DNA of 64,000 bases from Umbilicaria muhlenbergii (taxonomy: Eukaryota; Ascomycota; Lecanoromycetes; Umbilicariales; Umbilicariaceae), in contig KK106984.1 in the NCBI GenBank assembly GCA_000611775.1, positions 1,394,364-1,458,363 of the forward strand, in the 5' to 3' direction. Made by a program: the position numbers and the translations under genes. Positions 1-64,000 of this stretch are shown piece after piece. The notes below the pieces were generated by a model. That model made no database searches. It worked only from the letters and a program-made list of their open reading frames with translations, and had not been told where the DNA came from. Positions within the stretch are counted from its first letter, which is position 1. Each line of letters opens with the position of its first letter.

Positions 1-3000
1 CAGCAGATGATGATTAACAAGTTAATGCATTCTTCTTACTTGACATCAACATTCATCAATGAAGACACAAACAGTATGTGTTTATTTATGAAGCTTTAAC
101 ACTAAGCTTACAAAGAAGCAGTGAGTAACACTTCATCATTAAACTTCTTATCTGAAGCAGCAGATTTACTTTATCACTGTAAGTGACCTCCTTTTAAGTC
201 TGAATATCACACTTACAAGCGCAGAAAATAGGCAACAAATTGAAGAATACAATCTCATGTTCATTCTGCACAGTTTTCAGAGACATTCAGCTTCTCTTCC
301 TAATAATTATATGAGCTCACAACAGCAACGTAATTTTGAGATGAGTAAGTCATAATTCAATTAAGGAATTGATCATCATAGTTAAAATCAACAAGAACTT
401 AAATCAACCCTCAATAAATACAGTCAGTGACTCTCTCACACTTGTCAATTTTCTTAGCGCAGCAGGAGATTTTTGAAATTCTTACTTTAACTCTGATGAT
501 ACATTAGTGAACCTGACAGAACACTATCTTTGAAATTTTTATATCACTCTGAACAGGACACTCATCAACTCTTCAGGACATAATCTTTGAGACTTTTAAA
601 ATGTGCTGAATACAACACTCATTAACTCAAGAGAACACAACCTCTGAAACTTCTACATTGCTTTCAATGAGACACTGATCAACCTGCTGATATACATTGC
701 AGGTTCATCTTGCTGATCAGTTACAACAGTTGAGAAGTAATAAACAGAATGTTCATCACTGATGTAACTTTCACCTCTTTCATTATGTATGTTGTTCAGT
801 TGAAGGTTAATGATAATACTTTTTTTCCTCACTCTGCATCCTGTCCTGAAATGATTGAATTGCCTTGTATGATATGCATCAGGATCATGAAGGTCAGGGC
901 TTTTGTGTTTAAAGAGCCTTTTGAATTGAAAGATTTTGATGAATCAAGAGCTGATACACGTCTAATTTGATAAACAGGATGAGTAAACTAAATGTTCATC
1001 AGTTAAAGTTTTAACATTAAAGCAGTATCCTCACCTTCTTGATTAAGTTCATCTCACACAGTAAGGCTCACTTCTCACTCAGGCTTTTGTCTGTACATAT
1101 GTTGCTCTTAGAGTTGAATACTACATGAGATAGTCAGTTCTTTAACTCTGTCAAAATTGTTTTATCATTGTCGCTCAACTCTTGCTGTGTGAGATGTGAT
1201 ATGAGCAGCTCTACTGTAAACATCTTGAAAGATCAGGAGTAAGGTAGATTAAAAACATACAAGTGCAAAATAAAATAAAGTGATGATTCTTTATTTATTA
1301 ATGTTGTGTCCCTGTTGATACTGTGTCAGGATGAAGAGCACTGTGACTGAGAATATCATTTTATGAACAGTCCTCAAAGTTTACTCTGATTGATGATGAG
1401 GCTGCTTTGAGTGAAAGGTTCAGTTTGATTACCTCATACTCATACTTCATCCCAACCGCCTCATTGGCAGTTAAGCAGAATTCATTAAAGTGAGCAAACT
1501 TTATCTGATGTCATACTTGCTGCACTTGAACACTCTTTACTATTCAGCCTTTTCACTGCCTCAATGAGTCTCAACATTGAGCAGCAGCTGCTATGACTTA
1601 TTCAATGACAGAAGTGTACCTGAAATGAGGAATTTCTCACACTACAAAATTGAACAGTCAGTTCAGGGGCTCAGGGCTTCACTGAAGGCATACAGCTTTT
1701 AAAATCAGAGGTGAACAAGTTTTTCACCTCTCTGAATCAGGAGCTGTCAATGAATATCATAATTAAGCCTGTTAACTTAAAAAAAACATGACAGGGAGCA
1801 GTGATCTTCTGTTCATTCAACATGTTTTACTTCATCTCTCAATTTGTCATCTTATATCATCTTTTCTTCATCTGTAATGCTTCATGACCTCCTCCTTTTC
1901 TTTACTTTCACATAGAAGTCACTGAAAGAGCAAGTAAAATATTATCTTCCTGTTCAATATTTCTGCAGTTACTCATTCTCTTGTTGCAGAGGCAGGCTGC
2001 TTATGAGCACATTTTCAGAGTCATGTTACATGACAGTTGAGTGCAATTGTCCTCTTAAAGACTGTTCTCTGAGATCTGAGGCCTCATTCTGCCTGAAAAA
2101 ACTAGCTATGCTGTATTCTGAGATGACATGATATAGATCCCTGAGTGAGTGAACATTAAAGACTCTTTGATTAATGACTGCAACAGTCATGTCAACAGCA
2201 GTGATGAAGTCATTCATCTTTATGATAATGTACATCCTTATATCATGAGTCACTCAGCGTCATGAGTTAAAATCTGAGTATGTTGACTTTAAAGCAATTT
2301 TGACTTCACATGCACATTAAATTTGACTTGATTCTGTGTGAGTCCTGTGATTGAGTCATCATGAACTCCTCAGACATCTCTCAATTAAAATTTTATGCTG
2401 ACATCATCACCTCACAGCCTGATTTGTAGAGGTCTTCTTTTCAAAGTAATACAGAGTCTTATCATCACAGCTTCATCACTGAGCCTTCATCACTCTCAAT
2501 ACTTAAAAATAAGCAGTATCAGACCCTTTAAGCATCCTCATTCTGCTGAGAAGCCTTTGTCAGCCGTGAGAGTGTCACATGAGGTTGATTCATATAACAA
2601 CATCACACTGATTGATATCTTTCTATTAAAGTGATATGATCCTAATCATTTCTAAACATCATCCGCACGTCTCACATAATAATTACACTGTAATTTAATC
2701 AATGAAAGCTAATCAAGCTGAGACTGTGATTTAAAAGCCTGTGATTAAGCTCTTTTGATGAGTGCAGCTTTCTGAAAGTGCCAGTGCAGACTCAGATAAT
2801 GAGAAAGTGAAAGACACTGATTAAATCTCACAGCAAAGTTTTAAGACATTTCAGCATAATGATGACTGCAACTCACTGCTACTGCAGAAAACCTTTTGTG
2901 TCAGTTTTTTCTCAATTGCAAACACATGTTCACTCAGCTGTTTGTGTGTATTGTGTATGTCAAATCATATGTTGTACTTATTCTTTTTGTCAGCATTCAT

Positions 3001-3020
3001 GTAAGCATTCATATCATCAT
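1..3020. other. AT-rich stretch without recognisable gene
   Basis: I see no family-level match in this stretch on either strand. Short open frames occur (for example 2395-2634 on the plus strand), but they lack coding character and are bounded by the TGA codons typical of the whole window. It may hold the worn-out upstream part of the NLR gene that begins at 3022. Confidence 0.5.
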
Positions 3021-3334
3021 CATGGCTGAAGCAGCTGTCATCATCAGATTCATTGCCTCAATCATCACTCTTGTTGAGCTCACAGTCAAGGTTGTCTTTT
3101 AACTGCATGAGTTCACCTTCAAGTCCTCAGAAGTCCTTGAGTTGTTTCACTCTCTATCAACCCGCTTACCTTTATTGACAGCAACACTCAAACACATTCA
3201 GTTTCAGGCAGAGTATAACTGCTTTTCAGATAATTTAAAAAAGGCTCTGAAAATAGTTATCAATGACACTTTCAAACAAGTGTCTGATATACAAACATCT
3301 CTGTTTAACATTCTCTCATCAGATGATGCTTCAA

Positions 3335-4284
3335 CATCCGCAACTTGACAGCCCGCTCAAAAATAAGGTTTTAGTTAATAGTACTTTATACGCTCAGAGC
3401 ACTCTCTGAGCAGTAAATGAGCTCATACAAATCTTACACTTTAAATAACTATTATACCTTCATGAATAATAAAAAACTTTTTATTGAAAAGTTTTAGATC
3501 TCTTTATTCTGTACACTTTACAAACTAAAGATTTCTTCATAAGTTTTAATTTGCAATAGTTATTCAAAGTATGTGACTTTTTTTGAAAGATTTTTCACTA
3601 TTGAAATTGAATTAAATATAACTTAACAACAACAGCAGTTATGAAGAAACTTTTAATTTAATATTAATAGAGAATACTGTTCTTTATAACTTATGCATTG
3701 AAAGTTTCTTCATATCTGTTGAGGTGCAAAAGTTATTAAAGTGTGTAAATTTTTAAGTGGTGAAAATCTTGAAGTTCTTTAAATATTCAGAACTCAACAC
3801 TTATACAGTGCTTTCAGACTCAACAAATCATGATTTTTTATTGCAGAAAAGTGAATTTTAGCAAAAGTTTACTTATTATAAGTTTTACTGTTATTATAAC
3901 ACTGTGTGTGTACTTCTTTAAACAATTGTTTTAATAAGTGGTGAAAATCTTGAAGTTCTTTAAATATTCAGAACTCAACACTTATAGAGTGCTTTCAGAC
4001 TCAACAAATCATGATTTTTATTTGCAGAAAAGTGAATTTTAGCAAAAGTTTACTTATTATAAGTTTTACTGTTATTATAACACTGTGTGTGTACTTGTTT
4101 AAACAATTGTTTTAATAACTGTTTTTTTATCACAAAATTTTGATGTTCCGCTCAAGATTTAAGGTTGAGCTCAAAGTGCTCAGAGGATGCTAAGAGCGGC
4201 TGTTAACTGAGACATGAGATCAGAAGCTCAGAGCGCTCAAAGTGTTAAAAACTAACTCAGAGTTAACTTGCTAAATTGCTGATG
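3335..4284 (+). repeat. 1.12-kb terminal-inverted-repeat element, copy A (rearranged, 950 bp)
   Basis: Begins CATCCGCAACTTGACAGCCC and ends CTAAATTGCTGATG. The two ends are imperfect inverted repeats (CATCCGCAACTTGGCA against CATCAGCAATTTAGCA). It interrupts the N-terminal coding part of the NLR relic at 3022-7228. Compared with the 1,120-bp copies it lacks about 349 bp between two GCAATAGTTAT direct repeats, and it carries an internal direct duplication of about 181 bp. No open frame of note. No clear target duplication. Confidence 0.9.
3755..4115. repeat. 181-bp direct duplication inside copy A
   Basis: The block starting AAGTGGTGAAAATCTTGAAG at 3755 recurs at 3936 almost unchanged. Other copies of the element carry this block once. 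Both units keep TGG where several other copies have TGA. Confidence 0.9.
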
Positions 4285-6029
4285 AAAGCTGAAGCAGGCA
4301 TTGAAAGCATTAAAGAGTTTAACTCAAGAAGATAAAGTATGATGAGCATTAAAAAAGATATATGAGAATAATAATAACTTAATACTGTATCAGATGACAC
4401 AGAATGTCAATACAAGTGATCACATCTTAAAAGCACTGTTGAAGCTGAGTGTGATATCATTAACATTATCATGCTCTTCATTGATCATCCTGTTTGAGCA
4501 GGACCCTGACTTTATTGATCATGAAGTCATTGTTGATCAGCTTCATTGAAAATGCGCTGTGTCAGCATCTCAGACAGCGCTCATGAGCTTGAGCAGAGTC
4601 AGGTAAGCAGAGATAAGCAGATGCAAATATAACAGATTAAAGTATTAACTTCAGGTCAGAAAGTCACAGCTCATCATTAAACTCAATTATCAAATCAAGA
4701 AACAATCACTCAGAATGTAAGTACTCTGAGTGCATGCTGAGAGCATGACATGATTGAAGCTGAGCTTTCAAGATATCACTGATTGTGTTGAGATTCTTGA
4801 GTGACAGAATTTCAAAGTGAATGTCTTCTGACTTATTCATGACTGATTGCATGATGAACAGAGTGAGTGATGATTGCTCATTTTTAATAACATTAACAAT
4901 ACTGATCTCCTCTCTGAGGCTGAAGACGCTGATCATTGAGGACAAGAGACTGAGGTGAATGATAAATGTCAACAGCTGATATCAGTGTATCTTCCTCAAA
5001 GTCAGAATGAGTTAATTCTCATCATCAGTTAAAGTCAAGTCATCATGTTGAAGCTGATGAAAGAGAAGAATATCATGACAGTGTTACTGATGACCTCATC
5101 ACATGTGCTGACACTGTTCAAGAAGAAGCTAAAGCTGCTCAGTTAAAATGATGATACTGCAGACTTAACAGCAGCACTGAAGTTTATGTCACTCATTATC
5201 ATGCAAGTGATGACATACATCTCTCAGAGGACATTGTGATATTTCATACAGTGATATCTCATAGACTTCTGAAAGACTGAGCTCAAGAGGACAAGTCTTT
5301 TAAATAATAAAAGAGGTCAGCTCTGAAGAGACTAAAAAGCTTAAAACTTCATCATCATCACATGATAGATCTCATTTAAATACATTTGTTAAACTCAATC
5401 ATCAGCAGTTGACTTGCTGTCACTGATGAGCTTCTTTGATTGACAGGGCATCTCAGAAGCCTTGATTCAAAAGTGAGTTGAAAATGAAAATGATCACAAA
5501 AGTCAAGAAGAGCGTGATGAGCATGATGACAGAGAAGAAGAGAAAGGTGATGATGATAATGATTATAATACCTCAGAATGCAGTGAGGATGACAGGTTTA
5601 AAAATGACATGTAGATGTTAAAAGACTACTCATTTCTCTTCATTAATATGAATCAGATCTTTAAAATGCATGCATTGATGCAACTGACTACATGAAAATG
5701 ATTGAAGGTCAATGAAAAGCTTGAGTAATGAAAGCAGTGTTATATTAAAAACCTTTTCACTGAGTTCCTGATCAGAGAGTATAAGAATTAAACATACTGC
5801 TGAGCACTTTATCCTCACGTGAAATCAGCAGTTACACAACAGTCAAGGAGAAACAAGTCATTGAGAGAATGAGCTTCACTGTTATATAATGTGACATAAT
5901 ACATGTGTAGCAAGAGAAGCATAACTGAGGCTGTTAACCTGTTTGAACTGATGATGAAAGTAAGAAAGAGAATACTTGATTAAGAGCATATGAAGATTTT
6001 AAGCAGTATGAGTATGATAAGCTTAACAT

Positions 6030-7035
6030 ATATGAATCAAGGATGCTGAAAGGAGGTGAAAGAGCTGAAAGTATAAATGATGAAGACAATGAAAAAAGTA
6101 CTGAGTGAGGAGCATCCTGAAACACTGATCAACATGAGCAACCTTGCTTCAACATATTAAAATCAAGGACGCTGAAAGGAGGCTGAAGAGCTACAAGTGC
6201 AAGTGATGAAGATAATGAAAAAAATACTGAGTGAGAAGCATCTTTATATGCTGATCAGCATGAGCAACCTTGCTTCAACATATTAAAATCAAGGACGCTG
6301 AAAGGAGGCTGAAGAGCTGCAGATGCAAGTGATGAAGATAATGAAAAAAGTACTGAGTGAGGAGCATTCTTATACACTGATCAGCATGATTGACCTTGCT
6401 TTGACATACAATACTCAAGGACACTGAAAGAAGGCTGAAGAGTTAAAGATGCAAGTGATAAAGATAATGAAGAGAGTATTAAGTGAGAAGCATCTCTTTA
6501 TGCTGATTAACATGAGCAATCATGCCTTAACATACAGGAATCAAGGATGCTGAAAGAAGACTGAAGAGCTGCAGATACAAGTGATGAAAATAATGAAAAA
6601 AGTATTAAATGAGAAGTATCTCTCTACACTGATTAACATGAGCAATTATGCCTTAACATATGAGAATCAAGGATGCTGAAAGGAGGCTGAAGAGCTGCAG
6701 GTACAAGTGATAAAAATAAGAAAAAAAATATTAAATGAAGAGCATCCCTTTATGCTGATCAGCATGAGCAACCTTGCTTCAACATACAGAAATCAAGGAC
6801 ATTGAAAGAAAGCTGAAGAGTTAAAAGTGCAAGTGATGAAGACAAGAAAGAAGATACTGAGTGAGGAGCATTCCTCTACATTGATCAGCATGAGCAACCT
6901 TACTTTAACATACAGGAATTAAGGATGCTGAAAGAAGACTGAAGAGCTGCAAATATAAATGATGAAGACAATAAAGAGAGTACTGAATAAAGAGCATTCT
7001 GATACACTGATCAATATATATGACTTTACACTCAT
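6030..7035 (+). repeat. Eight 126-bp TPR-encoding tandem units
   Basis: Units of about 126 bp (42 codons) encode NQGRWKEAEELQVQVM-type motifs followed by LSEEHPxTLxSMSNLASTY. This is the kinesin-light-chain-like TPR common in fungal NB-ARC/TPR proteins. The conserved Trp of each unit is TGA in all eight. The TYxNQG join varies between TAA, AGG, AGA, GAG and AAT codons, which shows independent decay of each unit. Confidence 0.85.
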
Positions 7036-7228
7036 TTTGAAGGACAAAGGTGAGGATAAAAAGGTTATCATGCTCATAAAAGAATGTGTTAAAAAGTGAA
7101 AACAGATCCTTGATCAAGATCACTCATTTATGAAGAAGTCAGAAGACATGCTTAATAAGTGATGCATAAAGGGTTTGCACTTGAGCTCACTAAGCAAGAA
7201 CATCAACAGCACAGTGATTAAAGAATAA

Positions 7229-7692
7229 CATGTGACAAAGATGATATCATGACTGTATTTAAAGAAATAAGGCTCATAATTAGCAATAAATATTAATCTC
7301 TGCAACAGGTTGAGATAATTTCAAAGGAATTAATAATTTAAGATATATTAACTCATATCTTTGTTATCTATTAACTTGTTATCAAATCATCAATGAAATA
7401 AGAGTAATTAAATTATTAATGTGATTGATTGCCTGACAGGAATGAGGCACCCTGATTTATTAATAATTAATGATTGCATTCAGTGGCAAAAACAGGTTGA
7501 GTTACAGTAATTAAGATAAAAAGCTTGTGCTCTGCAATGATAATTGACTCTCTCATTTATTTTCTATCAATCAAACAGTAACAAAATGTGAAGCCTGCAT
7601 GAGCCTGCCTCAGACTGATTTTAACCTCATTCTGCATGCAGCAGTCTTGTCATCTGCATTCTTCATTATCACATCTGCATCATTGAGGCTTT
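7229..7692. other. Spacer between NLR relic and transposase
   Basis: AT-rich and without coding signal. I looked here for the 3' terminal inverted repeat of the neighbouring pogo-like element and found no convincing match to the other side. Confidence 0.5.
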
Positions 7693-9465
7693 TCATGATT
7701 TTAATGCAATTTCATCCTCCTCAACCTGCGCTTCACTCATTTGAGTAATTTTAACCTTTAACTCTGATGCATCTGCTTCTTTCAGACTCTTGCACTTCTG
7801 AGTTATTTTACTCTGATCAAGTTTTTTCTTACCTGCAGTAACTTTTTTTACCTCTGATGTAGCACTTGTGACTTCCTTTGCCTCTTTCACAGCCTTTTTA
7901 ACTTCTTTCTCAGTCTTTTTAGCCTCTCTCTCAGCCTTCTTAGCCTCTTTCATGACCTTTTTTGCAGCTCACTCTGCTCATGTCTTCTTGAGGTTTTCAT
8001 AATTCATCACTCTCACCTCTCTTAAGTTCTGTGACTTGGTTGATCAGTGAGCTTTGACTTTATTGTTTATTTCAATCAAGAATTGATTGTGTTCCTGAAG
8101 AAGAGCACATTCAGCAAAGAACAGTTAAGTGATATTAATGAGCTTCTGTATGTGCCTCTGTATGTGTTGTTTATTTATTTCATTAAGCATATTAGCATCC
8201 TGTTTGATTAAATTATGTAGTGAGGCAACTGCTTCTGCTGACACAGGTGTTACAGGTGTTTGTGGTACTTAATTTTGCATATGAGAATTTACCTCATTAA
8301 TTTTCAGAGCAGTTAGTTCAGTGAAGAGCTTTAGTATATCACTGAGTACCTTATCTGAGTTGAAGGGGAAAAGGCTAATCTTAGCTCATTCAACTCATAT
8401 ATTTCTAGATATGAGCACTTGAGTCCTTGCAGAGTTATATAAATAAGTGAAATACTTCTTGCTGATTGTTTTTACACATCTTCACTCTAGTCATTCAACC
8501 TGATCATGATAGGCCGCCTTCAGTGAGTTAAATACTGAGATATCACAGGGCTGAAGCTTATGTAATGTGTGAGAGAGGAGACAGCACAGGGTAATATTAT
8601 TTTTAAAGCAAAACTTTAAAACCTCAAGAGTTTCATGCATTTTGAAGCTGTCACATATCAGTACTCAAGGTTTCTGATTAGCGCGCTCTTTGGTTTGAGG
8701 GTCAAATACAAGCTTGAGTCACTGCAAGTTGATATATGAGTCAGTATATTCAGTGTCAGAACACGCATAATGTCATTTAAAAGTGAGGTACATGATTCAG
8801 TTGACTTAATGAGTTGCTGCTGATCAGATTATCATGAGATTCAAATATCTACTCACTGCACTCATGCATTTGATGATTGTTATCATCATGCACTTAACAT
8901 GCATGCTTTTATAACCTCACTTATTGTCCTTACTGACAAGGACTTTAATAGAGTTGAGCTTAAAAAGCATGATGTCAGTCTCATTCATGTTATACACATT
9001 TTTCTGTAACATGATTAAATCCTGCAGTACCTTTCTGATCATCTTGAATCAATGCATGACCTTCTCATAGATGTCATAACAGTTTCAGTTTAACACTTCA
9101 CTCTTACTCACTCTGAGTTCTGAATGATGTTTATAAAAGGACTGTGATTAATTCTTGCTCAAAGACTTACTTGATCTGTTTGTTGAGAGCCGCTGACGGG
9201 TGAGACTGAAGGCTATTGAATATATATACTTTATTCAGATAAAGCGTTCAAGAGCATTCTGTTGTATCAAGAACTTAACAAGGGCTTTTACTTCTCACAG
9301 GTAAAGATAATGTTGACTTTAAATCTTCTCTTTCTTAAATCATTGACCGCGTGCATGATGCTGAAAAGTAGTGTGAGGGACGTCATTATGATCTGTTAAA
9401 GCATGAAATGATTTAAACACATCTTTTAAAAGGCCTTGTGTCAGTACCTGACTAAGTTTGTTCAT
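7693..9465 (-). pseudogene. Pogo/Fot-like DDE transposase relic (CENP-B HTH)
   Basis: One frame of 590 codons runs from the ATG at 9465 to a stop at 7693, broken only by in-frame stops and with no frameshift that I can see. N-terminal part: a CENP-B-type HTH ending YIYSIAFSLTRQRLSTNRSS. DDE core: YNMNETDIML (8994-8965), then KLVFDPQTKERANQKP, VLICDSFKMHETLEVLKFCF with the second Asp at 8652-8650, and HKLQPCDISVF with the third Asp at 8544-8542, about 35 residues later. The C-terminus (7953-7693) is a Lys/Glu-rich helix. This layout is that of Tc1/mariner-superfamily pogo-like transposases of Pezizomycotina. The first catalytic Asp is Asn (GAT to AAT), exactly what TGG to TGA produces at ATG-GAT. 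Terminal inverted repeats were not found. Confidence 0.88.
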
Positions 9466-11560
9466 GTTAACTTACTGTGATGATGAGTGATGATGAGGGA
9501 ATAAGAATGAGTGAAAAGCAGCCTTCAAACAGTGCTAAACAACAATAAACTTAATGAGGTGAAGACAGCTGATCATGAAAGCTTCTGAAGCTCTTCTGTG
9601 ATGCATCACAGTCAGTTCAGAAGACTAATCTGAAAGAATAATAACATCAGATATAATACAATTAATACATGATCATGTAAGTACACTAATGCAAGTCAAG
9701 GCGTGTTAAAACATTATGTCATGTTGAGAAGCTGTCAACATCCTCTTTCTCAGATTAGCAAAACTCATAAAACATACATTTCTGAAAGCTGACAGTCTTC
9801 AAAGCTTGAAGTCATATTCATCCTCAATAAAACTTCCCACTTAACACTCTGAACTTTGAAGAGACTCTTATAGTCACAGCTCATCAAGGGGAAGCAATTG
9901 AAGCAGTGATCAATGATGTCAATGAAATGATCAATCACTTAATCAACATCATGATAAATCTCATTATGGACTGATGTTCTGAAAGAGAAATGACTGTAGA
10001 ACAGTGACACATTGATAATAACTTCATAAACTTGTGAAAGAGAGACTTCAGAGGTTTAAACCATGAATTCAGCTCATGACAGTGAGCAGCTCATGTCACT
10101 GAGACCTTTTTTATTTGCTTTTACTCAGAAATTGAACTTGAACATACTTTGTAATCTTTAAAAACAAGTGGGAAATGCTTATCTAACTATAAGATCATGA
10201 CTGAAGAGCTTGAACACTCAAGGTTTACTCTGAAATCTGACTTTCAAAAGCTGACAGTGTTTAAACTTAACAGAATTCACTTGAACATGTTCTTGAACAA
10301 TGATAAGAATGAGGATTGAAGTTGTCATTTTCATGTTTATGAAGTGACAAGTTGAAAAAATCAGTTTATTTTAAAGCTTAACATAGTCCGCCGTTCTATA
10401 CCGTCAGGGGTGATGATTTGAGGTGCAAGTGAGTACAAAAATCACAGGGTCAAGTGTCAACTTATATTTAATACTGACAGTCCTTGACTCTATTGTTATC
10501 AGATATTTGTATGAATAGATGATTGAGCATTCAACAGTCATGTGTTAATCTTAAGCATACATTGTTGAAATTGCACGTGAATAGAGGTCAAATCAATTTA
10601 TATTTAACTTAAACTACTTAGATATCATACAAAGTAGATAATAATGAATGTATAGAACAAAGCAGAAATCTTAAGACTTTGCAGTCATATTTGCACACTT
10701 TTGAGAGCTTTTCACTCAGGCTTAAAAAGCAATGTACTCATCATTGATGTGACTGCTTTGATCATCAAAAGTCTGCTCATATATCCGCTCAATTGATTCT
10801 GCGCATACTGAAAGTTAATTAGTTGCTAGGGCAATGAATAGGTGACAGCAACAATTGACTGAAAATCAACATACATGCAGTGCATTAATTCACAATAGGA
10901 CTTGTGCAGAAGCAGTGACATTACTCACAACTTAATGCTCTCCTGTGTTTATTGCATGCACTTCACTACTTGATCTGCATCACTCCTATCAATGAGCGGA
11001 TTTGAGGGTATATGACATGAGGTAAAAGCAATTCAGCTTGTGCTGAGTGATTATGTTATAGTAATCCCGGTGATCTTCAACCAGTTATAGAGCTCAGCCT
11101 CAACAGTGAGTGAGCACAGAACTGTGTCATTCTTCACACCTCATTTTAACACCCTTCTCTTGAAGGCAAGTTTTGAACAGAATATTTCAATATCATTGAC
11201 ACATTGAGAATTACTTGATAGTGTTTTGATAAAGCCTCAATTGACTCATATTTTTAAGGAAAGACAACACTCAATTGACTTACTTTGTCAGATCTTCAGC
11301 GCTGAAGATGACTTAAAGTTGACACTGCAACACAGAATGACCCCTGCCTGAGCTTTCTTAAAATCATGTCATTTGATGACAACACTGAGGGTGAGGAAAA
11401 TCATAAATTAGTATCCTAGATATTCTTTGTGTTTGAGAGCAGTCTTTAATTTACATTCCTCAGAATTAATGAGTTTCTGATTCAAGTCAGGACAATTCAT
11501 ATCTCAGAAAAATAAAAAACATAATAAAACAGATACACATCATGATTATCAACTCACACA
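9466..11560. other. No confident gene; weak minus-strand coding traces
   Basis: Around 11030-11230 a minus-strand reading (containing SQCVNDIEIFCSKLAFKRR and ELYNWLKITGITIT) looks protein-like, but I cannot assign a family. A CCGG-containing patch at about 11055-11095 is less mutated than its surroundings. The rest shows no structure I can name. Confidence 0.3.
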
Positions 11561-11583
11561 TATTTAATAATCATTGATCACCT

Positions 11584-12457
11584 TCACTGCATCACTGTTC
11601 TCTTAAGCAGAGAATCTCTCAATTTCAGTTTCACCTTCAGATCACTTCTTGACATTAAAATGATTATCATTAATCTTCACATGCTGCAGAATTTCCTCCT
11701 TTAACACTGCAGTATCAGACATGCATTAAAATTGTTTTTTCACACTCTGCTCTGCATCTTCTGCATTCTTAGCTTTCAAAGCCTTTGATCATGAAAGTTG
11801 AATAACATTATCCTCTTGAGATACATCTTGTTCTTGACAGAGGTTTTCATCAGTGAACTCTTTGACTGCTTTCATGAACTCTGAGAATGAAGATCCTGTG
11901 AGGGGCTGCTGTAAGTTTTTTAATGTTTCTTAGTCTTCTTGTTGTTGTCATCATTTGTAGGCTCTCTCCTTTATGACTTGAGTGTGAAGATCACATTCCC
12001 TCTTGTACTGATTTTTTACTTTCATGAACAGCAATCAGTCAAGCACCTGTTGAAACATCTCTGATGTTGAATGATGTTGTGAATGATTTTTGAAAGATTC
12101 CTCATGAATGCAATCTGTCACAGCCTGTTTTGTCACTTGACTTTAATCAACTTGATTCAGGATCTCCTGACCCTCTTAAGCAAGTTTCACTGCTGAAATT
12201 GAAACATTATCAGGTGCTGTATATGTTGAAGCTCATGATGACTTTAAAAAAAGTGATTAAAGCTGTTGTCACTTGCTCAGGAGACCTTTTTCCTCTTGAG
12301 ACAGAGGATTTAATCTTGAAAATGAATAAAGTGTTGATGAGCATGTGTTAAGCATCTGCTCTTGAGTTCCACATGCAGTAATCTGAGTGAATGAAGTTGA
12401 AGACAGTGAAGACTGATGTTGCAAAATTTTTGATGATGAAGATGACGCTTGAGTCAT
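11584..12457 (-). pseudogene. Unknown degraded reading frame, Ser/Gln-rich
   Basis: From the ATG at 12457 the minus strand stays in one frame for about 290 codons if TGA and TAA are passed over. It starts MTQASSSSSKILQHQSS, a Ser-rich head, followed by polar, Gln/Lys/Glu-rich sequence (for example KNQYKRECDLHTQVIKERAY and EFMKAVKEFTDENL). The absence of frameshifts over this length and the restriction of interruptions to TGA and TAA argue for a former coding sequence. I do not recognise the family. It could be a nuclear or DNA-binding accessory protein, but nothing proves this. Confidence 0.5.
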
Positions 12458-12939
12458 GAATAATAAAGCAGTGAGTAAAAGCTACCTGTAGCCCCTCTTG
12501 TGTTTAAAATACAGAGGATGTGTGCTGGCCTTTATTGTCAGAAATTTGATTGAACTGCATTCTCAGAATTGACTGCTAGGTCCTCATGTTTCACACTATA
12601 TATGCATGTCAATGAATGTATGCTTAGTTACACTGTTCTTGTAACTTACATTCCTGGCTTCAGCAAATGACTAGACTAAATTCTTACACACTTCAAGATG
12701 ATTATCTTAACCTTTAAAGTCAGAAATGACTGCTTTGACATGTTTTCAGGTTTTTATTCTTCTTTTCTTGCTATGTGTTGCTACTTCAAGTTCAGTGTCA
12801 TTATTATCTCACCTTAGGCAATAATATCTGATGAATATTTATGTAGGTCACAGCTTCAGTTCTGATGTTCTTGATCATTTGCTTTAATTTTAATTACTGC
12901 TTCAATTGCGGCTCCTGCTTCAATTTGATGCATTGTTTC

Positions 12940-13205
12940 AGTTATGACACTCTTCAAAAAGCTGTCTTGAAAATTTATGAAAAATCATCACAAAAAGCTG
13001 CCTCAAAAAGTCATCTCAAAAAGTCACAAAAAGCCGCCTCAAAAAGCTGTCTCAAAAACTCATGAGAAGCAGCCTTGAAAAGCTGCCTTGAAAAATTATG
13101 AAGATGTGACTTTTCATCAATTTTTAAGACAGCTTTTTGAGACAACTCTCTTCATGATTTTTCAAGATGACTTTTTGAGGCGGCTTTTTGCAATTTTTTG
13201 AAGCA
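12940..13205. repeat. Self-complementary CTCAAAAAG / CTTTTTGAG array
   Basis: The left half carries repeated CTCAAAAAGC and CTTGAAAA units; the right half (from about 13105) carries their complements (GACAGCTTTTTGAGACA, GGCGGCTTTTTG). The unit resembles the CCTCAAAAAACGGC unit of the minisatellite at 15.6 kb, so this may be an older, worn relative of that element. Open frames here are by-products of the repeat. Confidence 0.6.
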
Positions 13206-13439
13206 TTAAATAATGAATAATCAACTCACATCACATGATTTCCAAGGAAACTCCTGTTGATTAATTATGTGAGTGATGACAAGTTGATGTGTTATGTTCT
13301 TGTTGTTCACATGTGTCACAATGATGCTGACTGCTCATCATGAGCAGTTTTATTGATTTAATGTCCTCATGATGTAGTCACCTGAAGGCTTTGTAAGTAG
13401 CTCAGTTCATGCAGATCTTCTTGAGCCTCCTTTGAGGTA

Positions 13440-13565
13440 CCTGCATGAGTGAAGGGTGAGAGTGACAGTGAGGATGACAGTGATGATGATAGCAAGAGCA
13501 GAGATTTTCATGTGATGTGAGTAAGTAGATTATTCATTTCTAGAGAGACTGAGGTAAATTATTCA
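13440..13565 (+). repeat. Short block also present at 56165-56290
   Basis: Shares AAGAGCAGAGATTTTCATGTGATGTGAGTAA-type sequence (one C/T difference) and flanking GA-rich sequence with 56.2 kb. Read in one frame it gives an acidic stretch ending SKSRDFHVM followed by a GTGAGT donor-like site. It is probably the end of a related exon in two paralogous relics. No larger gene is recognisable here. Confidence 0.5.
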
Positions 13566-14399
13566 TTACTGAATGTTTATGAATATTTGTGAGTTGCATG
13601 ATTACTGAGTATAATTAATTCACTCTTTGTTTTATCCTGAGGCTCAATAGTTCTTCATATCAGAATAAGTTTAATGCTGTACAGTAGAAGCTGACCTCTT
13701 ATTTTATTATACAGCATTAAGTTGACCTGTCCCCTCTTCTTGTCTCATAAATGTCTTCACTTTCTTTCAGCTCTTCCCCTCCTTTCATTCACTTAATACT
13801 CAATTCTCCTCATGTTCACCTCACTGCAGTTGAGAGTCTTTCAACACTGATGATTAAGCTTCTCTCAATTGTATCTAAACCTGCTGCGCTTTTGCGCTTG
13901 TTGACGGTGAAGGAGGGGAAGAAGAAGGATATGACAGAACATGAAATATAAATAATTGAATAAAAACCTCTTATGTGAGCTTGCCTGTGACATTGAATCT
14001 TAACTCTCTGTTACTCTTTTTTTTACAGTTTATGTCTCAGTGACCTCTTCTTCCTGTTTCTTTTGTGCTTGCAACTGAACACAATCATGACCTCAATGAA
14101 CTGCCAAGGTTTCCTCACCCCGCAGCACACAATCTATGACAGGCAGGTGCATAAAAGAAGAATTAAAAAACACTCTTCTGTGACTCATTCATTAAGATGA
14201 GGGCTCATGCACTGAAGTACTTCAGTCTGCATCAGCAAATCATTTGACTGTTTTATAAATTTGCAAATTTATAATTGCTGCTGTTATTTAAATATTTCAG
14301 ATACAAGTCTATGATAAAGATATCTCATTAAAAGAGTGCTTTCAGTGCAGGAATTCAGTCTCAGTATTATTATAAATTAAATACTTTACTTTCCTTCAC
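13566..14399. other. No confident gene
   Basis: A small plus-strand frame at 13751-13951 exists without family match. I see no repeat structure or RNA gene. Confidence 0.4.
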
Positions 14400-15612
14400 T
14401 CTTCACCTTGGCTGATTATGCTTTTCAGTATCATTATTGAACTGCTTCAGGATGCTGTCATCTCTTTTTAATTAAATGTGTTGTACTGCTTGTCTGCAGC
14501 ATTTATCTTACTTCTGATTATCATTGAGCTGCAGAGTCTGATCTTCAATATCTGCAACCTCATGCAATCAGTTCTTTAACTGTACAATGAATTTGTCTTT
14601 CACTCTCATATCAGCAGCATGTTGTATAAACTTCTCTTGAAGCTTTCTCTTTAATTATGTAATTTTTGTTTTGCTGTTCTTCTCCTGCTGCTGCAAGAAT
14701 TCTTTCAGCGTGCTTACTGCTTGAGCTCAACTCTCATTGTCTAAAATCAATACTGTGATGTTGAAGCTCAGCTGCTCTTTGCGCTCTGTCTCTGAGTAAG
14801 TAAGTTGATTTTAAAATTCTCTAGTTATCTCATTCAGCTTTGAGTTCACTCTTCAGGCGTACTCAAGGTTTTTCTTCACCTCATTGTGATGAAGATGTTT
14901 ATGATTCAGAGCTTCATTGCATTTTCAATGTTCTTGACGCTCCTCATGAAGAGAATTCTTAAATCAGGCTCAGGTGATATCTGACTCACTCAAGGCAGAT
15001 TTCAACTTCATGATGTGTCTTTGTGTTTTATTATTAAAGGTGATTCTTTCCTGCTGATTAACAGTTCTCACATGATGCAAGACTGTGCTGAGTTTTGTTA
15101 TTTAACATTTCAGCCTTTTTGTGTTCTGCTGTGAATGCTCTTCTCAGTGATAAAGCTTCTGCAGAAAATCTTAATCAGAGTGCTGTTTACAAATTTCACA
15201 GCTTGTTGAAGTAATTTAGGTCTTTCAGTGAATTCTGAATGTTTCATCTGATGATGATTATCTTATCACTTTTCTCAACACTTTCTCATACACTTCTGCC
15301 ATGATGAATGAGAGAAACGTGATGAATTCAAGACAAGACAGTATTCATGACGTGAAGAACAATTTCAGTCTTAATATTATTACTGATGAGTTTGACAATG
15401 TCTTCTGCGCTCATAGTTACGCTGCACCATGGGTTGGGTTTGGGTTGGGTTTTGACTATTGTGACCCAACCCAGACTGGGTTGGGTTTTTTTTGGGTTGA
15501 GTCACACTGGGTTGGGTTTTTTTGGGTTTGGGTTGGGTTTTTCACTGGGTAACCCAGTTCAAGTTCACGTATATGACTCATCCAAACAGCTTTCAAAGCA
15601 GCTTCCAAAACG

Positions 15613-16158
15613 GCTTCCAAAACGGCTTCAACGACAGCCTCAAAAAACGGCTTCCAAAACGGCTTCAACGACAGCCTCAAAAAACGGCTTCCAAAACGGC
15701 TTCAACGACAGCCTCAAAAAACGGCTTCCAAAACGGCTTCAACGACAGCCTCAAAAAACGGCTTCCAAAACGGCTTCAACGACAGCCTCAAAAAACGGCT
15801 TCCAAAACGGCTTCAACGACAGCCTCAAAAAACGGCTTCCAAAACGGCTTCAACGACAGCCTCAAAAAACGGCTTCCAAAACGGCTTCAACGACAGCCTC
15901 AAAAAACGGCTTCCAAAACGGCTTCAACGACAGCCTCAAAAAACGGCTTCCAAAACGGCTTCAACGACAGCCTCAAAAAACGGCTTCCAAAACGGCTTCA
16001 ACGACAGCCTCAAAAAACGGCTTCCAAAACGGCTTCAACGACAGCCTCAAAAAACGGCTTCCAAAACGGCTTCAACGACAGCCTCAAAAAACGGCTTCCA
16101 AAACGGCTTCAACGACAGCCTCAAAAAACGGCTTCCAAAACGGCTTCAACGACAGCCT
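15613..16158. repeat. 37-bp minisatellite inside the MITE
   Basis: About 15 visible, virtually identical copies of a 37-bp unit containing CGGCTTCCAAAACGGCTTCA and then ACGACAGCCTCAAAAAA. Because 37 is not a multiple of three, all frames stay open and repeat every 37 residues, which explains the long spurious frames here. The array runs into the unsequenced gap. Confidence 0.95.
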
Positions 16159-16406
16159 NNNNNNNNNNNNNNNNNNNNNNNNNNNNNNNNNNNNNNNNNN
16201 NNNNNNNNNNNNNNNNNNNNNNNNNNNNNNNNNNNNNNNNNNNNNNNNNNNNNNNNNNNNNNNNNNNNNNNNNNNNNNNNNNNNNNNNNNNNNNNNNNNN
16301 NNNNNNNNNNNNNNNNNNNNNNNNNNNNNNNNNNNNNNNNNNNNNNNNNNNNNNNNNNNNNNNNNNNNNNNNNNNNNNNNNNNNNNNNNNNNNNNNNNNN
16401 NNNNNN
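16159..16406. other. Assembly gap (248 N)
   Basis: The gap lies at the end of the 37-bp array, where an assembler would collapse or break. Its true length is unknown. Confidence 1.
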
Positions 16407-17302
16407 CCTTGAAAATGACTTGAGAAGGCGCCTTTTGAACTGACTTTTTTGACTACCATAAAGACTACCATAACTATTTGTATGTACTGGGTTAACCCAG
16501 AATTTTCTGGGTTTGGGTTAAATGGGTTGGGTTTTTTCTGGGTTGGGTTTCAACATGTATAACCCACCCCAAAACCCAACCCAAACCCAACCCAAACCCA
16601 AACCCACTGGGTAAAACCCAACCCATGGTGCAGCGTACTCATAGTAAACTTGAGATGCTGACAGTAATGCTCTCTTATAAAGCTTGAGATCAATTTTAAT
16701 CATTTTTATAAATGTTAAAGGAACATTGTCACCTCTCTCATAAAGAATGTCAATATTAGCAAAGCACCTGTATTAGCAAAGCGCCTGAGAACTTCAGGAT
16801 TAAACTTGAAATAAAGTTGATTTCACATACTTCTGTAAATGATCTGTGAAGCTCTCACTCCTTCTGAGTGATCAGTGATATCTCTTTTCAAAAGGATAAG
16901 TCTATTTTCACAGACTGTTGCAACACTCTTTAAAGATGTCATTTTAAATTACAAGATGAAAGACACTCTGATTAAAGATTTGATATTGAAACAAGATGAG
17001 CCTTGATGATACATGAAAATTACTTTATTTTAGTTTTTCAGAGCTGCTTCTTCACTGTGAGATCATTTCATAAACTGATGATCACTTTTGTGAAACTTTG
17101 AATTAAAGTTTAAGCTTTTTAATTAATGTCATGTTCCTCACTCTTCTGCTTTTTCAATGATTAATACATGATGATATGCTCAGGTTTTACAGAGTGAATC
17201 AGCTCTCTGTATGAAAAGAATTGCCTGCTTTGTAAGCTCTTGTCAGCTCATACAGCTTTAATCTGAATTTTTAATGAAGTAAAGCTAGTGATCTGTCTGC
17301 TG

Positions 17303-17490
17303 CTCAGTTGCGCTGATGCTGAGTGAGTTTAAATTGAGCAGAGTAAGATGCTCAGACCTTAATTAATCTCTGTCACTCAGTTACACTGATGCTGAGTGAG
17401 TCTAAATTGAGCAGGTCAAGATGCTCAGACCTTAATTAATCTCTGCTGCTGACTTTAACTTCATTCAATGCTGAGTGAGTTTAATAATTT
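17303..17490. repeat. 73-bp tandem repeat, two copies and a remnant
   Basis: The units at 17303 and 17376 both read CTCAGTTxCxCTGATGCTGAGTGAGT and continue through AAATTGAGCAG to CCTTAATTAATCTCTG. A third, partial unit ends near 17490. Similar ATGCTGAGTGA phrases occur at 60410-60600. No coding role seen. Confidence 0.75.
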
Positions 17491-17499
17491 GCAAGATAT

Positions 17500-19489
17500 T
17501 GTGTGAAAAGTTTTCTGTATCACTGATATCACCTGCTGTCATGTGTCTCACTGACTGGTTGAATCACCCCCTAGCCATAGTAGATCAGAGAGTCAAAGCA
17601 GACAGATGAGTAAAAGTTGAGATTACTTATCTTTCTTGAATGAGGAAAGAAGAAGTGAGTTGATCTGAACTTTTTACAGATAATAACATTCATGAAATCA
17701 TGATGATTAACAGCAGAACTTAATGAAGATCATAAAATCAATCATCATAAAACCTTAAGAAAAAGCAAAGAGCAGCTTAAATCTTCTGCAAATAATTAAA
17801 GAGTAATCTTACAAGCTCTTCTCCTGTACCTGCAAGAGTGCATTTTCTGAGCGTCATTATTCCTTCAAAGACAATGAGCACAACCACCTCAAGACAAACC
17901 TCATCAAATTAAAAGAGTTTTTGAAGTAACTGTCACAGTCATATCAAACCCTGCTAGATGATTGACAGCCTTAAGGTGATGTTTAAACATAGATGTTTTG
18001 TCAATCTATCACAGGTATGACAGGATCAACTTTAAGAGTATACAATGATGTTGATGATGAGAGATCACTACTTTTATTCAACTTTATCATTGACTTTCTC
18101 TAGATGTCAGGAGCTGCTCATGTGTCTGAAGACTTCAACTACAGTTATGATTCTTATTCAGACAATTGACGTCACATGAGTTGAGAATTGTTATTCTATG
18201 AGTGCCTCAATGACTTCACAAACACTTTGAAGAGAAGATGATGTTTCATACTCAGCTGCTGATGATCTGAAAGGTTATCTTCACAAGCAGTTTCTCAACA
18301 CCTGCACTCACATTTTCAAGTGCAATGCTCATTGCAACTTGTTGAATTTCATCAATTTGTTGTTGATCAGTGTTTAATTTACTTCTAAAGTCACTTCCTT
18401 TGAACTTTCAGAGTAACATACATGTGGAGTAATCTCTGATGAGCAAGAGGATGAAAAAGTGAAGCTTTGATGATGAAAAGCAGTCACATCATGATGAGTA
18501 CATCACATTTAAGTCTAAGTGAGAAGCTTCTACAATGTACATTTACAGCTTAAAAAATTTAAGACTCTACTTTCTTCTTCATGTTCATTATTATCTATTT
18601 CACGTGATATCTAGTTAGTCAAATACATTGGTTTAATCTATATTTACTTATGCAATTTCAACATAAGTGTGAGGTAGAGTGCTTTCATCATCTCTCTCAA
18701 TCATGCTGATAATCAGATTTATGAGCTGACTTTCTTCATGCTCAGGGATGAAACTGACATTCAACTATACTGACATTGAAAATGATGAGCCGGTTTCAGA
18801 TGAAGAGGCAAGGAAGTGAATGAGTGAGGTGAGGAAGAAGCTATCAAGGTGTTTATACAAGGCAGAGAATTACAAGAGGTGGTCATGACTTTGATGTGAT
18901 GTCATCATGAGTGCTTTGAGGAGTTTCTTAAGACAGCAGGTTATCTTTCTCTCATTCTGCACATTTGTGTAGCAGTCATTAAGGTTTTGTGATGAATGAT
19001 TATCTCTGAAAGGGGGTTTCAGATAAGCTTGTGAACTCACACATTCAAGTCAGAAGACTTTTGAGGTGCAGGTTTATCTTTCCTCATTCTGCACATTCAA
19101 GTAGCAGATTTCAGAGGCTTTGTGATGAACCTTTCTCATTATTCAAGTGGCACCTTAAATGACTTCTTTCATCACAAGAGTTGCAGTCAACCTGAGTAGC
19201 AGCAGCAACTCAGTTGAACTTTCTTGTCACAAAGATGTATCCTCATGATGAGCTCCTCATCAAGTTTACAACTGACCTCAGGAACACCTCCTTCAATCTC
19301 ATGATAAACTGATGATGACTGAAGGTGACAAAGACAGCACAGCATAATACACTATATAAAAGAAATTACTTATTTTGCATCATTGAAAAGAAGTAATTAT
19401 ACTATACAATTGTCAATACTTAACATGTCATGAGACAAAATAATCTCTCACGTATATTGCTTGAAATGAGAAACACACTGAGAAATCTC
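17500..19489. other. Mostly unassigned; possible short exon at 18748-18950
   Basis: From the ATG at 18748 (+) a reading MKLTFNYTDIENDEPVSDEE continues for about 65 codons with TGA interruptions, possibly a former first exon. At 18946-19020 and 19068-19135 a CATTCTGCACATT-containing block is partly duplicated. The rest shows nothing I can name. Confidence 0.35.
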
Positions 19490-20400
19490 TTACTGCAGCT
19501 TAACAGTCAGCTCTGAAGTCTTTTGCTTTAAACATTTTAATCTCTGAGTCTTTCCTCTCTGTGGTTTTTTTGTTACTGGCTGCTTCTTTCTCTTAGATTG
19601 TGAATCTCTGCTGTTATCTGAATCTGTGAGAGGCAGGCACTGATCTTTAAAAGATAAAGATTTTGTTATCATCATCTTATTCCTTTCTTGCAGTTCCTCT
19701 TCAGTAACAATCATGTGATTGAAGGAGTTAATCAGCACTTTTCATTTCTTCTTCACTTATACCTTCTTTTGCTTAAGGTTCATGATGCAAGTGTTAAGTT
19801 GCTCTGATGTTTCATCATCAGCAGCCTCATGATCTGCTGTGTTCATTGTGTTGATCATGCTCATCAACAGTCTCTCAAGCTTCAAAATGTTTGTCTCAAG
19901 CTTCAAATTTTAAGTTCAGGAAGTCTTTATGACCTTATTTGTTTATTCAAGTTGCTCACGCAGGGAATTGTTTGTTGTGATAAGACTTTTCATCTCTTTG
20001 TGAATGTTGAAATATGCGGCATAAAGGCTCTCATTTGTATGAAAACATTGTTGAAGTGCATCATAATAAGTCACATGCTTTTGATTGACTGTGACAAGGA
20101 TCATTTGGCAGTTGTGTAAGTCTTTAATTATGACTCTGAAAGGATGACAAAATCTCTCATTGAGAGTAATCACATTTTGATCAGTTTATGAAAATTGCAT
20201 CTGAATGTTCTTGAGGATGTCTTGTGCAGATGAAAGACTGAAACCTGAGGTTATGAATCTCATTAAATTCTCAGCAGAGTCCTGTAAGAGTTAGGAAATT
20301 CTTCATGAATGAGAGATTGACTTTTATCTGAGTCACAGTTGACTCTTCCTCATTGCTTTGAAGTTGTGAAGTTGTCATGTTCTCAGCTGACATTTTGAAC
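19490..20400 (-). pseudogene. Coiled-coil protein relic with basic C-terminus
   Basis: Minus-strand reading from about 20400 begins with MSAENMTTSQLQSNEEESTV. After a frameshift it continues VITLNERFCHPFRVIIKDLH, KSLITTNNSLREQLE and ETNILKLERLLMSMINTMN, which are heptad-like, and ends in a Lys/Arg-rich tail (SQSKRKKQPVTKKPQRGKTQ) with a stop at 19490. The layout would suit a coiled-coil nuclear or nucleic-acid-binding protein. I do not recognise the family. Interruptions are TGA and TAA. Confidence 0.5.
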
Positions 20401-23400
20401 TGCTTTTCCTGATTTCACTCAACATTCAGTAGTATCATCACTGATTATATAGAAAATCTCTTGACAACATTTTAAAATTATAATTGAAAATGATATCTCT
20501 TCATATATTTAAAATAGTTGCTAATGCATGTGATTAGAAGACATGATCTAAGTGCAGCATTCTGTACTGTGTTAAAGAGGCATGTAGGGCCAGGTTTAAG
20601 TGTAACATTCAAATATAAATCACACTTTTTTACAATTATAGAATGTAATATGCACGTGTTAACAGAGAGTTTCTATTATGAGCAAGATCCTTTAAAATAT
20701 AATTAATAACCTCAGCTTTAATGCATGAGAAGTGTAGTCAATTCATTGACATCTTTAATGCTGAAAGCTGAAGTTAAGCATTGATTCACTGATGGCTTCT
20801 GCTGTACCAAAAGTGAATGCATTCTTTGAACAGAATTTAAAGAGAACTGTGTTGTGTCAACATATCTGCACTAAGTTCCCTCACATTTTTCTGCAATGAA
20901 CAACATTTTTGATGAACAATATCTCAATCAATCATGATATAATTTTAAATACAGCACTTACACACTTGATCATGAGGATCTGACTTTGCCCTTTATAATG
21001 AATTACTTTGTTGATCACTTCACGCCTGCTGTTGACACTCAAGCAACAGTCTTCTCTCAGAGCTCTCAAATTGACCTCATCTATGAAGATGACAAAACCA
21101 CTGCAGTATGTACTGATCAAGCACATCAACATCAAGCGTCAGATGTTCAAGACCTTGATGTTCACATTGAGGAAATATCAGAGCCTAAAGAGATCAAGGC
21201 ATTGTATGAATGAAGCTTCATGATATTGACACTGCTGATATCTACATAGGCTGCAGGAAAACTTCAGGTATCACAGCAAGAGATGCAGTGAATAATTAAA
21301 TCACAACTGACAGTAATGATAGACAGGTAGACAAAATGAGTCAACAGATAAATTAAATGAGTCAACATCTTAAGACTCTGCATTCATATTTTAAGGTGAT
21401 GAGATTGACACTGAAAGTGTTGATGAAGCAAGTTAATCATCAGTGAGAAGTCAAGACACCTGTTACTTCATACTTCAAAAAATCAGAGGTCTTAAGTCAT
21501 GTTGCAAGTGAAGCTGCAAGTCATGATAGCAAGAGTGTCAGAGGCGTGTGAGCAGCTGAAAGGCAAAAACAAGAGCATCAATGAGCAACATAATTTTAAT
21601 GTGATGTTTTTTCAAGCCTGTAAAATGAGGTGTCAGTCTGCAGTGTTTCTGCAACTACTTACTGTTGTATCTGTTTTTAAGCAGATTTTTACTTATTGAG
21701 AATGAGTCATACCTTGTCTTCTAATTTTAGCTCCACTACAATTCATATTATCATTGACCACTGAAACTGAAAGGCTGTGTCAAGTTGTATAAGAGATGAG
21801 TTCAAAAAAGTGCTCAGCAAGAGTGTTGATAAGGACATTAAAGTAATTTGAAGATCACACAACTCCTACAATTACCTTTAATGCTGAGTCATGATTTAGT
21901 ACTGTTTCTTATGTAAGTGAACCTCTGAAATCCCTATGTAGTTCATGCTATTAATTTAGGCTGAGGCAATTAATTTAAGTGGCATTCAATTATCACCTGA
22001 GCCTCTCTTGCCAAATGACCCTTCTCAGTCACCAGAATTCATCAACCTCAGATTCATGACATAAACTTTTCACTGTGAAAGCACAATAAATTTTAAATTC
22101 TACAATGAATATTGTCTGTGTTACATAATGTAAGTTGTTTTATCTTCTCCTTCAAGTCAGTTCATCTGTGACATAACTGTCAGTGAGTTTAGAAGTAGCT
22201 TAAGATTATGAAATGATGATTAATGAGAGTGATGTTGACTCATGAACAGTTTCACAATCATGATGTTCTAGGTATAGAAGACTTATAAGTACAGTATAAT
22301 TATCTTAAGACATCAAGTGTTCTGTCATCCTTTTTTGATGAAAGCTTTAAATTCATTCACATCAGTCATGGACCAGTCCTGATGACTATGACAACACAAA
22401 ATATTATTGAACAATATCAAGCATACAAAACAGTGTAGATCACTTCACTTTCCCTTGTGAACATATTCTGACATGAGTAATAAGCTGAGTCAATCATCTG
22501 TTTAAGCTGTGATATCTCTCTATCAATGTGAAACTTCACTGAAAATATGAGGCTGTCAACAGTGAGAATTATACTGCAACAACAGCTCTTCAAAGCTGAT
22601 CAAATCAATCAGACTAATCAACTTCACATGTGTTCACTCAACACTCAGACTGTGAAACTCCTCATGTTGAGGAACACTGTTTATTATTATTAAAGTGTCT
22701 TTGCATATTATTTATTATTACTAAAGTGTCTTTGCATATCAGTAGAAGATAATTTAAATTAAGAAAAAAAAGCCTGCTCTTGCAGTTTAATCTCTGAACA
22801 ATGAGATCACAAGTCACAAAGCAACTGAGAGGTCACTGAAGCAAGAGTGTGATTACTTTCAGAACATTATTAAATTTTAAACATTTGTTCAGTTTCAAAT
22901 AATCTACTTATCTGTTTTAATGAAATGATGAGTCCTTGTGAATCATTCTACAGAGTTATAAGCACAATTTTCAACTCTTGTGATATGACTTCCTTCACAG
23001 CTGTGAATGATGTTGTGAGTTTAAGTCATTTGCCGCCTTCTCCTGACATGAAAGAGGAATTGAGCAGTAATTGTAGAGTTGTTATCATGACCTTTGTTCT
23101 TAAAATTCATGTAACACCTGAGAAATGAACTGTTCTCTGCCTGAGAAAGTACTATGAAGTGTTGATTGCCTGTCTTAAGCTGTTCATTGAAGAGTAGTTG
23201 AGAGCCTTTGATGAACAACATCACTGAGTCTTGCTCATGTTGCTCATCCACTAGGCTAATGACTGTGTCAGAGAGACAACATGAACATATGTGAGCAGTG
23301 TGATGTCCTCTCATAAAGCTGATGAATATATCAAACTTGCTGCATCATCATTGATCATAACACTGTTTATGATAAAGTTCTCATCACGCTCTTCTGAATC

Positions 23401-23639
23401 AAGTATAGAAGGGATTGCTGTTTCAGAAGTATCATTAACTGCTTTGATAATACAATCACGTCAGTAGTCTTTATTGTGAGACACATCACTTTTTGTTGAA
23501 GTGACAGCAACAGAAGTTACTCCTTTAATGTTAAAACAAGCTGCAAGAATGCATCAGAAGCATTAAGTTTTGAATTTTTTAATTATACATTAAAGTATGA
23601 TGCTGTTCTCTTCTCTCTGTTGAACTTTTTAACTTCTCT
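20401..23639. other. Unassigned region with small plus-strand coding traces
   Basis: A frame at 20986-21213 (+) contains an acidic stretch (DLDVHIEEISEPKEIKALYE), and a trace near 21480-21560 (SEAASHDSKSVRG) may continue it; no family match. A 30-bp TTTATTATTAxTAAAGTGTC block is duplicated at 22680-22740. Otherwise no gene is supported. Confidence 0.35.
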
Positions 23640-26600
23640 TAATCTTCTTCTGACTTGTGACCTCATAGATCTTAAGTAGCTTATGACTTCTTGTGAGCAC
23701 CTCCCGTGGCTGCAGGTAGTTGATGTCAATGAGATTCAACTACTTGACCTCAGTCACATGAGTCAGCTCATGAGAGGGTTAAAAGATTTAATTAATCAAT
23801 GACCTTCTACAGTCCTCTTTGTTGAATGACAAGCAAAAAACACTGTCATGAAAAAGTTATTCCTCAGGAGTGTCTTTGAATACTGCTCTCACATGAGCAT
23901 TATGATCTTGCATGTTGATGATAAGAGTGCTGACTCTGATCATCTCATTTTTCTAGCAGAGAGCAGCCTTGATCAAGTGATATCTTTAATCATGAAGGAT
24001 TTATGTTCTTGTGAGTCACAGTCATTTCCTCTTCAATGAGCTGAAGGTATACTTGCACAACATCTTTACAACCTCTTGCATGCCTGTTTACTCTGTCTTT
24101 TTGCTAACATCCTCTTTGTCTTTGCTGATGATTTTGTTGACTTTAATTAAGTTATTCAGCTTTTAAAGTTTTAAGCTGCTGCTGATAGCACATCTGTTCA
24201 ATTCAACAAAGCATGATCAAGAGTTGTCATCATTAAATGTAGAAAGGAATTCAGTTCAAGTCTCACATATAATCTCCTTCACATGAAGGACCTTCAGCAG
24301 AGCCTTTATCATAAGTTCTTTAAAGAGTTTTTTTCCTCAATCAAAGTGCTTCATTTGGCTGCTGAGTAAATGACTTCATTAACACATTTCTGATGACTCA
24401 AAGAGCTCCTTCAAAGAGAGCTGAATGAGATGTGTTTAATTCAACAAAATATTGATTGCCTTTATTCTGCTGTGCACATGAGTCACTTTTTTCACATGAT
24501 TGTAGCTCATATCACAGCATCTTTAAGTCAGTCTTTTAACTTTGTGCTCTTCAGCTGGTGAGGCAATGAAGTTCAGTCAGATTTTGAACATCACTTATCT
24601 AGATTCCTGCATCTTGAGATGAAGCATGAAACTTCTTAAAATTCTCTGATGACCTTTGTTGCTTTTAATCTCATATTGAATGCATATCCTCTGAAAATAC
24701 ATGATAAGATGCTCTTGCATTAAGTGAAGATCACTGTTAAATCAAGTCTTGCAGTCTTTGACCCTGAGACTGTTTATGATGTTATATACTGACATTTCTA
24801 TCTTCAATCCCTCACACGCACCTACAATGATTGAGATATGATTGAGCAGCAAGATCTTTGCATTCAGGAAAATCTGATAAAGCTTTTTTTCATTATGATT
24901 GCATCTGAGATATCCGCAATAGAAACTCATCAGGACATGACAAGATCTCTTAACATTAATTAAATGTGTTTTAAAAACAATCAAACCTGCTTTTACTGTC
25001 TTCAATGAGCGCCTGAAAACACTCTTTCTTGTGGACATGCTGTATGTGATGTTTGCATTTAAAACATTGAAGATGAGATCTTAACCTTTGATGATTAATA
25101 TCAGATTGATGCCTGCTTACTTTGTTGTACAGGAAAGCTTGTGATCAGATTGAGATCATTTACTGTCAGATTATGAGTATTAAGTATTAACAGTGAAGGA
25201 ACACGCGGGGTAATCATAATAAGAATAATGAACTTGCTTCAAAGCATTTTGAGGGATGTTTGAAGAATTCAGGATTTGTTTAATGTTGCATATGACATCA
25301 GTGTTGATAAGTCACATGATTTTAATGATCTTCTACTCTGCTGATGTAGAATTAAGAAGGCTTATTATGTTGATTCTGTTCTTGCATCAGCTGCCTGTGT
25401 CTGAGTGCATGAGGATGTTCAATACTCTGATCATGTAGCTGTTCTCTCAACTGTCAGCTCAGATGAGTAATTTCAGTCATCTTCATAATCTACTAAAGTC
25501 TTGATACCATGATGAATATCATGAAATCAATACTTTAAAGGCTTGTTTAAAAGATAAATTGAGAGCATCTGAAACTCTTTTCAGTCATGTTCAGTCCTTC
25601 ATCATCACCAAAGTCAGTGTCACTGCAGTCATCATCAATAAAGGCTTTTCAGTCTTGATGACAAATTATAATGACTTAGGCAAGAGTGATGAAAATCATG
25701 ATGCATAAGGAATTTGCCCTTCAGGATACATGCTGATGAAAGTTTAAATTATAAGCTCATTCATCTTGAAGTTAAGGAAGATGAGTTATGCATCTGATAA
25801 GCATAAGTTTACTTCCTTAATGTACAGCTGCAGCGGCTGATTTTGTAAGAGATGAGCAACTTCAGTGGCATCAGTGTAAAGACTCATTACAACTTTGATC
25901 ATGATCCTTGGCTGACTTTCAGTAGTCTTTTCTCATTGGTGTATATAGCTGCAACTGGTCATGTTCAAGATGATGAGATGAGTGAACACAACAATCTCAT
26001 CAAGCTTGCACTCTGAGAGAGTTTTAGAATTAAGCCTTCACTGTTTAAACCTGATGTTGTGATATCTGTGAGCACAGATACTTGAAAGAATTCAATTTCC
26101 TTAAGATTTACTTCCTTTCATCATGTGCTGTTTGATGGCTGCATTTTTTAACTGTGATGCGCTTATATGTCCTCCTTTGATGAGGAAAGCAATTTCAGAG
26201 ATGTTGTAAATAATTTAAATGAGGAAAGTCATGATGATTATAAATGACTTAACATCTTTCTATCTGTCAATGAGTCAAGTATTGACAACATCAGTTGAAT
26301 GAATGAGCTGCAGCAAAGTGTGCTGCTAGATACACAGTTAATGAAGAATTATTAAAAGACAATGTATGCTCTGCTCACAGCAGCATTCTATTTCAAGCTG
26401 AACAGCCTCTCAAGGAATATGTCAGGAGGCTGATTTTAATGCATTGAAGTGATATGATGTCACCTTTCAGGTGATATGATGTCACCTTTCAGGTGAAATC
26501 ATGATTAAGCTGCTTAAACAGATTCATCCTTCTCATCTGACTTTCACAACAAACATGAGAACATTAGAGCAATACTGTGACAAGTGTGATCTTTATTCAT

Positions 26601-26902
26601 CTTGCCAGCATTATTGAAAGCAGGTTGAATTCAGCATTCATGATTTAAATCAGCTGATGAATATACAGGTACAGAGTGCTTAAAGATCACAACAGAAGAT
26701 TGATGCCTTTCTGCAGATAATACAGTGATTCATTGATCAGCAAGGCTTGAACACTTTATTTGAAACAGCTTCTCACAAAGGTTTAAAGCATATTTCTTGC
26801 AGATTGTGCTTAGTGATTGCTTCATGCCTTAACTTGAAAAGAGAAGTGTCTGAGTGTAAGAGGGAAGATGCATCATGCAAGAAGCCTTGACTGTTGTAGT
26901 AA
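23640..26902 (+). pseudogene. Patatin-like phospholipase gene relic
   Basis: Relic of a large fungal patatin-domain protein (lipid acyl hydrolase). The N-terminal half gives WLQVVDVNEIQLLDLSHMSQ, ILHVDDKSADSDHLIFLAES, LFVFADDFVDFNxVIQLLKF and EFFSSIKVLHLAAE, the non-catalytic region I know in front of the patatin domain in Pezizomycotina. The patatin core follows: a TRGV segment near 25200, then the nucleophile elbow at 25293-25307, here D-I-S-V-D in place of GxSxG. KVSVTAVIINKGFSVLMTNY comes next, the catalytic DGG at 25969-25977 is now D-D-E, and HNNLIKLALWES and PDVVISV follow. The C-terminal part ends near 26900. All three motif losses fit TGG to TGA. Several frameshifts and a 22-bp duplication at about 26452-26495 are also present. 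The exact start is uncertain. Confidence 0.82.
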
Positions 26903-28160
26903 TCATGATTGAAGTCTGTGAAACTGTGATATAAGTTTATCATGTTGAAGGTACAAGCATATGAAGCAGAGATTATTGATAATCTAGTATCAATTGAACT
27001 ACAGTAAGCTTTACTAATAGTATTTTTAATCAAGTGTAATATCATCATGAGAGCAAGGTGAACGTGATGAGGGTGCAGAAGAGATTGAAGAAAGATCAGA
27101 AATGATGCAGCAAAAGTGATAGCATGACTTGCAGATTTAGTCAATACTCTGAGACCTTATTGACAAGGGTTTCTACACTCACATGTCAATGTAAAGAAGC
27201 CTGCCTCAGAAGTGTTAAATGCTTGCAACAGACCTTCAGTCACAGTCATGATGTGCCTCAACAAGATGTTCATTTGCTCATAAACTATCTCAACATTATC
27301 ATTGCTTTCCAAGAACATATCCTTAATATTAACAAGGTGATCACTCATGAAATATCATACAGAGTATACAGGCTCTGAATTTAACATTTTTTCACTCATT
27401 TGATAATAACAAATGCCCTGTCTTTGTCTCTGACTTTTTTGACAGGTCATGAGTCTGACTTAAAGGCAAGAAGCTGTAGTAAAATATTCTGCTTATACTT
27501 TAAATAAGCAGTGTATTGTACCCACTTTGCTGTGAGTGACTGACATGATGCTTGAGTCAGAATTTTTGCTCTGAGGTGAGCTTGCTTGAGTCAGAACTTT
27601 GCCGCAGCTTCTATGATGCACTCACAAGCTATTTTTATCAATAATAATAATAATGACTTGCAGCCTTCATCAACAGGTGAGAGCTGCTTGATAGCTCTTT
27701 CAATCATCTGATTCAAGCTTTTATTCAAGATTCAAAATTGAATGTCTCTGAGCATTCAAAGGTGATGAGCATGCCTTCAAGCTTTTTTAAACACTTTTAT
27801 AAATGCTCAGTACTCTCTTCCTTCACACACCAACCCCTCAAATTCACATGCTCAATGAGATGTCAGCAGATTTCAGGAACTGAGTTCATTCTACATTAAG
27901 AAAATCTTCAGACATTGTTTTTTTATCAGATATCTTCAGCAGTCACATAAGCAAGCCTGAAAATGAGAATGAATCATCATTTGATATGTGTCTTCAGAGC
28001 TGATCACCAAAGCTGCTGCCAGCTAGAAGGTACAAGCCCTTAAAACACAGTGTAATGTTTCAACTTACATGAGAACAACCTTTAATACATTCACTGTTCT
28101 GCAGACATCTTGAATCTTTAAAAGCAGGTAATATCACTCCTCTGAATCACTGAATTACAA
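26903..28160. other. No confident gene
   Basis: Small open frames overlap on both strands (27124-27378 plus, 27157-27348 minus) without family match. Nothing else is recognisable. Confidence 0.4.
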
Positions 28161-28510
28161 GGCATGAAGGAACAACATCAAGCTTTGAAGAATTACCTCA
28201 TCAAATTAAATTATTTAAGAATCATCAGCCGCTCACTTCTGAAGAACAGGTGAAAGAACTCATTCATGAAAAAAGCTTTTTACTTCAGGAGCTGATATAT
28301 CATAAAGAGACTTAAGCAACTGAGATGAGGTTTATGAAAAAGATCACTGAGCTTCATGCAGGACTGAAGACTGTTTTAATAAAGTTTAATCATGACCTGC
28401 AGAAAAGATTAAGAAATCAAACACAAGCTGAATCTGATTTATGCAGCTATTGAGGTATCAACTCTGATGATGAAAATGTGAAGGATTTTTTTTAAAGTAT
28501 TATCTGCCAT
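28161..28510 (+). pseudogene. Fragment of unknown coiled-coil protein
   Basis: The plus-strand reading SFEELPHQIKLFKNHQPLTS continues with EEQVKELIHEKSFLLQELIY, MRFMKKITELHAGLKTVLIK and SDLCSYWGINSDDENVKDF. It is open except for one TAA and one TGA at a Trp position. It looks like a genuine, strongly helical former protein fragment; I recall similar Pezizomycotina hypothetical proteins but know no function. Confidence 0.5.
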
Positions 28511-29930
28511 CAGTGAAGACATTTAAGGTTTAAATATTGTAGAAATTATCTTGTACACTTAATGTAAAGTGATGTTTAATACAACTGAGAAAAATTTCTG
28601 TTCTGTTCTACAAATGACGCACTGCTTTGCGTTTGAAATGTCATCAGTGAGATGATGAACTAATAATTATATGTAAAGCTACCTTATTACTGTGCCTGTT
28701 TAATCAAGTTATTCATATCTTGATCTGCAAATGACTGTATCAACCTCTCAATTCTTCTTTTTCAACATCTTTCATTAACTTCTTCTTCTTTGATATCTTC
28801 TTTTAAACCTCCTCTCAACACTTCTCACTCTTCAGCAATTATCTCTCATGGCTGCACTATTCTTCATTGAAAGTTAAATCTTTGACATGTATGTCTCTTG
28901 CCTCTGTGTCTTCAACTTGTAATCCTCAGTTGAGTTATTTTTTAAGTAATTACTTCCTCTGTCCTTCTGCCTTTAAATTTTGTAAAGTCTGTTCAAAATG
29001 TTGACCCCGCGCAACATTCTCAGTAAAAAATATGCTGGTAAGTTTCTCTTTCATTGCGCAGGCTTAAGCCTTTTGTGAGTGTTGTGAGGCTGTTTCTCAT
29101 TGTTGTTGCGTTATGAGAAAGATCCGGGCTAACATTTTCATAATTATACTGAAGAAATGAATTATCAGGATTCAAGAATGCTTCTACATGATGCAGTTCA
29201 GGCCTGAAGAAGTGTTTGCATTAAAAGACTTAATTCAGATCAGAATGACAGCACACTTCAGCTCAGATGATGTTCTACATGATTTAAGCTCTGAGAGAAG
29301 ACACCTTGAGACTTCAGCTCAGTCATGAGGCTCAAATTTGAAAGTCACTGAATGAGGTTGAGAATTCACGGCTGAGCATTATGAAGTTGTTATTAATTGT
29401 GATGAGTCATTCTTTTAAAGTGCCTGCGCTGCTGCTAACAATTTCATGCAACAGTAAATTATGAAATGCTTTTGCCTGTTTTAAAGCTGTTTTGTGACAT
29501 CAGCTGAGCTTGAGGGGAAGCTTCATGAGTGTGCAAACTGCATTTCTCAAGCAAGGAGAAGGACTCTAGGTATCAACTGTTTTTATGAGATTAATTATAA
29601 TGTTAAGTTAAACTGTTCTCACTTCAGTGCAGCCTGCACTTGCTGCAATCATCATGTCAGGAACCTCAGCAAAGGGAAAGAGCAAGACCTCAGACTTTCA
29701 TGTGAAGATGATGCTCATCACACTCACAAGATTGCCTCTTCCTGATACATCAGTCATCAAGTCTTTGAGAGTGATGAAGGTTCAAGAATTTATCTTCATC
29801 ACTGTCAAGTTTCTGAGAGCCTTCATTTCTGTTCTGTCTCTGTTGTCAGCAAGCTTGGCTCTGAATGAAACAAATGACTGAGATTGAGGGTTTGCACTTA
29901 ATGAGAGAGTCATCACTGCCTGCTCTCAGG
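28511..29930. other. No confident gene; a few CpG-rich patches
   Basis: Frames at 29494-29745 and 29627-29881 overlap each other and show no family match. Short patches at 29000-29060 and 29110-29140 keep GCGC and CCGG, unlike their surroundings. Confidence 0.35.
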
Positions 29931-29934
29931 CTCA

Positions 29935-30620
29935 AATGCTGTTCTATTCACCTTAAGTTAAAACAAAGCTTTCACATCTTAATTCATGCTTACAGCTTAA
30001 ATTCATTAATAATTAAATGTCATGTTTGCTCTTCATGTCTTGATGAATGATTGCATTCACATTTACTGTGATGTGCTACTCATGTTTACTTGACATTCTT
30101 CATCATGTTAAATATCACTGCTGGCTTTGTGCTTTACTTTCATAATTTTATTTCCTCTTGCTGTTTTTCTTTATCTGTTGACTTGTATTTTTATCTTTCT
30201 TTTGTTGTATATCATCTTTGATCAAGACCTGATCACCTTCAGTGATGTGATCTCATTGTTTAAACTAGACCGTCTGAGTCAAGCCACAGTTGAAATCTTG
30301 AACAATGTGCATTTTGAAGAGATGATTCTCCCTGATTCACAAAGATATTCACCTTGTCTTTGAAGCACATTATGCTTCAAGTATACAACAGCAGAATTCA
30401 GGACATCATATAACTTGAAACACATTTATTCACTGAATTCTCAAGCGCAAACCTCAGGTGACTCAGCTGATTACACTGAAACTGTTTAATTACAATTATC
30501 AGTTTCTACCACCAGCCCTTAAATTTTGATTAGGGGACAACAATAGTCATGAGCTCAATATAATGAATGAATTTCAATTAAGTGCTTTTGTTAATTACTG
30601 TGAAAACATTCCTTCACCTC
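29935..30620 (+). repeat. Partial copy of the block at 46.3-48.3 kb
   Basis: Two sub-blocks match the minus strand elsewhere: 29935-30260 matches 48345-47990, and 30440-30620 matches 46495-46300. They lie in the same relative order. The first sub-block encodes a hydrophobic stretch (FPLAVFLYLLTCIFIFLLLY, then IIFDQDLITFSD) like a membrane segment. The second includes NYNYQFLPPALKF. The copy lacks roughly 1.4 kb that separates the sub-blocks at the other locus, so it is a deletion derivative, or the other copy gained sequence. Confidence 0.7.
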
Positions 30621-33600
30621 TCTGATCAATTTAATTAAGTCTTCTGAGAGAAGGCCTTTATTCACCTACAGTCTCTCACAGAATCATCATCTTACATCTC
30701 AGTCTGAGAAGATATTCTTTCAGTATTTCATCATCAGCTGAGGTCTTCTCATTTAAATAATCAGTCTTTCCTCAGATTACTCATTCATGAACTCATTTAA
30801 GCTGTTCAGAAGCAGTTCAGTCATTCACATTAACTCAGCTCATGCTATGATGAGAGTTAATTGTCATTCACAAATCTTCAAGTTCACCTATTAACTTGAA
30901 TATTTGTGAGTGACATAATTATTAGTAATCTTTGTCAACTCTCACTTTCTTGACATCATCAGGTAAAGCTTCATAATGATGATTCTTATGATGCACTTTC
31001 ATGATAACTGTTCATGATGCTTGTCATGATGTTTTGCCTTGCTTTGAATGCCTTGTTGCAATGTTTTGTCAGGATGCTTTCAATGCGCCTTCATGATGAA
31101 TCTTTAATTAACAGGCATATAGTCATGATGCAAGTCAGTTATCTTGACAATGCCTCAAGCAGATTATCTCTGACTTTCATGTCTTCTCTGCCTTTGTTTA
31201 AGTCTCTGAAACTGCATAAAGAAGTGACCTAATGTACCTGTCATGCAAAATTCAACACCACAAAAACAGGCTAAATGAGTGACATTTCATGACATGATAA
31301 TGAAAGAGTGATAAGGATCTCAAGTCAGCTGCACTTCATGCTACTCATTCATCAGATCTGAGGAAGAGTTTCAATTTATTTAACTTTCATGAAATTATCC
31401 TGAATAAGTCCGTGGCTGGAATACTGAATTAGATACACTCAAAGGTCATTGAAGAAATATGTCAACTGAGTATTCAGTCATGAGAGAAGTCATGAACTAC
31501 ATTCTTACAACTTATAAGTGATATGATATGAGGTGTACTCACTGAGCGTCTCAATAAAATGTTTGAATGATGAAAGCACACTAGATTATATGCTGAGATT
31601 ATGCTCATTGTCAACAGCTTTCTCACAATGGTGTTGACAAATCAAGAGATGGCAGTGTAATGTGCTTTGAGATTGAAGATCTCAAAACCAATGACACTCA
31701 ACACAGAGGCACAAGAAGCAGCTCATGTGATTACTTTAATAAACTTAAAGAAAGCACAATGAGAAAACTGTATCACTATGAAGGGGAAGAACAGGAGCTC
31801 AGAGGTGATCAGCAAGAGAAGAACTTAAAAGAGCTCATCACACTGCTTGAAGCTGATCCCTTCACGCAAGAGGTACATATGATGGCAGTAAGTTGCTACT
31901 TCACTTTAAGCTTTTTTTCAGGAGTTCACCTGCGTAGATTGTTTTTAAATACTATGAATGCATGTTCTCCTGCTTCATCAACAATATCTGTCAAGGCATT
32001 CAAGTAGAATTGTTGATAACCTGCTGAAACAACATCTCTCAGAAGTTGCAAGATCAACTTGATGACTTGAGATCAGATGATAAACTCACTGTATGTTGCT
32101 GCAACAGCTGTGAACTAAGATTATGCAGTCAATGAATGATGCGCAATTCTATTTGCTCAGGATTCAGAGGTGAAGGTTCAGTCAAATTTAAATCACTTGA
32201 CAGCAGATATCAGGTTCAGAAATCAGGTAAAACTTAAAAACCTACTTGATGATTCTGATACTAATTGACTGTGTTGATTCAGATGTCTCATCATTCATGA
32301 GAAGAGTGAACATCATACCTTAAATATCACTCCTCTACATCATAACAGCCTCATCTCTTTAAGGCATGATACATCAGCAACAGCAGTTGCAAATATATTA
32401 AGCCTGCTTCTGACATCAGTGAGGACAAAGGAGATCAATGAGAGTAATAAGAAGATAAAGATGAATGATGAAGATAAATTTAACAGTGATAACAACTAGA
32501 AAAATACACTTTTACTGTGTTTCATGAAGAAAAGGTCTCTTGTTACTGCTTAGAAGAAACCTCACTGAAGGTGCTGTATTAAACATCATCACTTGTCATC
32601 ACCTCTTTCTTCAGATGAGGAAACTGAGATGCAGAACAAGTTAAACATCAGCAGTTATGCACCTTTCAAACCTCATGATGCTTCAACCTCATGATCAACT
32701 TCATCCCACTTGATCATTCTCAGGGGGGACGCCCGTGATAGTATGATGAAGTTGATAAGTGAACAATCAAATCAGCACTTGACATCTTACATGACTGTTA
32801 TTATCTATGAGCAGCTGAGGTGGGAAGGTGAAATAATTGATGAAAGACATGTGAAGCAGAAGCATGATAAGCTCTGTAAGTAATATCTCATTAAATAAAA
32901 ACAGTCTTGAGTGAACAGAGGTCATCTTATCACACTGAATTTGCTGCAAAACTGAAAGAAGAAAAGGGCATTAAAATGCAAGTGTTAAGTCAATGACATC
33001 TCTTCACTGATTGTCACCTCACTTTCTTCCAGTGTATCATATGTATAAGGGTGTTGTGTGAGCAGGCAAATACATGCACTCATGTGTCTCTGTTCAAATT
33101 CTTCTACAGTATATGTGGTTAATAACTGAAAATCACATTACTTTCATTATACAGGGTAACAGCTTGAAGTGAAAGAGTGCTTCAATTAACACTCCTCAGT
33201 TCAAGTCTCTTGAGTTTTCAGTTTATCATTATCAGCTTTCACTCTTTCCTTCATTAATATTTCAACCTCTCATTGATCTTTCATCATTGAGTTGAAATGT
33301 TAGTTTCTTCAGTTATCATCTCCCGCTGCTCAGCTGAGAGATCAAGGACAAAGTTGAAAGAAAAGATACAAAGTGAGATGTCATGTCCTGTAGTGCTTGA
33401 CAGAGCAATCACTCTTTCAAAGTGAATCTCTTACAATTTTCACACAACTTCAAAACAGGCTTACCTTAAACACTTAAGATAATTTCTTATTGCGTCATTT
33501 CTCTCTGAGGTTGAATCACTGATTGTATGTGTATGAGCTACACCACTCCGCCTCTGTGTTGTGTGGCCGGGAGAGACAGCTTTTAAGCAGATTTTTGCTC

Positions 33601-34653
33601 ATTAAAGCACTTTTGCCTGAGGCTACAACTGACGGGAACAGAGGTTTGCTGATGTATTACTCAAGCTAATTGAGAAGTGCTCATGCATGATGACTGCTGA
33701 TAAAGGACAGAAACTGAGCTCTTTATTAAGTTCAAGCTGAACATATAAATAAATGAGAGTTATATGAGGGTCATGAGGGGCAGGGGGTCAAATGAGGAAT
33801 TTTAAAGTTTTGAGGGTTATTTTATGAATTTACAAACTTTTAAGAGTTATTTAAGACATTTGCTGTTCTTCTATCAAAGAAGTGCTTTTCACATCATCAC
33901 TGTCATTTTTCTGCAGCAGTTTCTGAGGGAGAAAGATGTAATTTATGATGTAGTTCAAATCTTTAAGCATCATGATGTCTTACCTGATGAAAGTCCTTGA
34001 AGTGAGAAACAAATGAGGGATGTAAGCCTTCTGTCATCACAGAGCTGATCATATTCTTCATATCTTAAAGATTTACGGCTGATGTACTGATCATAAAGCA
34101 GAAGCCTTTGTGCAGAATTTCTTTAATACTGACTTCTCAGTACTGACTTTCATAGTATTAGTCTACAGCACTGTCTTTCAGAGTACTGACTTTCCTGATG
34201 CTGCGCTCCTCAGCACTGCTCCGTGAGGAGCTCACTGTTTAACTCTGATTGTTGATCAAATTGTCTTTGTTTTGTGCTCATTTTGCCTTTTCTATTTTCT
34301 GTATCTCATTTCTACACCTCGCCCCTGAATTTCCTCTGCAGTTATGATAAAAATGATGAGGTTAACATTCTTTAATAACTGAATTCCTGCTTCTGACTTC
34401 ACTCATTCAGCTTTTTATCTCTAGTTTCATTTCATGAATCTGTTGATGTTCTCTTTTCAGTTATTTTTAGAGACATCTACGTCTTCTCATTAAGCTTGTC
34501 ACAAAGTGACTCAGTGGTGCACATTGTTGATCTGTGATGTGAAGTTTGACATCAAGATCAGCTCAGGCTGAACCTTAACACTAATTCTTAATCATATTGA
34601 TGTGAATAGATCACTCAAGCTGTCATAGTGTGAGGTCAGTTTTCAATTGAATG
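30621..34653. other. Unassigned region; possible exon at 31660-32007
   Basis: The frame at 31660-32007 (+) encodes a hydrophilic stretch (QQEKNLKELITLLEADPFTQ) that looks coding but matches no family I know. At 33720-33850 a TGAGGGTCATGAGG / TTTTAAAGTTTTGAGGGTTA block recurs inverted at 63340-63480. The remainder shows no gene, RNA or clear repeat. Confidence 0.35.
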
Positions 34654-35619
34654 CATCAGCAATTTAGCAAGTTAACTCTGAGTTAGTTTTTAGCACTTTG
34701 AGCGCTCTGAGCTTCTGATCTCATGTCTCAGCTAACAGCCGCTCTTAGCACCCTTTGAGCGCTTTGAGCTCAACCTTAAATCTTGAGCGGAACATCAAAA
34801 TTTTGTGATAAAAAAACAGTTATTAAAACAATTGTTTAAACAAGTACACACACAGTGTTATAATAACAGTAAAACTTATAATAAGTAAACTTTTGCTAAA
34901 ATTCACTTTTCTGCAATAAAAAATCATGATTTGTTGAGTCTGAAAGCACTGTATAAGTGTTGAGTTCTGAACATTTAAAGAACTTCAAGATTTTCATCAC
35001 TTAAAAATCTACACACTTTAATAACTTTTGCACCTCAACAGATACGAAGAAACTTTCAATGCACAAGTTATAAAGAACAGTATTCTCTATTAATGTAAAA
35101 CTAAAAGTTTCTTCATAACTGCTGTTGTTCTTAAGTTATATTTAATTCAAGTTTTCAACAGCGAAAAATCTTTCAAAAAAAGTCACATACTTTGAATAAC
35201 TATTGCGCTTTTATACTTATAATATAACTTTCAGTTTATAAGGTGTAGAGAATAAGCTGTTTAAGAGTTTTCTGATACAAAGTTTCTTTTTATGTGTTGT
35301 TGTTATTGAGTTATTCAAAAAGTCATTAAAAATCTGTTTATTAATGTTGTAATTTTCATCACTGAAAGTTTGAAATCAATATAACTTTTTAACAACAACA
35401 GTTATAAAAAAACTTTAAGTTATAAAACAGTTTAATAGCTTCTTCTCTACAACTTATAAACTAAAAGCTATATCATAAGTATAAAAGCGCAATAGTTAAT
35501 CAAAGTATGTGACTTTTTTTGAAAGGTATGAGCTCATTTACTGCTCAGAGAGTGCTCTGAGCGCATAAAGTACTATTAACTAAAACCTTATTTTTGAGCG
35601 GGCTGCCAAGTTGTGGATG
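34654..35619 (-). repeat. 1.12-kb terminal-inverted-repeat element, copy B (966 bp)
   Basis: Runs from CATCAGCAATTTAGCAAG to GGCTGCCAAGTTGTGGATG, in reverse orientation relative to copy A. It is about 154 bp shorter than the 1,120-bp copies. Its right part joins an inverted repeat of AAAGTATGTGAC next to the TGAGCTCATTTACTGC end, so it was rearranged through the internal inverted repeat. No coding capacity. Confidence 0.9.
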
Positions 35620-36280
35620 TGATCTCAACTTTGATTCTTCTTCAGTCAATCCTGAGAGCTGAGGCTGAGAATCTCAGACCTCATATTGTACACTTTTAAC
35701 AGAAGGTGAATGAGGGTCTGCAAGTTCATGAAGAGAACAACTGATGTCATGTTTTAATGAGTGTGATGATGTCACGTCCTTTGCACATCAGATTGATGGC
35801 ACCAGTTGAGGGTTTCATTGTATCAAACATGATTCATGAGATGTGATGTTACCCTCTGAGCCTGAAGTCATCTCATGTGTGTTCTTCACTTTGAGTGACT
35901 CATTGAAAATAAGCTCTCCTGATAATGTCAGATGTTGATCTTGATTTCAGACACCTTTAAACTGAGTGCTCTTATTTCATGTCAAGACTTTGTTGAATTC
36001 CTGAAGCTGAAGTTCAACATGATTGAGCTTCACTTTCAATATCAGCCCTTTTAAAGTACACTTCAAGCTATGAAGTCACTTCTTCAGCTCAGGTAGTTCA
36101 TATTTCTGACATCACTTTATTCATGAGCTTGCTCATGTTAAATCTTCAGAGGGGTTTCAAATCACATTCAGCTGCTAGTGAAGTAGATTTTTCTGTTTCA
36201 GAGGGTGCTTTTTTTCCTCTTCAAGACTAGGCTTCTTGTGGGCTTGGCATGACTTGCAAATTCTTCAAAAATACTACTGC

Positions 36281-36360
36281 ATTCACTATGAACTGCATTC
36301 ACTATGAACTGCATTCATTATGAACTGCATTCATTATGAACTGCATTCATTATGAACTAC
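36281..36360. repeat. 16-bp tandem repeat, five copies
   Basis: Five head-to-tail copies of CATTCAYTATGAACTG, the first two with CACT and the last three with CATT: a C-to-T difference shared by adjacent units. Confidence 0.9.
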
Positions 36361-36670
36361 CTTGCCTGTAGTGCTTGTAAGTGTTTGAAACCCGCCGCTG
36401 AATATAATGAAGGTTATCAGTATTGAAAAACCTGTTCAGCTTGCAGAGCTGTAGGTTCAGAGTTCTTTTCTATAATCTTTCTAACCTGTGTTTTAGAAGT
36501 TTTCCTAATTTGAATGATATTCTGAATGATCAAGGTCTTCTGAACGTGGATCTGAACAGGCTTGATGATGAAAATCACATGATGTTTTCCTTGAGAGGGG
36601 GGTTTCAGGGGTCTCCTCTGAAGATTATGAAATATGATCCACAAGCGTCTGCCAGTTGGTACTAAAAATT

Positions 36671-36842
36671 ATGCAACAGCAAAGGCAGCAACAGCAAAGG
36701 CAGCAACAGCAGAGACAGCAGTGATGAAGGCAGCAGCAGCAGCAGCAGCAAGAGCAGCAGCAGCAGAGGTGAAGGCAGTGAAGGCAGGCAGCAGCAGAGG
36801 CAGGCAGCAGTGAAGGCAGGCAGCAGCAGAGGCAGACAGCAG
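36671..36842. repeat. CAG-rich low-complexity tract
   Basis: CAGCAACAGCAAAGG and GGCAGGCAGCAGCAGAGG phrases repeated irregularly. It produces an Ala-rich minus-strand frame that I do not consider a gene. Confidence 0.9.
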
Positions 36843-37149
36843 AATGAGGTTATAACTTACTGTAAATGATGTCATATTGTATTGAAGTATGATGTTTGAT
36901 GGTTTAAAAACATGTGCTTTCAAAACTAAAGCGGCTAGCTCCCTGAACAGAGGGTTTAAAAATTGAATTCAAAGGTCATGAGGCTACAATCTACATATCT
37001 ATCTAAAATCTCTATTGGGTAAACCTGAAACATATAAAATAAATGAAAATCAGCCCCTGAGGTTGATATATAATGATGTTTAGCAGGAATAACATTAAAG
37101 CTGGTAGGGTTATGATCTGCACATGATTAAAACTCATCATCCCGTTCAC

Positions 37150-40100
37150 TTATTTGCTTAGTCATGCAAGCTCATGCCTCAAGTGAGAGGTCCCCTCACA
37201 GTGAATCATTTTTTTAATATTGAAATCCACATACATACCTGAATGCTTCAGATTTCTCAGCAAGATCTCATACTTCTCAGGACTCAACAACCTTTTGAGA
37301 TTCACTGTCATATGCCTTGAATGATCAGTGAGTTTGATGATGTGAGAGGTGAGTTTGATGATGTGAGAGGTGTTGACTCTAAAGTCTGACCTTTGAATCA
37401 TGACAGGGCTAGAAAAATTCATGATTTCAATAAATTTTGAAAGCTCATGCTCTGCCTTGAGCAAGTTTAAATATTGTTGAAGTTTAAGTTCATGATTTAT
37501 TAATGATTGCAGCTCCTGCTTCAGTCTGAAATGCTTGCAGAGTATTTGTCTGAGTTTAAATTTAACTTAAAAGCATGAAGATGCAATATCTGCTAAAGAT
37601 GAAAGAACTTCAACCTTAATGTTTTTCTTCATCAGCTGTAAGATGTGTTCATTATCACTGAGATTCTTATTAGTCAGTGTCAGAATCTGACTTGCATTGA
37701 GAAAGCAGTCTTCTTTTTGCATCAACACAATTTTATCTTCAATCTTTATCTGAACATGTCTCACATCAAAATCTGTTACCTTGACAAGGATCAGTCAGCA
37801 TTCATGACATGTTTAACAAATTTATTAAAGATGATGTACTTTTGCTTTATCATGTTTCTGGCTGTTCAGATTCTTAATCAGTATTGCTCTCATATTGTCT
37901 TGAATGTTGCACTTTGATAAAGGTATGTCAATCTCCCTTAGATTTACTTCTGTTGTTGAGCAAGATGACTTTCTTAAAGAAGACCTCATCTGTTCTGATC
38001 TCTCTTGATTTGAGCTGATGCTGTGTTTGAGCTACTTCAGCCTCTGCCTCAGATTCAACACCTTAGAAAGCTGCTTATCAGCTTTGCAGAAGATTAAAGC
38101 TCATGATTATTTTAATCATCTTCTTCTCAAAGTGTCAGCTGTGAGAGATTAAGTTCTTTGTGACTGCTGCTGCTTACTTAATGTTGATGTGAAACTGTCC
38201 TCAGTTTGAGGATTTCAGATCTGTGTAGGTCCCTGAGGGTGCTGATTAAGTGATGATGAAGATGCACAGTTATAAAAGTGAATTCTCTCTTAATGATCAT
38301 GCTTTGATGAAGTAACTTCAGTCATTTCTGATGCATCTGCTTTATCATAGAATCCTGATGAAACATCACTGTTCAATGAAGTATTTTGAAGGGGTTGTGT
38401 TATGATGAATTTAATTCTCATGATGTTGTCTTGATCAGTTGTCTTCCCTGTAGGTGTTGTACATTCAATGTTGACAGTTTGAATTTTGTGAAATCCTAGA
38501 TGATACACTTCCCTCAAGCAATCACTGGCTGATCACTGATGTTGATAATTCATTTTTAGCATCTTGATTGAGATGAGATTTATCAAAGCATCTCCTTCCC
38601 CTTTCATCTCCTCAGCTTTTTGAATTATATCTTGACATCACAGCATACTCTTGAGCTTTTGACTTAACTGAGGGAGACTGTATCTGTATTGTAATATGAT
38701 CACTTCTAGTGATCATATGTCAATCACAGCTGTGTAATGAAGACGTTCTTAAATCTCAGGAGCAGCATAAGTATATATTTGTTTCACAGAAGATTTTCAA
38801 GGTGAAATCATTCTTTGTCAGTTCAAAGTCAATGAGCTTGATGATGAAGAGTGTTCAAGATTCAATAAAAATGTTTGCTGACTTAATGTCCTGATGCACT
38901 AAAGGTGAAGAATGAGAATGCAGGTACTTGAGAGCATGAAGTTCTTAATAAAGAACTTTGAGGTTCTCTTCTTCAGTAATGAAATTCTGACAGGTTAAGT
39001 TTTTAAGAAGCAGATATTTCATCATCAGCATAAGTTTCTGCTTCTCTGAGAAATTCATGAATTGCACATATACTCCTTGATGATATGTCAGACATGGATT
39101 GATTATGAGTCAATAATCACATTCACATGAGAAACACTTTTCAAGGTCTTTATCTTCTTCATTCAATTATCATGGTGAAACTTTTTAGCAGTGTATTCAT
39201 AACTCATGCTTACATCAACAGCCTTGTAGACTGTTTCAAAGTTATCACGTCTGAGCTCTTCTTTCAGCAGATAAATAAGCTGTTGTCTGAGAGAATGTTG
39301 TGCAGTGAGCACTGCAATCATCTGTTGACTTTTCACTCCTAGCTGGCTGAGCAGAGAGAGCGCGTTTCAGGATTCTTCAAGATAAGTGTCATGATGTGCC
39401 TCATACTCAGCTCAACAAAATTCACGGTTTTTTGATCACTTGATCATGAAGGTCAGTTTGTTTATGTTTTTCTTTTCTTTCTTTTTAATCTTATTTAGCA
39501 TGACATTGATGTTCTCATATTTGTTGAAGAGGATTTAAGTGAAATGATTTCAGCCAGAAAGTTCCTCACTCTTGTAGTTGACACAAGTTTTAATTTAAGA
39601 TGTATTCTTCAAGATGACCTCTTCTCCCGTGTTGAATGTGATGCAGAAATGTTGACGGCTGAATTCAGTATCTCATTCATCAAGCAAGACATCACATTTT
39701 AATGAATCAGATTTGAACATGAATTCTTTCTTGAGGTTCCTCAGCTTCTTATCAAAGGTTAAATGAATTTTAGATGCAGGTGCTTCATCTTGTCTCATTT
39801 CAGCAGGGGTAATTCCCTGACTGAGGATATTCACAATTGCATCATCAGAGTCAGGTGCAGACTCACATCAACTGCAGTTTTCTGATTGATTTCAGGCTCA
39901 TTCAGCCTTTATGTTAATCATCATCAAGGTCACAATGAGCTTTAAGTTATTTTCATTCATCTTGAACTGTTTTGATCAACAGATTGAAATAGTTAACTCT
40001 TGTTAAATGATTGTCTGAAGGAAGAATTCTGTTGATTGTAGATATCTTATCAACCTCTGCATATTTATCAACCTTCTGAAATGACTGATGGCACTGTATC

Positions 40101-40205
40101 TCAAATCAGGTTTGATTGACTCTGCTGATGCTCATCATCTGACAAGATTGCATCTTTGAGAGTTCACTCAATCAGTCAGAGTCCTTAGAGATATGAGATG
40201 TTTGC
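37150..40205 (-). pseudogene. FHA - Ser/Thr protein kinase - KilA-N gene relic
   Basis: Minus-strand reading with three domains in order. FHA (about 39710-39570): SLKCDVLLDEWDTEFSRQHF then CITFNTGEEVILKNTS, a phosphothreonine-binding fold. Kinase: glycine loop at 39262-39226 (ELRRDNFETVYKAVD), lysine in AKKFHH, catalytic loop VHQDIKSANIF (38896-38880) and metal-binding segment LIDFELTKNDF (38830-38822). KilA-N/APSES-like DNA-binding region (37420-37170): SDFRVNTSHIIKLT, LLSPEKYEILLRNLKHSGMY, VDFNIKKM; a second partial KilA-N-like segment lies at 37764-37567. The DFG Gly is Glu (GGA to GAA) and two Gly of the loop are lost, all at former TGG or CGG sites. HxDxK survives. A 21-bp in-frame duplication repeats SHIIKLT. 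The start is not resolved. I infer a signalling kinase with a DNA-binding tail. Confidence 0.78.
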
Positions 40206-40739
40206 ATGCTTCACACTTATAAATATCATGAGTCACAGGGTATTATCTGTTTCAGAATCACTTAAATCCTTTAGTGTGAAAGTTGAGAGGTTGCATGTGT
40301 GCTGATCACTTTAACAACAATTTTGTTTTCCTGACTTGTCACATGTTCCTTGTGTCATCACACCTTGTGTCATCTTAACTTTTCATTAACAGATCATCTC
40401 TGAGTATCTGTCTCATTCATAATGAAAGTTTTAATCAAAGATCTGTGCAATTCAGATGTGATAGCAGTGATTGTGAAACAGAAGTGAGAAACTACAGCTT
40501 ATTAAAAGATTAATTTTCTTTATCTCTGAACAACTGTATTGATGTGCTTTCTCTCAACAGAGTCTTCTTCATAAAAGATCTGCTGAACTTGACTTCAGAG
40601 ATTAAGGAAAAACTCAGATAAAAGACTTAATTAAAAGATTAAAACCTTTTAAATCTGAGATTTTAACACTGACACTTCAGTCTCATTCTTAAAGACATGA
40701 TTCATCATGTTCATCATACTCACTCTGTGAATTCAAATA
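40206..40739. other. Spacer between divergently read relics
   Basis: Nothing recognisable. It lies between the minus-strand kinase relic and the plus-strand coiled-coil relic and could contain their former promoters; no motif supports this. Confidence 0.4.
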
Positions 40740-42850
40740 ACCTTGAGGTGAGGCTTCAGTGAGAAGGGTTTAAAATTTCATGAACTCAATTCATCTTCTT
40801 ACTATGAAAAATCATACTGATGTTTTAAGAAAACTCAGAGACTGCCCTCTTAAACTGAGTGAACCTTCAAACCTTGAAGAAGCAATTTACTCAGTGAAGG
40901 AGTATGATACCTCAGCTCTCAGTGATGAGAAAGCAGTGAAGTGAAACAAGATTAAAACTGAAGAAGCTTACAATAATTTGATACAAATGAGTGAGAGACT
41001 GACTCATTCAATTTAATCAACATCACTCTGAAAGAAAGTCTCTGTCAACAGAGAACTTTATTATCAATACATTAAAGAAATTAAAGTGCTTTTCTATGAC
41101 ATCTGATATGATCATGAACCAGGTCTTAATACTAGTTTGATGAAGACTGAGTTTATTATCAGGCACTGATGAGAAGAAAGCAGTTGATGTGATGAAGAAT
41201 TATAATGATGACAAAATTTTCACAACATTCAGCAATGAATTCATGAGCATCAGCTGAACAAGGCAAGAGAAGAGGATGTGAAATGACAGCAGTACTTACA
41301 CAATTCACAACTCACAGCAAGCCTGAAGAAATTGAAGAACTGAAAGAAATATCAAGTTTATTTTTAAAGAGAAATCAACTGATGTAAGAAGTCAATTGAA
41401 GGGGCTTGATAAGTGATGAAGACAATACAATGAAAAGATCCTGAAGTGGTCATGAAGAAGAAAAAGATTCATGAGGAGAACAATAAGAACTGACTGAGAA
41501 CAATAAAAACAAAGTGCAAGTGACTCACAGCTGAGGTGAAACAGTTGAAATGAATCAAGCAGCAGCTTTCAGTGATTCTTTCAGAATGCATTGTGTCATT
41601 AATGAGGATGCTGACATCTCTTTGTGAGATGAAGGAGAGGAGTGAGCTTGAAGTGAAATGAATCTTCAACACTCTGATGAAGATCAGTGAGAGATTAATT
41701 CATCTGATGTGACTGATGCCTCATCAGGAGTGTAAACTCACAGATGAACATCTTCACATCTTTTGTCACTGAGAGAGTGATTATAGCCAGTTCAAGAAAA
41801 AATTAAGGGAATGAAAGAAATTTCTGAACTATCAGCAGAGGAAAGAAGTGAATGAAAGGATGAAGATGCAGCTGAAAGAACAACAATCTACAGAGATTAT
41901 GATTCAAGTGAACCTCTGAAAGAATTATCAGGCTTATCAACAACTGAAGATCAACAATGCTAAGCAGTGAGTGAAATTTTGACAGCAGCAGGTGAAAGAA
42001 TGTCAAGATACAAAGAATCATTATGCATTACAAAAGTGAGCAAGTACAGCTGAGTGATATCATTCTAATGATGAGAGAATGAAATCACATGTAGAGGACA
42101 CATGAAAGCAAGTTCAGCCTGCAGAGATGCAGTTGAAATGAGTAAAAAAACAGCTTTCAGCTCTTCTTGCTGAATGCATCATCTCAACAACAGAAGTATC
42201 TACACCAGACTTTCTTAAAAATCAAGTCATGTCACTGAAAAGAGCATCAAGGTTAAGTTAAATCACACTTAAAGATCTTAAATTTAATTAATTTATTAAA
42301 TCAGCTCTGCAGAGTTTTCATCATCATTCTTCTGCAAATTTTATACTTGATTCAATTCATTCATCAAGAGTATCAAAAACTGCTGAAAGGACAGCATCAT
42401 GTCATCAACAACAGTTCAAGATTCTCACAGAGCATGATGACAGTCAAAATCAAGTCTTTAACATGACAATATCATCAGTGTTACCTGTCAATGTTGGTTC
42501 ATGCAGAAGCAGTTGATTATCTGATAAGGAAATGAGGTCTGATGTGTTGAAAGTCAGTTTAACTGTGAATTTAAGTAAAAGTGCACATTCTGCACCTATC
42601 ATTCTGCGTAGAAGTGATCAGATATCAAAACAGAATGAGAGAATGAGCTCATCAACTTTTAATGCAGTTGTCAACTCAGCTGTGATCTTATAAACAGATT
42701 CATCATGACATCTTTCTTGATTTAAACCTAAGGGTCATCATGCTGGCAACAAATCAGATCTGAGCTCAGTAAAACCTTGAGAAATAATAAAGAGGCAGGA
42801 AAGCAATTTTTCATGAAACAGAATGAAGATTCATAATTAAGAATGATGTC
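40740..42850 (+). pseudogene. Long coiled-coil protein gene relic
   Basis: The plus strand reads MKNHTDVLRKLRDCPLKLSE at about 40803, then KTEEAYNNLIQMSERLTHS and NRELYYQYIKEIKVLFYDI. After one or two frame changes comes a single frame of about 400 codons (41641-42840) interrupted by about 16 TGA and 4 TAA but no TAG. The content is Lys/Glu/Gln/Arg-rich (KKLREWKKFLNYQQRKEVNE, KMQLKEQQSTEIM), so coiled coil is expected, with a Ser-rich C-terminus (SILDSIHSSRVSKTAERTAS-like). Trp-position TGAs fall in helical contexts. I do not recognise the family. Copy C of the 1.12-kb element lies 150 bp downstream. Confidence 0.6.
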
Positions 42851-42998
42851 ACTTTGAGATGACTCTGATCTTTGATGAGCAGGGAGATATTGACTTTTTG
42901 AAAACAATAATGACTTGACTCTGTGACAGTTCAGTGACTCATTCTTCTTTCATAAAGTGTGTTTCAACTGTGATAAAAGGTCAAGCTCAGGCTTGTTA

Positions 42999-44116
42999 CA
43001 TTCACAACTTGGCAGCCCGCTCAAAAATAAGGTTTTAGTTAATAGTACTTTATGCGCTCAGAGCACTCTCTGAGCAGTAAATGAGCTCATACAAATCTTA
43101 CACTTTAAATAACTATTATACCTTCATGAATAATAAAAAACTTTTTATTGAAAAGTTTTAAATCTCTTTATTCTGTACACTTTACAAACTAAAGATTTCT
43201 TCATAAGTTTTAATTTGCAATAGTTATGAATTAAAAAACTTTTAACTAATTATAAGTATATTAGCATATTGAATAACTATTGCGCTTTTATACTTATGAT
43301 ATAACTTTCAATTTATAAGTTGTAGAGAATAAGCTGTTTAAGAGTTTTCTTATACAAACTTTCTTTTTATGTGTTGTTGTTGTTGAGTTATTCAAAAAGT
43401 CATTAAAAATCTGTTTATTAATGTTGTAATTTTCATCACTGAAAGTTTGAAATCAATGTAACTTTTAACAACAACAGTTATAAAAAAACTTTAAATTATA
43501 AAACTGTTTAATAGCTTCTTCTCTACAACTTATAAACTAAAAGTTATATCATAAGTATAAAAGCGCAATAGTTATTCAAAGTATGTGACTTTTTTTAAAA
43601 GATTTCTCGCTATTGAAAACTTGAATTAAATATAACTTAACAACAACAGCAGTTATGAAGAAACTTTTAATTTAACATTAATAAAAAATACTATTCTTTA
43701 TAACTTATGCATTGAAAGTTTCTTCATATCCGTTGAGGTGCAAAAGTTATTAAAGTGTGTAAATTTTTAAATGATGAAAATCTTGAAGTTCTTTAAATAT
43801 TCAGAACTCAACACTTATACAGTGCTTTCAGACTCAACAAATCATGATTTTTTATTGCAGAAAAGTGAATTTTAGCAAAAGTTTACTTATTATAAATTTT
43901 ACTGTTATTATAACACTGTGTCTGTACTTGTTTAAACAATTGTTTTAATAATTATTTTTTTATCACAAAATTTTAATGTTCTGCTCAAGATTTAAGGTTG
44001 AGCTTAAAGCGCTCAAGGGTGCTAAGAGCGGCTGTTAGCTGAAACATGAGATCAGAAGCTCAGAGCACTCAAAGTGCTAAAAATTAACTCAGAGCTAACT
44101 TGCTAAATTGCTGATG
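42999..44116 (+). repeat. 1.12-kb terminal-inverted-repeat element, copy C (1,118 bp)
   Basis: Runs from CATTCACAACTTGGCAGCCC to CTAAATTGCTGATG, the same orientation as copy A, near full length. Its first bases show C-to-T/G-to-A changes relative to CATCCGCAAC. With copy D it forms an inverted pair around a 236-bp spacer. Confidence 0.92.
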
Positions 44117-44266
44117 AAGAATTTATCACATGTGACTTGTTGAAATTGCAATCAGAAAAGACATTATTTCTTTGATTGTTCACAACCTGTGAAAAACTCA
44201 GATCTGAATAAGACCTCAGTTGCAGCTGTTTCAGCATCAAAAAATGAAAACACTTCAGTGAAGGCT

Positions 44267-44352
44267 TTTCTTTTTGTCTTTGTTTGAATAATTTATGGCA
44301 AGGTGCCTCTGTTTATTGCATTTAAAACAACATTCTTCCTTTATCTGTTGTT
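44267..44352 (-). mobile_element. Retroelement gag zinc-knuckle fossil, copy 1
   Basis: An 86-bp stretch whose minus strand encodes a CCHC-type zinc-knuckle pattern (CFKCNKQRHLA), as in gag proteins of LTR retroelements. It is a broken fragment only; no other part of such an element is recognisable nearby. It abuts copy D directly, and the same 86 bp abuts copy G at 59193-59278. A cellular CCHC protein is the alternative source. Confidence 0.55.
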
Positions 44353-45472
44353 TATCAGCAATTTAGCAAGTTAGCTCTGAGTTAATTTTTAGCACTTTGA
44401 GTGCTCTGAGCTTCTGATCTCATGTCTCAGTTAACAGCTGCTCTTAGCACCTTCTGAGTGCTTTAAGCTCAACCTTAAATCTTGAGCAGAACATCAAAAT
44501 TTTGTGATAAGAAAATAATTATTAAAACAATTGTTTAAACAAGTACAGACACAGTGTTATAATAACAGTAAAATTTATAATAAGTAAACTTTTGCTAAAA
44601 TTCACTTTTCTGCAATAAAAAATCATGATTTGTTGAGTCTGAAAGCACTGTATAAGTGTTGAGTTCTGAATATTTAAAGAACTTCAAGATTTTCATCACT
44701 TGAAAATTTACACACTTTAATAACTTTTGCACCTCAACAGATATGATGAAACTTTCAATGCATAAATTATAAAAAATAGTATTCTTTATTAATGTTAAAT
44801 TAAAAGTTTCTTTATAACTGCTGTTGTTGTTAAGTTATATTTAATTCAAGTTTTCAATAGTGAAAAATCTTTTAAAAAAAGTCACATACTTTGAATAACT
44901 ATTGCGCTTTTATACTTATGATATAACTTTCAGTTTCTAAGTTGTAGAGAAGAAGCTATTAAACAGTTTTATAATTTAAAGTTTTTTTATAACTGTTGTT
45001 GTTAAAAAGTTACATTGATTTTAAACTTTCAGTGATGAAAATCACAACATTAATAAACAGACTTTTGATGACTTTTTGAATAACTCAACAACAAGAACAC
45101 ATAAAAAGAAACTTTGTATAAGAAAACTCTTAAACAGCTTATTCTCTACAACTTATAAACTGAAAGTTATATCATCAGTATAAAAGCGCAATAGTTATTC
45201 AATATGCTAATATACTTATAATTAGTTAAAAGTTTTTTAATTCATAACTATTGCAAATTAAAACTTATGAAGAAATCTTTAGTTTGTAAAGTGTACAGAA
45301 TAAAGAGATCTAAAACTTTTCAATAAAAAGTTTTTTATTATTCATGAAGGTATAATAGTTATTTAAAGTGTAAAATTTGTATAAACTAATTTACTGCTCA
45401 GAGAGTGCTCTGAGCGCATAAAGTACTATTAACTAAAACCTTATTTTTGAGCGGGCTGTCAAGTTGTGAATG
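44353..45472 (-). repeat. 1.12-kb terminal-inverted-repeat element, copy D (1,120 bp)
   Basis: Runs from TATCAGCAATTTAGCAAG to GGCTGTCAAGTTGTGAATG. Inside, 44891-44933 (TTGAATAACTATTGCGCTTT onward) and 45160-45202 are inverted repeats around 226 bp, so the core could fold back on itself. No coding capacity. The right end touches the unknown gene relic at 45473-46880. Confidence 0.93.
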
Positions 45473-46880
45473 ATGTTTCTGTGATACCTGCAGTATTATC
45501 AACCTGTCTTCACTGAATCTGCATATGATGTTCCTCAATGCCTTTCAAGGAGCCTGTCATGATAGATTGAATTTTAACTTGTTGATCTTGAAATGTGTCT
45601 CCTGTCATCATCACTTTCAGGCTGACTCTCATAAAAAGTATGAGATTTGATGTGATCTGTAAGACATTGTCTGTGATCATCAATTGCAAGTTGAAGCTGT
45701 TGTACACTTCATCTAGATATGACTTTCAGCGTTGACTGTTATCATAGCTCAGAAACTTTCAAGATGTTGTAATCTTACATGCAATAAAATTGACAAATAC
45801 TTCAGGCAGATCAATAAATGTTAATAATCTTCTCATGATCTTACCTGAGGCTCTGCTGATTGACAACTGTGATTGAAGCAAGTGTCTATGATATTTGTCT
45901 GTATAAGTTGAGTTCTCAATTTTATTTAAGCAAAGGATAAGTATGATCTGTGACACTGAGTGAATGAAATGATGAAAGTCTTCAACAGTGAAACAAGCAA
46001 CTACAGCTGCATGTTGTATTTCATCTCTTATCAATCACTTCTTTCTTTCATGATAATTTCTGTTGGTAACCAATTCAAGCTGGTTGATTGCATGTGCAGC
46101 AGGGTATAAACTTGATATACTGAATAATTGCTGCTCATAAACTGCACACAGGTTGATCATAATCACATGAGCATTCATGAAAGACCTCAGCTTGTGATGA
46201 AATGCAGGAAGGATACCCTCCCACATTAAAATATATAATGAGGCTTACATGAGAGGCTGAAGGTGAATATTTGTCTCATTCTGAAATACTTGATCATATT
46301 GATCAGGAGGTGAAGGTATTTTTTTATGATAATTGATTAAAACGCCTGCTTGAAATTCTTTCACTGTATTGAGCTCATGACTATTGTTGTTTCAAAATTG
46401 AAATTCAAGATCTGGTGGTAGAAACTGATAATTGTAATTAAATGATTCTGATGTAATCAACTGAGTCACCTGAGGTTTGTGCTTGAAAATCTGATGACTG
46501 TGAATGACTCATCTTGTTGTCATTGAAGGTGTAAGTAGCTCATATCTTCTTTTAAAAGGGGTACAAGGTTCATCCTCTTCATTATCATTCATCACAAATT
46601 TCAAGACTTCTTCTACATTGCCTCCCCTCTTCCTTTTCCTAGTCTTTGAGATTCACTCATGATCAAATTAAGCTGAAATGCTGTGCTTGTCCTTTTAGTC
46701 TTTGATCAGAGTGATCTTAATGTTAGCTGCAGTCTTCTCAAGATCCTGCTGTATATTCTTGAAATAACTGTGAAAATCTTTAAATTAAGTCTTCAGCATC
46801 ACACTTCTTCATGCTTCATTATCTTCATCATCTTTCTCCATGTCATGCAGCTGTGAAAGAAGCATGATTTAAATTATATG
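45473..46880 (-). pseudogene. Unknown gene relic (conserved-looking protein)
   Basis: Minus-strand reading starting near LHDMEKDDEDNEA, passing a Lys/Arg-rich patch (SKTRKRKRGGNVEEVLKFVM), then SFNYNYQFLPPDLEFQF and VLINYHKKIPSPPDQYDQVF. A long, well-kept frame follows (WEGILPAFHHKLRSFMNAHV, QHAAVVACFTVEDFHHFIHS, GKIMRRLLTFIDLPEVFVNF, DEVYNSFNLQLM). It ends against copy D, so its 3' part may be lost. Trp positions are mostly TGA, with TGG kept in MWEGIL. It has the look of a globular DNA-binding or regulatory protein with an acidic/basic head, but I do not recognise the family. A partial second copy of its middle lies at 30440-30620. Confidence 0.6.
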
Positions 46881-48345
46881 ATGTTCAGGATTCTGCTGTT
46901 GTATACTTAAAGCATAATGTGCATTGAAGACAAGATGCATGTCTTTGTGGTTCAAAGAAAATCACTTTTTCAAAATGTGCACATGTTGTTCAAGATTTCA
47001 ACTGTGCCTCAGTGGTCTGATCAAAGTTGATCAGTCATAATTGAGACATTCTGTCAAGGCTGATCTATCAGTGGAAGTGCTGTCATCAATCACAGTGCAG
47101 AGGATTTTCACATGTGAAAGAAAAGCTGACATCTTTTATGATTTAATTGTGATGCCATCAAAACATGAGGTCTGAGGATTCAGCGCAAATTGATTTGTGT
47201 GCATATCTCATTTATGAAGAATCAGGAGTGCAATTGATGAAGTTTTAAAACAGAGTATCATTTACACTTAATGCAGCAAATGCTTGATGTTTCAGTGAAA
47301 ACATGAACAACGCCAGAGAATATAAAACAAATCACTGAAACAGAAAGCAAGACCTGCAATAATGAGTGAGTTCATAAGTACCTGAGATTGATCATATTAA
47401 AGAGGTTGACAGGCACATCTTGCAGCCTCAGTCTGTGAGTCATGCAACAGCACTGACTCTACTGCATGTTACTTTACATCTTGACAGCTGCATTACGCTG
47501 AAATACTCTTTATCATCAAATACCTTGACGAGGTCAACATACGTGAGGTAATGAGGTAAAGTATGATGTCAGATGATGCCTCAGTTGATGAAGACTGAGA
47601 ACTTGACACTGACAGAGGTTTACTAAATCCTTCTCTTGAAACTTTCATCTGAATGATTGTACTTTTCCTCTGAAATGAATTTGAAGTGATGAATCAATAC
47701 TTGAGAAGCTGTGATGCTCTCAAAGCTATGTGATTACATTTAATGAAGAATCATCAAGTTATCAGATACCTTCACTCCTTGCTGAGGAAACAGTTACACA
47801 TTCATATCACTGATATGCAGATGTTCATCAGGGAGTTTAAATTTATCAACAATGTATGCTGATTCACCCGCTTTTTTGATGCTCAGACACTGATTTGTGT
47901 CAGGAATGCAACATTATTCTTTCTCAAGTCTACATGTATCATCAGCCATTAGCATCAGCATTAAAGGGCGTCATGAACCATTTGAATGATGAGCTCATAT
48001 CACTGAAGTTGATCAGGTCTTGGTCAAAGACTATATATGACAAAGGAAAGACAGAGACACAAGTCAACAGATAAAGAAAAATGATAAGGGGAAATAAAAC
48101 TATGAAAGCAAAACACAAAGCCAGCAGTGATATAATGATATTTAACATAGTGAAGGATACTGAGTAAACATGAGTAGTACATCACAGCAAATGTGAATGC
48201 AGTTGTTCATCAAGACATGAGGAGCAAATGTGACACCTGATTATTAATGAATTTAAGCTGTAGGCATGAATTAAGATGTGAAAGCTTTGTTTTAGCTTAA
48301 AGTGAATAGAACAGCATTTAAGCCTGAAGGCTCATCAGTGCCTCA
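46881..48345 (-). repeat. Upstream part of the block shared with 30 kb
   Basis: 47990-48345 matches 29935-30260 in inverted orientation. It encodes a hydrophobic stretch (FAFIVLFPLIIFLYLLTCVS) followed by VFDQDLINFSD, like a membrane protein fragment. The part between 46881 and 47990 has no counterpart at 30 kb and no recognisable gene. Confidence 0.65.
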
Positions 48346-49539
48346 ACATGTAAAGGAGAGGTTTTGAATCATAAGAGCAGAGGTTGTTAAAATGTAGTGT
48401 TTCACAGCTTGTAGAATTATCACATCAATCATAATTGAAACATCCTGCTGAGGCTGATTCATCAGTGCAACTGCTGAGGTGGCTGTCAGGGTTGTTAGAG
48501 AAGAGAGGGTGAGAGGCAGGAAAAGTGATGAGGGAGAACAACAAGTTCATACTGACCTGATCAAGGGCTAAGAGTGACATTCAGGCGTCAAGAGAGGGAG
48601 GTGAAGCTGAGTTAAATTGTAAAGAAGAGGCTGAAGAGAGGTGAGCTAAACTTAAATAAAGAGAAAAAGATGTTCTTCAGCTTCTGTGTCATAAAGAGAC
48701 TCTTTCACTTTGTTGCAGAAGAAATTAAGATAAAGTAACATGTCAAAAAGAAACAGTTTGAGCAATGCAAGCTTAAATTCAAGCTAGCGTATATAAGAAT
48801 AAGGCCGTGATTATTAAATTGCAAGTGTATGAAATCAATGAATGACATGTCACAGCTCTCATATCTTCAAACTGACTTGCAAAACATGAGTCACATGATG
48901 TAGTTTAAGTCATCCTGGTCATAAGTCATCCTGATCATCATCAACAGAAGATCCCTTCTTCTAGATTCATAATGAAGACCTCAGATTATGACAAAGTGAA
49001 GAGTGACTTTCTTCAACTTCATCAATCAAGCTTGTTGAATGCAGGTGAAGAATATAGCTTTAATGTGATCAGGCGCTTTGATCTCACTTTGCTCACATGC
49101 TGCATTTCAAATGCTACCTTCACTGCTTTCTTCTCTCATGACAAAACTTGAACATGATTCTGAACAGCTAATTAATGGCTTTAAAAGCTGTTTGTTTTGA
49201 GTTGTTCAACTCACTGTTCTTAGCACTCTGAATGTTCATTATCTAAATGTTTTCTGGTGCTTTAATGACTTTGAACTTGTGAACTGAATGTGTCTCAGCT
49301 GCAGAATAGTTGCATTTGAAGCAGAAGTCAAAACTTGAATGGCAATTCAAGCATTCATAACACGTATCACATATATACTGATTTCCCGTCAGTGATTACG
49401 GAAAGTATGAGAAACAGTGACACTGACTGAATTGCAGCCTTCACATCAATGATTGCTGTGTCAATGACCTGAATTCACCACAAGTTCACCTTTCATAGTG
49501 AGCCCATCGTCAGAGGCCAACAAAGGTAGCAATCAAGTT
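48346..49539. other. Mostly unassigned; possible exon at 48972-49150
   Basis: From the ATG at 48972 (+) a reading MKTSDYDKVKSDFLQLHQSS stays open for about 60 codons before the first TGA. It may be a former exon; no family match. TGG and CCCATCG are kept around 49500-49530, so this margin is less mutated. Confidence 0.3.
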
Positions 49540-49589
49540 TGATGATGAAAAATAGTGACGCTGTGAGGTGTTCAATCATCTGAGGTCTT

Positions 49590-51265
49590 CAGCTTGACAT
49601 CAGCGCCTGCATTTAGTAAATACTGAACAGTGAGATGCTGAGGTCATTTAATTATTTCAATATCTTCTTTTAGAGTAGGCTCTCATTCTAGAGGGAACAT
49701 CCTTTTGATGACTCAGTGTAAGGGCGTTCAACCATCTCTATCAGTGGCATTTGAATTAAACTGTTCTCTTAACAGCCTTTCAGTCATGAAAGCTTGATCA
49801 CTTGATGCAGCATGATGAAGGCAATTGCGTCCCTGCTTATTCACAGCTTCAGGATGTAAACTCAGAGTTAAAAATAACTCAATCATCTTTAGATCATCAC
49901 TTGTGTAAGCTACATGAAGACAATTGCACCCTTGATGATTCAACACCTGTGCATCAACATCTGCTCCTTTTGTTAAAAGTAGTTTGACTACCTTCATATG
50001 TCTACTGGCAGCTGCAGCTTGTAGAGCATTGTCATGATATTCTTGAGCATTGACGTCTGCTCTCTTTGTTAGAAGTAGATTGATCATCTTCATATCTCTC
50101 TCAACAGCTGCAGCTGCAGCTTGTAGAGCATTGTCATAGAATTCACCTTGAGCATTGACATCTGCTCTCTTTGTTAAAAGTAGATTGATTACCTTCATAT
50201 CTCTCTCAACAGCTGCAGCTTGTAGAGCATTGTCATAATCTTCACCCTGAGCATTGACATCTGCTCTCTTTGTTAAAAGTAGTTCAACTACCTTCATATG
50301 TTCACTGGTAGCTGCAGTTTGTAAAGCACTGTCATAGTCTTCACCTTGAGCATTGACATCTGCTCCCTTTGTTAGGAGTAGTTCAATTATCTTAATATGT
50401 TCATCATGAGCTGCAGCTTGTAGAGCACTGTCATAGAGTTCATCTTAAGCATTGACATCTGCTCCTTTTGTTAAAAGTAGTTCAACTATCTTCATATGTC
50501 CTCTAGTAGTTGCAGCTTGTAGGGCATTGTGATAGAATTCACCTTAAGCATTGACATCTGCTCTCTTTGTTACAAGTAGGTTGACTACCTTCATATGTTC
50601 ACTGAGAGCAGCAGCTTGTAGGGCATTGTCATTAAGTTCATCTTGAGCATTGACATCTGCTCTCTTTGTTACAAGTAGGTTGACTATCTTCATATCTCCT
50701 CTGTCAGCTGCAGCTTGTAGGGCATTGTCATAGTGTTCACCTTGAGCATTGATATCTGCTCCCTTTGTTAGGAGTAGTTTGACTAGCTTAATATGTTCAC
50801 TGACAGCTGCAGCTTGTAGGGCATTGACAGAGTGTTCACTTTGAGCATTGACAATTGCTCTCTTTGTTAGGAGTAGTTTGACTAACTTAATATATTCACT
50901 GACAGCTGCAGCTTGTAGGGCATTGACAGAGTGTTCACTTTAAGCATTGACATCTGCTTCTTTTGTTAAAAGTAGTTTGATTACCTTCATATGTCTACTG
51001 GCAGCTGCAGCTTGTAGAGCATTGTCATAGAATTCACCTTGAGCATTGACATCTGCTCTTTTTGTTAAAAGTAGATTGACTACCTTCATATGTTCACAGA
51101 CAGCAGCAGCTTGTAGGGCATTATTATAGTATTCACCTTGAGCATTAACATCTGCTTTCTTTGTTAAAAATAGATTGACTACCTTCATATGTTCACTGAC
51201 AGCAGCAGCTTGTAGAGCATTGCTGTAATATTCATCTTAAGCATTAACATCTGCTCCCTGTTTCA
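49590..51265 (-). repeat. About 17 ankyrin-repeat units
   Basis: Units of 96-99 bp encode ALQAAAxxxHMKVVxLLLTKxADVNAQ-type repeats. Thirteen or so are nearly identical at DNA level, which points to recent homogenisation or expansion; the last three (towards 49590) are divergent. The Gln of VNAQ is CAA in most units and TAA in a few. Confidence 0.9.
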
Positions 51266-51685
51266 GCAAGCGCGTTGCTAATCTCAGCAAACCTTGTTGT
51301 GAGACATAGTATAGTGGTGAATTCTTGAAAGCTAAGAGATCACTGGTGTAGTAACCAACACCCTGAATTTGAGTTCAATTTTTGAAACTATTGCTCTCAT
51401 AATTCAATGACTTGATGCCTAGGTTATTCACTGCATTCAAAAGGTCATCAATCACTCTCTGATGTTCTGATCAGAAATTTGCTGAATACTCAGTCAGCAG
51501 GAATGTTGAGAAAGTTTCTGATGTTATAGAGTCTGATTCATCAAAGTGTAAAAGGTAATGAAGACAGGATCTGCTGATGAAGCTGTGAGCACTACTTTCT
51601 GAGAATGAGAAGGAAGAGGCGTGTCTGACAGCAGAATGAAGCCTCTCAGATGTCAAATATCTTTGCACTGATGAATGTGCAAATT

Positions 51686-52133
51686 TCAGCTTGTCTCAGG
51701 ACACCTTTCACCACCTACTGAGATTAATCAAATTTGTGATCAGTGAGGGCCTTGCAAGGACCTCATGCTCATTAAATTTTAATGTATGAGGGGTTCTCAC
51801 TTATACCCGGTTTAGTCAAGCTGCGGAAAAGTGGAATTTTCAGGCAGTTTCAGGGGTAAAAAAGCAGGCATATGAGTATTGCGGGGAAACTGAGGTTTTT
51901 TGTATAGAAGTCAGAGGCCTCCATTGAACTCTTCTACTATTACTTAGATAGAAATTACACTTGTTTTACATACAAACATCATCATCACCATGTCTGCTCC
52001 CGCCTAGTGAAGTCTAAGTTTTCGCTAGTAATTTAGTATGTAAGCGGGCTGACTCACCCTGGCATGAAGGCGTCAGCTAACTGAAACTGCTTTAATTTCA
52101 GTAGGTGATGAAAGGTGTCCTGAGACAAGCTGA
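51686..52133. mobile_element. 448-bp MITE inside the NACHT-ankyrin gene
   Basis: Terminal inverted repeats of about 42 bp begin TCAGCTTGTCTCAGGACACC at both ends. A 6-bp duplication CAAATT flanks it (51680-51685 and 52134-52139). Removing the element with one duplication joins EELKF to AHSSVQRYLTSERL in frame, which matches the family. The two ends differ by TTTCACCACC against TTTCATCACC, a CCA to TCA change. There is no coding capacity. The inside keeps several CCGG, TGG and CGG, so it is less mutated than the gene. The superfamily is not assigned; the 6-bp length could also be read as 8 bp with asymmetric ends. Confidence 0.88.
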
Positions 52134-53159
52134 CAAATTTCAACTCTTCACGCCCTTTATGCTCATAATGAGTATTGAGTGAAATCATCATCAGACTTGA
52201 GCAGCTGTCTGAGATGAAGTGTGACTCCTTTACTCTGCTAAATATCTTGAATGAATAATCAAGATTTATTGCAGAGGCTTCTGCAACTTCTTCAAGAAGT
52301 AATGAATGCTGAGTGAATGCAAGTCACTGCAGTGCTGCCTTGATCTTGATAATCACATTGCCCTGAGGTGTCCTGTCCCAGTTGTAGATCTCATTGAGGA
52401 TTTAATCATATGTAGCATTCAGGTCAAGTGAAAGGTCCTTCAAAGCACTCCTCACATCATCCTCAGATAAACACTCACGCAAAGAGTTGATCTGACAGGC
52501 GGCTCAGCGAAATCTTCATAATAAATTTGATGTCAGCGCCGTCCACTTTATTTCATTCACATGAGCATACAAAGAGAACAGTGACTTATAACCCTTCAGT
52601 GTCATTTTGAAGTGTGGTTATTATTTCATCCTTGATGAGATGATTTCTTCACTTCTGCAGTTTGCCATTCTCAGTAAGGCTTTCATGAACTTGCAGTCTG
52701 ATGTCAAGGTCAACTGTATCAGTCTGAACACTGATGATCTCAGTGATGATGTCTTGAAGAACTTCAATGATTCTGTTCTGCTTCTGACTGATGACAAGCA
52801 TCTGCAGATTCCCCTGACTATTGATATGCATGAATTTTATCAGGTTCAAAAGTTCATTCATTTCCTCACATTCATCAAGAGCATCTATAAAGATATGAGG
52901 ATTGTTGATTTGTGGTAGAATGTTCATTAAAATGTTGATGAGCAGTTTCTGTGAAATAACTTTGCCCGCTTCATAGTTTTTGTACAATGTCAAGATCACC
53001 TCTGAGATTGCTGTCATTCTGCTACAGAACTGTTCTAGAATAAACTGTAGAAGGTTCAAGACTGCTTGCTTTTCTCTATCAGTAATGTCAAAATAATAGA
53101 ATGTAATTGCACTGCTCTCAAAGGATGCCTGTGTATTTTTCACTACAGTTGAACTTTAC

Positions 53160-53630
53160 AACAGTTAAAGTAAGCTCTGCATGTGTATTGACATACATAC
53201 CATAGGACTGTCTTGCCACAGTCAGTTATAATAATTAGCTTCTACCAATGAACTGTAATGATCAACATACAAGGCTCATGAAGCCAAAGAAAGCTACTGC
53301 CACCATTTTTCCATGACTCATATTCAGTAAAGTTCAAGAACCAGTTTCCAGTGCTCTTCATGCACTTGTTAATTGCAGTAACATGGTTAATGAATGCATT
53401 CATTGATAAGAGTCATCATACGACTTTGTTGTCTGTGGCCAAAGTTATTATACTGTTGTGTTTGAAGGTTGTCTGATGATGATAATTGTACTCATCTTTG
53501 AGGCTCATTACTTTGACTCCTGTGGATAATAAAACCTCTCTGAACACAATTAGTGCTTATATGTCAGATAAGCAAATACTTCAAAAACTCACTTGTGAAC
53601 TAAGAAGCATGGACGTCAATCTTTGAGTTA
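53160..53630 (-). other. Unmutated island over the NACHT P-loop
   Basis: Within this part of the NLR relic, CCA/TGG is common (GCCACCATTTTTCCATGACT, ACCAGTTTCCAGTG and others), and Trp codons are TGG, as in STGNWF, YESW and FLWLH. To both sides TGA takes their place. A short intron (donor GTATGTATGT at 53200 on the minus strand) lies inside. Confidence 0.75.
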
Positions 53631-54247
53631 AATTTATATTAAAACGTGTTAGCATACTTATCTGTAACTTGACTGTATCATTAATCACCTGTGCTGTTTC
53701 AAGTATCTGACCATTAAAGTGAATAAGCAAAGTGTCATGATTGTGATGATGCAACTCTGAATTACACTTGATTTATATTCAAGGCTTCAGTTAAATGAAC
53801 TTTCTGCTGTCTGATTGCTTCAAGAGTTTGGTTGATCTCCTTCTGTTTATGTGGTCAGAGTGCATGAGCTTTGAACTTTTCTCAAAAGCTGACAGGAGTG
53901 AGACCTGATTGAAGCTTTATTAACTCTGAGTGACATTTGTGCAGCAGGCTCATTGAATGCTGAAGCAACACAAGTGTAAATCACAGAGTCAGTGATTGCT
54001 CATCTACTGCTGCTCATTGTGCCAAAACCTTGAGTCTATTCAAGATGTTTTTAAGATCATGCACTTCAGTCTGAACCTGCTTCATATCTTTCTTTGAATC
54101 CTTCACCGCCTGCTCATATTTGTAAGCTCATGTGATGACATCTTGAGAAATCTGAATCACGGTGATGATGCTACTAACAATAGCAAGCTCAGTCATGATG
54201 AGAGTCTGAACTGTTGAGTGTATTCTGATTGCAGTTAGCTCAGACAT

Positions 54248-54765
54248 TCTTCTTAAGGAGTGATAGCAACTTGAAGAGTCTGCTATGATTATTTCATGAT
54301 ACCTTCTCTAACTAACTGACTGAGGGATGTAGCTTCAAAGCTTCATGTAGTTGTCTTGCAGGGATACAATGAGGAAAGATGAACAAGATGTGCTGTGAAT
54401 CTTGCAAAAGCTTTCAGCTGCTTCAATCTGATTCATTAACCCTGCATCTGAGATATCCTGAGTAGCCTTGTACTACACTCCGCGTAAGTCAATCATGATA
54501 CAACATATCTTTTTTTCTAAAGAGAACAGGACAAAAGCTTCAGAGAATTAATAAACTCATTTATATGCAGCTAGATAAAATTATCTTCTGTTAATCATGT
54601 TCTGAATGTGTCCTGGTCATAAAAAAGTTTCACCTCTGAAAAGACTTGACAGACATCATATGCCTGTCACCTCAGATTGTCTGCATCTTGCTGCTTGAGA
54701 TTTTGTAACAGCTGCTGCTCTCCTCATGCTATATGAGCAGTCAACAAATGGCACACTGATTGACG
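54248..54765. other. Upstream region of the NLR relic
   Basis: Non-coding as far as I can see. It separates the start codon of the NACHT-ankyrin relic from copy E and would have held its promoter. No motif identified. Confidence 0.4.
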
Positions 54766-55885
54766 CATCCGCAACTTGGCAGCCCGCTCAAAAATAAGGT
54801 TTTAGTTAATAGTACTTTATGCGCTCAGAGCACTCTCTGAGCAGTAAATAAGCTCATACAAATCTTACACTTTAAATAACTATTATACCTTCATGAATAA
54901 TAAAAAACTTTTTATTGAAAAGTTTTAGATCTCTTTATTCTGTACACTTTACAAACTAAAGATTTCTTCATAAGTTTAAATTTGCAATAGTTATGAATTA
55001 AAAAACTTTTAACTAATTATAAATATATTAGCATATTGAATAACTATTGCGCTTTTATACTTCTGATATAACTTTCAGTTTATAAGTTGTAGAGAATAAG
55101 CTGTTTAAGAGTTTTTTTATACAAAGTTTCTTTTTATGTGTTGTTGTTGTTGAGTTATTCAAAAAGTCATTAAAAGTCTGTTTATTAATGTTGTGATTTT
55201 CGTCACTGAAAGTTTGAAATCAATGTAACTTTTTAACAACAACAGTTATAAAAAAACTTTAAGTTATAGAACTGTTTAATAGCTTCTTCTCTACAACTTA
55301 TAGACTGAAAGTTATATTATAAGTATAAAAGCGCAATAGTTATTCAAAGTATGTGACTTTTTTTGAAAGATTTTTCGCTGTTGAAAACTTGAATTAAATA
55401 TAACTTAACAGCAACAGCAGTTATGAAGAAACTTTTAATTTAACATTAATAGATAATACTGTTTTTTATAATTTATGCATTGAAAGTTTCTTCATATCTG
55501 TTGAGGTGCAAAAGTTATTAAAGTGTGTAGATTTTTAAGTGATGAAAATCTTGAAGTTCTTTAAATGTTCAGAACTCAACACTTATACAGTGCTTTCAGA
55601 CTCAACAAATCATGATTTTTTATTGCAGAAAAGTGAATTTTAGCAAAAGTTTACTTATTATAAGTTTTACTGTTATTATAACACTGTGTGTGTACTTGTT
55701 TAAACAATTGTTTTAATAACTGTTTTTTTATCGCAAAATTTTGATGTTCCGCTCAAGATTTAAGGTTGAGCTCAAAGCGCTCAAAGGGTGCTAAGAGCGG
55801 CTGTTAGCTGAAACATGAGATCAGAAGCTCAGAGCGCTCAAAGTGCTAAAAACTAACTCAGAGTTAACTTGCTAAATTGCTGATG
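54766..55885 (+). repeat. 1.12-kb terminal-inverted-repeat element, copy E (1,120 bp)
   Basis: Runs from CATCCGCAACTTGGCAGCCC to CTAAATTGCTGATG. It is the best-preserved end sequence of the family and keeps CCGC and TTGGCA. Flanked by CG on both sides, which may be a 2-bp duplication but is weak evidence. No coding capacity. Confidence 0.93.
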
Positions 55886-56412
55886 CGGTCAACACAGCAA
55901 TAACCAGGTACTGAAGATTCAAAACAACATGAAAATTGACATTGCTGACATCAGAAGGATTATGAATATGAGGTGAGAAGAGTTAAAGAGTTCAGAGCTC
56001 AGACTCCTCTTGATATCCTTCCTCAGCAGGCTGACCTGCAACCTCATCTCAGGCTTGAAGGCACAGGAGGAGGAGTAATGCAGTCAGCATCATTATGACA
56101 TCTGTGAGCAACAGAAACACAACACATCAACATGTCATCATCTACATAATTAATTTACAGCAGCAGCAGGGGTGAGGGAGGACAGCAGTGATGAGGATGA
56201 AGATGACATCAAGAGCAGAGACTTTCATGTGATGTGAGTAATTAATTCATTTCTAGCTAGAGACTGAGGTAGATTATTGAGTATATAATTCATTCACTCA
56301 TAATTCATTCACTCAAACATAAACTCCATCACAACTTCATTCACAACTCACACTCACAGCTGCTAAGTGCAGCTACAAGCTCAATTGAATGACATAATGA
56401 ATCAACAACATC
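55886..56412. other. Possible upstream exon and intron of the next relic
   Basis: An acceptor-like TTAATTTACAG near 56160 is followed by an acidic coding-like block (56165-56225) and a GTGAGTAATT donor-like site. The block recurs at 13440-13565. It could be an early exon of the relic that starts at 56413. Confidence 0.35.
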
Positions 56413-57925
56413 ATGCCTGAGGGTCTCACCTACCGTGATATGTGATGACGCATTGCCAAAGGAGTGCTCAATACACAGAACTTCAAACTTAAACTCTTTT
56501 CACTGCATGAATAAACCACAGTCAAAGACCCTGCACTGAGAAAACTAACAGGTCTGGCAAAGAAGAAGGTTAAGAATAACACTTCACTCAACACCTTTTC
56601 TTTCAACATGAAAACCTACCCCGGCTTTGACGCTTTATCAGATAATATTCAAACAGGTATTATCAACCTGAATGACAGTGACATTCAGTATCATGAAAAG
56701 AGCCTTGAGATATCATTAAAACAAGGGTTTTAAATTCAGATACATTGTGTTCTTCATGATCATGTGCTTCTAATCAGCACTGAAGAACTCAATGGCTATC
56801 AAGCAAGTTGAAGGGACAATTCATGCACTGCATCACACATTCAGATGACCCTCATCAATCAAGACTCAACTCTACCCTTTATCATTCTCTGTGACTGCAA
56901 CAAGCTGATAACTGCTACATTTCTACACTGCTCTGAGACATCAGACTTTTCATCATTGTCATTGTGATATGATCCTCAACTGAGGCCTTGTTCATTTAAA
57001 GAGTCAACAGCATGATGAGAGACTGTGAAAGCCTGAAAGCTCAGAAAGAACATCATCATCATATTTGTCACCCTTAACAGCAATCAGCATATATTCAATG
57101 AAATTGAATTCAGTCATGCGTCAGAGATTCTACACCTGACATGTATATCCTCAGCAGCTACCAGCTTCAGTGTATATCAGAATTCAGAATGTGTGAATCA
57201 TTTCCTTAATGCAGCTCAGCAGTTCTTCTCACATGAAATGTTCACTCAGTATGAGCAATTTGTACCTGTGAGTTAAAGCAATCATAGCACGTTCCTTGAA
57301 TCAGCTTATATCAGTGACTACATCAATAAAGATTTGAAGGTCTATCACTGCACTGAAGTCACTACCTCAGTCTTCAAAGATCATTATGAGTTCCTTCACT
57401 GCAGAGGGCTACTGAACTCCTTCATGTCATCACTCAATGTTAAGAAAGATGAATGAGTCAGTTGAGATTTCTTTCTTCAGTTCAAGAAGGTTCTGATCTA
57501 CTGCCTCAAGATGAACTGCACATGACTGAAGCATGCATACATCATCATCCTCACCTTGTCACTGAGTTCAAAATGTGAGCTCATGTTTAATGCAGAAGCT
57601 CTCAAAGTCATTGAATCTGATCCTGCTGAGATTGATATTGTCAGCTTCATGAATATCTGAGCTGCAACCCTCAAGGTGAAGAAGGCTTCTGAAGGATGAT
57701 GATTTGCAGTTAAGACTGAGCTGAGAGAAAGGCTTAATAAGAGTAAGAGAGTAAAGAGAATGACAGCAGCTGTGAATGATGTGAAGAGTAAATCTGATTA
57801 TGATGACACAGTCAATGATGATGAAGTTACAGCTGATAGAGTCATGCTGTTGAGAAATGAGGTCTTACTAAGCTTAGTTGATGATGCTATTTCACAGGAT
57901 GAGTCATATGATAAGGCTTACAATG
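56413..57925 (+). pseudogene. Unknown long gene relic, about 500 codons
   Basis: From the ATG at 56413 a single plus-strand frame runs without frameshift to the insertion point of copy F, interrupted by about 13 TGA and 3 TAA and no TAG. Readable parts include MPEGLTYRDM, FSFNMKTYPGFDALSDNIQT, QMTLINQDSTLPFIILCDCN, FLNAAQQFFSHEMFTQYEQF, VFKDHYEFLHCRGLLNSF and a charged C-terminus (LRERLNKSKRVKRMTAAVND, then an Asp-rich stretch). It is hydrophilic, without membrane segments. I do not recognise the family. Copy F cuts it at the 3' side (SYDKAYN), so the end is missing or displaced. Confidence 0.65.
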
Positions 57926-59045
57926 CATCAGCAATTTAGCAAGTTAGCTCTGAGTTAGTTTTTAACACTTTGAGCGCTCTGAGCTTCTGATCTCATGTCT
58001 CAGCTAACAGCCGCTCTTAGCACCCTTTGAGCGCTTTGAGCTCAACCTTAAATCTTGAGCGGAACATCAAAATTTTGTGATAAAAAAACAGTTATTAAAA
58101 CAATTGTTTAAACAAGTACACACACAGTGTTATAATAACAGTAAAACTTATAATAAGTAAACTTTTGCTAAAATTCACTTTTCTGCAATAAAAAATCATG
58201 ATTTGTTGAGTCTGAAAGCACTGTATAAGTGTTGAGTTCTGAACATTTAAAGAACTTCAAGATTTTCATCACTTAAAAATCTACACACTTTAATAACTTT
58301 TGCACCTCAACAGATATGAAGAAACTTTCAATGCATAAGTTATAAAAAACAGTATTCTCTATTAATGTTAAACTAAAAGTTTCTTCATAACTGCTGTTGT
58401 TCTTAAGTTATATTTAATTCAAGTTTTCAACAGCGAAAAATCTTTCAAAAAAAGTCACATACTTTGAATAACTATTGCGCTTTTATACTTATAATATAAC
58501 TTTCAGTTTATAAGGTGTAGAGAATAAGCTGTTTAAGAGTTTTCTTATACAAAGTTTCTTTTTATGTATTGTTGTTGTTGAGTTATTCAAAAAGTCATTA
58601 AAAGTCGGTTTATTAATGTTGTGATTTTCATCACTGAAAGTTTAAAATCAATGTAACTTTTTAACAACAACAGTTATAAAAAAACTTTAAATTATAAAAC
58701 TGTTGAATAGCTTCTTCTCTACAACTTATAAACTGAAAGTTATATTATAAGTATAAAAGCACAATAGTTATTCAATATGCTAATATATTTATAATTAGTT
58801 AAAAGTTTTTTAATTCATAACTATTGCAAATTAAAACTTATGAAGAAATCTTTAGTTTGTAAAGTGTACAGAATAAAGAGATCTAAAACTTTTCAATAAA
58901 AAGTTTTTTATTATTCATGAAGGTATAATAGTTATTTAAAGTGTAAGATTTGTATAAGCTCATTTACTGCTCAGAGAGTGCTCTGAGCACATAAAGTACT
59001 ATTAACTAAAATCTTATTTTTGAGCGGGCTGCCAAATTGTGAATG
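57926..59045 (-). repeat. 1.12-kb terminal-inverted-repeat element, copy F (1,120 bp)
   Basis: Runs from CATCAGCAATTTAGCAAG to GGCTGCCAAATTGTGAATG, directly abutting the frame of the relic at 56413-57925. Same orientation as copy G, with a 233-bp spacer between them. No coding capacity. Confidence 0.93.
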
Positions 59046-59192
59046 AGTGAATATTATACTTCTGAAAGCAGGAAACTTCCTATGCAACATTAAAAGAGAA
59101 GAGGTGATTATTGACATCATTAACATTCATGAGGTTAATCATTTAATAAAAAATCAAAGGAACTCCTGCATGCATTTTAATGTTGAAGTCTC

Positions 59193-59278
59193 TTTCTTTT
59201 TGTCTTTGTTTGAATAATTTAAGGCAAGGTGCCTCTGTTTATTGCATTTAAAACAACATTCTTCCTTTATCTGTTGTT
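59193..59278 (-). mobile_element. Retroelement gag zinc-knuckle fossil, copy 2
   Basis: Almost identical to 44267-44352 and in the same position relative to the adjoining 1.12-kb element. The minus strand carries the CCHC-type pattern. Broken fragment; no further parts of a retroelement are recognisable here. Confidence 0.55.
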
Positions 59279-60398
59279 TATCAGCAATTTAGCAAGTTAG
59301 CTCTGAGTTAGTTTTTAGCACTTTGAGCGCTCTGAGCTTCTGATCTCATGTTTCAGCTAACAGCCGCTCTTAGCACCCTTTGAGCACTTTGAGCTCAACC
59401 TTAAATCTTGAGCGGAACATCAAAATTTTGTGATAAGAAAATAATTATTAAAACAATTGTTTAAACAAGTACACACACAGTGTTATTATAACAGTAAAAC
59501 TTATAATAAGTAAACTTTTGCTAAAATTCACTTTTCTGCAATAAAAAATCATGATTTGTTGAGTCTGCAAGCACTGTATAAGTGTTGAGTTCTGAATATT
59601 TAAAGAACTTCAAGATTTTTGCCACTTAAAAATTTACACACTTTAATTACTTTTGCACCTCAACAGATATGAAGAAACTTTCAATGCATAAGTTATAAAG
59701 AACAGTATTTTTTATTAATGTTAAATTAAAAGTTTCTTTATAACTGCTGTTGTTGTTAAGTTATATTTAATTCAAGTTTTTAATAGCGAAAAATCTTTCA
59801 AAAAAAGTCATATACTTTGAATAACTATTGCGCTTTTATACTTATGATATAACTTTTAGTTTATAAGTTGTAGAGAAGAAGCTATTTAACAGTTTTATAA
59901 CTTAAAGTTTTTTTATAACTGTTGTTGTTAAAAAGTTACATTGATTTCAAACTTTCAGTGACGAAAATTACAACATTAATAAACAGACTTTTAATGACTT
60001 TTTGAATAACTCAACAACAACAACACATAAAAAGAAAGTTTGTATAAGAAAACTCTTAAACAGCTTATTCTCTACAACTTATAAATTGAAAGTTATATCA
60101 TAAGTATAAAAGCGCAATAGTTATTTAATATGCTAATATATTTATAATTAGTTAAAAGTTTTTTAATTCATAACTATTGCAAATTAAAACTTATGAAGAA
60201 ATCTTTAGTTTGTAAAGTGTACAGAATAAAGAGATTTAAAACTTTTCAATAAAAAGTTTCTTATTATTTATGAAGGTATAATAGTTATTTAAAGTGTAAG
60301 ATTTGTATGAGCTCATTTACTGCTCAGAGAGTGCTCTGAGCGCATAAAGTACTATTAACTAAAACCTTATTTTTGAGCAGGCTGCCAAGTTGTGGATG
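59279..60398 (-). repeat. 1.12-kb terminal-inverted-repeat element, copy G (1,120 bp)
   Basis: Runs from TATCAGCAATTTAGCAAG to GGCTGCCAAGTTGTGGATG. Left end and left flank match copy D; the right flank does not. It keeps GCCACTT near 59610 where copies B, D and F have ATCACTT. No coding capacity. Confidence 0.93.
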
Positions 60399-61601
60399 AG
60401 TATTAATCTTTGAATGCTGAGTGAACTTGAAGCAGATCAGCCCTAGTTCTTTAATGATACATGAACCTAAAACATGTTTATTTTAACTTTCACACAATGA
60501 ATGAGTTTATGACTGAATCTGCCTTGATTCTTAAATACTGAGTGATACCTAAAAGCAGATCTGTTCTAATTATTAAACACTGAGTGAGTTTAAAGCTCAA
60601 GAAGCTGAGTCAGCTGCTTGAATCATGACAGCAATGAAAGACAGCTTCAGCTGTTGATTAAATCTTATGTACAGCATCTGCATCATAAACATCACATACC
60701 TTACCTACCTTACTGTAAGGTGTGCATGATAATCATAATTAACAAGTGATCATCTTGATTAAAACAAGGACTAATAGCAATTCCTTTAAATTAATTAATC
60801 TCTCTGTGTTTGTGATTCTAGAGTGCTGCACATCAGTCATTATCTTATAAGAATTAAAATCCTTTGACTCCTTCATGAGGCAGCATTGAAATCAGATCAT
60901 GATTTATCAGTCAACAATCATCTGTCATTCTTAGCATTGATTTGCGGGGATCATGAATACTCAGGCTAGTTCATGATGTCAATATAGTGTTGTAAGCAGG
61001 TAGCGTGCATGGTGTTGAGCTTAACTCACAGACACATCATGAACTTGACATGATGAATTTTTAATAACAATGAGATACCCCTGTGCTGTCAGATTTACAT
61101 GAACTACTCTGAAGTAAAGCAGCTGCTACATGTGCATGTTCAAAACAAGGGACTCTGACTCAGTCTTCAAGTCACCTTAGTCATGTAACTGCAGATGACA
61201 GCTTAAAAGCTATAATATAACAATGAAGTTTAAAGCATTCATTGACTGATCTTTTTAATTCAGATCAGCCTTTCCCTGAGTGATGTCTTTGTGATTATAT
61301 GTCTGCAAGGTTGACTTCAGCAAGTGTTAACTGATCATTACTTGATGCTGCTGACAGCTGCTGTATTTAAAATGATCAAATTAATCTCTCATTTGCACTT
61401 GTGAGACTGTGCCTGCTACAGGCTCAAAGATAGTGATTATACTTGTTTATAACATTGATTTTGTCATCTTGCAGTTACAGACTAGAATAGTGTTACTGAT
61501 TGTTGAGCAGTAGAGAGAGGATTATCACTGAGTTTACACACATCTCATATAAGAAGCACAGCGGCCGCACTTTTTTCATGTGCATAAGCAATAAAGGCAG
61601 T
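60399..61601. other. No confident gene
   Basis: Loose repeats of ACTGAGTGA phrases at 60410-60600 resemble the tandem units at 17.3 kb. Otherwise featureless, AT-rich sequence. Confidence 0.45.
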
Positions 61602-62240
61602 ATGAACTTTCTTAATGATGAAACCTGAAGAAACTTTCTAGGTGATATGAGCATCACAGATGATTATGCAATCAGTGAGCTCAGTTAAAAGTTTAACTTT
61701 GAGCAGCAGCCGGATCAGTCTTTCATGACAGAGAAGCAGGAAGTTAATCAAGAGAACTGCTATTTCATCTTTTCTGAATATGACATGTTGTCAACAGCAG
61801 AGAAGACCTTGAACTTTAATTTAAACTTTAAGATGCTCAAAGCTGCATCACTCTTAAATGAGAAATCATGCAGCACAAGTTCATTTCTGTGTGATCTGCA
61901 TCTTCATGTTCAGCAGTTGAAATTTAAGTAAGTTTTCATTAATCTGTCACATCCTACAGAGCTCAGCTAAGAAACACTTTCAGATTAATGATGATGACAC
62001 AGTATGTTGATCTAACAGTCAGAGCATATTTGAGGTATTGTTGATTATAAAAGAACTTTAAAAGATCATACAACCTGCCTTGAAGAATTACAGCAATTTT
62101 TACATCAGTGGAATGTTATTGTGAGTGAGGTGAAGGGGAAAATGGAAATTTTGTTGAAAAATTGTACAGATACTCAAGAGACTGAAGTTAATAATTCTGA
62201 TGACTTGAGTAATATCAAGAATGAAAGCCTGTAGCTTGTG
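61602..62240 (+). CDS. Possible two-exon gene of unknown function (or young relic)
   Basis: Exon 1 from the ATG at 61602: MNFLNDETxRNFLGDMSITD, then KFNFEQQPDQSFMTEKQEVN and NCYFIFSEYDMLSTAEKTLN, ending at a GTAAGT donor at 61928. A branch-like CTAAC and an acceptor lie around 61985-62020. Exon 2 gives VDYKRTLKDHTTCLEELQQF then LHQWNVIVSEVKGKMEILLK, with Trp as TGG, and ends near 62232. Exon 1 still contains one TGA at a Trp-like position and one TAA. Helical, hydrophilic, no membrane segment. I do not recognise it. It is less decayed than most relics here. Confidence 0.4.
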
Positions 62241-62439
62241 TAACCTGCAGCTTACAGAGTCCCCTGATGTTATGTTAACTTTTAAGCATATAAAGATATT
62301 TAAAAGTCTGCAGTGATGACTGTTCAATCCTTCTTTCCTCACATATAGTGCGTCACTGAAAATGACTCCACCATGAACAGAGTTTGAGCACATTATCATT
62401 GTATATTGCGCATCAAGAAAAGTAAGTCATGAAGCATGC

Positions 62440-62890
62440 ACTGAAGTCCTTCACTTAAAAAGCACGGGGCAGACAACTATCACTCAGAGCTTGATCATGA
62501 TGTGATGCAAGCTTGACAAGAGCAAAGAGATTTCTGAATTATAAAACAGCACAATCAGGTGAAACACTTCTGCAGTGAATAATTAACTCATGCAGCAAAG
62601 CAAGTATGTGAAAGATTTTCAAGCTGTAATGAGTGTTGAAGCTGAAGAGCTCACAATACTTGAAAAAGTAAATACATCTTTGAGCCCTCTGAAGTGTTGT
62701 TGCCATCAACTGACTTGTTAACAGAGGAAGAGTATGACAACCTTGAAGATTATCATTACTTCATTTCTCATTCACGCCGTTTCAAACTGAACCTTTCATG
62801 ACAGGGGAAGAATTTCAGACAGACATTGTTATGAGATGTTTAAAATCATGAAGAGAGATAAGAGTTTGTGAAGAAGAAAGTTAAATAATT
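62440..62890 (+). pseudogene. Downstream coding fragments, unknown
   Basis: Readable pieces in changing frames: MQQSKYVKDFQAVMSVEAEE (about 62591), then FEPSEVLLPSTDLLTEEEYD and NLEDYHYFISHSRRFKLNL. They may be later exons of the gene at 61602 or a separate relic. No family match. Confidence 0.35.
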
Positions 62891-64000
62891 ATTTAATCAT
62901 AAAATCAGTGAAGTGAAGGTTATCTTATTTGAGTGAAGGTTTTTAAATAATAAAGGCTCACCTTCTTCATTTAATAACTTCAATGATGTAAGCAGAATAT
63001 TTATTTGTTTCTAAGAATAACTTACTACTGAGTGACAGTGACAGAGAGCATCATCATGAGGTAAAGTAGTCAAGGTCAGCAAGTGATTTATTAGCAGGAA
63101 ATTAAGTCTTCATTACATAACTTTACACTGCTGATGCTGTCACACTGTTGCCTTTTGTCAGCCTTTCCCTGCAGGCGCTTTGAACAGTGTCACACAGTTT
63201 AACATCATGCTTGAACTCTGATATGAAGCTGAACACTGAAAGTCTTGACCCTATGATACTTTACCTTAAATATGTAGTTTCAAATTACTGTAACTTTTTC
63301 ATAGTGTGACTGTGTATAAATTTACAGCAAATGTCTACATTGACTCTCATAAAGTTATTTCTTACTAGAATAACCCTCAAAACTTTAAAATTATCAGAAT
63401 GACCCTCATGACCCTCATGATTCTCATGATGTCATGACGTCATGACCCTCACTACCTCATCATTACTCTCATAGCTTTATTAATGTCATCTCTCTGTGTG
63501 ACTGTCTTCACTCTCTCTATAAGCAGCTGATTCTTCAAGTTTTCATCAGTGATAACATTCACAGGTGATCATCATATTATTTATCTTATGAAGAAGATCT
63601 GCAGCTGCAGAAACTTTCAAGAGCATCTTCTCTCTTATTAACATGTCTTAACAGTGTGTAAAGAGCATGATTTAAATTCAGAAGATTATGTCAGCCTGAT
63701 ATATAACATGAAATCATATTGAGTCACTTACACTGTGATTTGAGAACTTGTCTCTCTTGAAGAATTGCTCTCTTTATCTTCATGAGAGGCTGTGCAATGC
63801 TTGACTTCTTCTTAATAAAGACTTAATGTAGTTCATGAGGCAACACTGCACTATAGACAACACTGCATCCCCCTCCCCCCTCTCAACTATTGAAATTACC
63901 CATTTCTCCACCATAATTGCATGCATTCAACAGAGAAAGAAGTGCATATTCTGAAGATCATTAAGGTCTATAATAATGCTCTTACAAATTCAGAAAGCAG
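62891..64000. other. No gene; dispersed repeat at 63340-63480
   Basis: 63340-63480 contains ATAACCCTCAAAACTTTAAA and repeated GACCCTCAT, the inverse of a block at 33720-33850. Nothing else is recognised to the end of the window. Confidence 0.45.

Follow-up and report, generated by a model that had tools for sequence, protein, structure and literature searches.

C:G to T:A hypermutation at C-N-A sites in transposon-rich DNA of Umbilicaria muhlenbergii, probably caused by a RIP-type process

Results

Gene and transposon relics in the 64-kb window

The window, that is the whole stretch of DNA analysed here, comprises 64,000 nucleotides of Umbilicaria muhlenbergii contig KK106984.1 (positions 1,394,364 to 1,458,363). 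The following features were distinguished in it, coordinates being those of the window.

1..64000, no strand: hypermutated transposon-rich block, GC content 0.353, depleted of C-N-A (by composition, bins and probes)
5934..7014, plus strand: relic of a tetratricopeptide-repeat gene (5 in-frame TGA in piece 6287-6922)
7971..9470, minus strand: DDE_1 transposase element in relic form, 65% identical to its lightly mutated homologue L037
15418..16637, no strand: young hAT-like non-autonomous element with perfect 24-nt inverted ends and an 8-bp target duplication
41641..42840, plus strand: gene relic with 16 TGA, 4 TAA and 0 TAG in frame and no TGG
42999..44121, plus strand: 1.12-kb AT-rich repeat, nearly without CCA and CGA
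49239..53155, minus strand: presumed relic of an NLR-like gene, with an NPHP3_N NTPase piece (52586-53155) and ankyrin repeats (49239-50444)
56413..57925, plus strand: second relic with 13 TGA, 3 TAA and 0 TAG in frame and no TGG

The stop counts that the sequence-only reading had given for the relics at 41641-42840 and 56413-57925 proved exact when the frame was read from the first base, and TGG was absent from both. Neither piece 41413-42258 of the former nor the overlapping piece 57277-57936 of the latter matched a Pfam family, and no Rfam match at the gathering threshold was found anywhere in the window. A second copy of the first relic lies at C1:6531027-6532224 (91% identical), and between L033 and L034, the pair that encloses these copies, 167 transitions and 5 transversions were counted over 1,796 columns. 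The NPHP3_N and ankyrin pieces and a 99-bp array at 49957-51256 probably belong to one NLR-like gene. Further copies of the 1.12-kb repeat are located at 44348-45473, 54763-55886, 57925-59048 and 59274-60401, with partial copies at 34650-35620 and 3334-4286, and the repeat is multiplied across the genome, mostly at 95-97% identity.

The placement of TGA at Trp positions was examined on the DDE_1 relic by a codon-by-codon comparison with its lightly mutated homologue L037 (C1:6629601-6631200). Five of the six TGG codons of L037 read TGA in the relic and the sixth reads TAA; the remaining 10 of the 15 TGA lie opposite CGG (3), CAA (2), CGA, CGC, TCA, TGC and CTC (1 each). Compared with L040, to which it is 90% identical, the same relic shows 141 transitions and 1 transversion.

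Triplet signature of the window

The near-absence of TGG/CCA beside abundant TGA/TCA was confirmed, CCA/TGG being found at 0.20 and TCA/TGA at 2.3 of expectation. CGA/TCG was reduced to 0.02 and CTA/TAG to 0.34 of expectation, and CpG to 0.15. In comparison with 100 first-order Markov simulations, the window contains 251 CCA+TGG (980 expected, sd 27), 32 CGA+TCG (235 expected, sd 17) and 802 CTA+TAG (1783 expected, sd 45). Since the loss of CGA is deeper than that of CCA and CTA is lost as well, the rule is C-N-A and not CCA alone. Against base composition AGG is indeed as frequent as had been claimed (1.08), whereas GGG is not (0.46), although it reaches 1.67 once dinucleotides are allowed for. 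The signature is present in 124 of the 128 500-bp bins of the window, and the main exception is the young inserted element at 15418-16637.

This element is flanked by the target duplication CTCATAGT at 15410-15417 and 16638-16645, and its interior holds a 37-bp tandem array and an N gap. We call it hAT-like from the 8-bp length of the duplication, which we take to be a mark of hAT elements. CpG and CCA are largely preserved in it, with 46 CpG in 15500-16160 and 13 CCA versus 4 TCA in 16420-16720. The element has at least 40 copies, which are lightly hit (C-N-A 56/568 versus 36/908 in 13 copies).

Direction and context of the mutations

The direction of change was read from one family of DDE transposons, in which the lightly mutated L056 (2 TGA in its DDE_1 stretch) served as reference for its saturated sister L057; the existence of such a pair shows that not every copy has been hit. 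BLAST aligned the two copies in five pieces, and the statistics refer to the longest two (3,741 columns). In the longer piece the GC content is 0.473 for L056 and 0.340 for L057. The hypermutation consists almost wholly of transitions in one direction: from L056 to L057 there are 492 C:G to T:A changes, 13 reverse changes and 5 transversions. Mutated sites amount to 103/110 for CCA, 67/84 for CGA, 55/100 for CTA and 40/155 for CAA, and to just 5/135 for CTT. Overall, C-N-A was mutated at 265 of 449 sites and C-N-B (B being C, G or T) at 226 of 1289, and the effect of A at +2 holds within every +1 class (odds ratios 30.7 for CCA, 16.6 for CTA, 7.6 for CGA and 4.1 for CAA; all p <= 1.3e-7). The deviance per position was 273 for +2, 237 for +1, 20 for +3, 10 for -1 and 3 for -2. 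The strongest determinant is A at +2, followed by the base at +1, where C or G is favoured over T and A, and the 5' neighbour has hardly any influence; the mutated fraction was lowest with T at -1 (114/485).

Within CCA, the 5' C alone was mutated 90 times and the 3' C alone once, compared with 63 and 75 times in the internal control CCB. CpA, with 69/528 sites mutated, and CpT, with 83/508, are the lowest dinucleotide classes, against 185/363 for CpC and 154/339 for CpG. The sequence-only reading was thus right that the 5' C of CCA is hit and not CpA. Its description as an effect on one trinucleotide holds as far as CCA is targeted and is too narrow in that CGA, CTA and, weakly, CAA are targets too, with C or G preferred at +1. 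Even C-N-A is not the whole rule, because CpG and CpC were also mutated without A at +2 (CGB 87/255, CCB 82/253); part of this may have arisen in two steps (CCG to CCA to TCA). Given 7 surviving CCA of 110 and 5 transversions in 3,741 columns, CCA changes roughly 2,000 times faster than transversions occur.

The depletion of CpG to 0.15 and of TCG/CGA to 0.02 in the window could also be expected from the CpG-type or TpCpG-type RIP-like hypermutation of basidiomycetes, the loss of CCA being then a by-product. The polarised pair refutes this reading, which we regard as very improbable: CCA and CTA contain no CpG and were mutated at 103 of 110 and 55 of 100 sites, and among CGA sites other than TCGA the C followed at +2 by A was mutated 58 times and its partner C after T 5 times, the reverse of what a TpCpG target would give.

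Other repeat pairs and simulation

The context was unchanged in nine unpolarised pairs (1,482 transitions, 224 transversions); the 4 CGA sites left in unpolarised pairs are too few for testing. Copies belonging to one family are not independent, and comparisons between saturated copies alone gave weak results. Transition:transversion counts in some pairs were 208:3, 141:1 and 66:0. With the more distant reference L037 the order of contexts was identical except for CAA, for which no significant effect was obtained (p 0.21); CpT and CpA were equally low in this family. Hits occur in each of the tandem copies L013a and L013b (122 and 86 T/A states, on the assumption that every change is C to T), whereas L056 is lightly and L057 heavily mutated. 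Ten runs tests detected no clustering of hits by strand; two of them leaned in the opposite direction (z 2.75 and 2.17).

A DNMT5-like gene (L011) could not be used to polarise changes in L012, a degenerate copy of it, since there were 74 forward and 57 reverse transitions. The two served as a control instead, although L012 has a weak signature in its composition (CGA 0.59, TCA 1.79). Two pairs with little signature showed no effect of the +2 base (odds ratio 1.2 for L011/L012 and 0.9 for L036/L038).

Of the forward simulations, the one in which +1 x +2 rates were set by hand came closest to the 4-mers of the window (JSD 0.009), compared with 0.073 for C-N-A alone and 0.031-0.346 for six dinucleotide or context-free models. 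CpG-only mutation left YCA at 0.38, versus 0.035 observed, and models with a CpA or CpT target were rejected by the simulation as well as by the polarised pair.

Distribution in the genome

The signature is concentrated in transposon-rich DNA, and the claim that it is confined to repeats is borne out by the genes and by most of the sampled genome. Seventeen of 20 spaced genome samples were normal overall, 3 of these containing 1-3 affected bins; bins being counted regardless of copy number, 53/400 were affected in these samples versus 124/128 in the window. All eight TCP1 loci fetched (of 23 matches) were normal, with CCA at 0.95-1.12 of expectation, so that these housekeeping loci do not share the loss of TGG. 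The mutated DNA is arranged in long blocks: 600-bp probes within C4:1320001 to C4:1500600, the block to which the window belongs, carried the signature in 9/9 cases, and those at 1.20, 1.53 and 1.56 Mb in 0/3. Genome-wide, RVT_1 matches contained 682 TGA, 106 TAA and 15 TAG (150 scored of 877 candidates), and 43 DDE_1 matches contained 127 TGA, 49 TAA and 4 TAG. At their customary cut-offs, CpA-based RIP indices were positive in 0/127 windows.

An alternative genetic code in which TGA specifies Trp might be considered from the near-loss of TGG and from the TGA codons at Trp positions in one relic. It is refuted by intact genes elsewhere in this assembly, which use TGG normally, and its probability is negligible: the TCP1 loci have ordinary TGG/CCA, long frames in the standard code are present, and the 1104-residue frame of a DIM-2-like gene has Trp encoded by TGG and no internal stop. 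TAA is also found among the stops of the relics, and non-coding repeats have changed in the same manner.

Methyltransferase genes

The proposed search for RID- or DIM-2-type cytosine methyltransferases identified candidates for both. The RID-like gene (L010, C4:3522938) encodes a DNA_methylase domain and a PPCQ motif and has one GT-AG intron read by eye; no BAH domain was found in it. We name it RID-like from this architecture and from motifs that we take to be typical of RID, rather than from a tree. The DIM-2-like gene (L009) has a DNA_methylase domain and a BAH domain scoring 30.3 bits, just below the cut-off of 30.8, and matches PDB entry 9bap, which we take to be N. crassa DIM-2, with 581 bits. 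In the DNMT5-like case, L011 carries the methylase domain and L055, which overlaps it downstream, carries SNF2 (E 3.9e-19) as well as a RING domain that scores under its cut-off; their exons probably form one gene.

The presence of DIM-2-like and DNMT5-like genes and the arrangement of mutated DNA in long, heterochromatin-like blocks would also fit a slow, spontaneous deamination of 5-methylcytosine, placed in heterochromatin by a C-N-A-preferring methyltransferase such as DIM-2, with no active repeat-triggered mutator. The lightly mutated L056 would be expected if time spent in heterochromatin counts. However, the usual effect of 5-methylcytosine on mutability is tens-fold, far below the roughly 2,000-fold excess of CCA changes over transversions. 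The pairs with 208:3, 141:1 and 66:0 transitions to transversions likewise speak against slow deamination, as does the hAT-like element, which keeps its CpG and CCA inside the block. We therefore consider this explanation unlikely, if the least improbable of the alternatives.

Discussion

In our judgement the window quite probably lies within a transposon-rich block whose inactivation is due to a process of the RIP type (repeat-induced point mutation) with a C-N-A target. RIP proper would here mean a premeiotic process triggered by homology, in which a RID- or DIM-2-type methyltransferase acts on cytosines of duplicated DNA in the sexual phase; the RID-like gene would be the most likely candidate. 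Recognition by the enzyme would read the base at +2 without demanding A at +1. The observed outcome is that C on either strand turns into T if the second base on its 3' side is A, the +1 base being favoured in the order C or G, T, A. Deamination coupled to methylation may fix the change from C to T. On the coding strand this turns TGG into TGA (via CCA opposite) and CGA into TGA, so that relics are inactivated mainly by TGA. Against RIP proper speak the light mutation of L056 beside a saturated sister, the light hits in the numerous hAT-like copies and the lack of strand clustering, which had been sought as a further sign of RIP.

Like RIP in Neurospora crassa and other Pezizomycotina, the process has produced only C:G to T:A changes, on both strands, with transposon relics and AT-rich blocks; as there, genes are spared and RID-like and DIM-2-like genes are present. 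Classical RIP differs in converting CpA to TpA, which gives TAG and TAA stops; in our material CpA is one of the dinucleotides least affected, and TGA prevails among the stops. According to the available portions of the papers concerned, a preference for CpA is not universal even among known RIP (PMC4352252): Aspergillus nidulans shows CpG/CpA RIP, and Botrytis, Sclerotinia and Magnaporthe show CpT/CpA RIP (PMC2621366, PMC4352252). These ascomycetes likewise have non-standard dinucleotide preferences, but their target is given by the +1 base alone with no rule for +2 in those portions, and species with CpA or CpT signatures have RID homologues (PMC4352252). The TpCpG hypermutation of Microbotryum and other Pucciniomycotina, as covered by the accessible part of PMC5381629, resembles ours in being RIP-like, in affecting repeats and in having a three-base target. 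Its determinants, however, are T at -1 and G at +1, whereas here -1 is nearly without effect and A at +2 dominates, and at CGA it is the opposite cytosine that is mutated (58 vs 5). Cladonia rangiformis, also a lichen-forming ascomycete, has large blocks of mutated transposons and RID and DIM-2 homologues, but most of its transposon DNA has 10-20% GC, compared with about 35% here; the main text of that study (PMC12542154) uses none of the terms dinucleotide, CpA and CpG. In the part of PMC2432034 available, methyltransferase activity of RID is given as not demonstrated as of 2008. Searches of open-access papers directed at the mutation context showed no RIP with a CpNpA or comparable target.

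We also think it likely, with slightly more reserve, that RIP in U. muhlenbergii relies on a methyltransferase that recognises the base at +2 from the C (CpNpA, with C or G preferred at +1), which would make it the first fungal RIP with a determinant at +2, leaving TGA stops and not TAG or TAA. A clean three-base target, with light and saturated copies in one genome, makes the relation between methyltransferase sequence and mutation context directly testable. According to PMC3999499 the fungus can be transformed, and PMC12492740 describes PacBio genomes of 11 Umbilicaria species. The context of RIP is usually given as a dinucleotide, and the common indices score CpA and TpA; on these the strongly hypermutated DNA described here scores zero. 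If this reading is true, indices based on CpA would be blind to CpNpA RIP, and RIP may therefore have escaped notice in fungi, lichen-forming ones included.

Cytosine loss follows the two 3′ bases

The window (C4:1394364-1458363 in a genome of 34.79 Mb, or 34,788,950 bp, in seven contigs) has a GC content of 0.353. The sequence-only reading had reported a replacement of CCA/TGG by TCA/TGA. Relative to base composition CCA/TGG stands at 0.20 and TCA/TGA at 2.32, and this effect is real, but it does not concern CCA alone, as CGA/TCG (0.02) and CTA/TAG (0.34) are also depleted, with CAA at 1.19. The two following bases are the main determinant of the C share among C+T in the window (0.006 before GA, 0.044 before CA, 0.188 before TA, 0.446 before AA and 0.775 before AG), and the CCA effect therefore belongs to a wider rule, the depletion by C:G>T:A change of C with A at +2 (C-N-A). 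This signature was present in 124 of 128 half-kilobase window bins. A locus inside the same block (C4:1380001-1380600) has a GC content of 0.478 yet retains CCA at 3/51 and CGA at 0/48, so low GC by itself does not define the signature.

The decisive evidence on the mutation process comes from one DDE transposon family whose copies differ in how far they have been mutated:

L056, C2:6076501-6083500, lightly mutated copy
L057, C4:1245001-1251000, saturated sister of L056

BLAST aligned these copies in five pieces. Across the 3,741 bases of the longest two, we counted 492 C:G>T:A changes from L056 to L057, 13 reverse changes and 5 transversions, GC falling from 0.473 to 0.340 in the longer piece. 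L056 itself is lightly hit (2 TGA in its DDE_1 stretch).

Cytosines of L056 mutated in L057, by the two following bases (mutated/total).
C-N-A: CCA 103/110, CGA 67/84, CTA 55/100, CAA 40/155
Other CpC: CCG 31/65, CCT 39/117, CCC 12/71
Other CpG: CGG 25/64, CGT 29/89, CGC 33/102
Other CpT: CTG 17/142, CTC 6/131, CTT 5/135
Other CpA: CAT 12/128, CAG 13/141, CAC 4/104

Most deviance was explained by positions +2 (273) and +1 (237), followed by +3 (20), −1 (10) and −2 (3), and within C-N-A the 5′ neighbour mattered little (A 73/124, C 37/71, G 83/132, T 72/122). Each CC doublet serves as an internal control: before A the 5′ C alone was mutated 90 times and the 3′ C alone once, versus 63 and 75 times before other bases. 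At CGA, with TCGA excluded, the C with A at +2 was mutated 58 times and its partner C 5 times.

Replication, controls and simulation

As a second reference we used L037, a lightly mutated, distant homologue (65-66% identity, 1 TGA in the DDE_1 stretch), against the window DDE_1 relic (7971-9470) and the copies L040, L041 and L042. The order of contexts matched that of the first pair (CCA 75/102, CGA 89/130, CTA 40/73, down to CTC 41/166), CAA not being separable (63/181 versus 119/404, p 0.21). The relic and L040 are 141 transitions and 1 transversion apart, a shared ancestry that keeps them from counting as independent. Across nine unpolarised pairs (1,482 transitions, 224 transversions) the polymorphic fraction peaked in C-N-A when the +1 base was A, C or T; for +1 G there were just 4 CGA sites. 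The +2 effect was absent in two low-signature pairs, L036/L038 (OR 0.9, p 0.86) and L011/L012 (OR 1.2, p 0.52), which are not fully normal themselves (CGA 15/81 in L036, 13/81 in L038, 0.59 in L012).

When normal host DNA was mutated in silico to GC 0.355, +1/+2 weights came nearest to the 4-mer spectrum of the window (divergence 0.009; bases 15001-17000 omitted); these weights were set by hand, guided by the nine unpolarised pairs, so the simulation counts as a consistency test. Worse fits were given by CpA (0.346), CpG (0.056), CpA+CpG (0.132), CpT+CpA (0.187), CpC+CpG (0.031), C-N-A only (0.073) and no context (0.080).

Codon consequences

The stop counts claimed for the relics at 41641-42840 and 56413-57925 were reproduced exactly, and the proposed placement of TGA at Trp positions is borne out in the relic at 7971-9470: at six TGG codons of aligned L037, this relic and L040 each have 5 TGA and 1 TAA, L041 has 4 TGA and 1 TAA, and the lightly mutated L039 has 2 TGA, while L042 covers none. 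CGG and CGA codons likewise become TGA, which together explains the TGA excess and TAG shortage without a change of genetic code. Stops occurred in 149 of 150 scored RVT_1 matches of 877 candidates (682 TGA, 106 TAA, 15 TAG) and in 39 of 43 DDE_1 matches (127 TGA, 49 TAA, 4 TAG). The only stop-free match among those 150 (C3:3998714-3999376, open frame of 544 aa) may be a host gene, or else an element that was spared.

Distribution across the genome

Housekeeping genes were expected to be free of TGG loss, and at eight TCP1 loci, fetched out of 23 matches, composition was indeed normal (GC 0.49-0.57, CCA 0.95-1.12). Twenty spaced 10-kb samples, all from contigs C1-C3, had a mean GC of about 0.50; the genome value published in PMC3999499 is somewhat lower (47.12%). 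The signature was strong in three samples (L013, L016, L024), and the other 17 were normal overall (CCA 1.01-1.32). Affected half-kilobase bins numbered 53 of 400, 48 within those three and 5 within L019, L020 and L031. Small C4 probes carried the signature in 9/9 cases between 1.32 and 1.50 Mb and in 0/3 at 1.20, 1.53 and 1.56 Mb.

Other repeats and relics of the window are:

15418-16637, non-autonomous element of hAT-like type with perfect 24-nt inverted ends, flanked by an 8-bp target duplication, CTCATAGT
42999-44121, 44348-45473, 54763-55886, 57925-59048, 59274-60401, 1.12-kb AT-rich repeat
34650-35620, 3334-4286, partial copies of this repeat
49239-53155, NLR-like gene relic, NPHP3_N NTPase piece and ankyrin repeats, 99-bp tandem array of 13 units

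The hAT-like element contains a 37-bp tandem array and an N gap (about 16159-16406). The 1.12-kb repeat is almost devoid of CCA and CGA, and GC measured in two of its copies was 0.26 and 0.28. Scoring 40 of 309 candidates gave at least 35 almost complete copies in the genome, a window one among them, with an identity of at least 95%, and the differences between seven window copies include 71 A/T columns. The repeat looks as if it was amplified once its mutation targets had gone.

RIP-type mutation or slow decay

In the L056/L057 alignment 7/110 CCA survive against 5/3,741 transversions, which by arithmetic implies that CCA sites mutated some 2,000-fold faster than transversions arose, and pairs with transition:transversion counts of 208:3, 141:1 and 66:0 point to bursts. 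We favour RIP over slow decay and consider the RIP-type explanation as a whole quite probable. Against a simple RIP picture, L056 largely escaped mutation, no strand clustering of mutations was found when looked for, and the hAT-like element is only lightly mutated despite at least 40 copies. These were counted by scoring 40 of 123 candidates, with 87-100% identity across the whole or most of the initial 243 bases of the element. The same bias is nevertheless seen in the window copy and 12 others that were fetched (C-N-A 56/568 versus 36/908).

With cut-offs of 1.1, 0.9 and 0, CpA-based indices were positive in 0/127 windows. The window-wide product (0.67) and substrate (1.63) indices would class it as non-RIP by the limits of 0.89 and 1.03 cited in PMC3828140. 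The Monacrosporium haptotylum genome authors argue there that RIP cannot produce TGA, the opposite of the pattern in this genome. Hypermutation contexts in the relevant passages of PMC2621366, PMC4352252, PMC5381629 and PMC4014442 are CpA, CpT, CpG and TpCpG, and the +2 base is not used in them; this concerns open-access literature, and print may differ. Umbilicaria and Lecanoromycetes are unmentioned in the main text of the survey PMC7882544.

Methyltransferase genes

Four DNA_methylase loci were found in the genome, and the suggested search for RID/Dim-2-type enzymes yielded putative members of both types. L009 (1104-residue open frame, methylase domain, BAH match slightly below cut-off, 581 bits to PDB 9bap) is DIM-2-like. 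L010 has a methylase domain without BAH, one GT-AG intron, an intact PPCQ motif and a motif VI that we take to read EQT, and is RID-like; absence of BAH marks the RID/Masc1 group in the account given in PMC7862722. L011 with L055 (methylase, SNF2, RING match below cut-off) appears DNMT5-like, and L012 (C1:6527376-6527678 and around) is a degenerate partial copy of this gene, 79% identical to L011. It lies about 3.5 kb from L034, a mutated copy of the window relic 41641-42840. Since published CpA and CpT signatures accompany RID in the pertinent section of PMC4352252, RID would be the first candidate for setting the mutation context in this lichen fungus.
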